Shown: positions 1-40,245 of the stretch, one piece after another
How the letters are laid out: every line of letters starts with the position of its first letter
Position numbering within the stretch: the stretch's first letter is position 1
Assembly (NCBI GenBank): GCA_026552835.1
Contig: JAPMTY010000115.1
Location: forward strand, 1 to 40,245
Direction of reading: 5' to 3'
DNA from: Candidatus Methanoperedens sp.
GTDB taxonomy: Archaea > Halobacteriota > Methanosarcinia > Methanosarcinales > Methanoperedenaceae
DNA length: 40,245 nt
Notes under the pieces: generated by a model
Told to the model about the DNA's origin: nothing
Seen by the model: only the letters and a program-made list of their open reading frames with translations
Database searches by the model: none
Translations under genes and position numbers: made by a program

Positions 1-1
1 C

Positions 2-31
2 GAGTTTAAAGAAAAAGAAGAAAACTGGTAA
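2..31 (+). CDS. possible 3' end of an unidentified CDS
   Basis: Frame 2 reads EFKEKEENW followed by a TAA at 29-31 and would be the last nine codons of a gene entering from the left edge. The lysine/glutamate-rich tail is plausible but too short to identify. It would converge on the gcvH-like gene, whose stop codon begins at 34 on the other strand. Confidence 0.3.
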   Translation, partial: EFKEKEENW

Positions 32-460
32 TTATTTTTTCTTCCTGGTTTCTATATCTTTTTTAAGCCAGGGACCGACATCAGCCCCATGAGTAAGGGC
101 TTTCAGGTCATCTTTTAAGTTACTTGGCTTGATTTTGATTAGCCACCCCTCGCCATAAGGGTCTTTTGCAAGGAGGCCGAGTTCATCCTCAATGTTTTCG
201 TTTACTTCAATAACCGTGCCTGCTACGGGCATCAAGAGGCCGCCCACCCATTTTGCAGATTCGAGTGAGCCGAATGCCTCACCGCTTTCGAACTCGTCGT
301 CTTCCATCGGAAGGTCTATGAACTCGATATTGCCAGCCGCTTTTGCACCGTAGGCGTCCATGCCAACTGTCACATTGCCATTGTCTTCTAGCCTTGCCCA
401 TGTGTGATCTTTAGTATAATACAGCTCATCCGGAAGATTATATCCCTCTATTTCGACCAT
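32..460 (-). CDS. GcvH-like lipoyl carrier protein
   Basis: This 142-residue protein is a GcvH-family lipoyl domain over nearly its full length. The conserved pattern around the lipoylated lysine is visible as GSLESAKWVGGLLMPVAGTV, with Lys70 as the modification site, preceded by the usual N-terminal YTKDHTWARLE strand. Family members carry an aminomethyl group on lipoyl-lysine in glycine cleavage, and related proteins serve sulfur metabolism. No other glycine cleavage gene is visible here, so the role is not settled. A second GcvH-like gene lies directly upstream on the same strand, 45 bp away, so the two probably form one transcription unit. The ATG at 460 has a GAGG ribosome site about 10 bases upstream. 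Lysine-rich C-terminal tail. Confidence 0.85.
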   Translation of the reverse strand: MVEIEGYNLPDELYYTKDHTWARLEDNGNVTVGMDAYGAKAAGNIEFIDLPMEDDEFESGEAFGSLESAKWVGGLLMPVAGTVIEVNENIEDELGLLAKDPYGEGWLIKIKPSNLKDDLKALTHGADVGPWLKKDIETRKKK

Positions 461-505
461 ATTTTTTCCTCATTTAATTCGTTAATAGCATTGTCATATA
501 TAAAC

Positions 506-922
506 TTAATTATCGGCATACCGTTCGCGCTCTTTTGCGATTAATCCTGTATAATATTCCACAGCTTCTTTTACTTTCATGACCTGACGAAGCTCTCCTT
601 TTATTTTCACAAGCCATTCGCTGTATGGTTTCCCATTAATGATGTTTGGGTCTTCCCAGAGTTTTTCATTGATTCCCGTGACCTCGGCGTCGAACGGGAG
701 TGATATCTGCGAGACCGCTTTTATGGTTTCATATGCCACCAGCATGTCTCCTTTTTTGATTGATTCCCCGATTTCAGGCAGGTCTATGTGCACTATTCCT
801 TTTGAAAGCGACTGGCCGAGTTCCGTTATCCCGATGAGTATTTCGCCTTTTTCAGGCTTTAGCCATACGTGATTTTTCATGTAATACCTGTCATCCGGGA
901 ATTCAAACTCGTAGGCTTTCAT
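506..922 (-). CDS. second GcvH-like lipoyl carrier protein
   Basis: The frame is open to 1003, but homology to the GcvH fold starts at MKAYEFEFPDDRYYMKNHVW, so the ATG at 922 is preferred (138 residues). The lipoyl motif reads AYETIKAVSQISLPFDAEV, with Lys68 as the likely modified residue. It is clearly a paralogue of the gene at 32-460 but diverged, and its C-terminal helix (KVKEAVEYYTGLIAKERERY) is different. Two neighbouring lipoyl carriers suggest separate partner enzymes. Whether this is a true glycine cleavage H protein or a specialised lipoate-binding protein cannot be told from the sequence alone. No strong ribosome site is seen before the chosen ATG. Confidence 0.8.
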   Translation of the reverse strand: MKAYEFEFPDDRYYMKNHVWLKPEKGEILIGITELGQSLSKGIVHIDLPEIGESIKKGDMLVAYETIKAVSQISLPFDAEVTGINEKLWEDPNIINGKPYSEWLVKIKGELRQVMKVKEAVEYYTGLIAKERERYADN

Positions 923-980
923 GGTGCTTACAATTTGAAGAGAGGTATAAAATACTTTTGCAACGCAATGGGTGTAAATT

Positions 981-1043
981 AGCCACCGAGACACGGAGGT
1001 CACAGAGTTATTATTTCTCTGTGTTCTCTGCGCCTCCGAGGCT
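981..1043. repeat. intergenic palindromic repeat, CACAGAG type
   Basis: An imperfect inverted repeat: AGCCACCGAGACACGGAGGT on the left folds against CGCCTCCGAGGCT on the right, with CACAGAG and CTCTGTG as inner arms around a T-rich loop. A related palindrome (CCACAGAG...CTCTGTGG) lies at 4469-4532. This is a dispersed intergenic element with no coding potential. It lies between the divergent gcvH-like and HAD genes. Confidence 0.7.
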
Positions 1044-1107
1044 AAAATTTTCCATCCAAACTATTTTACATTCCCGCAACACAGGGAATCCTCAGGAACG
1101 ATATGGA

Positions 1108-1761
1108 ATGATACCAAAAGCAGTTATTTTCGATATGGATGGCGTGCTTGTGGATTCGATGCCTTATCATGCTGATGCCTGGATAGCAGTTTTTGCCGAA
1201 GTTGGTATCCAAATCAACCGGCAGGATATCTATGATATCGAGGGTTCGAATCATGAAGGAATAATCAGGCTTGTATTCAGGAAGGCAGGCAGGACCCCGA
1301 CACAAGAGGATTTCGAAGAGCTTGCAAAGAAGAAAATGGAGATTTTTACAAAAACCAATAAAGTAACCGTATTTCCCGGAATATATAAATGTCTTGAGTT
1401 ATTGAAAAACAAATGCCTTCTCGGTGTTGTGTCGGGTTCTGACAGGGCTGTGGTCATGGGACTGCTTGCACGTTTTTTCCCGGGAAAATTTGACGTTGTG
1501 GTTACCGGAAATGATGTGAAGGAAGGAAAACCCGCGCCTGAGCCGTACCTGAAAGCTGTTGGGATGCTTAAATTAGAAAAAGATGAGTGTATCGTTATCG
1601 AGAATGCGCCGCTGGGCGTGGAATCTGCAAAGAGGGCGGGTTTGTTCTGCATAGGAATTCCCACATACGTTGAGGCGCAGAGGTTGAAGGGGGCGGATGT
1701 GGTGATTGCGAATCATGGTATGCTGAAGGAATATATAGCGCGTCTGTTCTTTGGACGATGA
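1108..1761 (+). CDS. HAD-superfamily phosphatase, beta-phosphoglucomutase/PGMB-like
   Basis: The protein from the ATG at 1108 (217 residues) begins MIPKAVIFDMDGVLVDSM, the HAD motif I with nucleophile Asp9 and acid/base Asp11. Motif II is SGSDRAV, the motif III lysine is in EGKPAPEPYLKA, and motif IV is CIVIENAPLGVESAKRAG. The helical C1 cap between motifs I and II is typical of the subgroup that contains beta-phosphoglucomutase, phosphoglycolate phosphatase and small sugar phosphatases. The substrate cannot be assigned. The frame is open upstream to 958, but that part runs through a palindromic repeat and is not conserved, and an AGGA lies shortly before the ATG. Confidence 0.85.
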   Translation: MIPKAVIFDMDGVLVDSMPYHADAWIAVFAEVGIQINRQDIYDIEGSNHEGIIRLVFRKAGRTPTQEDFEELAKKKMEIFTKTNKVTVFPGIYKCLELLKNKCLLGVVSGSDRAVVMGLLARFFPGKFDVVVTGNDVKEGKPAPEPYLKAVGMLKLEKDECIVIENAPLGVESAKRAGLFCIGIPTYVEAQRLKGADVVIANHGMLKEYIARLFFGR

Positions 1762-1762
1762 G

Positions 1763-1829
1763 GGTTGTTTTTGGGAATACAACCAAAAAAGGTTGTTTTT
1801 GGAAATACAACCAAAAAAGGTTGTTATTA
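1763..1829 (+). promoter_or_regulatory. tandem 28-bp repeats, likely operator upstream of satD-like gene
   Basis: Two and a half copies of a 28-bp unit stand head to tail at 1763-1790, 1791-1818 and 1819 onward. Each begins GGTTGTTTTTGG and ends ATACAACCAAAAAA, so each contains the inverted pair GGTTGT/ACAACC. They start right after the stop of the HAD gene and end about 30 bp before the start of a protein with a C-terminal helix-turn-helix. Spaced palindromes in this position suggest an operator for autoregulation, which is inference. Confidence 0.5.
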
Positions 1830-1857
1830 TATATGGGCAAGAAGATATAGTAATTTT

Positions 1858-2484
1858 ATGAAGAAGCAGCTCTGTGTAATATTAGGCGATATTATTTCTT
1901 CTCGTCGGATAAAAGATAAAGATGCTTTTCAAAAGAAATTGCAGGAAACTTGCAATGAAATTAACACTTTGTATGCTGATTATATTTATGCTGAATTCAA
2001 GATTTTAAAGGGGATTGATGAGATAGAAGGTGTTTTATTTGATATATCCAAGAGTTATGACATAACATCAACGATATTAGAGAAATTATATCCAGATTCG
2101 ATGCGTTTTGTAGTGGTCTTTGACTATATAGATACTGCGGCAGAGAGCAGTGATGTGGCAAAAATGGATGGGCCTGCTTTTCATAGGGCTTCTGATATTA
2201 TGGGTGAACTTAAAAAATCAAAATTAATATTTAGTATATCCATTGATGATAAAGCCCTTGAAAATCTGATAAGCGGGGAGATTAATTTAATTCTATTATT
2301 TAAGAAAAATTTGTCTGCAAAACAGCACTTGATTGTCAAGGAGTACAGAGAGACTGGTAGCCAACATGAAGTAGCAAAAAGACTGGGAATAACTCAACAG
2401 GCCGTATCTAAAGCTCTTAACCGCGCTCTGTGGGAAGAAATTAGGCATATTGAGCAAGGATTAAATTATGCACTGGAGAATTAA
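1858..2484 (+). CDS. SatD-family protein with C-terminal helix-turn-helix
   Basis: The 208-residue protein starts MKKQLCVILGDIISSRRIKD, the opening of the SatD family. Its middle keeps the family's FKILKGIDEIEGVLFD-type segment. The last 45 residues contain a clear helix-turn-helix (HEVAKRLGITQQAVSKALNRA), so it probably binds DNA. SatD proteins are little studied and usually stand next to a small membrane protein, as here at 2513. The ATG at 1858 was chosen because the upstream part of the frame is made of tandem repeats. The repeats at 1763-1829 are candidate binding sites. Family assignment is from memory of the N-terminal motif, so moderate confidence. Confidence 0.7.
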   Translation: MKKQLCVILGDIISSRRIKDKDAFQKKLQETCNEINTLYADYIYAEFKILKGIDEIEGVLFDISKSYDITSTILEKLYPDSMRFVVVFDYIDTAAESSDVAKMDGPAFHRASDIMGELKKSKLIFSISIDDKALENLISGEINLILLFKKNLSAKQHLIVKEYRETGSQHEVAKRLGITQQAVSKALNRALWEEIRHIEQGLNYALEN

Positions 2485-2512
2485 TCCAGAATGTATATAT
2501 GGGTGATTTTGA

Positions 2513-2875
2513 ATGAACATAAACATAAATGAAGTTGCGATTCTGATTGCAGGTTATATTGTATTGCTTGTTACCAGCGGAATAGTGGTAAATTACATCT
2601 TATCCAGGATTTCCACAGAGCCGATGAGCAAAAAAATAGATAAAGAAGTGCGTGATACTGGTTTTGTGGTGGGAAAGTGTGAAAATCTGTTGATATTGAC
2701 TTTTATGATTCTGGAAGCTTATACGGCTTTAGCGTTGATATTCGCAGCCAAAGCTATAGTGCGCAGGGAAGATATGAGTAAAAATTCTTTATTCTTTCTT
2801 GCAGGAACGATGATTAATGTCACTTATTCTATAATGATAGGAGTGGTTGTAAAAATCCTCATTGCAATAATCTGA
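2513..2875 (+). CDS. small membrane protein, partner of the SatD-like gene
   Basis: A 120-residue protein with three or four hydrophobic segments: residues 8-29 (VAILIAGYIVLLVTSGIVV), about 57-83 and about 93-119. A short charged loop (STEPMSKKIDKEVRDTGFVVGKCEN) lies between the first two. The gene begins 28 bp after the satD-like gene in the same direction, so the two are probably co-transcribed, and small membrane proteins are common neighbours of satD. No enzyme or transporter motif is visible and the function is unknown. Confidence 0.7.
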   Translation: MNININEVAILIAGYIVLLVTSGIVVNYILSRISTEPMSKKIDKEVRDTGFVVGKCENLLILTFMILEAYTALALIFAAKAIVRREDMSKNSLFFLAGTMINVTYSIMIGVVVKILIAII

Positions 2876-2933
2876 GCCGACTGGAATTATTTATTAACCA
2901 CTATCTCTATCAAGTACATGAGAGGAGCTAAAA

Positions 2934-3605
2934 ATGGCTGAGTTTTTAACAACATCAGGAATATCCTATAAGCTGGAAGAATTAATTAAAAATTCAAAGG
3001 ATAAACTGTACTTAATAAGTCCCTATCTTCAAATAGCAGATAGCTTAAGACAAAGGATTAAAGAGAAAGATTTGCCATCGGTGACAATTAAAGTTGTCTA
3101 TAGAAAAGATAACAAAATAAACGCAGATGAATTGAGTTTCTTACAAGAATTAAAAAACTGTAAAGTATATTGTTTTGAAAATCTTCATGCTAAATGTTAT
3201 TTAAATGAGAATACAGCAATTATCACCTCTATGAATTTATACGATTTTTCTCAACGGAATAACAGAGAGATGGGGATTAAAATTGATAAGGAAACTGATT
3301 CAAAGTTGTACGAGGATATATATAATGAAGTGACTGCAATCATAAATACAAGTGAAGAACCTCCATTTGCTATAAGAAAAATGGAGAAGGAAATCCCAGT
3401 TATTCCAAGTGGCTTTTGCATTCGTTGCGGGGCAAATTTAAAAATAAATCTTGAAAAACCACTTTGCTTTAACTGTTATGGGTCTTGGGAAAAATACAGC
3501 AACCCACAATTTCAGGAAAATTTTTGTCATATTTGTGGAAAAGAATCTGCCACCACTTATGAAAAACCTGTCTGTTATACCTGTTATAAAAAAGTAAATA
3601 AATAA
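2934..3605 (+). CDS. PLD-like domain protein with two C-terminal zinc ribbons
   Basis: The first 140 residues look like a phospholipase D-like (PLDc_2) domain. The HxK motif is HAKCYL (His85, Lys87), followed by the strand AIITSMNLYDFSQRNNREMG (Asn101). The usual Asp of HxK(x)4D is not conserved, so catalysis is doubtful. The C-terminal part has two CxxC...CxxC units, CIRCG...CFNC and CHICG...CYTC, that should bind two zinc ions. Single-copy PLD domains usually act as dimers on phosphodiester bonds of DNA or lipid. A GAGGAG ribosome site precedes the ATG, and the next gene follows 16 bp downstream. Confidence 0.75.
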   Translation: MAEFLTTSGISYKLEELIKNSKDKLYLISPYLQIADSLRQRIKEKDLPSVTIKVVYRKDNKINADELSFLQELKNCKVYCFENLHAKCYLNENTAIITSMNLYDFSQRNNREMGIKIDKETDSKLYEDIYNEVTAIINTSEEPPFAIRKMEKEIPVIPSGFCIRCGANLKINLEKPLCFNCYGSWEKYSNPQFQENFCHICGKESATTYEKPVCYTCYKKVNK

Positions 3606-3621
3606 TATAGGAGGATACATT

Positions 3622-3918
3622 ATGGAATCTGTTTATTTCTATGAAGATAAAGTCAGCAAAGACATGGCAACGGTACTGGAAGACGATTTCTTCAAACGCA
3701 TAGGCTATACGGTCAGGGAATGCAAGCTCCTGGGGTCTGAGCGCAAAGGTTATTTCCTGTATATCAAAGCCAATTCAGAAGACATCGACCGCGCAGAAGA
3801 GAAATTCGAGGGGATTGGCGTGGAAAAGCTCATTGGCGAAGAAAAGAAAATCGTCACTGCCTCTTTTGTCGCCGAAGAAGAGAATGCAGCAAGCGGCATG
3901 GGAATGATGTTTGGCTGA
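3622..3918 (+). CDS. conserved-looking hypothetical protein
   Basis: A 98-residue soluble protein with alternating charged strands and helices (KVSKDMATVLEDDFFKRIGYTVRECKLLGSERKGYFLYIKA), ending in a glycine/methionine-rich tail (ASGMGMMFG). I do not recognise its family. A strong AGGAGG site lies just before the ATG. The stop codon at 3916-3918 is one base before the queH ATG, so the two genes are translationally coupled. Base composition matches its neighbours. Confidence 0.65.
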   Translation: MESVYFYEDKVSKDMATVLEDDFFKRIGYTVRECKLLGSERKGYFLYIKANSEDIDRAEEKFEGIGVEKLIGEEKKIVTASFVAEEENAASGMGMMFG

Positions 3919-3919
3919 T

Positions 3920-4450
3920 ATGCGAATTCTCGTCCACGTCTGCTGCGCGCCTTGCTTTACATATCCCCATAAACGGCTGCTTGAGGATGGGCACGACGTG
4001 ACCGCTCTTTTTTACAATCCCAACATCCATCCTTATACTGAATATAAGAACCGGATGGAAGCGCTTGAAAAATATGCGCAAATTAAAGGAACAAAAGTGA
4101 TTTATAAGGATTATGATATGGAGAATTACCTTCGCGGCGCCCTCGCTTCCCCTGACAGGTGCGAATTCTGCTATTCCCTGAGGCTTGAAGAGGCGGCGAA
4201 AACTGCGCGCCAGTTCGGGTTTGATGCGTTCACGACATCACTCCTTATCTCGCCATACCAGAAACATGAACTGCTCGCCGGAATTGGGGAAAAAATCGCG
4301 AACGAGTACGGTGTCAAATTTTATTATGAGGATTTCAGGGAAGGATACAGGGAATCCCGCGAGCTTGCAAGGGCTCTTGAATTATATATGCAAAAATACT
4401 GCGGCTGCATCTTCAGCGAAAAAGAGCGGTATTACAAGCAAAAACCTTGA
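3920..4450 (+). CDS. queH: QueH-type epoxyqueuosine reductase (DUF208)
   Basis: The 176-residue protein has all QueH hallmarks: the N-terminal HVCCAPCFTY with paired cysteines, NPNIHPYTEYKNRMEAL, the CEFCYSLRLEEAA motif and the terminal YCGCIFSEKERYY. Together these bind an iron-sulfur cluster and a second metal. QueH reduces epoxyqueuosine to queuosine in bacteria. Archaea normally make archaeosine instead, so this homologue may act on another tRNA deazaguanine or a salvaged base. The ATG at 3920 is chosen over a TTG at 3911 that overlaps the previous gene. Function in this host is inference from the family. Confidence 0.85.
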   Translation: MRILVHVCCAPCFTYPHKRLLEDGHDVTALFYNPNIHPYTEYKNRMEALEKYAQIKGTKVIYKDYDMENYLRGALASPDRCEFCYSLRLEEAAKTARQFGFDAFTTSLLISPYQKHELLAGIGEKIANEYGVKFYYEDFREGYRESRELARALELYMQKYCGCIFSEKERYYKQKP

Positions 4451-4468
4451 GGCAGTCTTCCGCATATA

Positions 4469-4532
4469 AACCACAGAGTTCACAAAGGACAGAGAAAAAC
4501 CAACTCTGTGCTCTCTGTGTGCTCTGTGGTTA
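4469..4532. repeat. intergenic palindromic repeat, CACAGAG type
   Basis: AACCACAGAGTTCACAAAGG on the left pairs with GTGTGCTCTGTGGTT on the right, with inner arms ACAGAG and CTCTGT, giving a long imperfect hairpin. It lies between the convergent queH and mobB-moaE genes, where it could also act as a bidirectional transcription end. A sister copy is at 981-1043. Confidence 0.75.
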
Positions 4533-4548
4533 ATTTTTTCCAGCCATA

Positions 4549-5367
4549 TTACTTCTCATCGTGAACCCACCATTCTCCTTCTACTGTGTGCTCTTTCTTC
4601 CAGATCGGGACTTCAAGTTTCAGGCGTTCAATCGCTTCTCTTAATACAGGAAAAAGCTGTTCCCTGTGGCTTGCCGCAACAACAATGTAAACGATATCTT
4701 CGCCTTTTGGGATGATTCCCGTCCTGTGATGCATCAGCACCTCGATTATACCTTCCTTTTCCCGAAGCTGGGCACATATTTCATCCATTTTTTGCCTTGC
4801 AAATCCCCCGTATTCCTCAAATTCAAGATACTCAGTCCGAGCACCTTTATTTTGCGCCCTGACGATACCTGTGAATGTCCCTATGGCGCCTGTTTTTTCC
4901 AGATCTTTTGATTTCCGGAGCTTTTGAATGAGTGAATCCAGCGTATGATATTCCGGCTGTCGAATGATAATTTCCACAAGTTCTTCAATGTCTGCACTTT
5001 CCGGATTATCCAATTGTTTAATAATTTCTGCGGCTTTTACATCGCCAAGTGCTATTTTCGGGAGTCTGCTATCCTTAAAACCCTCGACCACTGCAAAATC
5101 CATACCTTCGTTTGCAAGCTCATCAATTGCTTTTGTAAGATTGTTGTCCTTCGAGAATGTCACGAGTTCTTCAGGGGTTACTGCGACCACCACGTCCGCG
5201 CCTGCATTCGCATGTTTCCATGTATCAGTACCGGGCGTGTTTATCCTGTTCTCATGAATGTGCTTAATTGTCCCGACAGAACCGCGCTTTGAAAGCGCGC
5301 TTACTAACTGTTCAACTAATGTTGTTTTCCCTGTTTTTTTATATCCCACGACCGAGATTATCCTCAT
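4549..5367 (-). CDS. MobB-MoaE fusion, molybdopterin cofactor synthesis
   Basis: Residues 1-110 are a MobB-type P-loop domain: GYKKTGKTTL (8-17), the KHIHENR segment and TDTWKHANAGADVVV. The MobB protein helps attach GMP to molybdopterin. Residues of about 120-272 are MoaE, the large subunit of molybdopterin synthase: GAIGTFTGIVR, EVLMHHRTGIIPKGEDIVYIVV-like core strands and the catalytic-lysine segment VPIWKKE (Lys257/Lys258). Such fusions are found in methanogen relatives. The start lies 5 bp after argS ends, so argS and this gene probably share a transcript. No moaD or mobA is in the window. Confidence 0.88.
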   Translation of the reverse strand: MRIISVVGYKKTGKTTLVEQLVSALSKRGSVGTIKHIHENRINTPGTDTWKHANAGADVVVAVTPEELVTFSKDNNLTKAIDELANEGMDFAVVEGFKDSRLPKIALGDVKAAEIIKQLDNPESADIEELVEIIIRQPEYHTLDSLIQKLRKSKDLEKTGAIGTFTGIVRAQNKGARTEYLEFEEYGGFARQKMDEICAQLREKEGIIEVLMHHRTGIIPKGEDIVYIVVAASHREQLFPVLREAIERLKLEVPIWKKEHTVEGEWWVHDEK

Positions 5368-5372
5368 AAACC

Positions 5373-7067
5373 TTACATCGATTCCGGCGCTGTAATCCCG
5401 AGCGTATCAAGCGCATTCGCAAGCACGATGCGGGAGCAGTCAACAAGAGCAAGCCGCGCAGCCCTGAACTCGGGTTCGGCATCAAGCACTGGCACATACC
5501 TGTAGAACTGGTTAAAAGCATCTGCAAGTTCTCTCGCATAAATGGCAAGGACATTGGGTTTTAAATCCCTTGATGCGACATCGATGGTGTTTTCAAACCA
5601 GGCCAGCTTTTTTACGAGCGCGATTTCCTGCTCCTCAAGCAGCACATTGGGGTCAAATACCTCAAATGCAATTCCATCTTCTTGCGCCTTCCTGATAATG
5701 CTGCATGCCCTGGCATGTGAATACTGGATAAACGGCGCTCCTTGTTTTTCAAAGTCAACAGCCTCCTTCCAGTTAAACGTGGTTGCCTTTTCCGGTGATA
5801 TCCTGATAATATCGTACCTCACTGCGCCGATGCTCACAAACGCCGCCACCTTCTTTTTAAACTCCTCATCCTTTTCGGGAAGCTTTTTATCCACAACTTC
5901 ATAAGCCGCTTTTTCAACCTCGTCCAGGAGTTCGTCAGCCGAGATGAAAACACCCCTTCGCGTACTCATTGAGCCTTCAGGCAGCGATACGAATTCAAAA
6001 ATTACGATTTCCGGCTCCTTAAGACCGAGAATCGTGAGCATCACCTTAAGCTGGGATGATATGAGTTTGTGGTCTGCGCCGAGTATGTCTATCATTCTGT
6101 CGCATTGTTTTGCCTTCCATTCGTGGTACGAAAGGTCGCGGGTGGTGTAAAGAGATGTCCCGTCCGAGCGCTGGATTACCAGCGACTTTTGAATCCCCAT
6201 ATCGTTTAAATCAACCATAAGCGCCCCGTCCTTTATCATGGCGCGGTCAAGTTTTTTTATCCGCTCCATCATTTTGTTGACATCGCCGCCACGCACGAAC
6301 TGCGATTCCCATGTGAATTTGTCATGGTGGATATTAATGCGGCGCAGGGAGTCTTTTATTCCCTCCATGGCGGTATCTATGGCGTCTTTGAATTTTTTAT
6401 TGGTTTCCGGGTCGCCTGCCTCGTATTTTTTCATGATGGCATCCACTTCGGGCGAATGCTCTTTTTCATCAACAAGATTCTTATTTGCGTTGATATAGAC
6501 CTCGGCTATTGCATGGTCTTTCTTTTTGCTTACATCGAATTTAAAATTCTCAAGTCCCCAGACAACCACGGCAATCTGCCTTCCCATATCGTTTATGTAA
6601 TACTGCGTTTCGACATCGTAACCGGCGCGCGATAGAATCCTGGCAAGTGTATCGCCAATTACCGAATTCCTGATATGACCGATATGCAGAGGACCGTCCG
6701 GGTTTGCAGATGTATGCTCAAGAATTACTTTTCCCCTGTTATCCAGGTTCCCGAAATCCTCTCTTTCAAGCAGAATGCGTAGCATGGTTTCATTTAAGAA
6801 CGGGCGGCTGACGAAAAAGTTGATGTAAGGACCTGCAGTCACTGCCCTGTCGATGAAGGAATCGGGCGGTACTTTGATATTTGCGTATATGATTTCGCAT
6901 ATCTCTTTTGGGCTTCGTTTGTATTTCGGAGCCAGCTTGAATGCCACCGAGGAGGAGATGTCCGCATGTGGGGATTCATTTAACGCCATGTCTTCGGCTT
7001 CAAATCCCGCTTTAGCCACTGCATTCGATAATACAGATAAAACTTCATCTTTGAATTTAAGGTACAT
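5373..7067 (-). CDS. argS: arginyl-tRNA synthetase
   Basis: The 564-residue length and domain order fit class I ArgRS. An N-terminal Add-1 tRNA-binding domain (about 1-105) is followed by the catalytic core with the HIGH motif in SANPDGPLHIGHIRNSVIGD and the YYINDMGRQ segment. The family's degenerate KMSKS region appears as GSMSTRRG, and the C-terminal anticodon-binding domain is present (YARELADAFNQFYRYVPVL). It charges tRNA-Arg in the cytosol. It is upstream of and closely spaced with mobB-moaE. The ATG at 7067 gives the expected N-terminus; the ribosome site is weak, which fits a leaderless mRNA. Confidence 0.95.
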   Translation of the reverse strand: MYLKFKDEVLSVLSNAVAKAGFEAEDMALNESPHADISSSVAFKLAPKYKRSPKEICEIIYANIKVPPDSFIDRAVTAGPYINFFVSRPFLNETMLRILLEREDFGNLDNRGKVILEHTSANPDGPLHIGHIRNSVIGDTLARILSRAGYDVETQYYINDMGRQIAVVVWGLENFKFDVSKKKDHAIAEVYINANKNLVDEKEHSPEVDAIMKKYEAGDPETNKKFKDAIDTAMEGIKDSLRRINIHHDKFTWESQFVRGGDVNKMMERIKKLDRAMIKDGALMVDLNDMGIQKSLVIQRSDGTSLYTTRDLSYHEWKAKQCDRMIDILGADHKLISSQLKVMLTILGLKEPEIVIFEFVSLPEGSMSTRRGVFISADELLDEVEKAAYEVVDKKLPEKDEEFKKKVAAFVSIGAVRYDIIRISPEKATTFNWKEAVDFEKQGAPFIQYSHARACSIIRKAQEDGIAFEVFDPNVLLEEQEIALVKKLAWFENTIDVASRDLKPNVLAIYARELADAFNQFYRYVPVLDAEPEFRAARLALVDCSRIVLANALDTLGITAPESM

Positions 7068-7157
7068 AAATCGAAATTAACACACCAGCTTAGTACATAA
7101 TTTTTTCTTAAAAGAGTTGAGGTAAAATCTTTTGGTGTTAAATCTCGTATAAAGTTA

Positions 7158-7223
7158 CTTTGCGCTCTTGGCGTGCTTTGCGGTGCAGGGTTTTTCACCG
7201 CAGAGGGCGCAAAGTACGCAAAG
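7158..7223. repeat. intergenic palindromic repeat, GCAAAG type
   Basis: CTTTGCGCTCTTGGCGTGC on the left folds against GGCGCAAAGTACGCAAAG on the right, with inner arms GCGGTG and CACCGC around a short T-rich loop. It is the third palindromic intergenic element in the first 7.3 kb but has its own sequence. It lies between argS and the divergent glutaredoxin gene. The rest of 7068-7438 shows no gene that I can support. Confidence 0.7.
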
Positions 7224-7438
7224 GATTTGCTCAACACGAAGCCTTTTTTACAGTCCTTAACAGATTTAAAAGACAATATTATCCAGGCAGGTAACCAATG
7301 TGGTAATAAACTTGTTATCTTATTATTCAGTCTGTTAACATATATGGTACCAGATATTGGAGAATTGTATCCAGAAGTGGTCTGGAAAACTGTTATAACC
7401 CTTCAAGATATACTTGTAATTTACAAAGGAGATATGGC

Positions 7439-7702
7439 ATGCAGGGCATCCTGATATATTCTACCAAAAACTGTCCGAATTGCAGGGTACTGAAGCAATT
7501 CCTGGAAAATAAGAATGTACCATTTACTGAGGTAGATATGGCTACCCCGGCAGCATTAACAGAACTGAGGATGAACGGCGTATTTACGATGGCAGCGCCG
7601 GTGCTGCAAGTAGGTAATAAATTCCATACATATAACGACCTGTTTACACAGGACAGGATAAACCAGGACAAACTGGAATCTTTGCTTAAGGAAGGAAAGT
7701 AA
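7439..7702 (+). CDS. glutaredoxin-like protein, probable electron donor for NrdD
   Basis: An 87-residue thioredoxin-fold protein with the redox motif CPNC near the N-terminus (YSTKNCPNCRVLKQFLENK), the VDMATPAAL strand and a TMAAPVLQVG cis-proline loop. It resembles NrdH and archaeal glutaredoxins. It stands directly upstream of nrdD in the same direction (75 bp gap), which suggests that it delivers electrons to the anaerobic ribonucleotide reductase, in place of or besides formate. A good GGAG ribosome site is 7 bases before the ATG. Confidence 0.85.
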   Translation: MQGILIYSTKNCPNCRVLKQFLENKNVPFTEVDMATPAALTELRMNGVFTMAAPVLQVGNKFHTYNDLFTQDRINQDKLESLLKEGK

Positions 7703-7720
7703 GGCTTTCAGCAAGTTATG

Positions 7721-7756
7721 CTTTGACTCTGGTGAACCCACGGGTTTCGAATCAAA
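7721..7756 (+). promoter_or_regulatory. imperfect hairpin between glutaredoxin and nrdD
   Basis: CTTTGA at 7721-7726 pairs with TCAAAG at 7751-7756, and an inner ACCC/GGGT pairing closes the stem, with a few unpaired bases. The element lies shortly before the nrdD start and could shape translation of nrdD or differential expression of the two genes. The stem is interrupted, so this is a weak call. Confidence 0.3.
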
Positions 7757-7777
7757 GTACCGTATTGGCTGTGAAGG

Positions 7778-10207
7778 ATGAAATTGCATGACAGACTAAA
7801 AGAGGTGCAACAAACGATGGGCAAATACATTGAAGTTCAGATATTAAATCTTATGCAGGAACATAAAGGGGAATTGTTAGATGCGTTCCTGAAAGAAAAA
7901 GAGAAAACAAGCCAGAAAACCAGAACCGCTCAAACAAGAAAAACACAGACTATCCAGAAAACACTCGGCGGCTCCCAGATATCGGTGATTCCCAAGGTGA
8001 GGACAACCGACGGGCATCTTATGGACTGGGATAGGAACACCATCGTCAAACAGCTTTTGAAAGAGACAAAACTCTGCGAGCAGTTCCACGGGATAGCGCC
8101 GATCAGCGAAGATGAAGCAAAAGAGATAGCCAGGGAAGCCGAGAAGAGAATAAAGGATATGGGCGTGAAATTCCTTTCAGGGCCGCTGGTACGCGAACTG
8201 GTCAATATAATACTTCTTGAACGCGGGCATACAGAATGGCGAAATATCTCAACAAGGGTAGGCACGCCTGTTTTTGACGCTTATCGGATTGATATGGGCA
8301 CGGGCTTTGAAGCCAACGACAATGCCAACCTCCAGGAGAATGCGGAGACAAGCCACAAGAAAAAAGCTGATAAGATGAGCAAGGAGCAATATCTTCTCAT
8401 GCTTCCGCCGCGGCTTGCGGACTCACATCTTAACGGCGACATCCATATCCATGACCTTGAATACCTGGGAACGCGCGCTTTCTGCCAGGACTGGGATTTG
8501 CGGTATTTCTTCTATTACGGACTGATGCCTGACGGAAGCGGCACAAAGGCAAGCGTGGCAGGGCCTGCAAAGAAGGCCGAGGTTGCGATACTGCATGCCG
8601 TGAAAGCGCTGGGAAGCGCCCAGACGAATTTTGCAGGCGGGCAGGGATTCTATAATTTCCTGACATTTATGGCTCCATTTTTTGAAGGCATGGGCTACAA
8701 GGAGATAGAGCAGCTCATGCAGATGTTCGTTTATGAAATGACCCAGATGATGGTGGCGCGCGGCGGGCAGCTGGTATTTTCCTCCGTACAGTTGTCCCCC
8801 GGCGTCCCCAAACTCTGGCGCGATAAGCCTGTTGTTTACAAAGGCAGTATCTGGGACGGCGTAATGTCCCCCAAACGCACATACGGTGAATTCGAGCGCG
8901 AGGTCCGCCTTTCGTTTGAAGCCCTGATGAACGTTATGCTTGAAGGCGATTACTGGGGAAAGCCGTTCAATTTCCCGAAACCCGAGATTAGCATCGAGCC
9001 TGATTTCATGGTTGAGGATGAGGATTTCAACCGCTCGCATCCTGATATTTTAAGCTACGACGAGCTTTACACGAAGGCGTTTGAACTTGCAGCCAAGTAC
9101 GGCGCGCCGTATTTTGACAACCAGCTTCCCGAATACAGGGGCGCAGGAAAGGGCATAAGCTGCTACCAGTGCTGCGCATATAATTTCTCATCCTCGCTTG
9201 AAAAAGACTCCGAGTTTGAGGATAAGCTTTACTTCAGGAACGGCAAGCATTTTTCGATGGGTGCCTGGCAGGTAGTGTCACTTAACTGCCCTCGGGCTGC
9301 GTATACGGCAAATAAGAACGACGAGGCGCTTTTTGCTGGACTCAAGCAGATGATGGATATGTGCATGGAACTCTTCACGGTGAAGCGCAAGTGGATGGAT
9401 ATCGTTATCAAGAATAACAGGATGCCGTTCGCCACGCAAAGACCGAAGGACCCATACACCATGCAGCGCGGCGAAATCGCTGTTGATACGAAAGGGCTTG
9501 TTTATACTATTGGCGTGGTGGGCATCAATGAAATGGTGCAGCACCATACAGGGAAGCAGATCCATGAGAGCGAGGAGGCGCGCAGGCTTGCTATCCGCGC
9601 CATGTTCGAGATGAAGTTCTATGCTAAGGAACTCTCTGAGAAGTTCGGCATGGAGATAGCACTTGCAAGAACGCCAGCGGAGACGACTGCACAGAGATTC
9701 GCAGTCTCAGACCTGCTGCACAAGGAATACAGGAAGTGTGCCGAGCCGATAATCAAAGGCAATGTCCCTGAGGCGCTCTCGCATATCCACGAAACGCGCG
9801 ACCTGCCGGTATATTACACCAACGGCACGCATGTGCCCCCGGGCGCGGACGTGTCGCTCCCGGAGCGCATCAAGCTTGAGGAAACCTTCTTCCCGATAGT
9901 GGACGGGGGCAACATCCTTCATATCTGGCTTGGCGAGGCTGCGCCTGACCCGCACGGGCTCAAGGAGTTTGCCATGAATATCGCGAAGAACACGCAGGTG
10001 GGCTATTTTGCTTTCACGAAGGACATGACTGTGTGCATGGATGATTTCCATGTGGCGTCGGGATTGCTGGATGAGTGCCCCAACTGCGAGAGCGATAATG
10101 TGGAGCATCTTTCCCGTGTTACCGGATATATTCAGGCTGTGAGCGGATGGAATGAGGGGAAGAAGCAGGAGCTGAAGGACAGGAAGAGGTATGGGGTGGG
10201 GGTGTGA
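7778..10207 (+). CDS. nrdD: anaerobic ribonucleoside-triphosphate reductase
   Basis: An 809-residue class III ribonucleotide reductase, which makes dNTPs without oxygen by glycyl-radical chemistry. An ATP-cone allosteric domain covers about residues 70-170 (VIPKVRTTDGHLMDWDRNTIVKQL). The catalytic barrel follows, with the active-site cysteine segment GISCYQCCAYNFSSS. The C-terminus has CPNC (767-770) as part of the zinc site, and the radical loop RVTGYI with Gly783. The activase gene nrdG is not in the window. An alternative start is the ATG at 7817, preceded by a better GAGGTG site. The Tn7-like element is inserted four bases past the stop codon and leaves the coding sequence intact. Confidence 0.95.
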   Translation: MKLHDRLKEVQQTMGKYIEVQILNLMQEHKGELLDAFLKEKEKTSQKTRTAQTRKTQTIQKTLGGSQISVIPKVRTTDGHLMDWDRNTIVKQLLKETKLCEQFHGIAPISEDEAKEIAREAEKRIKDMGVKFLSGPLVRELVNIILLERGHTEWRNISTRVGTPVFDAYRIDMGTGFEANDNANLQENAETSHKKKADKMSKEQYLLMLPPRLADSHLNGDIHIHDLEYLGTRAFCQDWDLRYFFYYGLMPDGSGTKASVAGPAKKAEVAILHAVKALGSAQTNFAGGQGFYNFLTFMAPFFEGMGYKEIEQLMQMFVYEMTQMMVARGGQLVFSSVQLSPGVPKLWRDKPVVYKGSIWDGVMSPKRTYGEFEREVRLSFEALMNVMLEGDYWGKPFNFPKPEISIEPDFMVEDEDFNRSHPDILSYDELYTKAFELAAKYGAPYFDNQLPEYRGAGKGISCYQCCAYNFSSSLEKDSEFEDKLYFRNGKHFSMGAWQVVSLNCPRAAYTANKNDEALFAGLKQMMDMCMELFTVKRKWMDIVIKNNRMPFATQRPKDPYTMQRGEIAVDTKGLVYTIGVVGINEMVQHHTGKQIHESEEARRLAIRAMFEMKFYAKELSEKFGMEIALARTPAETTAQRFAVSDLLHKEYRKCAEPIIKGNVPEALSHIHETRDLPVYYTNGTHVPPGADVSLPERIKLEETFFPIVDGGNILHIWLGEAAPDPHGLKEFAMNIAKNTQVGYFAFTKDMTVCMDDFHVASGLLDECPNCESDNVEHLSRVTGYIQAVSGWNEGKKQELKDRKRYGVGV

Positions 10208-10210
10208 AGA

Positions 10211-10215
10211 TGGGC
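10211..10215. repeat. 5-bp target-site duplication, left copy (TGGGC)
   Basis: TGGGC stands directly outside the left transposon end TGTGGGTTATCA and recurs directly outside the right end at 35974-35978. A 5-bp duplication is the hallmark of Tn7-family insertion. It begins four bases after the nrdD stop codon. Confidence 0.92.
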
Positions 10216-10341
10216 TGTGGGTTATCACAAAGTTTGCGACTATGGTCATAATGTTTGCGACTATAATCACAAAGTTTGCGACTGGGATTTCCTAATGTGA
10301 GTTTGCACAAAGTTTGTGTGAGAAGCCATAATTTTTGCGAA
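10216..10341 (+). repeat. nrdD-side transposon end with closely packed TnsB-type sites
   Basis: After the terminal TGTGGG, a roughly 19-bp motif TTATCACAAAGTTTGCGAC recurs at 10222-10240, 10244-10261 (GGTCATAATGTTTGCGAC) and 10264-10282 (TAATCACAAAGTTTGCGAC), a pitch of about 21 bp. Weaker versions follow near 10299-10318 and 10325-10341 (GCCATAATTTTTGCGAA). Dense sites of this size are what TnsB binds at the Tn7 right end. The same motif occurs inverted at the other end of the element. Confidence 0.85.
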
Positions 10342-10398
10342 TGAAAAGGAAAAAGTCTGCAAATGAAAAATTCCATGCCTTCTCAAGAATTCTCGGCA

Positions 10399-10435
10399 AT
10401 ATGAAGCTTGTATGGTTTTTCTAAGGCACTGTGAC
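10399..10435 (+). repeat. decayed terminal CRISPR repeat
   Basis: This 37-bp stretch aligns without gaps to the canonical repeat at 26 of 37 positions and keeps the last seven bases CTGTGAC. A 35-bp spacer-like sequence (10436-10470) separates it from the first regular repeat. It lies at the leader-distal end of the array, 163 bp inside the transposon end. Atypical repeats flanking a terminal spacer are known from CRISPR-associated transposons, but ordinary arrays also decay at this end. Confidence 0.7.
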
Positions 10436-10470
10436 TATGTAGCGAAGACAGGTTCGAACTCAAATACTGG

Positions 10471-13372
10471 ATTTCAATCCCTTATGGGTTTTCCAATGCG
10501 CTGTGACGTTATTGCCGAGAGACCTATGTTTTCATATCCAGAATCGTTTCAATCCCTTATGGGTTTTCCAATGCGCTGTGACCAACTATTGCAATACAAC
10601 ATGGGATGCAGGACTTCAGTTTCAATCCCTTATGGGTTTTCCAATGCGCTGTGACCAACTATTGCAATACAACATGGGATGCAGGACTTCAGTTTCAATC
10701 CCTTATGGGTTTTCCAATGCGCTGTGACTTAACTCATTCAGTGGTTTTTAATGTGGGACTTCGCCACGTTTCAATCCCTTATGGGTTTTCCAATGCGCTG
10801 TGACGTCAAATCGCTGAAATGTTGCCCCGGCAAACGGAGGGTTTCAATCCCTTATGGGTTTTCCAATGCGCTGTGACTTTCGGTAGCGTGGATATTACGC
10901 CATACCGAGAAGCAGTTTCAATCCCTTATGGGTTTTCCAATGCGCTGTGACCAGCGGAAATGGAGCGGGCGATTACGCGGCATTTTAGTTTCAATCCCTT
11001 ATGGGTTTTCCAATGCGCTGTGACCGTATTGATAGAAATGAATACCCATGTTTGGAACCGTGTTTCAATCCCTTATGGGTTTTCCAATGCGCTGTGACTT
11101 GACACCCCACACCGGATTGAACGGCGCAATACCCCAGTTTCAATCCCTTATGGGTTTTCCAATGCGCTGTGACTCTCGGTTTCTGTTATACTTTCGCATG
11201 CCTGGCATTTGAGGTTTCAATCCCTTATGGGTTTTCCAATGCGCTGTGACCAAGCGGACTTACTGCTACACTTCTTTCAGTTTTGTTTCAATCCCTTATG
11301 GGTTTTCCAATGCGCTGTGACTTATTCTGGATCATAGCAACTTCTCCAAGACATATATGTTTCAATCCCTTATGGGTTTTCCAATGCGCTGTGACACTAT
11401 ATTTGATGAATGACAAAATACGCATATTTTAGTTTCAATCCCTTATGGGTTTTCCAATGCGCTGTGACAAGACCTTCGGCGACATGTTGAACTATGCAGA
11501 AGAGTTTCAATCCCTTATGGGTTTTCCAATGCGCTGTGACCAATTTATAAAGCCGTTGCATTGCTCTTTAAGTTTATGTTTCAATCCCTTATGGGTTTTC
11601 CAATGCGCTGTGACACAGGAATGAGAGGGGGAGGTAAAACACACCTCATCAAGGTTTCAATCCCTTATGGGTTTTCCAATGCGCTGTGACGCTACCAGTA
11701 CCGCTTGCGAATCCAGTACAATTTATTTGTTTCAATCCCTTATGGGTTTTCCAATGCGCTGTGACTCGACAACGAGTTTGTCGCATCAAAACGTGACAAC
11801 AGGGTTTCAATCCCTTATGGGTTTTCCAATGCGCTGTGACCGGATAGTCCTGAGCTGATTCCAACAGAGAGCCTACAAGTTTCAATCCCTTATGGGTTTT
11901 CCAATGCGCTGTGACTCAATGAAATTAGTTAGTATCTCGTTACTAACATGCTGTTTCAATCCCTTATGGGTTTTCCAATGCGCTGTGACCTACAACAGGA
12001 CGCATTGATATGTCTTCATTCATTGCGTTTCAATCCCTTATGGGTTTTCCAATGCGCTGTGACACGCTTGATGTTTCGCATTCAGGGACATCAGATGGGT
12101 TTCAATCCCTTATGGGTTTTCCAATGCGCTGTGACATATGATAGAAGAACAGCTGGCTCTAAACAATACAAAGTTTCAATCCCTTATGGGTTTTCCAATG
12201 CGCTGTGACCTAGTACCACTGACACCAAGAGGATGTGTAGAACTCAAGTTTCAATCCCTTATGGGTTTTCCAATGCGCTGTGACTTTTTATTCTTTTTCT
12301 TTTTCTGTTTTTAAGGGCAAGTTTCAATCCCTTATGGGTTTTCCAATGCGCTGTGACCGACGACCTTTGATTAAGCCTGCCACAAGGCCAAAGTTTCAAT
12401 CCCTTATGGGTTTTCCAATGCGCTGTGACCCGACGGTGTTTCTCTTGCAGGTACAACCACAAAGTTTCAATCCCTTATGGGTTTTCCAATGCGCTGTGAC
12501 CATAAATAAAACTTCCTAATTTTGATTTAAAACCCTGTTTCAATCCCTTATGGGTTTTCCAATGCGCTGTGACGTAAAAGCTGGAACTGCGAACATTGCT
12601 CAAAGGTAGTTTCAATCCCTTATGGGTTTTCCAATGCGCTGTGACCAGATTAACCCATTTATACAGAACATTATGCCTTCGTTTCAATCCCTTATGGGTT
12701 TTCCAATGCGCTGTGACCCAGCAAGAGACACACCGTCGGTTGTATTCGCATCGTTTCAATCCCTTATGGGTTTTCCAATGCGCTGTGACTTTCTGGCTGT
12801 ATTGAGGTCATTGGCTGGAATAACGTTTCAATCCCTTATGGGTTTTCCAATGCGCTGTGACATTTTCAGTCATACCATCCACAACTTCATCTATGAGTTT
12901 CAATCCCTTATGGGTTTTCCAATGCGCTGTGACATGTTACTCCTCATTCTGGATATGGTTCTTTATCGTTGTTTCAATCCCTTATGGGTTTTCCAATGCG
13001 CTGTGACGTTTGTATTCCAGCCAATGACCTAAATACAGCCAGAGTTTCAATCCCTTATGGGTTTTCCAATGCGCTGTGACGGTTGAATATATCATGACAA
13101 CCCCTGCAACGGTAGGTTTCAATCCCTTATGGGTTTTCCAATGCGCTGTGACCAAGGGAAAGCGCCGCCAAAGCGGCGCTTTTTACCCGTTTCAATCCCT
13201 TATGGGTTTTCCAATGCGCTGTGACACCAAGGGAAAGCGCCGCCAAAGCGGCGCTTTTTACCCGTTTCAATCCCTTATGGGTTTTCCAATGCGCTGTGAC
13301 AAGGGAAAGCGCCGCCAAAGCGGCGCTTTTTACCCGTTTCAATCCCTTATGGGTTTTCCAATGCGCTGTGAC
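10471..13372 (-). CRISPR. type I-D CRISPR array, 40 repeats of 37 bp
   Basis: Forty copies of a 37-bp repeat, written on the plus strand as GTTTCAATCCCTTATGGG... and ending ...GCGCTGTGAC, separate 39 spacers of 34-40 bp. One more spacer leads to the decayed repeat upstream. The repeats are nearly identical; the first, at 10471, starts with A instead of G. Read on the minus strand the repeat ends ATTGAAAC, the usual 5' handle of type I/III crRNAs, so transcription should run from 13372 towards 10471. The leader then lies beside cas2. Spacers at 10583-10618 and 10656-10691 are identical. The three leader-proximal spacers (13153-13188, 13226-13263, 13301-13335) are variants of one hairpin-forming sequence. 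No spacer matches the insertion site by eye. Confidence 0.97.
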
Positions 13373-13503
13373 GGCATACTAAAAATGCTCCTTTTGCCTT
13401 ATAATCCTTTGTAAATCCTCAGAATTATGCTGTCATTTCACGAACCTTATGCATACCCGCTGTTTATATACGTTCAGGAAAAATGACCGGAACCAATATG
13501 GGC
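13373..13503 (-). promoter_or_regulatory. CRISPR leader with TATA boxes
   Basis: A 131-bp A/T-rich stretch lies between the newest repeat and the end of cas2. Read on the minus strand it has archaeal TATA-like elements CGTATATAAA (13463-13472) and TTATATAAG near 13500. The first would place a start about 65 bp before the array. The position next to the repeats' ATTGAAAC end and to cas1-cas2 fits a leader for transcription and spacer integration. Confidence 0.7.
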
Positions 13504-13770
13504 TTATATAACATTTGATTTTTTCACTTGCGTCATTTCACCGAGTTCTGTTGTATTATTAATGCACCTTTCACATAAAGAATATATCCTTATTTTATCG
13601 GTGCTTTCGATGATACTCTTCAACCTGTCTTCCAGTTCAATTCTCTCAACGCTGTCGATCTCAAGCTCAAAAACACTGTATTGCTTCCAGGCGCCAAACT
13701 CCTCAAGCGTCCTGAAGACATGCCTCCTGATACGGTCATCGCTTATGTCGTAAGTGATAACAAGCCTCAT
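13504..13770 (-). CDS. cas2: CRISPR adaptation protein Cas2
   Basis: An 88-residue ferredoxin-like protein that opens MRLVITYDISDDRIRRHVF, the Cas2 beta-1 motif with the metal-binding aspartate of YDIS, followed by EFGAWKQYSVFELEID. Cas2 bridges two Cas1 dimers in the spacer-integration complex. It overlaps the end of cas1 by 4 bp (13767-13770) and is the last gene of the operon, next to the leader. Full length for the family. Confidence 0.96.
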   Translation of the reverse strand: MRLVITYDISDDRIRRHVFRTLEEFGAWKQYSVFELEIDSVERIELEDRLKSIIESTDKIRIYSLCERCINNTTELGEMTQVKKSNVI

Positions 13771-14765
13771 TTGGGATACTCCAGCGGGTAGTATTCCTTT
13801 AGTTCACCTGTTATGGCTTTTCGCAAAAGGATAGCCTGCATTCTTATGGCTTTCCTGCGATTGACTGTGTACTCGAACCTGGGATGGCTGAACTCCTCTT
13901 TCATGTATTCATCGTACTTTTCAAGGTATTTCTTAAAGGCATCTTTTATCAATCGATTATCCACGCCAAAATCTTCATGAGTGATCTCACCACGGTTCAC
14001 AAGACGCAGAACGAATGCATCCGCAAAGATCGCCCTGAACTCTTCCATAAGATCAAGTGCAAGCGCCGGTCTTCCATGCCTGTCAGCATGCATTATCCCC
14101 AGATACGGATCAAGATTGTACTGGCGCAGGCCGCTTTGGACTTCGTTCTTGATCATTGTATAGGTGAGTGACAGGAGCGCGTTGATATGGTCTTGCGGCG
14201 GGCGCCTTGTTCGCTTTTCGAAAGTCCAATCACCTACGAGGCATTCGTTAAGAAGGGTGAAATAGATATCGGATGCCTGCCCCTCAAAACCCATCAGTTC
14301 ATCTGTGGTCTTAATGTTCTTATCTTCGAGGATGCGCACCTCTATATCCAACAACTTATCCGTTGATTTAACTCCTTTTCTTGATAGAAGTATCCTTGAG
14401 TTGTGGATTTTTGCCTGGACGATCCTTTTTGCAATCTTTAGCTTTTCTGCATCACTCTGTGCATACTGGCGGCGCCTTATTTCAGCGATGGTGTTGATCT
14501 CTGGCAAGAAACTGCCGCGGTAGGCGCCGTTCTCTGTGAAATAGTTGAGGACGATGCCGTGTTCATTCGCGCTTGCCACGAACGGTGTTGTGAAGTTAAC
14601 TCCTCCAAAAACGTTGATGGTATCCACTTTACCTATGGGAAATGAGGCGAGTTCTCCCTCGCCTTTTTTCGCAACAGTAATTCTTCCGCCATCTATGCCT
14701 ATGACGCTTCCCTGCGTGGTCACGAATACCACGCTGTCGTCGAATATGCCTTCGCTTTCTTTCAT
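13767..14765 (-). CDS. cas1: CRISPR integrase Cas1
   Basis: The protein from the ATG at 14765 (332 residues) starts MKESEGIFDDSVVFVTTQGS, the beginning of the N-terminal beta domain. The longer open frame to 14870 would overlap cas4. The alpha-helical catalytic domain carries the metal ligands Glu161 (MGFEGQAS), His226 (YLGIMHADRHGRPALALDL) and Glu241 (MEEFRAIFADAF). Cas1 inserts new spacers at the leader end. It begins one base after the cas4 stop codon and overlaps cas2. All catalytic residues are present, so spacer acquisition should be possible. Confidence 0.96.
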   Translation of the reverse strand: MKESEGIFDDSVVFVTTQGSVIGIDGGRITVAKKGEGELASFPIGKVDTINVFGGVNFTTPFVASANEHGIVLNYFTENGAYRGSFLPEINTIAEIRRRQYAQSDAEKLKIAKRIVQAKIHNSRILLSRKGVKSTDKLLDIEVRILEDKNIKTTDELMGFEGQASDIYFTLLNECLVGDWTFEKRTRRPPQDHINALLSLTYTMIKNEVQSGLRQYNLDPYLGIMHADRHGRPALALDLMEEFRAIFADAFVLRLVNRGEITHEDFGVDNRLIKDAFKKYLEKYDEYMKEEFSHPRFEYTVNRRKAIRMQAILLRKAITGELKEYYPLEYPK

Positions 14766-14766
14766 T

Positions 14767-15336
14767 TTATACACGCTCCAGTAATTTTGATTCAACAGGC
14801 AGGCAGTACTGCGAGGTACTGCAATTCTTGCATTTTTTAGGATTGTCAGTGAAACCGGGGATGGAATCAAGTGACATGCTTCTTATTTTTTCTACGGTCT
14901 CGATGACCTTTTCGCGGTGCCATTCGGTTATTGTGATGGCGTAGCGCTCGTTAGTGCCGAAAAGATAGATGTATCCAAGGCGTACGGGTTCTTCGAGATA
15001 GTCTTCGAGGAGCATGCAGTAGGCGGCGAGCTGGATCTCGTCGTTGTCGAAATAGGAATCGCCATGTTTTCGCTCGATTGGAGTCATGTCAGCCTTCCCC
15101 TCTATAATGTCGATCTTACCGTGCATGTGCATTTTTTCAGACTTCAGGTATATTTCACGATACCAGCCGCCCCTCCTGCTCTGGTTCTTATGTTTTGAAC
15201 GTCCGTCAGCGAGATAGTAGTTTAATCCTTGCGTCTTGTAGAACATCAGGTAATAGAGACGGCGCGCGCAGTAGAGGTACTGGTTGAGATCGGAGACGTT
15301 GACTAGGAGGGGGTCGTTATCCATAAGCGAGTTCAC
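14767..15336 (-). CDS. cas4: Cas4 RecB-like nuclease with iron-sulfur cluster
   Basis: A 189-residue protein with the RecB-nuclease core: Asp76 in HGKIDIIEG, Glu88 and Lys90 in TPIERKHG, and the QLAAYC motif near 102-107. Cys23 and the terminal Cys169, Cys172, Cys178 should bind a 4Fe-4S cluster. Cas4 trims prespacers and selects those with a correct PAM. The start overlaps the cas3 stop by 4 bp, which shows coupled translation. An internal ATG (Met5) is an alternative start. Confidence 0.94.
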   Translation of the reverse strand: MNSLMDNDPLLVNVSDLNQYLYCARRLYYLMFYKTQGLNYYLADGRSKHKNQSRRGGWYREIYLKSEKMHMHGKIDIIEGKADMTPIERKHGDSYFDNDEIQLAAYCMLLEDYLEEPVRLGYIYLFGTNERYAITITEWHREKVIETVEKIRSMSLDSIPGFTDNPKKCKNCSTSQYCLPVESKLLERV

Positions 15337-17396
15337 GCTGTTGAAATTCGGTCATAAATCACACAGTCAACATAAATCGCATCTAAACCAATTGCCAGAC
15401 ATCCATCCTTGAAATCAATGAGCATAGTGTAATCATCAATATCATAGAACTTCTTTGATACTTTGCTTGAATTCGAAAGATACCTGCACATTAAACCAGT
15501 ACGCTTGATTTCAATTTGGATATATTTTAAATCTAAATCCTCTGTCGAACTTTCCTTTGTAACTGTTACTGGGAGCAATCCATATGCTTTTTCTGGTTTT
15601 CGATCGGCTTCAGGGAGATCCATTTGTTTCATTTCTCTTCCAACAAATTTTATATATCTTGGTTTTTCAATCAGATTCTTGATAATTGCATATCCTGCGA
15701 CTCTATCTGATATTTCATCAATTTCCTTTGATTTATCTGGAAGCCTTTTTTTGAATAATTTCTTTGATAAAAGTTCCATGTCTGCCCATCGAAGCAGAAA
15801 AAATGCATTATAAGTGCCAAATGTTTGAGTTCTTAAGTCATAATATGCTATATCCACCCCATTACCTCTAAAATTGCTCAATTCATCCATGAATTCCAAT
15901 AATTCCTGCTTTGTTGACTTGCCTGGCAATCCAATCAATTCCAAAATTTCTTTAGAACTTATATTCCTATTTTTGAAATAATGCTCTCTAATCAAATCCA
16001 AGCCTTGACTGAAATAAATATCTTTTTTATCAGATGGTAATCCGCCTTTTAGCGGTGGAAATGAATGACCACTTCGCATTTTTTTGGCTTCTTTAACACC
16101 GATGCCATACGCATTTTTATAAATATATTCGTAAGCTTCAAGATATCCATACAGCCACCTGAAATTTTCGGAAAGTTTCGGATCATGCATAGTTTTTTTC
16201 AAGTTTTCTTCCAAATGTTGTCGGGAAATCTTTTCGAATTTACTAAAATGTTCAACCACTTCCACAGGCGCAAAGCAGATTGATTTATATTTCTCACCGG
16301 GAATAGGATTCCTTAACCTGCCAAAACGCTGTAAGAATTCACTGACCGAATGACCTGAGAAAATCAGACGTGAAATTGCATATTCTCCTTTGAAATCGAT
16401 ACCAACCTCTACAGCTTTATTTCCAACCAGAACATCAAATGAATCTTCCATTGAATCTTTTCTAAAACCACTCCGCTCACAGATTCTCCAATCAGTTTCT
16501 CTTCGAAGTACCTCGCTTACCACTGCAACTTCATGTGCGCTATCAAAAATAATCGCCATACGTTGATTTCCTTTAAACTCTCTGAGCCAGTTCAGGTCTT
16601 TCAATAGTTTTTCTCCGGCCATAAAACGCGGAGCATGGCGAAATTCAAGTTCTACTTCAGGCATGATAGGCTGTTTGTCGATAACTGGATCATCAATACA
16701 AATTCGACTGGTATCAAAAAGATTTCCACTTATAACATTCATTATTTTTGATTGTATCTGTTCATTTGGTGTTGCACTGAGAAATATGAATTTTCGCATT
16801 TCAGTGCCATCTGCAATCAGAATATCATGTAAAATAAAAAGTATAATATCCGACTGGCGCAGGTCATAAAGATGGAATTCATCAAAAACGACGGTATTTA
16901 TATGGTTCTTGAAAATTGACTTTAGATATTCATCATAAAAATATCCTTTGAGTGCATAAATAAAAATATCAGGATTTGTTACAATAATGCCACCGCCATG
17001 GTTTGCCATTTTACGAACCATCCCGACTAAGATTTCACCTTTGGTTATCCTGTATGAGAAATCATCCTTTTTCAATCCAAGCTTCTCTGCTGTTACAAAT
17101 TCAATCTGTTTATTTGATTTCAATGATTCTTTTAAGCGCACGATGGATCTGTACTGATCCTCTGCGAGAGCATTGGTTGGATAAAGCGCAATCACAACGC
17201 CAAGATTATTTTCTTTAAGCGCTGGCACTGCCCACGCATCAGTTTTTCCGGAACCTGTCGGAGATGTAATAAAAAGAAAAAATTCATTGACTTTCCTGAT
17301 AGTATCTCTTGCTATTATCTGGTGTGCATACGGTAAATGATTGCCAATCAACGGTTCTTGATCATACCGAGGAAGTGCAAGTTCTTCAATAATCAA
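15333..17396 (-). CDS. cas3: Cas3' helicase of type I-D (no HD domain)
   Basis: A 687-residue superfamily 2 helicase. Motif I is SPTGSGKT (45-52), motif II is DEFH (172-175) in VVFDEFHLYD, motif III is LSATP and motif VI is the QRFGRLRN segment. There is no HD nuclease at either end, as expected for type I-D, where the HD domain sits on Cas10d. It unwinds target DNA after Cascade binding. All helicase motifs look intact. This is notable because transposon-encoded CRISPR systems that guide insertion normally lack Cas3. It overlaps both csc1 and cas4 by 4 bp. Confidence 0.92.
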   Translation of the reverse strand: MIIEELALPRYDQEPLIGNHLPYAHQIIARDTIRKVNEFFLFITSPTGSGKTDAWAVPALKENNLGVVIALYPTNALAEDQYRSIVRLKESLKSNKQIEFVTAEKLGLKKDDFSYRITKGEILVGMVRKMANHGGGIIVTNPDIFIYALKGYFYDEYLKSIFKNHINTVVFDEFHLYDLRQSDIILFILHDILIADGTEMRKFIFLSATPNEQIQSKIMNVISGNLFDTSRICIDDPVIDKQPIMPEVELEFRHAPRFMAGEKLLKDLNWLREFKGNQRMAIIFDSAHEVAVVSEVLRRETDWRICERSGFRKDSMEDSFDVLVGNKAVEVGIDFKGEYAISRLIFSGHSVSEFLQRFGRLRNPIPGEKYKSICFAPVEVVEHFSKFEKISRQHLEENLKKTMHDPKLSENFRWLYGYLEAYEYIYKNAYGIGVKEAKKMRSGHSFPPLKGGLPSDKKDIYFSQGLDLIREHYFKNRNISSKEILELIGLPGKSTKQELLEFMDELSNFRGNGVDIAYYDLRTQTFGTYNAFFLLRWADMELLSKKLFKKRLPDKSKEIDEISDRVAGYAIIKNLIEKPRYIKFVGREMKQMDLPEADRKPEKAYGLLPVTVTKESSTEDLDLKYIQIEIKRTGLMCRYLSNSSKVSKKFYDIDDYTMLIDFKDGCLAIGLDAIYVDCVIYDRISTA

Positions 17397-18157
17397 ATAC
17401 GTATCCTCCGAAGATAACGAACATTCAGCGGCAGCACATCTTTACCGTCAATTTTTACATAATCCCCTGAAAAACGTGCATTTTGAATTATATCAAATGG
17501 CTGCATTCTTTTGAATGTGATATCACCCAGAGGAATCGAATCAAGGTCATCTATTAGCACCGGATGAGTTGTATTATAGAATCCATCTGATGCGACTGCA
17601 CTTACCTCTTTCCATTCTACTCGTGCTTTGCAGCGTTTTTTTCCAATCCGAATATAAGGCGGCATATCTGGTTCTGAACCATCAAAAGTTAACACATAAA
17701 ACAGAAATCGCGCACCAGGTTGAATCTGTTTTCTTGCGCCATAACGTCCTGTTGGTGTATTGGCATTTTCATCAGCCGGAGCTAATTTATTCGACTGTAT
17801 ATAGTCATCACTTCGTGAATTATATATTTCAGTTGTAAATTCAGGGTTATTTATGGCTTTAGCTGGTGTTATGTAAATCCGATCCACCAGGTCTGATGTA
17901 TCCTCCACATAAGTTGGATTTTGTTTCGCTCTACCTTTTTTTACTGGGAAATTAATATAGTTTCCTTTAGCATATCCGAGAGCATAAAATAGTGCAGTAT
18001 TCAAAATAATTGGTTCAGTTGTAAAATTGTCTCCAGGTTCAAGGGAGGCGAAGAATAATTCACTCATTAATTCTATAATCCCTCTGAAAGCACGCACTTT
18101 GATATTCTCAATCTTCGGAAGCACAGGACTTAATGAGATTTGAATCTGTTTCGCCAT
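17393..18157 (-). CDS. csc1: Csc1, Cas5 subunit of type I-D Cascade
   Basis: A 254-residue protein that begins MAKQIQISLSPVLPKIENIKV and has the Csc1-like region INTALFYALGYAKGNYINFPV, plus a C-terminal VLPLNVRYLRRIRI. It should cap the 5' handle of the crRNA in the Cascade complex. The frame is open to a GTG at 18166, but the ATG at 18157 has AGGTG at a normal distance. Its place between csc2 and cas3 is the usual I-D order. Assignment rests on length, position and general features. Confidence 0.85.
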   Translation of the reverse strand: MAKQIQISLSPVLPKIENIKVRAFRGIIELMSELFFASLEPGDNFTTEPIILNTALFYALGYAKGNYINFPVKKGRAKQNPTYVEDTSDLVDRIYITPAKAINNPEFTTEIYNSRSDDYIQSNKLAPADENANTPTGRYGARKQIQPGARFLFYVLTFDGSEPDMPPYIRIGKKRCKARVEWKEVSAVASDGFYNTTHPVLIDDLDSIPLGDITFKRMQPFDIIQNARFSGDYVKIDGKDVLPLNVRYLRRIRI

Positions 18158-18171
18158 TATTTTCACATCAC

Positions 18172-19422
18172 CTAAGGCACATTCTGCTGAACTGGAGTTG
18201 ACGGGGTTTCAGTTTTGGCTTTTTTAACTCTCGCTTTGGATGTTTTGGCTTTTTCCTCTTGAGTATTCTGCAAATTTAATAAATTTCCAAGCTTATTAAT
18301 TTGCTCAACTAAGAGGGCTTTCATAACATCATCATTCAATTCGGTCAAAATACTTGATACCGACGTTTCATTAAACTTAACTCCGGTGCCTATTGATTTG
18401 ACAGGGGGGATTAAATTATTAGTTCCTTCTGATGCGGATGTTGTGACAATTTTTGTTTTCTCAATATTTTCTCCTGCATTGGACGTAGAAACAATTTCGT
18501 TTGCTACATAATTAATTCGTTGATTTTTTGAAATTTCTTCATATGATTCCGTTGCAAGTTTTTTGACATCTTCGACTTGTAAAGTGTCACTATACATTAC
18601 TTTTTTCAATTTTTCTTCCGGAGTCGTCTTGATCGTATCCGAATCCAGTATCCTTCCTGCAAGTTTCAATGCGATATTGCGTGTAACTTCCAAGCTTGAA
18701 GGCCCTTCTCGATGTCCGGCATAAACCCCAAGAATATGATTCTGGACTTTGCCAAATCGTGTGGTTGTTGCTCCATATCGTGAATTTCTATCTGTTATAT
18801 TCAAAAAGAACATCAATTCTTCAGCAGTTACATCTTTTAATGTAATAACGCACGGAAACAAAGTTCCCTCTTTGAAGAAATCTGGTTCGCGGATTCCTGA
18901 CGTGGGTTCTTTTGAATAATCATCGCCTGGGGCATTCTGGAAATATTCTTGAACGATTGCACTAAGTGCTCGAATAGTGTAAGCTTCATCATACATAACC
19001 CGCGATGTTATACTTATGCTTTCATCTGAGGCTGCACTTCCAAAAAGTATACATTCTGGACATTTCTGACACATATCATTTACTTTCATTGTGCACCCAT
19101 CCCACCCATCAGCTCCTATCGCTTTTTTCATTTCTTCCGAAATAAGCATGCGCTGGAGAGCTTTGGCTTTTCTTCTGTCACTTGCAACCTGTTTACGACC
19201 AAACATTTTACCGACTGTTTCTTCAATGCCACCTATGCGTATTATCGCAGAGTTTGCTTCCACCCCATCTGTTGTAAAACGGGCAGCGCTCTTGAGTTCT
19301 CTCAATATAAGGATGTTTACGTAATTTTCCTTTGGTTTATTTTCTGGCTTAGGAAGAGTGAAATCTTTGAGCAATTCTTTAAACGTTTCAATATTATTTG
19401 TTTTATTTTCATTGTTTGTCAT
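18172..19422 (-). CDS. csc2: Csc2, Cas7 backbone subunit of type I-D Cascade
   Basis: A 416-residue RAMP protein. The early part has VNILILRELKSAARFTTDG, the RNA-binding strand of Csc2. A zinc-binding insertion has Cys110, Cys118, Cys121 and Cys124 (MCQKCPEC). A later conserved region is NITDRNSRYGATTTRFGKVQNH. The C-terminal 80 residues are low-complexity and lysine-rich, which is longer than many Csc2 proteins. Several copies would coat the crRNA spacer. It overlaps cas10d by 4 bp. Confidence 0.92.
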   Translation of the reverse strand: MTNNENKTNNIETFKELLKDFTLPKPENKPKENYVNILILRELKSAARFTTDGVEANSAIIRIGGIEETVGKMFGRKQVASDRRKAKALQRMLISEEMKKAIGADGWDGCTMKVNDMCQKCPECILFGSAASDESISITSRVMYDEAYTIRALSAIVQEYFQNAPGDDYSKEPTSGIREPDFFKEGTLFPCVITLKDVTAEELMFFLNITDRNSRYGATTTRFGKVQNHILGVYAGHREGPSSLEVTRNIALKLAGRILDSDTIKTTPEEKLKKVMYSDTLQVEDVKKLATESYEEISKNQRINYVANEIVSTSNAGENIEKTKIVTTSASEGTNNLIPPVKSIGTGVKFNETSVSSILTELNDDVMKALLVEQINKLGNLLNLQNTQEEKAKTSKARVKKAKTETPSTPVQQNVP

Positions 19423-22400
19423 TTATTTACCTCAGTTCCATTTTTTTCAGCTTTTTTGGCTTTTGTAGCTTCTACTTCTGCTTTAGTTGTTTTAAAAGCA
19501 GAATCCCATTGATATAGAGTGGCTGCATAAAATCCATCTGAAAGATCATTCGATTTTTGTTTCAATTTGCCTGGTTGACCATCAGCTATCTTGTAAAATA
19601 CAAAGTTTACATAGGCTTCTGCAAACTTCAGAGTTCTTTCTGAATCATATAATCCAGATTTATAGTAGAATTGATCATCACCGGCTCGCCTCATCATTTT
19701 TAGCAATCTGCCTGAAACTGCATCAATATAATCTTCTGGTTTGTAATTACCCTGTTTCTTTGCTATTACTGCCTTTGTTGATTCTCTAAATAATTTTTCT
19801 ATACGATGGGGTTCATACCCCTTTGGTATTGCCACTTTTAGACCAAGTGCAGCAAGCTCATGGATTGATTCTACTGCCATTTTATTACCTCCAAATGTAT
19901 CTAATTTAATGGCCTGTTCTATCAGACCAATATGATCACTATCGATACGCTCATCTCCATTTTTCGAATAAACTCTTGCTTTATTAATAAAAGCGCCAGA
20001 ACCTCCTCTTTTTTTATCCTTTTCGTATTGGCGATATATTTCTTTCAATATCGCGCTTCCTGGGAATAAATGGGTTCTAATTTTTTGAAGCTGCTTTGGT
20101 ATAGAACTACCATCATATTCATATTCATACCCCATACTGATAATAAGAGATGCCAAAATAATTGCCTCATTCAGTTCTGATAGACTGATTTGGTCACCGA
20201 ATATTCTTTTTACAGATGCATATGGAGAGTCAAACTTAACAATCTCTTTAAATTCATCACCTCTTGTCACACAAATTGGATTTTCACCTACCACAACACG
20301 ACATCCGGTTGTTGCAGCAAGGATCATTCCAAGATATGCTCCCATGAACCAACATTGAGTTTCATTTCGGCTGGAGGTATCTTTCTTCTTACAGTTCATA
20401 TTGAGAACAATAACATATGTTGAAAAGAGGCTTCTAAAACCGTTTCCTGAATACCTTAATATTTTCTGACCATATTCCGATGCAAGTTCTTTTATTATCA
20501 TATGGTAAAAAAAAGAATCAGAAGAGAGAATCCCCTGGGCAATTCCGCGTATGTTCGTCTGGGAATTTCCATCAAACATAGAAAGTGTATCTGAGAACAT
20601 CTCACTGAGGATTGGAGTATAAAAATGGTCAGGGATCAATTTATAATATATTTTTTTATCTCCACCTTTAAAATTGTGTCCCATTTGCCTGAGAGCAAAT
20701 TCAATTTCTATAGGAACTGAAACTTCAAGTTTTATTTTATTTTGTGCTCCTATTGGTAATCGGTTCGAAAATGTGTATTTCAACATACTCAAATCTTGAG
20801 ATATGCCTGAAGATCCTAAATCATAAAGGGTATCATTGGTCAATTTGCATATACCCTCACCATTTAAATAAGCTTCAAATTTATTTATTTTATTTGGAAT
20901 TTTTCCAAAAACCATTGACTTATTAAAATCAAGGTTTTCCGATATCCATACAAGCATTTTATCTTTATATGGATACATACAATTTTTTTCGAATTCTATC
21001 CATTTTTTATCAGGGATTTTATGAATATATTCAAATACTAACTTTTCAATATATCTGATTTTTTCAATATCAGATATATTTTTAAACATTATCCCATTTA
21101 CATCACGATCAAGGATATCTCGAGCAATCACATAGGAATAATTCCAGAATCCACCAACTATGTGGTGGTCATTCTCCGTACCTTCTGCATAGTCGGATAA
21201 TTTCTGTGTAAGTTCTTTATCAACATTAAACATTTTACACGTTTCAAGGACGGCATTATCAGTTTCCAATGCTTTCAATTTAATCAGTTGATCAACAAAT
21301 TGCATTCTGATGCCTGAAATAGCTCTTGAATATGATATGATCTCTCCGCTCCATCCAATATCTATGCCAAAATCAGCTTTTAAGTGAAGTCGATATCCAA
21401 CCTGACTGGTATTTAAACCTGGGCCATTGATCACAAATTTAGAAAAATCAGCTTTTTTTCCATTAATTTCAACGCTTTGTGGTATCAGCGTGTATTTCCC
21501 TTTTCTACGTTCTTCATTCGCGCAATAAATTAGAATTTCTCCAGCGTCAATTTCTTTTCCATTCGCTTCAATGTTTGTGATATATTTGGATGGAATATTT
21601 ATGACATTAGCGGGTGGATACTGCATATCAGGTTCTTTATCATCTGCCGTGATTTTGTGGTTTTCAATATCGATCACCACTTTTCGATTTCCATCATCAT
21701 TCTTTAGTACAGCAGCGGCTATGAACGCTTTAAGAACATTATGCAAACCTGCACAGTAGAAATTTACATTATCTAATTTAAACAACCCTTTTTCTCCAAG
21801 AGGAATTATGCTTTTACTTAGATCATTTGGTTCGGTAATTGCAGGATGCGCCTTATTCAATTTTTCTTTAAAATGTTCATATATTTCTTCAATATCGCTC
21901 GTTGAATTTAATTTGCATTCTATCCCTTTTTTTCCAACATACACAATCCCTTTTTCAAAAACCAGAAGCGGGATCAAGCCCTTTATTTTAGCCCATGAAG
22001 CAATCCCAGTGTGAACAAGATTTGAAAGTATGCCAGTTGCTTCATTAAAAGTATGATAATAAAAATCAAGATTTTCATCTATCTGGTCTAACTGTTTTTG
22101 CATTGAATCTGAAGCCATAGGTATTTCTATGCTTGCAAGAGAATCTGCTACATCAGTCCATGGTTTATATAATGTAAATTTAGCTGATAGATTCGAGTGA
22201 AAGCCCGTCATTGCATGTTGCGCTACGGAAACCGATTGATAATCTTTGGCATTTAATGCTGGTGCAAATTCAAATAGACCAAACTTTTCTGCCCATTCGG
22301 ATACTTCCTTTTCCGATATATCGAATTGTTCTTTCCAATTTTTTCCACTTAGTTTGTGAATGTCATGGGAAACAAAAAGAGCCAACACTTCTTTTAACTT

Positions 22401-22694
22401 TATATCATCCAACGTCTGTAAACCGATTTTCCCAAGAGCTTCGTTTAGTTCGACAATCGCCCAAACACCATTTCTTATGTGACCGATCATTGGTTGGTCA
22501 ACCTTACCCATCTCTACACTTTTTGCAGGACGATATGCAATTCCTGAATTCAATAATTTGTGGTCAACTTTCTCATAGTATTCAGCAAGCACGTTGTATG
22601 AACTGGATTTAATAGCCAGACGTTCCTTTTCTTTTTCTATATATTCTCGTATTTTTTCAGCAGATATTGTTGATTCTGGTTTTCTTATATTCAT
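19419..22694 (-). CDS. cas10d: Cas10d (Csc3), large subunit with HD nuclease
   Basis: The ATG at 22694 follows a strong GGAGG/GGAGAG site and gives 1091 residues; the frame is open to 22733 inside cas6. An HD-type nuclease domain covers about residues 60-200, with His72 (GHIRN), His110-Asp111 (LFVSHDIHK) and His160/His166 (AQHAMTGFH). All expected metal ligands are present. The remainder is the Cas10-like palm and C-terminal helical region; I see no GGDD cyclase motif, as expected for Cas10d. In type I-D the HD domain cuts target DNA with Cas3'. An intact HD site in a transposon-borne system suggests real interference rather than a nuclease-dead targeting complex. Confidence 0.92.
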   Translation of the reverse strand: MNIRKPESTISAEKIREYIEKEKERLAIKSSSYNVLAEYYEKVDHKLLNSGIAYRPAKSVEMGKVDQPMIGHIRNGVWAIVELNEALGKIGLQTLDDIKLKEVLALFVSHDIHKLSGKNWKEQFDISEKEVSEWAEKFGLFEFAPALNAKDYQSVSVAQHAMTGFHSNLSAKFTLYKPWTDVADSLASIEIPMASDSMQKQLDQIDENLDFYYHTFNEATGILSNLVHTGIASWAKIKGLIPLLVFEKGIVYVGKKGIECKLNSTSDIEEIYEHFKEKLNKAHPAITEPNDLSKSIIPLGEKGLFKLDNVNFYCAGLHNVLKAFIAAAVLKNDDGNRKVVIDIENHKITADDKEPDMQYPPANVINIPSKYITNIEANGKEIDAGEILIYCANEERRKGKYTLIPQSVEINGKKADFSKFVINGPGLNTSQVGYRLHLKADFGIDIGWSGEIISYSRAISGIRMQFVDQLIKLKALETDNAVLETCKMFNVDKELTQKLSDYAEGTENDHHIVGGFWNYSYVIARDILDRDVNGIMFKNISDIEKIRYIEKLVFEYIHKIPDKKWIEFEKNCMYPYKDKMLVWISENLDFNKSMVFGKIPNKINKFEAYLNGEGICKLTNDTLYDLGSSGISQDLSMLKYTFSNRLPIGAQNKIKLEVSVPIEIEFALRQMGHNFKGGDKKIYYKLIPDHFYTPILSEMFSDTLSMFDGNSQTNIRGIAQGILSSDSFFYHMIIKELASEYGQKILRYSGNGFRSLFSTYVIVLNMNCKKKDTSSRNETQCWFMGAYLGMILAATTGCRVVVGENPICVTRGDEFKEIVKFDSPYASVKRIFGDQISLSELNEAIILASLIISMGYEYEYDGSSIPKQLQKIRTHLFPGSAILKEIYRQYEKDKKRGGSGAFINKARVYSKNGDERIDSDHIGLIEQAIKLDTFGGNKMAVESIHELAALGLKVAIPKGYEPHRIEKLFRESTKAVIAKKQGNYKPEDYIDAVSGRLLKMMRRAGDDQFYYKSGLYDSERTLKFAEAYVNFVFYKIADGQPGKLKQKSNDLSDGFYAATLYQWDSAFKTTKAEVEATKAKKAEKNGTEVNK

Positions 22695-23545
22695 CTCTCC
22701 GCCTCCTCCACCCTTACTTCCACCCACCCGCACCCTCTGCTCACACTACTCCCCACCCCGCTGTATTCCGCGAACTGCGCCAGGATGAGCGCCGCATTCT
22801 TGACAGATACGGGCGCATCCTTTGTGAACCAGTATGTGCAGCAACATGTGAAGCCCTGCTTGAATATCGGGCGCGCGTGACCTTTGTTCTTGTCAAATAC
22901 GGTGTTCACCATCACAGAATGAGTCCTATAGGACTGTGCATCCGGTTTTTCCATAAGATATCTCTCAATATCATCATCTGCAAGCGCCAGCTTCATTTCT
23001 TCGGGGCATACGCTGTTCCATTTTGACTGGAGAGACCGCAAAACTGCAAGCCTGTGAGGGAACATTTCTGTAACATCACTGTTCCTGTACTGGATGCAGG
23101 TAGGGCTTCGGAAATCAAAAAGGAGCTTCGGGCGGATAGATCTGGATGCCGATGCAAATATCTCTTCAAAGGTCTTTGTTGTGCTTGAAAAATCTTCGAT
23201 CATGAGTTCCCCGTCTTCAAGGTCAAGGTTTCGCCGGTCAAAGATGAGTGGCTTCACCATTGCCTGAAATATCTTTGTCTCAGCCGGGTCTGTCACACCT
23301 ATATGGAACATGTACCTTTCGCCCGGCGCCACCCTCTTGAAATTGGGGCGGTCACTTCTGAAGAATTTGCCCTTCAGTCCGCTTAAATGGATGGAACTCC
23401 TGGAAGAATCATGTACAAGGCTGCTTGCTTCATCATCTGCCTCTTTCATGCATGAAAGGAGGGATGAGTACAGCCTGTACCCCTCACTTGCAGGGATATC
23501 GAATTCTGATAAGGGTCTTATGGTGATCTTGATTTGCTGCACCAT
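22691..23545 (-). CDS. cas6: Cas6 crRNA-processing endoribonuclease
   Basis: A 284-residue RAMP-type protein (MVQQIKITIRPLSEFDIPA) whose C-terminus has the glycine-rich loop GVGSSVSRGCGWVEV typical of Cas6. It cleaves the repeat RNA to leave the ATTGAAAC handle. The ATG at 23545 is preferred over a GTG at 23554 because AGGTGA lies at the right distance. It is the first gene of the cas operon and overlaps cas10d by 4 bp. A TATA-like box at 23563-23575 would give a nearly leaderless transcript. Confidence 0.9.
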   Translation of the reverse strand: MVQQIKITIRPLSEFDIPASEGYRLYSSLLSCMKEADDEASSLVHDSSRSSIHLSGLKGKFFRSDRPNFKRVAPGERYMFHIGVTDPAETKIFQAMVKPLIFDRRNLDLEDGELMIEDFSSTTKTFEEIFASASRSIRPKLLFDFRSPTCIQYRNSDVTEMFPHRLAVLRSLQSKWNSVCPEEMKLALADDDIERYLMEKPDAQSYRTHSVMVNTVFDKNKGHARPIFKQGFTCCCTYWFTKDAPVSVKNAALILAQFAEYSGVGSSVSRGCGWVEVRVEEAER

Positions 23546-23682
23546 GCTGGTCACCTATGAGATGCCTTATATTTAAAGTTTCTGAAATATTGAAATAGTT
23601 TCATAATTTTGCATATTTGATATTTGTTTGCAGAAATTTGAAATATAAAACTTAATATGCAATAAATGCATAATTCAATCTG
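23546..23682. promoter_or_regulatory. divergent promoter region for the cas operon and csa3
   Basis: A 137-bp A/T-rich gap separates the divergent cas6 and csa3 genes. On the minus strand, CTTTAAATATAAG (23563-23575) is a TATA-like box that places a start close to the cas6 ATG. On the plus strand, AAATATAAAA (23641-23650) lies about 35 bp before the csa3 ATG. Several GAAAT/ATTTC pairs lie between and could bind Csa3. Confidence 0.55.
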
Positions 23683-24321
23683 ATGAAGACATATATTTCG
23701 ACCATCGGATTCGATATTTCCCAGATCATTTCTCTAATAGTTAAATACGGTATAGAGAAAGGTGACCGCTTCGTGCTCATACGACCTGAAGAAGAGAATG
23801 ACCCAAGGGCTGAAAATACGCTGAATGAGATTCAGAAATTCACAAATCAGATACACCATGAGATTAAAATCGAGGTATTCCGTGTTCCGCATAAGGAATT
23901 TGAAGAGTGCGTGATAAAACTGATGAACCTGATTAGTTCCCAGGATGGTGAGATCATAGCCAACATGTCGGGCGGTCCGCGCGAGGTTCTCGTTCCCTTT
24001 GTGGTTGCCTGCCTTGTAAATTCTTATAAAATAAAGAAAACGGTCTCTTTCAGCGATATGGATAGAGTGGCTCGTGAGATATCGCTTCCACGAATAACCA
24101 GTTTATTGGATGAAAAAACAAAGCATATACTGTCAGATATATCAGAACATCAGCCCACAACGATCACTGAGATAGCAAAAAGGACAAAACTCTCGGAAAG
24201 CACGATCTCACGATTCATAACAAGACTTGCAGATATGAATGCTGTTATTATCGCGCAGAAAGGCAAGATAAAAGAGATTACCGTATCATTCACAGGTAAT
24301 GTTTTATTGAAGAGCGATTGA
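23683..24321 (+). CDS. csa3: Csa3-type CARF-HTH regulator of the CRISPR locus
   Basis: A 212-residue protein. The N-terminal CARF domain has MKTYISTIGFDISQIISLI and the ligand loop NMSGGPREV (Ser96-Arg100). The C-terminal winged helix-turn-helix covers about 145-200 (TITEIAKRTKLSESTISRFITRLADMNAV). In Sulfolobales Csa3 proteins sense cyclic oligoadenylates and control adaptation and cas genes. Cas10d here has no obvious cyclase motif, so the ligand is unknown. Divergent position to cas6 suggests that it controls the cas operon. Confidence 0.88.
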   Translation: MKTYISTIGFDISQIISLIVKYGIEKGDRFVLIRPEEENDPRAENTLNEIQKFTNQIHHEIKIEVFRVPHKEFEECVIKLMNLISSQDGEIIANMSGGPREVLVPFVVACLVNSYKIKKTVSFSDMDRVAREISLPRITSLLDEKTKHILSDISEHQPTTITEIAKRTKLSESTISRFITRLADMNAVIIAQKGKIKEITVSFTGNVLLKSD

Positions 24322-24622
24322 TATGATGGATTTTGTGTATGTTAGTATTGTTTTTCTGTCGTGTCCTGTTTGTCTGAAGAGTTTACTTATGTGCAAATCC
24401 CTGTTTATACAAATACCTCAACATTAACCACCCCTCCATTTTCAGCATATTCACAATCCTGGGTTTTTACCCAAGATTGTCAACTGGGGAATTTTTGACC
24501 GCCATTGACAGTCTTACAGATATTTTGTTACAGTCTACCATTTTGGATTTTATAAAATACCAGATGTAATGAGCAGGTTCTGAGCAGTAAGAAGCATATC
24601 GATTGCTATTCGTTCTTTCAGA
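24322..24622. other. 301-bp gap between csa3 and the winged-helix gene, no gene seen
   Basis: The two neighbouring genes converge here. The stretch has no supported reading frame. A short inverted repeat CTGGGTTTTTACCCAAG at about 24457-24474 could end transcription. No CRISPR repeat or stray guide is seen. Confidence 0.5.
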
Positions 24623-25288
24623 TTATATGACATCTCTTGTCTCAATCTTTATAACTTTATCCACATAAACACATTTTTCACGATATTCTTTTAATATATG
24701 CACAATACCCGCTTGAGCCATCTTATCAATGTGCTGTGATACATTACGATTTGAACTTTCATACGGTGTTCCTCTCAGTTTTTTCTCAATCATAGTAATA
24801 CTCTGCATCAACGGCAGGATTGAAAATAATACCATTATATATATTCTTGTTTTATGGCCTAGACCATTAGCAATCCTAACAATCTTTTCCCTATCAGTGA
24901 CCTCTTCATAGTCAGCAATTTTATCAGAAAAGAGTACCATATCTCCAAAGTTTTTAATGGACTCATGAATATCAAGCGACCTGATTTCTTCTTTATTACT
25001 GGTCATCACCCTCTTCTCAAAGATATGAACACTTTTCAATATACGAACAGTCGTGGGATACGCTTCTGTATCAAGTCTTACAAGCCCGGCATTAACCAAA
25101 AACTGCAAATGGACCTGTACATTGCGATACGAGCTGCCAACCATCTTTGACAGCTCAATAACAAGAACCTCTTGGTTCTTATTTTTAAGAAGCTTCTCAT
25201 ATAACTTAAACCTTAAATCATGCCCTAGACCTTTGGCAATAAGTGCCAGTTCTTCTATTCTTTCGTCTATACCTTTTTTTTGCTCCAT
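24623..25288 (-). CDS. tandem winged-helix regulator, ArsR-like
   Basis: A 221-residue protein with two similar halves. Each begins with an LGHxxR helix (IAKGLGHDLRFKLYEKL and IANGLGHKTRIYIMVLF) followed by a recognition helix (SYRNVQVHLQFLVNAGLV; SSNRNVSQHIDKMAQAGIV) and a wing. Both look like ArsR-type winged helices, so one chain could bind DNA as a pseudo-dimer. It is transcribed divergently from tnsA over a 131-bp gap and is therefore a candidate repressor of the tns operon. Known CRISPR-transposons encode Xre or similar regulators at comparable places; this one belongs to a different fold family. Not otherwise recognised. Confidence 0.75.
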   Translation of the reverse strand: MEQKKGIDERIEELALIAKGLGHDLRFKLYEKLLKNKNQEVLVIELSKMVGSSYRNVQVHLQFLVNAGLVRLDTEAYPTTVRILKSVHIFEKRVMTSNKEEIRSLDIHESIKNFGDMVLFSDKIADYEEVTDREKIVRIANGLGHKTRIYIMVLFSILPLMQSITMIEKKLRGTPYESSNRNVSQHIDKMAQAGIVHILKEYREKCVYVDKVIKIETRDVI

Positions 25289-25419
25289 ATATCTGGGTAA
25301 TTAAGGCGTCATAGTACTTATAATTAATAGATAGCATAGATAAAACGTAAAAAACGCAAAAGGTTAAATATTACTTGTGTTTATTAATACAAATAATAAA
25401 TAAAACATAAAAAAGAAAT
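25289..25419. promoter_or_regulatory. divergent promoter and possible operator before tnsA
   Basis: The 131-bp region between the winged-helix gene and tnsA is very A/T rich. The motif ATAAAACRTAAAAAA occurs twice in the same orientation, at 25340-25354 and 25400-25414, the second just before the tnsA ATG. These are candidate operator sites. On the minus strand CTATTAATTATAAG near 25318-25331 resembles a TATA box. Confidence 0.5.
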
Positions 25420-26061
25420 ATGACGCGAAAAATAACAAATCGATCTGGATTCCGGAAAGTAATTGGAAAGTTCCCCAGCCTGAAGACAGGGCGAACCGTG
25501 ATGTGGGAATCCCAGATAGAACGGGATTTCATCTATCTCCTAGAATTTGATCCCGATGTAAGATTTTTCAAAGAGCAACCCATAAAAATAAAATATAAAT
25601 ATAAAAACAAACCCCGCAAATATACCCCTGACTTTTATGTTGAAAGACGCACTGCCAGAGAGCTGGTTGAAGTTAAACCTGCTTCAAAAGTAAAGAAACC
25701 AGATAACATATTAAGATTCCTGGCCGGGGCTGAATATTGTAAAAACGCAGGATACGTATTCAAGGTCGTCACGGATGAACAAATACGAGATGGTAGTCTC
25801 CTGGCGAACATCAAACTGCTGCACAGGTATGCAACAGTTAACGTCCCAGCAGAGTTCTGCCAGCAAGCAATAGAAATAATCCAAAGTTCTGGGGAGATAT
25901 GTCTTGAGAAACTCATCACAATCCTAAAAGAAAACTCCGGGCATGATGCGATTAGCAACATCTATGCGCTTCTTTACTATCAGATCTTGGTAGCAGACCT
26001 GAGAGAACCGCTGTCCGGTCAAACGATAATAAAGACCATGAAGTCAGAAGGAGACGATTAA
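25420..26061 (+). CDS. tnsA: TnsA endonuclease of the Tn7-like transposase
   Basis: A 213-residue restriction-type nuclease that cuts the 5' strands at the transposon ends, allowing cut-and-paste movement. The catalytic set is visible: Glu34 in WESQIERDFIYLLEFDPDV, Asp71 in KYTPDFYV, and the ExK pair Glu84/Lys86 in LVEVKPASK. The C-terminal part carries a TnsA_C-like winged helix (about 140-213), which contacts TnsC in Tn7. It is separate from tnsB, not fused. The tnsB TTG start follows one base after the stop, so translation is coupled. Confidence 0.93.
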   Translation: MTRKITNRSGFRKVIGKFPSLKTGRTVMWESQIERDFIYLLEFDPDVRFFKEQPIKIKYKYKNKPRKYTPDFYVERRTARELVEVKPASKVKKPDNILRFLAGAEYCKNAGYVFKVVTDEQIRDGSLLANIKLLHRYATVNVPAEFCQQAIEIIQSSGEICLEKLITILKENSGHDAISNIYALLYYQILVADLREPLSGQTIIKTMKSEGDD

Positions 26062-26062
26062 C

Positions 26063-28297
26063 TTGCCTACGATCTTACCAATACCGGGCGCACGATATAT
26101 GAAGGATGGTACTACTTACAAGATTATCCAGAATCTGGACAAGAAAAACATCGAGGTTGAGGATGAAAATACCAAACGGAGATCTATTGTATCCGAACCC
26201 GAACTGGTGAACTGTTTATTTGAGGGGAAACTCAGGTTCTTCAAAACTGAAGCACAAGATAGTGATAATACTCCTTCATGTCCTGATCTATCGACTGCTA
26301 AAGATGAATACAGCGAAATTGCAATTTTACATTATGAACTCATAAAACCATTGCTTAAGCTGTCCAATCACGATCGTACTAGAGAGAAAGTCAAAGAAAG
26401 AATAAACCAGATAACCTCGGACCCGCTGTTTAACAAAATAACAATGGATGGAACTAAAAGACCGCATATAGCAACTGTATACCGATGGATAAGAGCATAT
26501 GAACGAAACGGTAATGATATCAGAGCACTCGTACCCTCTTACCAGGACAGCGGAGCAAGAGGCGAACCTAGAACCAGAAATGAAGTAGAGGAGCTAATCA
26601 AAGAAGGGATCGAGAATTCTTATTACCGCCCATCAAGGCCGACCAGACGAGAAACATGCGATGATATTCAAGATTTAATCGTGAACGCAAATAAAACCAG
26701 GCCAGCCGATGATCAGCTTCCTCTAATAAGTTATCCCACCATAACTAGGAGAATAAATGCTCTTAATCTTTATGATGCCACCAAACACCGTTACGATACA
26801 ATAGAGGCAGAAAAGCAGTTTGGAACTAAGGGAGCAGGGCTAAAGCCCACCCGTCCACTGGAGATAGCCGAAATAGACCACACCCCACTTGATTTATTCG
26901 TCGTGGATGATGATAATAGAAACCTAAAACTGGGAAGGCCACATATTACATACATGATAGATAAGTACAGCCGTTATCCTCTTGGCTTTTATGTGGGCTT
27001 CAATAAGCCCAGTTACCTCAGTGTAATGTACTGTCTATATCACGCCATATCTCCAAAGACGAATGTTAGTGAACGTTATCCTGAGATCAAAAATACATGG
27101 TCTGCTTACGGCGTGCCTGAAACGCTTATCGTCGATAACGGAAAAGAGTTTCACAGTATCTCTTTAGAGAGTGCCTGTCTGCAGTTAAACATAAACTTGC
27201 AATACAGCCCTGGTATGATGCCCTGGTACAAGGGAACAATGGAACGAGCTTTTGGAACCTTAAATCAGGATTTACTAAATACCTTGCCTGGAAAGAGCTT
27301 TTCTTCTTATGACAAGCGCGGAAGCTATGACTCCGTAGAAGAAGCTAAAATCCCATTTAAAGAATTCATTGAAATACTCCATACCTGGATCATAGACAAA
27401 TACTGTAAAAAGTTCCACCGCGGAATTAAAAATGTCCCGCAAACACTATGGGACACCGGAACGAACGCATTTCCAGTTAATCTTCCTTATAGAAAAGAGG
27501 AACTAATAGTATTGCTAGGTGAACTGGAAGCCAGGACTCTCACGAACAAGGGAATCGAATTCAATGGACTGTTCTATAATTCCAGAGAACTCACCCGGAT
27601 GAAGAACTCTTACCCAGCAAAAGAGGCACCACAAATACAATTTAAGTATAACCCAGACGACATCTCTCGCATCTGGGTATTTAACCGAAGAGAAAACAGA
27701 TATATCGAAGTTGAAGCAAACGAACAGAAGTATACAAAAGACCTAAGCCTCTGGAAACACGAAATAAATATTAGTAATGTTAAGAAAATCAAAGCTAATG
27801 TTAACATGCAAGACTTGAGAGATGCCGATGCCCGAATAAATAAGATTGTAGAGGAGGCAAAAATAGAACGAAGTAAAAAAGGGAAAGCATCACCACTTAT
27901 AGCGAAATTCGACCAAATCTCAAGCAGAGAATTGCCTGAAAAAGAACAGAAAAACAATACAGATGATGCTTCTGTATCCGTCAATGTTATTCCCCAACCT
28001 GCAACACCTAATTCTGGCAATGAGAACTATAAGATTTCAGATATTGGGACTGAATATAATAATGTTGGGGGAACCGATTCGGAAGAAAACATATCTGATC
28101 TCGAAAAGACCGGACAAGTCTCGTCCAAAGATATAACGATTGTTGAAGATCAGGACGAGAAACCTGTGAAAGAGAGAACTAAAGTAAAACAAACACAAAA
28201 AGTCCCACATAAAGAAACCAGTCCGGTTAGACAAAGAAAAACCAAAGAAAAAGAATTTGACATGACTGGCTGGGAAGTTTCTTCCAAGAATGACTGA
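26063..28297 (+). CDS. tnsB: TnsB DDE transposase
   Basis: A 744-residue transposase with N-terminal HTH DNA-binding regions (about 80-250), an rve integrase core and a beta-barrel/C-terminal tail. The catalytic triad is Asp272 (AEIDHTPLDLF), Asp358 (TLIVDNGKEF) and Glu394 (WYKGTMERAFGTL), with the classical D(35)E spacing. TnsB binds the repeated end sites and joins 3' ends to target DNA. The last 130 residues are low-complexity and end EFDMTGWEVSS, a likely TnsC-binding tail. The start is a TTG with GGAG about 10 bases upstream; no ATG fits better. Confidence 0.95.
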   Translation: MPTILPIPGARYMKDGTTYKIIQNLDKKNIEVEDENTKRRSIVSEPELVNCLFEGKLRFFKTEAQDSDNTPSCPDLSTAKDEYSEIAILHYELIKPLLKLSNHDRTREKVKERINQITSDPLFNKITMDGTKRPHIATVYRWIRAYERNGNDIRALVPSYQDSGARGEPRTRNEVEELIKEGIENSYYRPSRPTRRETCDDIQDLIVNANKTRPADDQLPLISYPTITRRINALNLYDATKHRYDTIEAEKQFGTKGAGLKPTRPLEIAEIDHTPLDLFVVDDDNRNLKLGRPHITYMIDKYSRYPLGFYVGFNKPSYLSVMYCLYHAISPKTNVSERYPEIKNTWSAYGVPETLIVDNGKEFHSISLESACLQLNINLQYSPGMMPWYKGTMERAFGTLNQDLLNTLPGKSFSSYDKRGSYDSVEEAKIPFKEFIEILHTWIIDKYCKKFHRGIKNVPQTLWDTGTNAFPVNLPYRKEELIVLLGELEARTLTNKGIEFNGLFYNSRELTRMKNSYPAKEAPQIQFKYNPDDISRIWVFNRRENRYIEVEANEQKYTKDLSLWKHEINISNVKKIKANVNMQDLRDADARINKIVEEAKIERSKKGKASPLIAKFDQISSRELPEKEQKNNTDDASVSVNVIPQPATPNSGNENYKISDIGTEYNNVGGTDSEENISDLEKTGQVSSKDITIVEDQDEKPVKERTKVKQTQKVPHKETSPVRQRKTKEKEFDMTGWEVSSKND

Positions 28298-28345
28298 TAT
28301 CGATGTATTAAAAGAACCAATGGTGGGAAACAAAAAGAGGGAAAC

Positions 28346-29419
28346 ATGGCAGATGATGATAAAACAACTGAACTTAATAACTACAAAACCCCAGAATCGA
28401 TGAACTTCATCGACATAACAAATAAGGTTTCCAGGATACTAATCAAATATCCGCGTTTCAACGAAACAGTTAAAAAGATAGAGTATTGCCATAAGACAAC
28501 CCAATCATCATCAGAATCAGAAAACCTCTTTATCGGCGGTTTTACGGGTGTGGGTAAATCCACCGTCTGCAAAGAGTACGTCAAGCAATACCCCAGGTAT
28601 GATGACGGAGACGTCACCAAAATCCCAGTTCTGATGATAAGGATTCCAAGCCCTGCAACAGAAAAGGGACTGGTTACGAAACTGTTACATGAAATGGGAG
28701 ACCCCCTTGCAGAGAAGGGCAGCAAATCTGTCCTGACACTCCGTCTGATGCGATACATCGAGAAATGCGAAGTTAAATTGATAATACTTGACGAGTTTCA
28801 GCATTTTATCGACAGAGACTCACAAAAGGTATTGCGCACTGTCACTGATTGGTTAAAAGTCCTCATAGAAGATACTGGCGTAGCAGTGGTATTGCTTGGC
28901 CTTGATGGAGGGGGTCATGTAAACAACTCAGGGATCATTTTTGATGCCAATCCCCAACTTAGCCGCAGGTTCGCACATAGACATGTACTGGAACCGTTCA
29001 AGTTCTCCAGTGACAAAGAAATTGATGAGTTCGAGAAATTCCTATATATGTTTGATACGCATTTACCACTGGAACAAATATCTAACCTCTCTGAAGATGA
29101 AACAGCTTTTAGGTTTTACTATGCAACCGACGGCGTTGTGGGTTATGTAACGAAACTATTAAAATTCGGAACCAGCATGGCTTTAGAGAGTAAGGAAAAA
29201 CACCTGACAAATGATATACTCGCAAAGGCCTTTGATCAGCATGTCAAATCAGACAAAACCTGGAAAATAAACCCTTTTGGAAGCAGTACCATAGAGGATA
29301 TCGAAGAAGCCCTAGAAAACCCGAAAGAGAACTATAAAATAACTGATACTGCCTTAAATAATCGCCTCAGAAAAATAAAAGAAAAAATAAGGATAAATGA
29401 GATTCTGAGAACAAAATAA
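28346..29419 (+). CDS. tnsC: TnsC AAA+ regulator
   Basis: A 357-residue AAA+ ATPase. Walker A is GGFTGVGKST (64-73, Lys71), Walker B is LIILDEFQHF (Asp149-Glu150), and the sensor region reads VAVVLLGLDG. TnsC/TniB-type filaments mark the chosen target and activate TnsA-TnsB. The length is shorter than Tn7 TnsC (about 555 residues) and nearer to the compact TnsC of CRISPR-associated elements. A GAGGG site precedes the ATG. It stands 48 bp after tnsB and 28 bp before tniQ in one operon. Confidence 0.93.
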   Translation: MADDDKTTELNNYKTPESMNFIDITNKVSRILIKYPRFNETVKKIEYCHKTTQSSSESENLFIGGFTGVGKSTVCKEYVKQYPRYDDGDVTKIPVLMIRIPSPATEKGLVTKLLHEMGDPLAEKGSKSVLTLRLMRYIEKCEVKLIILDEFQHFIDRDSQKVLRTVTDWLKVLIEDTGVAVVLLGLDGGGHVNNSGIIFDANPQLSRRFAHRHVLEPFKFSSDKEIDEFEKFLYMFDTHLPLEQISNLSEDETAFRFYYATDGVVGYVTKLLKFGTSMALESKEKHLTNDILAKAFDQHVKSDKTWKINPFGSSTIEDIEEALENPKENYKITDTALNNRLRKIKEKIRINEILRTK

Positions 29420-29447
29420 CCCGAACGATAAACAGAAAACCATATTC

Positions 29448-30641
29448 ATGAATCCATTGCCTATACGAACGAAAATTCGACCTTTTGAGAGCTTATTGAG
29501 TTTAGTCTTCCGATTGACCGAGGCTAACGTTTACGAATACCCGGGGAGGATATTAAATAGACTGGCAGAGTCGCCTGATAAGTTCTCTACTCAGAATAAT
29601 TTAAACAACCCAAATACTATCAGGATCCTTTCCTCTTTGAACAAGTGTTCAGAAGAAGATATTTTCTCTACAACTTCACACAGATTCACGAAATTCTTCT
29701 CACATGCAAATGACTCCATAATGGATTCGGACCTGCTGAAGAATTATGTAAGGCACTCAACGACCCAATACTGTCCATTATGTGTCAACGAATCAGGTTA
29801 TCACAGGATTTACTGGGATATCATACCTGTTACGATATGCCTGAAGCATAAAGTCATACTCCAGAGCACCTGCCCCTCGTGCAACCACCCTGTCAGAGTA
29901 TACAGCATACTGAGAAACAAATGCAACTGCGGAAAAGATTTACTCACAGTCAACCCTGTAGATATCATTCCTTATCCAGAAGCAATTCGCAACCAAGTCT
30001 TCATCCAGAACCTGCTTGAAATAAACGAATCCGGATATTCAGATAATGCCACCCAGAATATTAATAGTCCTGCAATGGAATTGTCCCCTCCGGATTTTTT
30101 CAGGGCACTGAAACTATTTTCAATCGTCCTGAACAAACTCCCTGAGTCTTCCAGATTCCTGAGGTTAGGCGATATGACCTCCACTCCACTCAAATGGATA
30201 AGAGAAAAGAAAAGAGTTTCCAATTTCACCAACTTGATCCTGATAAACTCAGCAGCTTCTATTTTACTGGAATGGCCACAAAAATTCTACGAATTCCTCA
30301 ATGAATACAGTACAATAGATCGAGCCAAATACAGAATAAGCGGTATTGTAAAAGATTTCGGTGGATTAAAAGAACTGTTATTTTATAAGCTTGACAATGA
30401 AAGTTTTGCCTTTATACATTCTACGTATAGCAATTACCTGAACGAACAATGGAATGGTGGACACCTGAGTGCTAATATAAAGTATCTCGATATACAGGAT
30501 AAAGATATTCAGAAAAAACACATTACTACTGGCGAATCACGTCGTATACTGGGCATCGATTATAATTTTATACTACAGCTAATAAATCAAAAGGTAATAA
30601 AGGCTAGCATTATCGAAATAAAGACCAAAAATAGATCCTGA
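29448..30641 (+). CDS. tniQ: TniQ/TnsD-family target selector, N-terminal part
   Basis: A 397-residue protein. The N-terminal motif IRPFESLLSLVFRLTEANVYEYPGRI and the zinc-finger core with Cys109, Cys112 (QYCPLC), Cys131 (CLKH), Cys142, Cys145 and Cys159/Cys161 identify TniQ. TniQ links a target-recognition module (a DNA-binding tail or Cascade) to TnsC. The last 38 residues begin a helix-turn-helix module (ESRRILGIDYNFILQLINQ) that breaks off before its wing. The next gene continues the same module type after a frame change at about 30635. It may therefore be the front half of a split TnsD, or a short TniQ in its own right. Confidence 0.9.
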   Translation: MNPLPIRTKIRPFESLLSLVFRLTEANVYEYPGRILNRLAESPDKFSTQNNLNNPNTIRILSSLNKCSEEDIFSTTSHRFTKFFSHANDSIMDSDLLKNYVRHSTTQYCPLCVNESGYHRIYWDIIPVTICLKHKVILQSTCPSCNHPVRVYSILRNKCNCGKDLLTVNPVDIIPYPEAIRNQVFIQNLLEINESGYSDNATQNINSPAMELSPPDFFRALKLFSIVLNKLPESSRFLRLGDMTSTPLKWIREKKRVSNFTNLILINSAASILLEWPQKFYEFLNEYSTIDRAKYRISGIVKDFGGLKELLFYKLDNESFAFIHSTYSNYLNEQWNGGHLSANIKYLDIQDKDIQKKHITTGESRRILGIDYNFILQLINQKVIKASIIEIKTKNRS

Positions 30642-30664
30642 TTGATGCAGACAGTGTATATGCG

Positions 30665-31774
30665 TTGAAAAAGAAAGTTGACGCAATGCTCTCGCCTTTA
30701 GACCTATCTGAACGACTTGACCTGAATATAAAAACCGTCAAATTATTGGTGAAAGATGGATTTCTTCCTCCCTATACCATCAGACCTTGGGGCCCGAAAT
30801 ATTTCGAACCGGAAACAGTGGAACGGTTCGAACAAGAATTCCTTTCTGAGGAAAAGTATATTCTCGTGGATAGGAAACCAGATGGATATTTTTCAACATT
30901 TGAAGCAGTCAAGAAAATCGCAAATACCAGGCTCGATATCGATACCTCGAAACTATTACATTTAGTACGGGAAGGTGTCTTCAATCCAATATTATGTAAA
31001 GAAGGAAAAGGTCTCTCAAGATTACTTTTCCATGAAAAAGAAATAAGAAATTATCGTGATACAGATACTGAACAAAAAAGAGACAATAATAAATTATCAC
31101 TATTCAGGACAGGCGGTATACTTGGAATTGATATGCGTCTTATCCTGTATCTTATAGATGCCGGTCTGGTAACTGCCACAATTGAAGACATTGATGGAAA
31201 ACAAAAAACATACATCATGAGACAAGACCTGGATAAGTTCCTTGAGGAATACCTGTTCATTGGAGAAGCTGCGGCTTTGATGAACTTCAACACAGATACT
31301 GTAGTCCGATGGATCAAACAAGGCCGCCTGAATGATTATTCAGGAATCCCATCATCAAAACGAACCCATATCAGGATACTCCGAAGAGAAGAAGTCAAAC
31401 CACTCATGCCAGGAAACATTATGGATGTCCCCGAAGCAGCAGAATACCTTAACTTACCTCCGTGGGAAGTATATGATTTGATAGATAAAAACATACTCTC
31501 AACTCTAAAAGGAAAAGGACCCGGGAAAACACCATTTCATAGAATTCCACGACAAGAAATCGTTCATTATAAAGAGAATTTGTTAAAGCCAGCACGGGAA
31601 AATTATATGGGTGTAGGGCAGGCGGCCAAATACTTGGGGGTGGGCAGGTCTACAATTTATAGACTCAGAAATAAAAAGATTCTGGCAACCACAAGTCACA
31701 AAGAAAAACAAACAACATTGATACCCTTGCAGGAACTTGTTAATTATAAGAAGACCTGTTCTCGTGAAATCTAA
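30665..31774 (+). CDS. six-module helix-turn-helix protein, possible TnsD DNA-binding half
   Basis: A 369-residue protein made almost wholly of MerR/excisionase-like HTH modules at about 8-60, 75-132, 144-196, 197-248, 252-305 and 313-363. Examples are AAALMNFNTDTVVRWIKQGRL and AAKYLGVGRSTIYRLRNKKIL. Each has helix-turn-helix, a variable wing and a closing helix. Such a chain could read a long asymmetric DNA site. The TTG at 30665 is the first start, and an ATG lies at 30686. Upstream in the same frame, from 30635, the sequence reads ILIDADSVYALKKK, the typical closing helix of a module. With TniQ's unfinished module this suggests one ancestral TniQ-HTH protein broken by a single frameshift. 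Function inferred: binding the nrdD attachment site. Confidence 0.75.
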   Translation: MKKKVDAMLSPLDLSERLDLNIKTVKLLVKDGFLPPYTIRPWGPKYFEPETVERFEQEFLSEEKYILVDRKPDGYFSTFEAVKKIANTRLDIDTSKLLHLVREGVFNPILCKEGKGLSRLLFHEKEIRNYRDTDTEQKRDNNKLSLFRTGGILGIDMRLILYLIDAGLVTATIEDIDGKQKTYIMRQDLDKFLEEYLFIGEAAALMNFNTDTVVRWIKQGRLNDYSGIPSSKRTHIRILRREEVKPLMPGNIMDVPEAAEYLNLPPWEVYDLIDKNILSTLKGKGPGKTPFHRIPRQEIVHYKENLLKPARENYMGVGQAAKYLGVGRSTIYRLRNKKILATTSHKEKQTTLIPLQELVNYKKTCSREI

Positions 31775-31799
31775 AATGGACCAAATAAGAGCTTTTAAT

Positions 31800-31938
31800 A
31801 ATAACTGCAAAGGTTTTCTACAACTACATGAAACCTCACGAAGCCTTGAAGGGTAAGACCCCTGCGGAAGCTTGCGGTATCAAGGTAGAAGGGGATAACA
31901 AATGGGTAACATTAATCCAGAATACCAGCCAAACATAG
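31800..31938 (+). pseudogene. 3' fragment of an IS-type DDE transposase
   Basis: Reading from 31801, the frame gives FYNYMKPHEALKGKTPAEAC followed by GIKVEGDNKWVTLIQ and a stop at 31936-31938. YNY-x-PH-x-ALxGxTPAEAxGI is the common C-terminal end of rve-type transposases of small insertion sequences. The rest of the gene is missing, so it is a remnant of an insertion sequence that once entered the cargo region. Confidence 0.8.
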
Positions 31939-31969
31939 TACCAGAAAAATAACGGTGCTCAGTGATTTT

Positions 31970-32378
31970 CTATTTTTTTGAAATCTCTGATACGTTATTT
32001 ATTAAGATAGCTCTTTCTTTGAATGCTGTCCAAGCATGAACATTGGCTCTATAATTGATAAGTAATGCAAAGCCAAGTATTATTATAATTACTCCAAGAA
32101 TTATGATAAAAAAATAGTTCTTTCTTTGCAAGTGTTGCAAGGATTGCTATAGCAGTCATAAGAAAACCAAGTACAGTAGCTACATCGCTTAGTAAAACTT
32201 TTGCTCGTTCTATTCTATTATCGCAGATTTCAATGAACTTAGTTATATCTTTCTCTTCTATGCTCTTTACAACCTCTTTATAATGGTCAAAGTTTCCTGA
32301 AAAACTGTGTATATAATTTCTAAAATTTTTCCAATAAACTTCCTCTTCACATTTTTTTACAAGGTCATCAAGATTCAT
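31970..32378 (-). pseudogene. frameshifted two-helix membrane protein
   Basis: From the ATG at 32378 the frame encodes an acidic helical start (MNLDDLVKKCEEEVYWKNF) and a first membrane helix (VLGFLMTAIAILATLAKKELFF), then loses sense. If one T is removed from a run of seven near 32110, the next codons give a second membrane helix (IIILGVIIIILGFALLINY). The frame then continues through NVHAWTAFKERAILINN to a stop at 31970-31972. The gene is therefore broken by a homopolymer frameshift, or a sequencing error in that run. Function unknown; the layout resembles small effector-type two-helix membrane proteins. Confidence 0.65.
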
Positions 32379-32505
32379 ACTCTTTGCTCATACCTCTATA
32401 AATTTAAGTTTATCCACCGAATTTTTACAGGTTACCCTATCAACCGAAGACTACACAGAACCGTTCGTCGATAGCTTTATCTACAAATCTTGAGAGGTTA
32501 CCATC

Positions 32506-33050
32506 ATGCCACCAAAAGCTGTTAGAACTGTGAGGGATTTAATTTACTGGCAGTATTCAAAGCTGATAGCCGAATCGGCAGGTTATGGAAAGACCAAGAA
32601 CTATGGCTTTATCATGGATAGATTTAAACAGCTTAAAAGTGGGGATATTCAATGGTCAGGATCAATAAGGGAATATGTAAAAGAACGAGAAAAACCGAAT
32701 GAATGCATATACTGCGGGAGTAAAGAGGCTTTAAGTACCGATCATCTGGTACCTAAATGCAGGGGAGGGCCTGATTCGGGGGACAATGCAATTACTGCAT
32801 GCAGGAGATGCAACTCATCCAAAGGAGATAGGGTGTTTACGAGTGGTACGGACTTGAAAGAAGGAATGAACTTCCCAGGATAGTTGAAGGAAAGTATTTG
32901 AAGTTGCTATATCCCCTTCATGAAGAAGAAGGAACATTGGACGTGGATGTCAAGAATCTGGATAAACTATGTGATATGTGTGATTTAGGGAAGTTGTGTG
33001 AAGAGAAGTCGCTGACTGTCTATTGCCTTGAGAGTATTTTGAAAAAATAG
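32506..33050 (+). pseudogene. frameshifted HNH endonuclease
   Basis: The ATG at 32506 opens a protein with an HNH nuclease domain: CIYCGSKEALSTDHLVPKC and DNAITACRRCNSSKGDR (CxxC, DH, N, CxxC). The frame then shifts near 32830, and the ATG frame ends at 32881. In the next frame the sense continues as YEWYGLERRNELPRIVEGKY and LYPLHEEEGTLDVDVKNLDK, with a cysteine cluster CDMCDLGKLC, to a stop at 33048-33050. Adding one G at the GGG run restores the whole protein of about 181 residues. The nuclease domain itself is complete in the truncated form. Confidence 0.75.
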
Positions 33051-33566
33051 ATGTGCAATAGAAAGGAGGATGTTCACAGTTCTATTCGCACATGATTTTT
33101 GGATTTGAACTTGTCCTAAACCCTAGCGAGTTTTGTGCTTAGGTGAATACATCTGGCATACAACTACGATATTCATTACACCCAACACGACCATAAAATT
33201 GAAGTACAACGGAAACTAAATATCATATGGGTAAGGCTTGCAGCGCACTTTATAGTCGCCCCACGTTGAAGCCCTGTGCCATGAAAAGGATCTTTTCATG
33301 CCTAAGATGTTATGTGCAACGCAAACACAAAACAGAACCATTTTAATTATGCTCTTAGTAAAGCTTATAAGGAAATAATAACACAGTTATTTATAAAAAC
33401 TACTGAAACTCCAATAAGCCAGCCTACGTATCAGCATAGCCTCAGCAGACCCCAAGTCAAATAATCGCTAGCATAAATAATGATGCCCTAATCTTGGCTT
33501 TAGCAATAGTTATCGCAGGAATAGCAGTTGGAGTAGGATTAGGCATAGACGTAAAAGGAGCTGAGT
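33051..33566. other. 516-bp gap with a hairpin and a membrane-segment remnant
   Basis: No intact gene is seen. CATGAAAAG/CTTTTCATG forms a perfect 9-bp stem with a 3-base loop at 33280-33300. At about 33478-33560 the plus strand can be read as a single hydrophobic helix (ALILALAIVIAGIAVGVGLG) that runs into the next gene in another frame. It looks like the tail of a lost membrane or surface protein. Confidence 0.45.
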
Positions 33567-35048
33567 ATGGGTGTTCAAAATATCCCTCAATCTTTATTGG
33601 CAGATCATTGGGTACAGTACACAAAACCTTATTGTAGTTTAAGAGATACATTCACAAGTCCTATATCTCCAGATGCCCTTTTTCTGTACCATAACCCACT
33701 AATTATAAACAATAAACTTCGCTCCGAGAGAAATTATGATAATATCTTTAACGAAACTCACGAACTTATGCATTATAGGGACCTAACGAGTGTCGTTCCT
33801 TTTATTACTCATTTTATCATAAACGAAGCTTTAGATTGCCTCTACCTGTTCAAAACAATTGCCATCACTAGCGATATTAATATTCAAGCTCCACTGCTTG
33901 ATCTTCCTCCTCGCCCACAGTGTCCAAATGATTTTGAACAACATTTAAAAGGTCTTTTTGAAGGTTCTGCTCTCCATTGGTGGTACACAATATCGCAACC
34001 GAAACTTCATACTTTAGCGCTTTCAGAGGGCTTATTAGAAAAAGCAATAGAGCCTATTCCCGACCTAGAAGAGAGGAACCAACGCACAATAAGATCGCTT
34101 GAAACCGAGGAAAAAGTCAAGACTATCGCAGGCGGCTATGCAACTCTTCAGACGATAAATGAATCGTATCAAAGGTTAAAGAATATAGGCAAGAGTAGAT
34201 ACCTACCAGCCTTCCTTATCTGGAAAATTGCCTTAAACACTTGCACATATGTAGATCAGTGGCACGATACAACTCCCTATGAAAGTGCATTTAAGGTCAT
34301 TAGCAGCCAAACCTTTGTACAAACTCCATTTGAGGACATGCGTGTAGCTATGAGCCAGCTTTTAGAGGATCACGAGTATCAAGCAAAGCTGCTCAGCAAA
34401 AATAATTGTAACGCCATCATTCAGCAAATAGCGGAATGGGTAGATTTCTGTAGAGGTCTTGAAGATGCGTGTAATGACGAAATCATATGCGATTATGCTA
34501 AGACCTACCTGAAGGATGTCTTCAAAGCTTGTGGTTTTGAGCTTTATGGTATACAAAAGTTTTACGAAAATGTACTTTTGGGAGAAAAGTTAGACGCTGA
34601 AGCTATGGAACTAATTAACCAAGTTACTTATCCTCCTATACTCAATTTTGCTACTAACAAGTTTAACTATATTGAGGAAAAATACTTCTTACCTATGCCT
34701 GAATCATGGCTCATATTCTTCTTCCTATCTGATCTAAAAAAACGCCTGAAAGACCCTATCTATAAGAATAGTTACCAAAAGCATTACGAAGAGAGAAACA
34801 AACCAGATGGTTGGTTGCACGACCCTCTCTTCCACGTCCTTACCACAGAGCTAGGTTATGAAATTGAGCCAGCCTATGAAAAATTAAGAGAGTTTTACCG
34901 TAACGCATTCAAGGTTGAGCGCGCAGATCAAGCCGATTTCAAATTTAAGAAAATTATGAAACCAAAAGACTGGTCAGATAAACCTGATAACGACCCATTC
35001 TGGAGGGTAGGAAAAGAAATATTAAGTGAGCTTATAGTGGAGTTCTAA
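33567..35048 (+). CDS. unknown cargo protein with HExxH motif
   Basis: A 493-residue soluble protein that I do not recognise. Residues 65-69 are HELMH (FNETHELMHYRDLTSVVPF), an exact HExxH zinc-protease motif; a possible third ligand lies in LFEGSALHWWYTI near 129-141. The remainder is mainly helical, with no membrane segment or signal peptide. The next gene starts one base after its stop codon, so the two form one operon inside the transposon, between decayed cargo and the right end. An intact pair among broken genes suggests that selection keeps it; a defence or toxin-like role is possible but only inferred. The ATG at 33567 follows a GGAGCTGAG stretch. Confidence 0.7.
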   Translation: MGVQNIPQSLLADHWVQYTKPYCSLRDTFTSPISPDALFLYHNPLIINNKLRSERNYDNIFNETHELMHYRDLTSVVPFITHFIINEALDCLYLFKTIAITSDINIQAPLLDLPPRPQCPNDFEQHLKGLFEGSALHWWYTISQPKLHTLALSEGLLEKAIEPIPDLEERNQRTIRSLETEEKVKTIAGGYATLQTINESYQRLKNIGKSRYLPAFLIWKIALNTCTYVDQWHDTTPYESAFKVISSQTFVQTPFEDMRVAMSQLLEDHEYQAKLLSKNNCNAIIQQIAEWVDFCRGLEDACNDEIICDYAKTYLKDVFKACGFELYGIQKFYENVLLGEKLDAEAMELINQVTYPPILNFATNKFNYIEEKYFLPMPESWLIFFFLSDLKKRLKDPIYKNSYQKHYEERNKPDGWLHDPLFHVLTTELGYEIEPAYEKLREFYRNAFKVERADQADFKFKKIMKPKDWSDKPDNDPFWRVGKEILSELIVEF

Positions 35049-35049
35049 A

Positions 35050-35553
35050 ATGAAAATGCAGGGACGTATTGAAGCAATGTCATGCGAGCTTATAGGACTT
35101 AAAGACTCCGGAATCCAAAAAGTTATTCAAGCATACGAGTCTGTATTCCAAAATAAAGAAGGTGTGCTTTATGACGTATTATCACGCATAAACGCTATAG
35201 AGGAAGCTAAACAGATTTTAAACATGATATTCAATGGAACACAAGTTAAGATAACTTGCAGCCTCAAAGATCAAATAGACAAAGACGCCATAAGCGATCT
35301 GATTGTAAACATTGGCAACGCCTACTGCCCAGAGACGCGTGAACATGGTAAAATGGAATGTACGTCTATCCAGATACTGAGTAAGAAAGATGAACAGCAC
35401 CTCTTAATTACATATAGCTGTATGCATCCTATATGCCGTGCAAAAAGGATAAAAAGGACAATAGAAAAAAATTTGCCCAAACTGTGGGATGATGCTAAGG
35501 AAATTGCTAAATCTTTGAGATTTTTTAACATCGATATATCGCAAAAAGAATAA
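35050..35553 (+). CDS. unknown partner of the HExxH cargo protein
   Basis: A 167-residue soluble protein with five cysteines, including CPETREHGKMEC and the cluster CMHPICRAKRIKR, and a helical N-terminal half (GIQKVIQAYESVFQNKEGVL). No known domain is visible to me. It begins one base after the HExxH gene, which points to joint function and perhaps a complex. It is the last gene before the transposon end. Confidence 0.65.
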   Translation: MKMQGRIEAMSCELIGLKDSGIQKVIQAYESVFQNKEGVLYDVLSRINAIEEAKQILNMIFNGTQVKITCSLKDQIDKDAISDLIVNIGNAYCPETREHGKMECTSIQILSKKDEQHLLITYSCMHPICRAKRIKRTIEKNLPKLWDDAKEIAKSLRFFNIDISQKE

Positions 35554-35840
35554 AATTTAGGGAAGATTTCTATTTCCTGAAAAAATATCATTTCTCTTTC
35601 CACTTTCTTACTTTTCAGCTTGATTCTGCTTGCATTGTTTTGTATCAATTGCTTTTAGAGCAAAAGTAGACGGACTTAAATTTGAAGGTTTGAGAATTAA
35701 GCATGGCCATATATGTATGCTGGACAACGAACCCCAAACCCGAACTCGTTGTTTTAAGTTCATCTAACTATGAACAGTTTTATCACTATTTCACAAGCCC
35801 AATTTTCACTCACTACTTACAACTGTTTACAATGCTGATA
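35554..35840. other. gap before the distal transposon end, no gene seen
   Basis: A 287-bp A/T-rich stretch between the last cargo gene and the first strong TnsB-type site. No reading frame is convincing. A weak version of the end motif (ACTGTTTACAATGCTGAT) lies at about 35822-35839. Confidence 0.45.
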
Positions 35841-35973
35841 GTTGCAAACTTTGTGATAATTCCGGCGGATAGTTGCAAACTATGTGAACATGAATTGCAA
35901 ACTTTGTGATTATTTCGAAGAAATGTTTAAATATGAAATCCAATCCCAGTTGCAAACTATATGATAACCCACA
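35841..35973 (-). repeat. distal transposon end with spaced TnsB-type sites
   Basis: Four copies of the end motif stand in the orientation opposite to those at the nrdD-side end. They are at 35841-35859 (GTTGCAAACTTTGTGATAA), 35872-35890, 35894-35912 and 35949-35967 (GTTGCAAACTATATGATAA), followed by the terminal CCCACA. The innermost-to-outermost gaps are uneven and wider than at the other end, like the left end of Tn7. The first base after the element is the start of the TGGGC duplication. Confidence 0.88.
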
Positions 35974-35978
35974 TGGGC
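35974..35978. repeat. 5-bp target-site duplication, right copy (TGGGC)
   Basis: Exact repeat of the five bases at 10211-10215, outside the terminal CCCACA. Joining 10215 to 35979 gives the empty site AAGATGGGCATGGGC, just past the nrdD stop codon. Confidence 0.92.
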
Positions 35979-36009
35979 ATGGGCAAAATAAATAATTGGA
36001 GATGGTATT

Positions 36010-38631
36010 TTGGGGAGTAAAGGCTTAAAATTTCGGAAAATTGACCTTCATATACATACTCCAGCTTCAAAATGTTTTGAAGATAAAAATGTTAAAGCCG
36101 ATGCGATAGTAAAGAAATCTATTGAACTGGAGTTAGATGCAATTGCAATAACAGATCACAATTCGGCTGAGTGGATTGATGTTGTTAAAGAGAAAGCGAA
36201 AGGTACATCTTTAGTTATTTTCCCCGGAGTCGAGATAACAACATTAGAAGGATTGCATATTGTGGCATTATTTGATATCGATAAATCAAGAGCTGTTATT
36301 GAAAATTTTTTAGGAGCTATTGATATCACTCCTGATAAATATGGTGCTACAGACGCAATTTCATCATTCAACGCACAGCAAGTGATTGAAAAAATTGTAG
36401 AACGTCATGGATTAGCTATATTGGCTCATATAGATAGTTATAAAGGTGCTTTTAAAGAACTTAGCGGTAATCCAAGGCTAAAGCTATTTAATGAAGCTGA
36501 GTATGTCGCTGTAGAATGCGAAGGAAAAAACCTGCCATCCGACCTGAAAAAAGAAAAAGGTTTTAAGAGAATTCCAACCTTCTTCTTAGTTTCCGATAAT
36601 CCAGACCCTGAGGATGCAAAAAAACACTCTATTGAAGGAATTGGATGCAAGTTTTCGTATTTCAAAATGGATGTTATCGATATTGAGGGGTTAAGGCAAT
36701 GTTTTTCAGATCCTAAAGTGCGAATAATGTTAACAGATGAAATATCCGAATATAAATTTCCACAAATTTTGAGTTTAGGAATTTGCGGTGGTTTTTTAAG
36801 AGATCAATCTATTGAATTTTCACCGGGATTAAATTGTATCATAGGTGGAAAAGGTACTGGTAAGTCTTTACTTGTTGAATTCTTGCGCTTTACCTTAGAT
36901 CAACCCTCCAACGATGCCAAAATTTTTGATGATCATACCAGTAAACTTGAAAAACAATTAGGGACGGGGCAGAAAGTAATGGTTGCTTTTCAACTTGAGA
37001 ATGGTGCCCAGTATGAAGTTGTTAGAACATATGACGGTTGCGAAGATGGAGAAATTATTGGTGCTTCTGAATGCAAAAATATTGAGACCGAGGAAATATA
37101 TCAAGGAGATCTAGCAACATTATTTCCTATTTTGGCATACAGTCAGTTGGAAGTTATAAAAATATCAGAAGGGGAGGAAGCACAGTTAGAACTCATTGAT
37201 AAATTCATAGAAACTGCCGCATTTGAGGAGAGAATAAAAGGTTTATCTATAAAATTGAATTTAAATGACGAAAAACTTTCTAAAAGTATATTAGCTAAAG
37301 AACAGGCATCCTCTTTGAACGTTGATATGAGTACAGTTGATACTCAGATTAAAATTATTGATGAATTATTAAAAAACCCGGTCTTTACAGAATTAAAAAC
37401 ATTAGAAAAAAAGGATATAATTTTGAATAAAAATTTTTCTCATGTTGCCAATATTCAAACGCAAATAGAAAGTACAAAAGAGAACATAAATAAACTTACT
37501 TTTGAAGAAATAGATGAAGAATTCACAGAAGATAAAGAGATTGCAAATACTTCAGATATTGCCGTAAGAGCTAAGGCGCTTGCTGTCGAAAAACTAGAAG
37601 GCATTGTTTCAGAGATATTGCCACTCAGCTCTTCCATAAATGAGTACATGTCCACCTGCCAGCGTAATTTAGAACTAAAAAGGAGAGTCCATGAAGAACT
37701 ACTCTCGGCTAAGGGTATAGATAAAAATATTGAAACTAAAAGAAGACAGCTCGTCAAGAGGATGAAACATTTGGAGAGCGAAAAAGCAAAGTATCAATCT
37801 TTGGTTGATGAATTTGGAGTTTTGTCCTCAGAAAGACAATCCTTATTGGATTTCTTGGATAAAGTGAATGAAGAATATTATGGTGAGCGAAAAGAGAAGT
37901 ATCAAGAATTAACTGAGCTTTCAAATCAAAAGTTGAAACTGGAAATATCACACAAAGCCAATCGTAGTTTATTCAAGGATGAATTAAAAGCTTTGTTAAA
38001 AGGATCGAAAATAAGGGAACAAGTTATCGATCAAATAGTCAGCGCGCTGTTGCCGAGAGATTATATAGAATTGATTCTGACAAGAAATATAGATGAACTT
38101 GCTACTAAAGCAGATATAGCTCAGGAAACTTCTCGGAAAATTGTTGAAAAACTTTGGAGCATAGAAGATTTCAAAGATATTTTGAAGGTACAACATACAT
38201 GCTATCCTGAGGATTCGCCCTCGATTAAGTTTCAGAAAGAAGATGGCGAGTATTATCCACTGAAAGAATTATCAGTCGGGCAAAAATGCACCGCATTATT
38301 AATAATAGCCCTTTTAGAGGGAAAAATGCCAGTGATTATAGATCAACCTGAAGATGCTTTGGACGTTGCATCAGTATGGGAAGACATTACATTAAAATTG
38401 CGTGTGAATAAAGAAAATAGGCAGTTCATACTAACCACTCATAATTCAAGTGTTGCAGTAGCATCTGATTCTGATAAATTTATAGTGCTTGAGGCAGGTT
38501 CGCAGAGGGGCGGAGTTAGAACAACTGGTGCCATAGATCGAAACGATGTTAAAAAAGAGGTCATGGAACACTTAGAAGGCGGCGATGAACCGTATCTAAT
38601 ACGTCAGAAAAAATATAACATAACAATTTAG
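36010..38631 (+). CDS. PHP-domain and SMC-like ATPase protein, TrlF family
   Basis: An 873-residue protein. Residues 10-260 are a PHP phosphoesterase domain: DLHIHTPAS (His14, His16), AIAITDHNSAEW and VIFPGVEIT. From about 265 an ABC/SMC-type ATPase begins with Walker A GGKGTGKSLL near 280. Two coiled-coil stretches follow (about 400-680), then the signature LSVGQKCTALL near 753, Walker B VIIDQPEDAL near 777 and an H-loop TTHNSSVAV near 811. Such PHP-ATPases, named TrlF-like, resemble defence or DNA-end proteins, but the function is not established. The start is a TTG with GGAG upstream; no ATG fits the PHP start. It lies just outside the transposon. Confidence 0.88.
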   Translation: MGSKGLKFRKIDLHIHTPASKCFEDKNVKADAIVKKSIELELDAIAITDHNSAEWIDVVKEKAKGTSLVIFPGVEITTLEGLHIVALFDIDKSRAVIENFLGAIDITPDKYGATDAISSFNAQQVIEKIVERHGLAILAHIDSYKGAFKELSGNPRLKLFNEAEYVAVECEGKNLPSDLKKEKGFKRIPTFFLVSDNPDPEDAKKHSIEGIGCKFSYFKMDVIDIEGLRQCFSDPKVRIMLTDEISEYKFPQILSLGICGGFLRDQSIEFSPGLNCIIGGKGTGKSLLVEFLRFTLDQPSNDAKIFDDHTSKLEKQLGTGQKVMVAFQLENGAQYEVVRTYDGCEDGEIIGASECKNIETEEIYQGDLATLFPILAYSQLEVIKISEGEEAQLELIDKFIETAAFEERIKGLSIKLNLNDEKLSKSILAKEQASSLNVDMSTVDTQIKIIDELLKNPVFTELKTLEKKDIILNKNFSHVANIQTQIESTKENINKLTFEEIDEEFTEDKEIANTSDIAVRAKALAVEKLEGIVSEILPLSSSINEYMSTCQRNLELKRRVHEELLSAKGIDKNIETKRRQLVKRMKHLESEKAKYQSLVDEFGVLSSERQSLLDFLDKVNEEYYGERKEKYQELTELSNQKLKLEISHKANRSLFKDELKALLKGSKIREQVIDQIVSALLPRDYIELILTRNIDELATKADIAQETSRKIVEKLWSIEDFKDILKVQHTCYPEDSPSIKFQKEDGEYYPLKELSVGQKCTALLIIALLEGKMPVIIDQPEDALDVASVWEDITLKLRVNKENRQFILTTHNSSVAVASDSDKFIVLEAGSQRGGVRTTGAIDRNDVKKEVMEHLEGGDEPYLIRQKKYNITI

Positions 38632-38730
38632 ACGATAATTATTTGTGGTGATGTCCATGCTAACCTCCTGCGCCCTCCTCGAATAAAAATACAGTGACAG
38701 GCCGGTGCGCCGCATAATAGCGATGATGAC

Positions 38731-38850
38731 GCCGATGCATTAAATCTGCGTTTATCCGCGTTCATCTGCGGTTTCATTTTTTGCGGAAACGCCGAAAATT
38801 AAATCGTGCTGAATTTATAAAAGTCAAGGCGCATCATGGGATTTCAGCCC
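38731..38850 (+). repeat. dispersed repeat, copy 1
   Basis: Begins GCCGATGCATTAAATCTGCG, contains TTCATCTGCGGTTTC and GCCGAAAATTAAATCGTGCT, and ends in an ATTTCAGCC motif. The similarity to copy 3 continues to about 38915 (CAATTCCTGCTGAAGCC, GACGAGCG). It lies in the 680-bp gap between the TrlF-like gene and hicA, where no gene is seen. Confidence 0.75.
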
Positions 38851-38955
38851 TTCAATTCCTGCTGAAGCCTTGCCCTATCACGCAAGCACACCGCGCCTGC
38901 CGGACGAGCGCGGAGGAGGAGGCGCTTCTTTATTCCGAAAACAATGTGACAAATC

Positions 38956-39067
38956 GGCGTTCATCTGCGGTTGTTATGTAATTTTACCAATATCGTTTTT
39001 TGCGGAAGCGCCACAAATTAATCGTATAAAATTTATAAAAGTCAAGCGCTTTCTGGAATTTCAGCCC
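38956..39067 (+). repeat. dispersed repeat, copy 2
   Basis: GGCGTTCATCTGCGG, then an inserted TATGTAATTTTACCAATATC, then TTTTTTGCGGAAGCGCC and AATTAATCGTATAAAATTTA, ending at TTTCAGCCCC. Same orientation as copies 1, 3 and 4, with the insertion shared only with copy 3. Confidence 0.7.
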
Positions 39068-39112
39068 CCTCCCCGATGCGCGCCTCCACTGGAGCAGCCC
39101 CCCCGGCAACCT

Positions 39113-39224
39113 TTCATCTGCGGTTTTTTATGTAGTTTTACCAACATCGTTTTTTGAGTATGCGCCGAAAATTAATCGTGCTGAGTTTATAAAATTCAAG
39201 GCGCTTCATGGAATCCCAGCCCCC
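39113..39224 (+). repeat. dispersed repeat, copy 3
   Basis: TTCATCTGCGGTTTTTTATG, the copy-2 type insertion TAGTTTTACCAACATCG, then GCGCCGAAAATTAATCGTGC and CAAGGCGCTTCATGGAAT, ending in CAGCCCC. Extended similarity with copy 1 runs on to about 39290, so the full unit is near 190 bp. Confidence 0.7.
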
Positions 39225-39312
39225 TCAATTCCTGCTAATGCCTCGCCCCCTCACGCAAACACACGGCGCCGCCAGACGAGCGCGAAGGGGACGCTAAATA
39301 GTCACCGAAAAA

Positions 39313-39540
39313 TTATAACCTGACAAACTCTTCAACCGAATATCCTGCCTCTTTTATTATAGCCCTCAGAGTCCCTTTTGGAATATCAGCACCTGGATGA
39401 TTTGGGACTGTAACTCTTCTCCTTGTATCCGGGTTATACCAGATTTCATGGCTGCCCTTTGCATATCTGTCAAAAACGAATCCACACTTCTTAAGCTTCT
39501 TAATGACATCCGATGCTGCCATTGACGGAAGTCTTGTCAT
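39313..39540 (-). CDS. hicA: HicA-family toxin (mRNA interferase)
   Basis: A 75-residue double-stranded-RNA-binding-fold protein: SDVIKKLKKCGFVFDRYAKG, then GSHEIWYNPD with the catalytic histidine (about His31) and VTVPNHPGADIPKGTLRAII. This is the HicA/YcfA pattern, an RNase that blocks translation by cleaving mRNA. It overlaps the upstream antitoxin gene by 4 bp (39537-39540), so the antitoxin is made first. Confidence 0.92.
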   Translation of the reverse strand: MTRLPSMAASDVIKKLKKCGFVFDRYAKGSHEIWYNPDTRRRVTVPNHPGADIPKGTLRAIIKEAGYSVEEFVRL

Positions 39541-39785
39541 GCAGTAACACTAACAGGAACAGATGTGGTAATCGTGAAACTCTTTTTTTCCTTTATGTCA
39601 AATGGAAGTTTGTCCCCATGTTCTATATACGACTCAATCAATTTTTTAGCAACGTCCTGAGCAATCTCGATAGTTTCAGCGATTGTTCTTCCCTGAGCGA
39701 TTAACCCCTGTAATGTGTCACTTGTTGCAAGATAGCCCCCTTCAGCAAGCTTTTCAATTTTAATATTTATCATGGCTTCCGTCAT
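39537..39785 (-). CDS. hicB: HicB-family antitoxin
   Basis: An 82-residue partial-RNaseH-fold protein: INIKIEKLAEGGYLATSDTL, then QGLIAQGRTIAETIEIAQDVAKKLIESY, the standard HicB core. A proline/serine-rich tail follows and no separate DNA-binding domain is visible, as in short archaeal HicB proteins. It should bind and inhibit HicA. AGGTAG precedes the ATG at 39785; an internal ATG is at 39773. Confidence 0.9.
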   Translation of the reverse strand: MTEAMINIKIEKLAEGGYLATSDTLQGLIAQGRTIAETIEIAQDVAKKLIESYIEHGDKLPFDIKEKKSFTITTSVPVSVTA

Positions 39786-39854
39786 TATCTCTACCTAAAG
39801 TTCGATGCTATAATAAGTTATTCATATAATATAACAATTCCTGAGTGCATAAAA

Positions 39855-39969
39855 GCCGATGTATTAAATCTGCGTTTATCCGCGTTCATCTGCGGTTTCA
39901 TTTTTTGAAGCGCCGAAAATTAATCGTGCTAAATTTATAAAAATCAAGGCGCTTTCATGGAATTTCAGC
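39855..39969 (+). repeat. dispersed repeat, copy 4
   Basis: GCCGATGTATTAAATCTGCG, then the TTATCCGCGTTCATCTGCGG core, GCGCCGAAAATTAATCGTGC and GGCGCTTTCATGGAATTTCA. It is closest to copy 1 over its first 60 bases. It lies upstream of hicB, in the 388-bp gap before the last gene; nothing else is recognised there. Confidence 0.75.
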
Positions 39970-40173
39970 ATCCAACACTCGCGCAACCCTCATCCATTCA
40001 CCCTCTGGAATCTGTGATTCATTCTATATTGTATCGTATTTTAAGACGACATGGAATAAATGCGGAGCAATTTGCCTGATTTCTTCGGTTTTTGGAATTA
40101 TAATAGCAACTGTTGCTGATTTCTCTATCATTATATGAGTTTGGGAAAATGTCTGGCACAAGGAGAGAATAAA

Positions 40174-40245
40174 ATGATAAAAATAATAACAATATTCGCA
40201 CTCGCGCTTATTTTAATAATGCCAGCGACAGCATCCAATGTAACA
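40174..40245 (+). CDS. 5' end of a secreted protein gene
   Basis: From an ATG with AGGAGA 8 bases upstream the frame reads MIKIITIFALALILIMPATA, a typical signal peptide with a short positive start, a hydrophobic core and an Ala-x-Ala-type cleavage site, then SNVT at the window edge. The mature protein is outside the window and unidentified. Confidence 0.65.
   Translation, partial: MIKIITIFALALILIMPATASNVT

What the first reader, a model, noticed from the sequence alone, without database searches (positions are those of the whole stretch)
10216..35973. Archaeal Tn7-like transposon with precise ends carrying a full type I-D CRISPR-Cas locus
Perfect 12-bp inverted termini (TGTGGGTTATCA), an exact 5-bp duplication (TGGGC), multiple inverted end sites, and tnsA-tnsB-tnsC-tniQ bound one unit that encloses a complete type I-D system. 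Known CRISPR-associated transposons carry reduced CRISPR systems. A complete, apparently active system inside a Tn7-like element in a likely archaeon may be an ancestral stage of type I-D transposons or a new defence-island vehicle.
Basis: partly seen in the sequence, partly recalled or inferred. Interest (0 to 1): 0.95.

Follow-up and report, generated by a model that had tools for sequence, protein, structure and literature searches.

The report
Archaeal Tn7-like transposon carrying complete CRISPR
A 25.8-kilobase Tn7-like transposon, very likely in the chromosome of a methane-oxidising archaeon (Candidatus Methanoperedens), holds a complete type I-D CRISPR immune system between its ends, probably as protective cargo rather than as its own targeting device; this matters because an earlier survey identified no Tn7-like transposases in archaea.

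Summary
Window 10216-35973 is one Tn7-like element with perfect 12-bp inverted ends, a TGGGC target duplication and seven strong end sites, none of them internal. It encloses tnsA-tnsB-tnsC-tniQ and a complete type I-D CRISPR-Cas locus. The host is very likely Ca. Methanoperedens: the flanking nrdD is 98% identical to that of a named MAG. The CRISPR locus is an unmodified archaeal I-D operon with the gene order of a stand-alone haloarchaeal plasmid locus. Its Cas10d HD residues are intact, and it is much closer to haloarchaeal I-D than to a cyanobacterial I-D locus beside Tn7-like genes. TnsA and TnsB are separate genes and TnsB forms its own clade with nine relatives. None of 40 spacers matches the insertion site. 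The target selector is of a TnsD-like family (TniQ plus helix-turn-helix array), single-chain in most close relatives found but split across two reading frames here. I read the CRISPR as defence cargo and the insertion beside nrdD as protein-guided. CyCAST is a published complete I-D system in a Tn7-like element, so the pairing is not the first. The likely archaeal lineage and independent capture are new. No empty site could be tested.

The parts
7778..10207 (+). nrdD (anaerobic ribonucleoside-triphosphate reductase), the gene whose 3' end adjoins the insertion; likely attachment gene
   Evidence: 97-99% identical to the three nearest proteins, one of them named Ca. Methanoperedens (98%); its stop lies 8 bp before the element
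10211..10215 (.). target-site duplication TGGGC, left copy
   Evidence: sequence; scan
10216..10227 (+). left terminal inverted repeat TGTGGGTTATCA (nrdD-proximal end)
10225..10283 (+). three strong transposase-binding-like sites (10225, 10246, 10267), 21 bp apart
   Evidence: binding itself not tested
10399..13372 (-). CRISPR array, 41 repeats and 40 spacers; the degenerate repeat at 10399 marks the far end; likely transcribed on the - strand from the cas2 side
   Evidence: transcription direction inferred from repeat form (recalled) and cas2 side
13373..13503 (-). likely CRISPR leader between array and cas2
   Evidence: position only (inference)
13504..13770 (-). cas2
   Evidence: PF09827 E 4.5e-21
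13767..14870 (-). cas1 (Cas1d; the true start is probably inside this open frame)
   Evidence: PF01867 E 1.1e-82; Cas1d E 1.3e-129; 66% to Halorussus Cas1
14767..15336 (-). cas4
   Evidence: PF01930 E 1e-21
15333..17396 (-). cas3' helicase (Cas3d)
   Evidence: TIGR03158 E 1.2e-85
17393..18166 (-). csc1 (cas5d)
   Evidence: TIGR03159 E 4.6e-63
18172..19422 (-). csc2 (cas7d)
   Evidence: PF18320 E 6.4e-50
19419..22733 (-). cas10d (csc3) with HD residues H85, H123, D124 kept
   Evidence: TIGR03174 E 7.1e-215; alignment to two haloarchaeal Cas10d; H123 and D124 replaced in L065
22691..23554 (-). cas6
   Evidence: PF10040 E 3.9e-13
23683..24321 (+). csa3, divergent CRISPR regulator with Csa3 N-terminal domain and HTH
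   Evidence: PF22662 E 3.3e-18; same divergent place in Halorussus L087
24623..25288 (-). HTH protein divergent from tnsA; possible regulator of the tns genes (inference)
   Evidence: weak HTH matches
25420..26061 (+). tnsA endonuclease, separate gene
   Evidence: PF08722 E 5.8e-16
26063..28297 (+). tnsB DDE transposase (D260, D346 and E382 of P0001 are invariant in the 10 TnsBs aligned; their catalytic role is recalled)
   Evidence: PF09299
28346..29419 (+). tnsC AAA+ ATPase (TniB family)
   Evidence: PF05621 E 9.7e-28
29448..30641 (+). tniQ, first part of a TnsD-like target selector
   Evidence: PF06527 E 4.5e-14; lines up with the first 399 columns of P0242
30665..31774 (+). tandem-HTH part of the same target selector, in another reading frame
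   Evidence: PF12728 E 2.3e-32; lines up with P0242 from column 409 to the end
32506..32883 (+). HNH endonuclease, cargo
   Evidence: PF01844 E 2.2e-12
33567..35048 (+). unknown cargo protein, 493 aa
   Evidence: no match in Pfam, NCBIfam, PADLOC or PHROGs
35050..35553 (+). unknown cargo protein, 167 aa
   Evidence: no match in the same four libraries
35840..35964 (-). four strong transposase-binding-like sites (35840, 35871, 35893, 35948)
35962..35973 (-). right terminal inverted repeat
35974..35978 (.). target-site duplication TGGGC, right copy

Best explanation
Window 10216-35973 is a Tn7-like transposon, very likely in a Candidatus Methanoperedens chromosome, that encloses a complete type I-D CRISPR-Cas locus which likely works as defence cargo, while a TnsD-like protein, not a CRISPR RNA, likely directed its insertion beside nrdD. 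How it would work: a TniQ-plus-HTH-array protein would bind the 3' end of nrdD and recruit TnsC (inferred); TnsC would bring TnsA and TnsB bound to the end sites (inferred from Tn7); TnsA and TnsB would cut the element out and join it with a 5-bp stagger, leaving TGGGC on both sides (the duplication is shown, the reaction is inferred). The CRISPR locus would be expressed under Csa3, take up spacers with Cas1-Cas2-Cas4 and destroy matching DNA with Cas10d and Cas3' (inferred from complete gene content and conserved residues). The host and the element would both gain from the protection. In this copy the selector is split over two reading frames (shown), so the element may now be immobile, or the two parts may act together (untested).
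For: Ends, duplication and end sites confine one unit with no internal end seen. The selector family is TniQ fused to an HTH_17 array: of the 10 close hits (P0241-P0250, the last being the window's own piece or a copy of it), 6 carry both domains on one chain and P0249 is a 5'-truncated fusion. One intact chain, P0242, lies on a contig of the same 23,918-base length as that of TnsB relative P0002, probably the same contig. Bacterial relatives L002, L012, L015 and L025 also have single-chain TniQ-HTH proteins (the four scanned). TnsD-type selectors are described as having long C-termini of multiple HTH domains (PMC10293859 passages). The insertion lies 8 bp after the stop of a gene whose C-terminus is conserved (117 of 120 listed nrdD hits fit a loose pattern of mine), and tnsA is the tns gene nearest to that end, as in Tn7 beside glmS (recalled). 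None of 40 spacers matches the insertion neighbourhood: best 22 of 37 bases, and no 9-base seed match. The I-D operon is whole and in the order of the stand-alone Halorussus plasmid locus, including divergent csa3, and of Halorubrum without csa3. HD residues are kept; two of the three are replaced in a CAST-like Cas10d. Cas proteins are nearest the stand-alone archaeal ones among those compared. Only 1 of the 82 loci then held, L065, gave hits to the window's cas genes. Cas genes that are cargo rather than targeting parts are known in Tn7-like loci (PMC10293859 section 9).
Against: CyCAST also has a complete I-D system with intact HD residues and yet its Cascade supports RNA-guided insertion in a laboratory assay (PMC10293859), so intactness does not exclude a targeting role. 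The CRISPR locus lies between the nrdD-side end and tnsA rather than on the far side of the tns genes, where I recall most cargo lying. No spacer has an identified viral target: array against phages 0 matches; cores of six different spacer sequences searched exactly in IMG/VR, 0 matches. I could not see whether sister elements lack cas genes. The selector split weakens any claim of present mobility.
Confidence: 0.72

Rival explanations
1. An independent, archaeal CRISPR-associated transposon in the making: the complete I-D effector would direct transposition (through the short 397-aa TniQ piece) as well as defend, like CyCAST but from a different transposase lineage.
For: Complete I-D system inside the ends; CyCAST precedent; the TniQ piece, 397 aa, is near the length of its best PDB match (7u5d, 410 aa; recalled as an I-F3 CAST TniQ); TnsB's best PDB matches are CAST TnsBs of Pseudoalteromonas (recalled from the label Pse) and Tn6677, the I-F3 kind.
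Against: Only one TniQ-family gene among the 20 element and flank proteins scanned, and its family carries the HTH array, whereas CyCAST uses a small TniQ and a separate TnsD; no spacer matches the site; no repeat-like sequence outside the array above 21 of 37, where 10 shuffles reach 21-23; the operon is unmodified.
Confidence: 0.12
2. A dead element: the selector frameshift (and possibly other decay) has fixed the element in place and the CRISPR-Cas is now simply the host's chromosomal immune system.
For: tniQ and its HTH part lie in different frames while most close relatives found are one chain; the listing entry P0250 shows a 362-aa HTH piece with the window's sequence, two member sequences and a contig length of 25,730, unlike the window's 40,245, so the split may not be private to this assembly.
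Against: Perfect 12-bp ends, exact duplication and full-length TnsA, TnsB and TnsC suggest recent activity; the split may be an assembly error or two working parts.
Confidence: 0.13
3. Chance or chimera: CRISPR locus and tns genes are neighbours by coincidence or misassembly, not one mobile unit.
For: Single contig, no reads and no empty site available.
Against: Matching ends and duplication enclose both; no internal end sites seen; G+C of element 0.392 and flanks 0.423 are close.
Confidence: 0.03

Closest known systems
CyCAST (Tn7745), Cyanothece sp. PCC 7425, complete type I-D CAST
   Same: Tn7-like element enclosing a complete I-D system with adaptation genes and intact Cas10d HD residues (PMC10293859 section 9)
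   Different: Fused TnsAB, separate small TniQ plus TnsD, tRNA attachment site, cyanobacterial; here TnsA and TnsB are separate, one TniQ-HTH family selector, nrdD site, archaeal-type Cas proteins, likely archaeal host
McCAST-type I-D CASTs (read here: Elainella saxicola locus L065, my label; its ends were not determined)
   Same: I-D Cascade genes beside Tn7-like genes
   Different: L065 has a 926-aa TnsB, long enough for a TnsAB fusion although no TnsA domain was recognised, and a Cas10d with P and C where H123 and D124 stand here; its TnsB lies far away in the tree; Csc2 28% identical
Tn7-like transposons with defence cargo (Benler et al. 2021)
   Same: Tn7-like element carrying a defence system; complete CRISPR systems there are infrequent but known (PMC8649781 passages)
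   Different: That survey identified no Tn7-like transposase homologs in archaea
Stand-alone haloarchaeal plasmid type I-D loci (Halorussus pelagicus L087, Halorubrum lacusprofundi L086)
   Same: Same gene order cas6-cas10d-csc2-csc1-cas3'-cas4-cas1-cas2, with divergent csa3 in L087
   Different: No tns gene is listed in the stretches read (13 and 14 annotated features)
Integrated mobile elements of Thaumarchaeota with CRISPR-Cas
   Same: Archaeal chromosomal mobile elements with CRISPR arrays, two of four with complete cas suites (PMC6563490 passages)
   Different: The passages do not describe them as Tn7-like
Tn7 (TnsABC with TnsD, beside glmS; recalled)
   Same: TnsA, TnsB, TnsC and TniQ-domain selector, 5-bp duplication, arrayed end sites, insertion just after a conserved gene
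   Different: Different target gene, TniQ-HTH_17 selector, no tnsE recognised

Membership tests
Tn7-like transposon | DDE transposase TnsB with TnsC AAA+ ATPase and TniQ-family protein | tested here: met
Tn7-like transposon | TGT/ACA ends with arrayed binding sites and a 5-bp target duplication | tested here: met
   binding itself not tested
Tn7-like transposon | demonstrated transposition or an empty site | not testable with these tools
   no genome held; archaeal genomes not reached
CRISPR-associated transposon (CAST), type I-D | I-D Cascade genes inside the transposon ends | tested here: met
CRISPR-associated transposon (CAST), type I-D | TnsAB fusion of the I-B2/I-D subfamily | tested here: not met
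   separate tnsA and tnsB; TnsB clade apart from L065 (long branch)
CRISPR-associated transposon (CAST), type I-D | small TniQ for RNA guidance next to a separate TnsD | tested here: not met
   one TniQ-family gene, continued by its own HTH part
CRISPR-associated transposon (CAST), type I-D | spacer matching the insertion site (shown by many CASTs; I-D CASTs can home by protein instead) | tested here: not met
   0 of 40 spacers
CRISPR-associated transposon (CAST), type I-D | RNA-guided insertion | not testable with these tools
   needs an assay
Type I-D CRISPR-Cas | cas10d, csc2, csc1, cas6 and cas3' with cas1, cas2, cas4 and an array | tested here: met
Type I-D CRISPR-Cas | HD residues of Cas10d | tested here: met
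   H85, H123, D124 invariant with two haloarchaeal Cas10d
Type I-D CRISPR-Cas | spacers against mobile DNA | tested here: inconclusive
   no protospacer found; plasmid matches are 68-75% identical haloarchaeal places, likely repeats
TnsD-type target selector | TniQ domain with C-terminal tandem HTH DNA-binding region | tested here: met
   met for the family; in the window the two parts are in different frames

The most novel reading that the evidence does not exclude
Archaea have their own lineage of Tn7-like transposons, and this one has independently captured a whole, still active I-D immune system; the split that leaves a short TniQ without its DNA-binding array could be the first step towards RNA-guided transposition, an archaeal CAST caught at birth.
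Probability: 0.1. Interest if true: 0.88.

Novelty: new variant of a known kind. Interest (0 to 1): 0.62.

Why it matters
If true, Tn7-like transposition extends to archaea, where the cargo survey whose passages I read had identified none. Complete adaptive immunity would then move as a unit between Methanoperedens chromosomes. It would also give a second, independent transposase lineage paired with a complete I-D system beside CyCAST, making it testable whether carriage as plain defence cargo precedes recruitment for RNA-guided insertion. TnsABC-TniQ from an archaeon could also be useful for genome engineering in archaea.

Tried and rejected
Homing guide: 38 spacers and the two far-end spacers against the window and the insertion neighbourhood; best 22 of 37 bases locally, no 9-base seed; rejected. 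The far-end spacer at 10436 carries a tRNA-like TTCGAA word, but ARAGORN finds no tRNA in the window and the spacer matches nothing above 21 of 35; rejected. Delocalised repeats: nothing above 21 of 37 outside the array, no better than shuffles (21-23 in 10 shuffles), against 26 of 37 for the degenerate array repeat. Internal transposon end between CRISPR and tnsA: none seen. Programmed frameshift at the tniQ junction: I read the three frames and saw no suitable slip site; this is my reading, not a tool result. Ends elsewhere: one IMG/VR hit to a 19-base end pattern lies inside a phage ORF with a PolB-exonuclease-like domain; chance. The end scan on the loci gave three possible pairs (L051, L053, L080), not followed. 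Structure of the intact relative P0242: mean pLDDT 61.8 and pTM 0.34; most of the C-terminal half is predicted better, as repeated helix-wing units, the TniQ part poorly, so no fold search was run. The promoter scan, Rfam at evalue threshold and the second structure job were not used. Rfam at gathering threshold: no match. The TnsB tree used 41 rows chosen from 120 listed proteins and 84 loci; several long branches, among them L065 and L083, have unsure places.
Full report
Check of the observation. The 12-bp terminus TGTGGGTTATCA occurs exactly at 10216-10227 (+) and 35962-35973 (-) and nowhere else without mismatch; the number of near matches alone is no more than chance. TGGGC flanks the unit on both sides (10211-10215 and 35974-35978). 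An unbiased scan for TGT...ACA pairs with a 5-bp duplication returns this pair only, against 0.05 per shuffle in 20 shuffles. A 17-nt end motif is found seven times with high score, three times at the left end and four times, inverted, at the right end; the best internal place scores 13.0, below the highest of 10 shuffle maxima, 15.8. So the CRISPR locus and the tns genes lie in one bounded unit of 25,758 bp.

Gene content. Profiles identify, on the - strand, cas2, cas1, cas4, cas3', csc1, csc2, cas10d and cas6, and on the + strand csa3, tnsA, tnsB, tnsC, tniQ, a tandem-HTH protein and an HNH protein. Two proteins near the right end (493 and 167 aa) match nothing in Pfam, NCBIfam, PADLOC or PHROGs. 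The array has 41 repeats: 39 perfect, one with one mismatch, one degenerate at 10399, hence 40 spacers, 39 of them different strings.

Host. No genome is held. The adjoining nrdD is 98% identical to a protein named for a Candidatus Methanoperedens MAG (P0122), and others so named follow. Other left-flank genes include argS, queH, a MobB/MoaE protein and two glycine cleavage H homologs, so a chromosome is likely; some flank ORFs have no family, and the right-flank gene is a Ppl-like defence gene. The nearest TnsB with a name, P0005 (53%), and a selector fragment, P0249, are also labelled Candidatus Methanoperedens. Ten TnsBs including the window's form one clade (99/98 support) in a 41-row tree; they were grouped beforehand by identity, and I know the host name of only one of the other nine.

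The transposition module. TnsA and TnsB are separate genes. In the tree the clade is apart from the TnsB of an Elainella locus with I-D Cascade genes (L065) and from an I-F3 CAST TnsB of an Aeromonas plasmid (L083), although the branches of both are long and their places unsure. Among solved structures TnsB is closest to CAST TnsBs of the I-F3 kind (best E 1.1e-78). TniQ matches the TniQ domain and CAST TniQs in the PDB only weakly (best E 2e-6).

The target selector. The window's tniQ (397 aa) is followed by a 369-aa protein of tandem excisionase-type HTH domains in another frame. In a search with both parts, 18 proteins matched; of the 10 close ones (P0241-P0250), six carry TniQ and HTH_17 on one chain (572-773 aa), P0249 is a 5'-truncated fusion, P0243 and P0248 are TniQ only (332 and 408 aa), and P0250 is the window's own kind of HTH piece. 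The two window proteins line up with P0242 end to end with about ten residues missing. Bacterial relatives L002, L012, L015 and L025 also have one-chain TniQ-HTH proteins. The selector in the window is therefore a TnsD-like protein split by a frame change near 30,640; whether this is decay, an assembly error or a working two-part protein is open. P0250 is listed with two member sequences and a contig of 25,730 bases rather than the window's 40,245, which suggests that the split may recur, but I could not see that DNA. P0248 (408 aa, TniQ only) could be a similar split or a cut contig.

The CRISPR locus. A Halorussus plasmid has the same order: divergent csa3, then cas6-cas10d-csc2-csc1-cas3'-cas4-cas1-cas2; Halorubrum has it without csa3; no tns gene is annotated in either stretch. 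Csc2 is 48 and 45% identical to these and 28% to L065; Cas6 45, 45 and 24%; Cas1 66 and 65% to the two haloarchaeal ones. Cas10d keeps H85, H123 and D124, which are invariant with both haloarchaeal proteins, whereas L065 has P and C in the columns of H123 and D124. So the locus is a whole archaeal I-D operon without signs of the reduction reported for most CASTs.

RNA guidance. CASTs insert tens of bp from a protospacer (70-80 bp for CyCAST, PMC10293859; 50-60 bp for almost all predicted CAST sites in PMC8649781, passages). None of the 40 spacers matches the neighbourhood of the insertion. The element has no second TniQ among the proteins scanned. Both facts speak against RNA-guided homing to nrdD; they do not exclude RNA-guided jumps to mobile DNA, and CyCAST itself homes by protein. 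Only 1 of the 82 loci held at that time (81 TnsB relatives and one haloarchaeal plasmid piece) gave hits to the window's cas genes, and that was L065; those loci reach at most 10 kb to each side, so cas genes further away, or of other types, would be missed.

Function of the spacers. The array matches no phage record. Three haloarchaeal plasmids match at 68-75%, one of them also carrying cas10d, so these are likely repeats of related arrays. Cores (22-24 bases) of six different spacer sequences searched exactly in IMG/VR gave nothing. Defence is therefore inferred from gene content, not shown by targets.

Comparison with what is known. CyCAST is a published complete I-D system in a Tn7-like element (section 9 of PMC10293859 read; listed as Tn7745 in PMC11406308, passages), so the pairing is not unprecedented. 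That family has fused TnsAB and tRNA sites, which differ here. The same section says that several cas genes near tnsC are cargo and unlikely to act in transposition. Benler et al. [quoted passage not shown] A 2024 review lists captures of I-C, I-E, I-D, IV-A and V-K by Tn7-like and of I-A and V-F by Mu-like elements (PMC11656645, passages). Searches of the held library for Methanoperedens with Tn7, nrdD with Tn7-like, and archaeal Tn7-like or CRISPR-transposon terms showed no report of this element or of an archaeal Tn7-like transposon in the listings, of which at most 20 rows each were shown; the library lacks most subscription papers and the main I-D CAST paper.

Verdict. A real, well bounded Tn7-like element, very likely archaeal, with a complete I-D immune system as probable defence cargo; protein-guided insertion next to nrdD is the likely targeting. 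It is a new variant of a known kind. The stronger claim, an archaeal CAST, is not excluded but has little support here.

Noticed in passing
13153-13335: Three spacers nearest the leader are the same terminator-like hairpin sequence in slightly different register; spacer 10583 is repeated at 10656. No exact hit of the hairpin in IMG/VR.
   Followed up: partly
36010-38631: A PHP-AAA protein matching the Ppl anti-phage model (PADLOC E 2.6e-57) starts just beyond the right end, outside the element; the nrdD downstream region may be a defence hotspot.
   Followed up: no
11615-11653: The spacer reads TGMRGGGKTHLIK on the + strand (my translation), a Walker A-like motif, as if taken from a packaging or transfer ATPase gene; no exact IMG/VR hit.
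   Followed up: partly
P0154, P0158, P0160, P0162, P0167, P0226 (protein hits, not in the window): Some close nrdD relatives carry intein domains (PF14890, most also PF14528).
   Followed up: no
32-460 and 506-1003: Two glycine cleavage H-protein homologs side by side.
   Followed up: no
L084 (Nostoc plasmid pNPM2), 5811-9109 and 14369-19039: A related Tn7-like gene set (TnsB 34%) with CBASS-type genes (DncV-like, E2, Mov34/MPN family) about 5 kb upstream.
   Followed up: no
L080 827-8163, L053 6116-16306, L051 9329-14438: Possible element ends with 5-bp duplications found by the same end scan.
   Followed up: no
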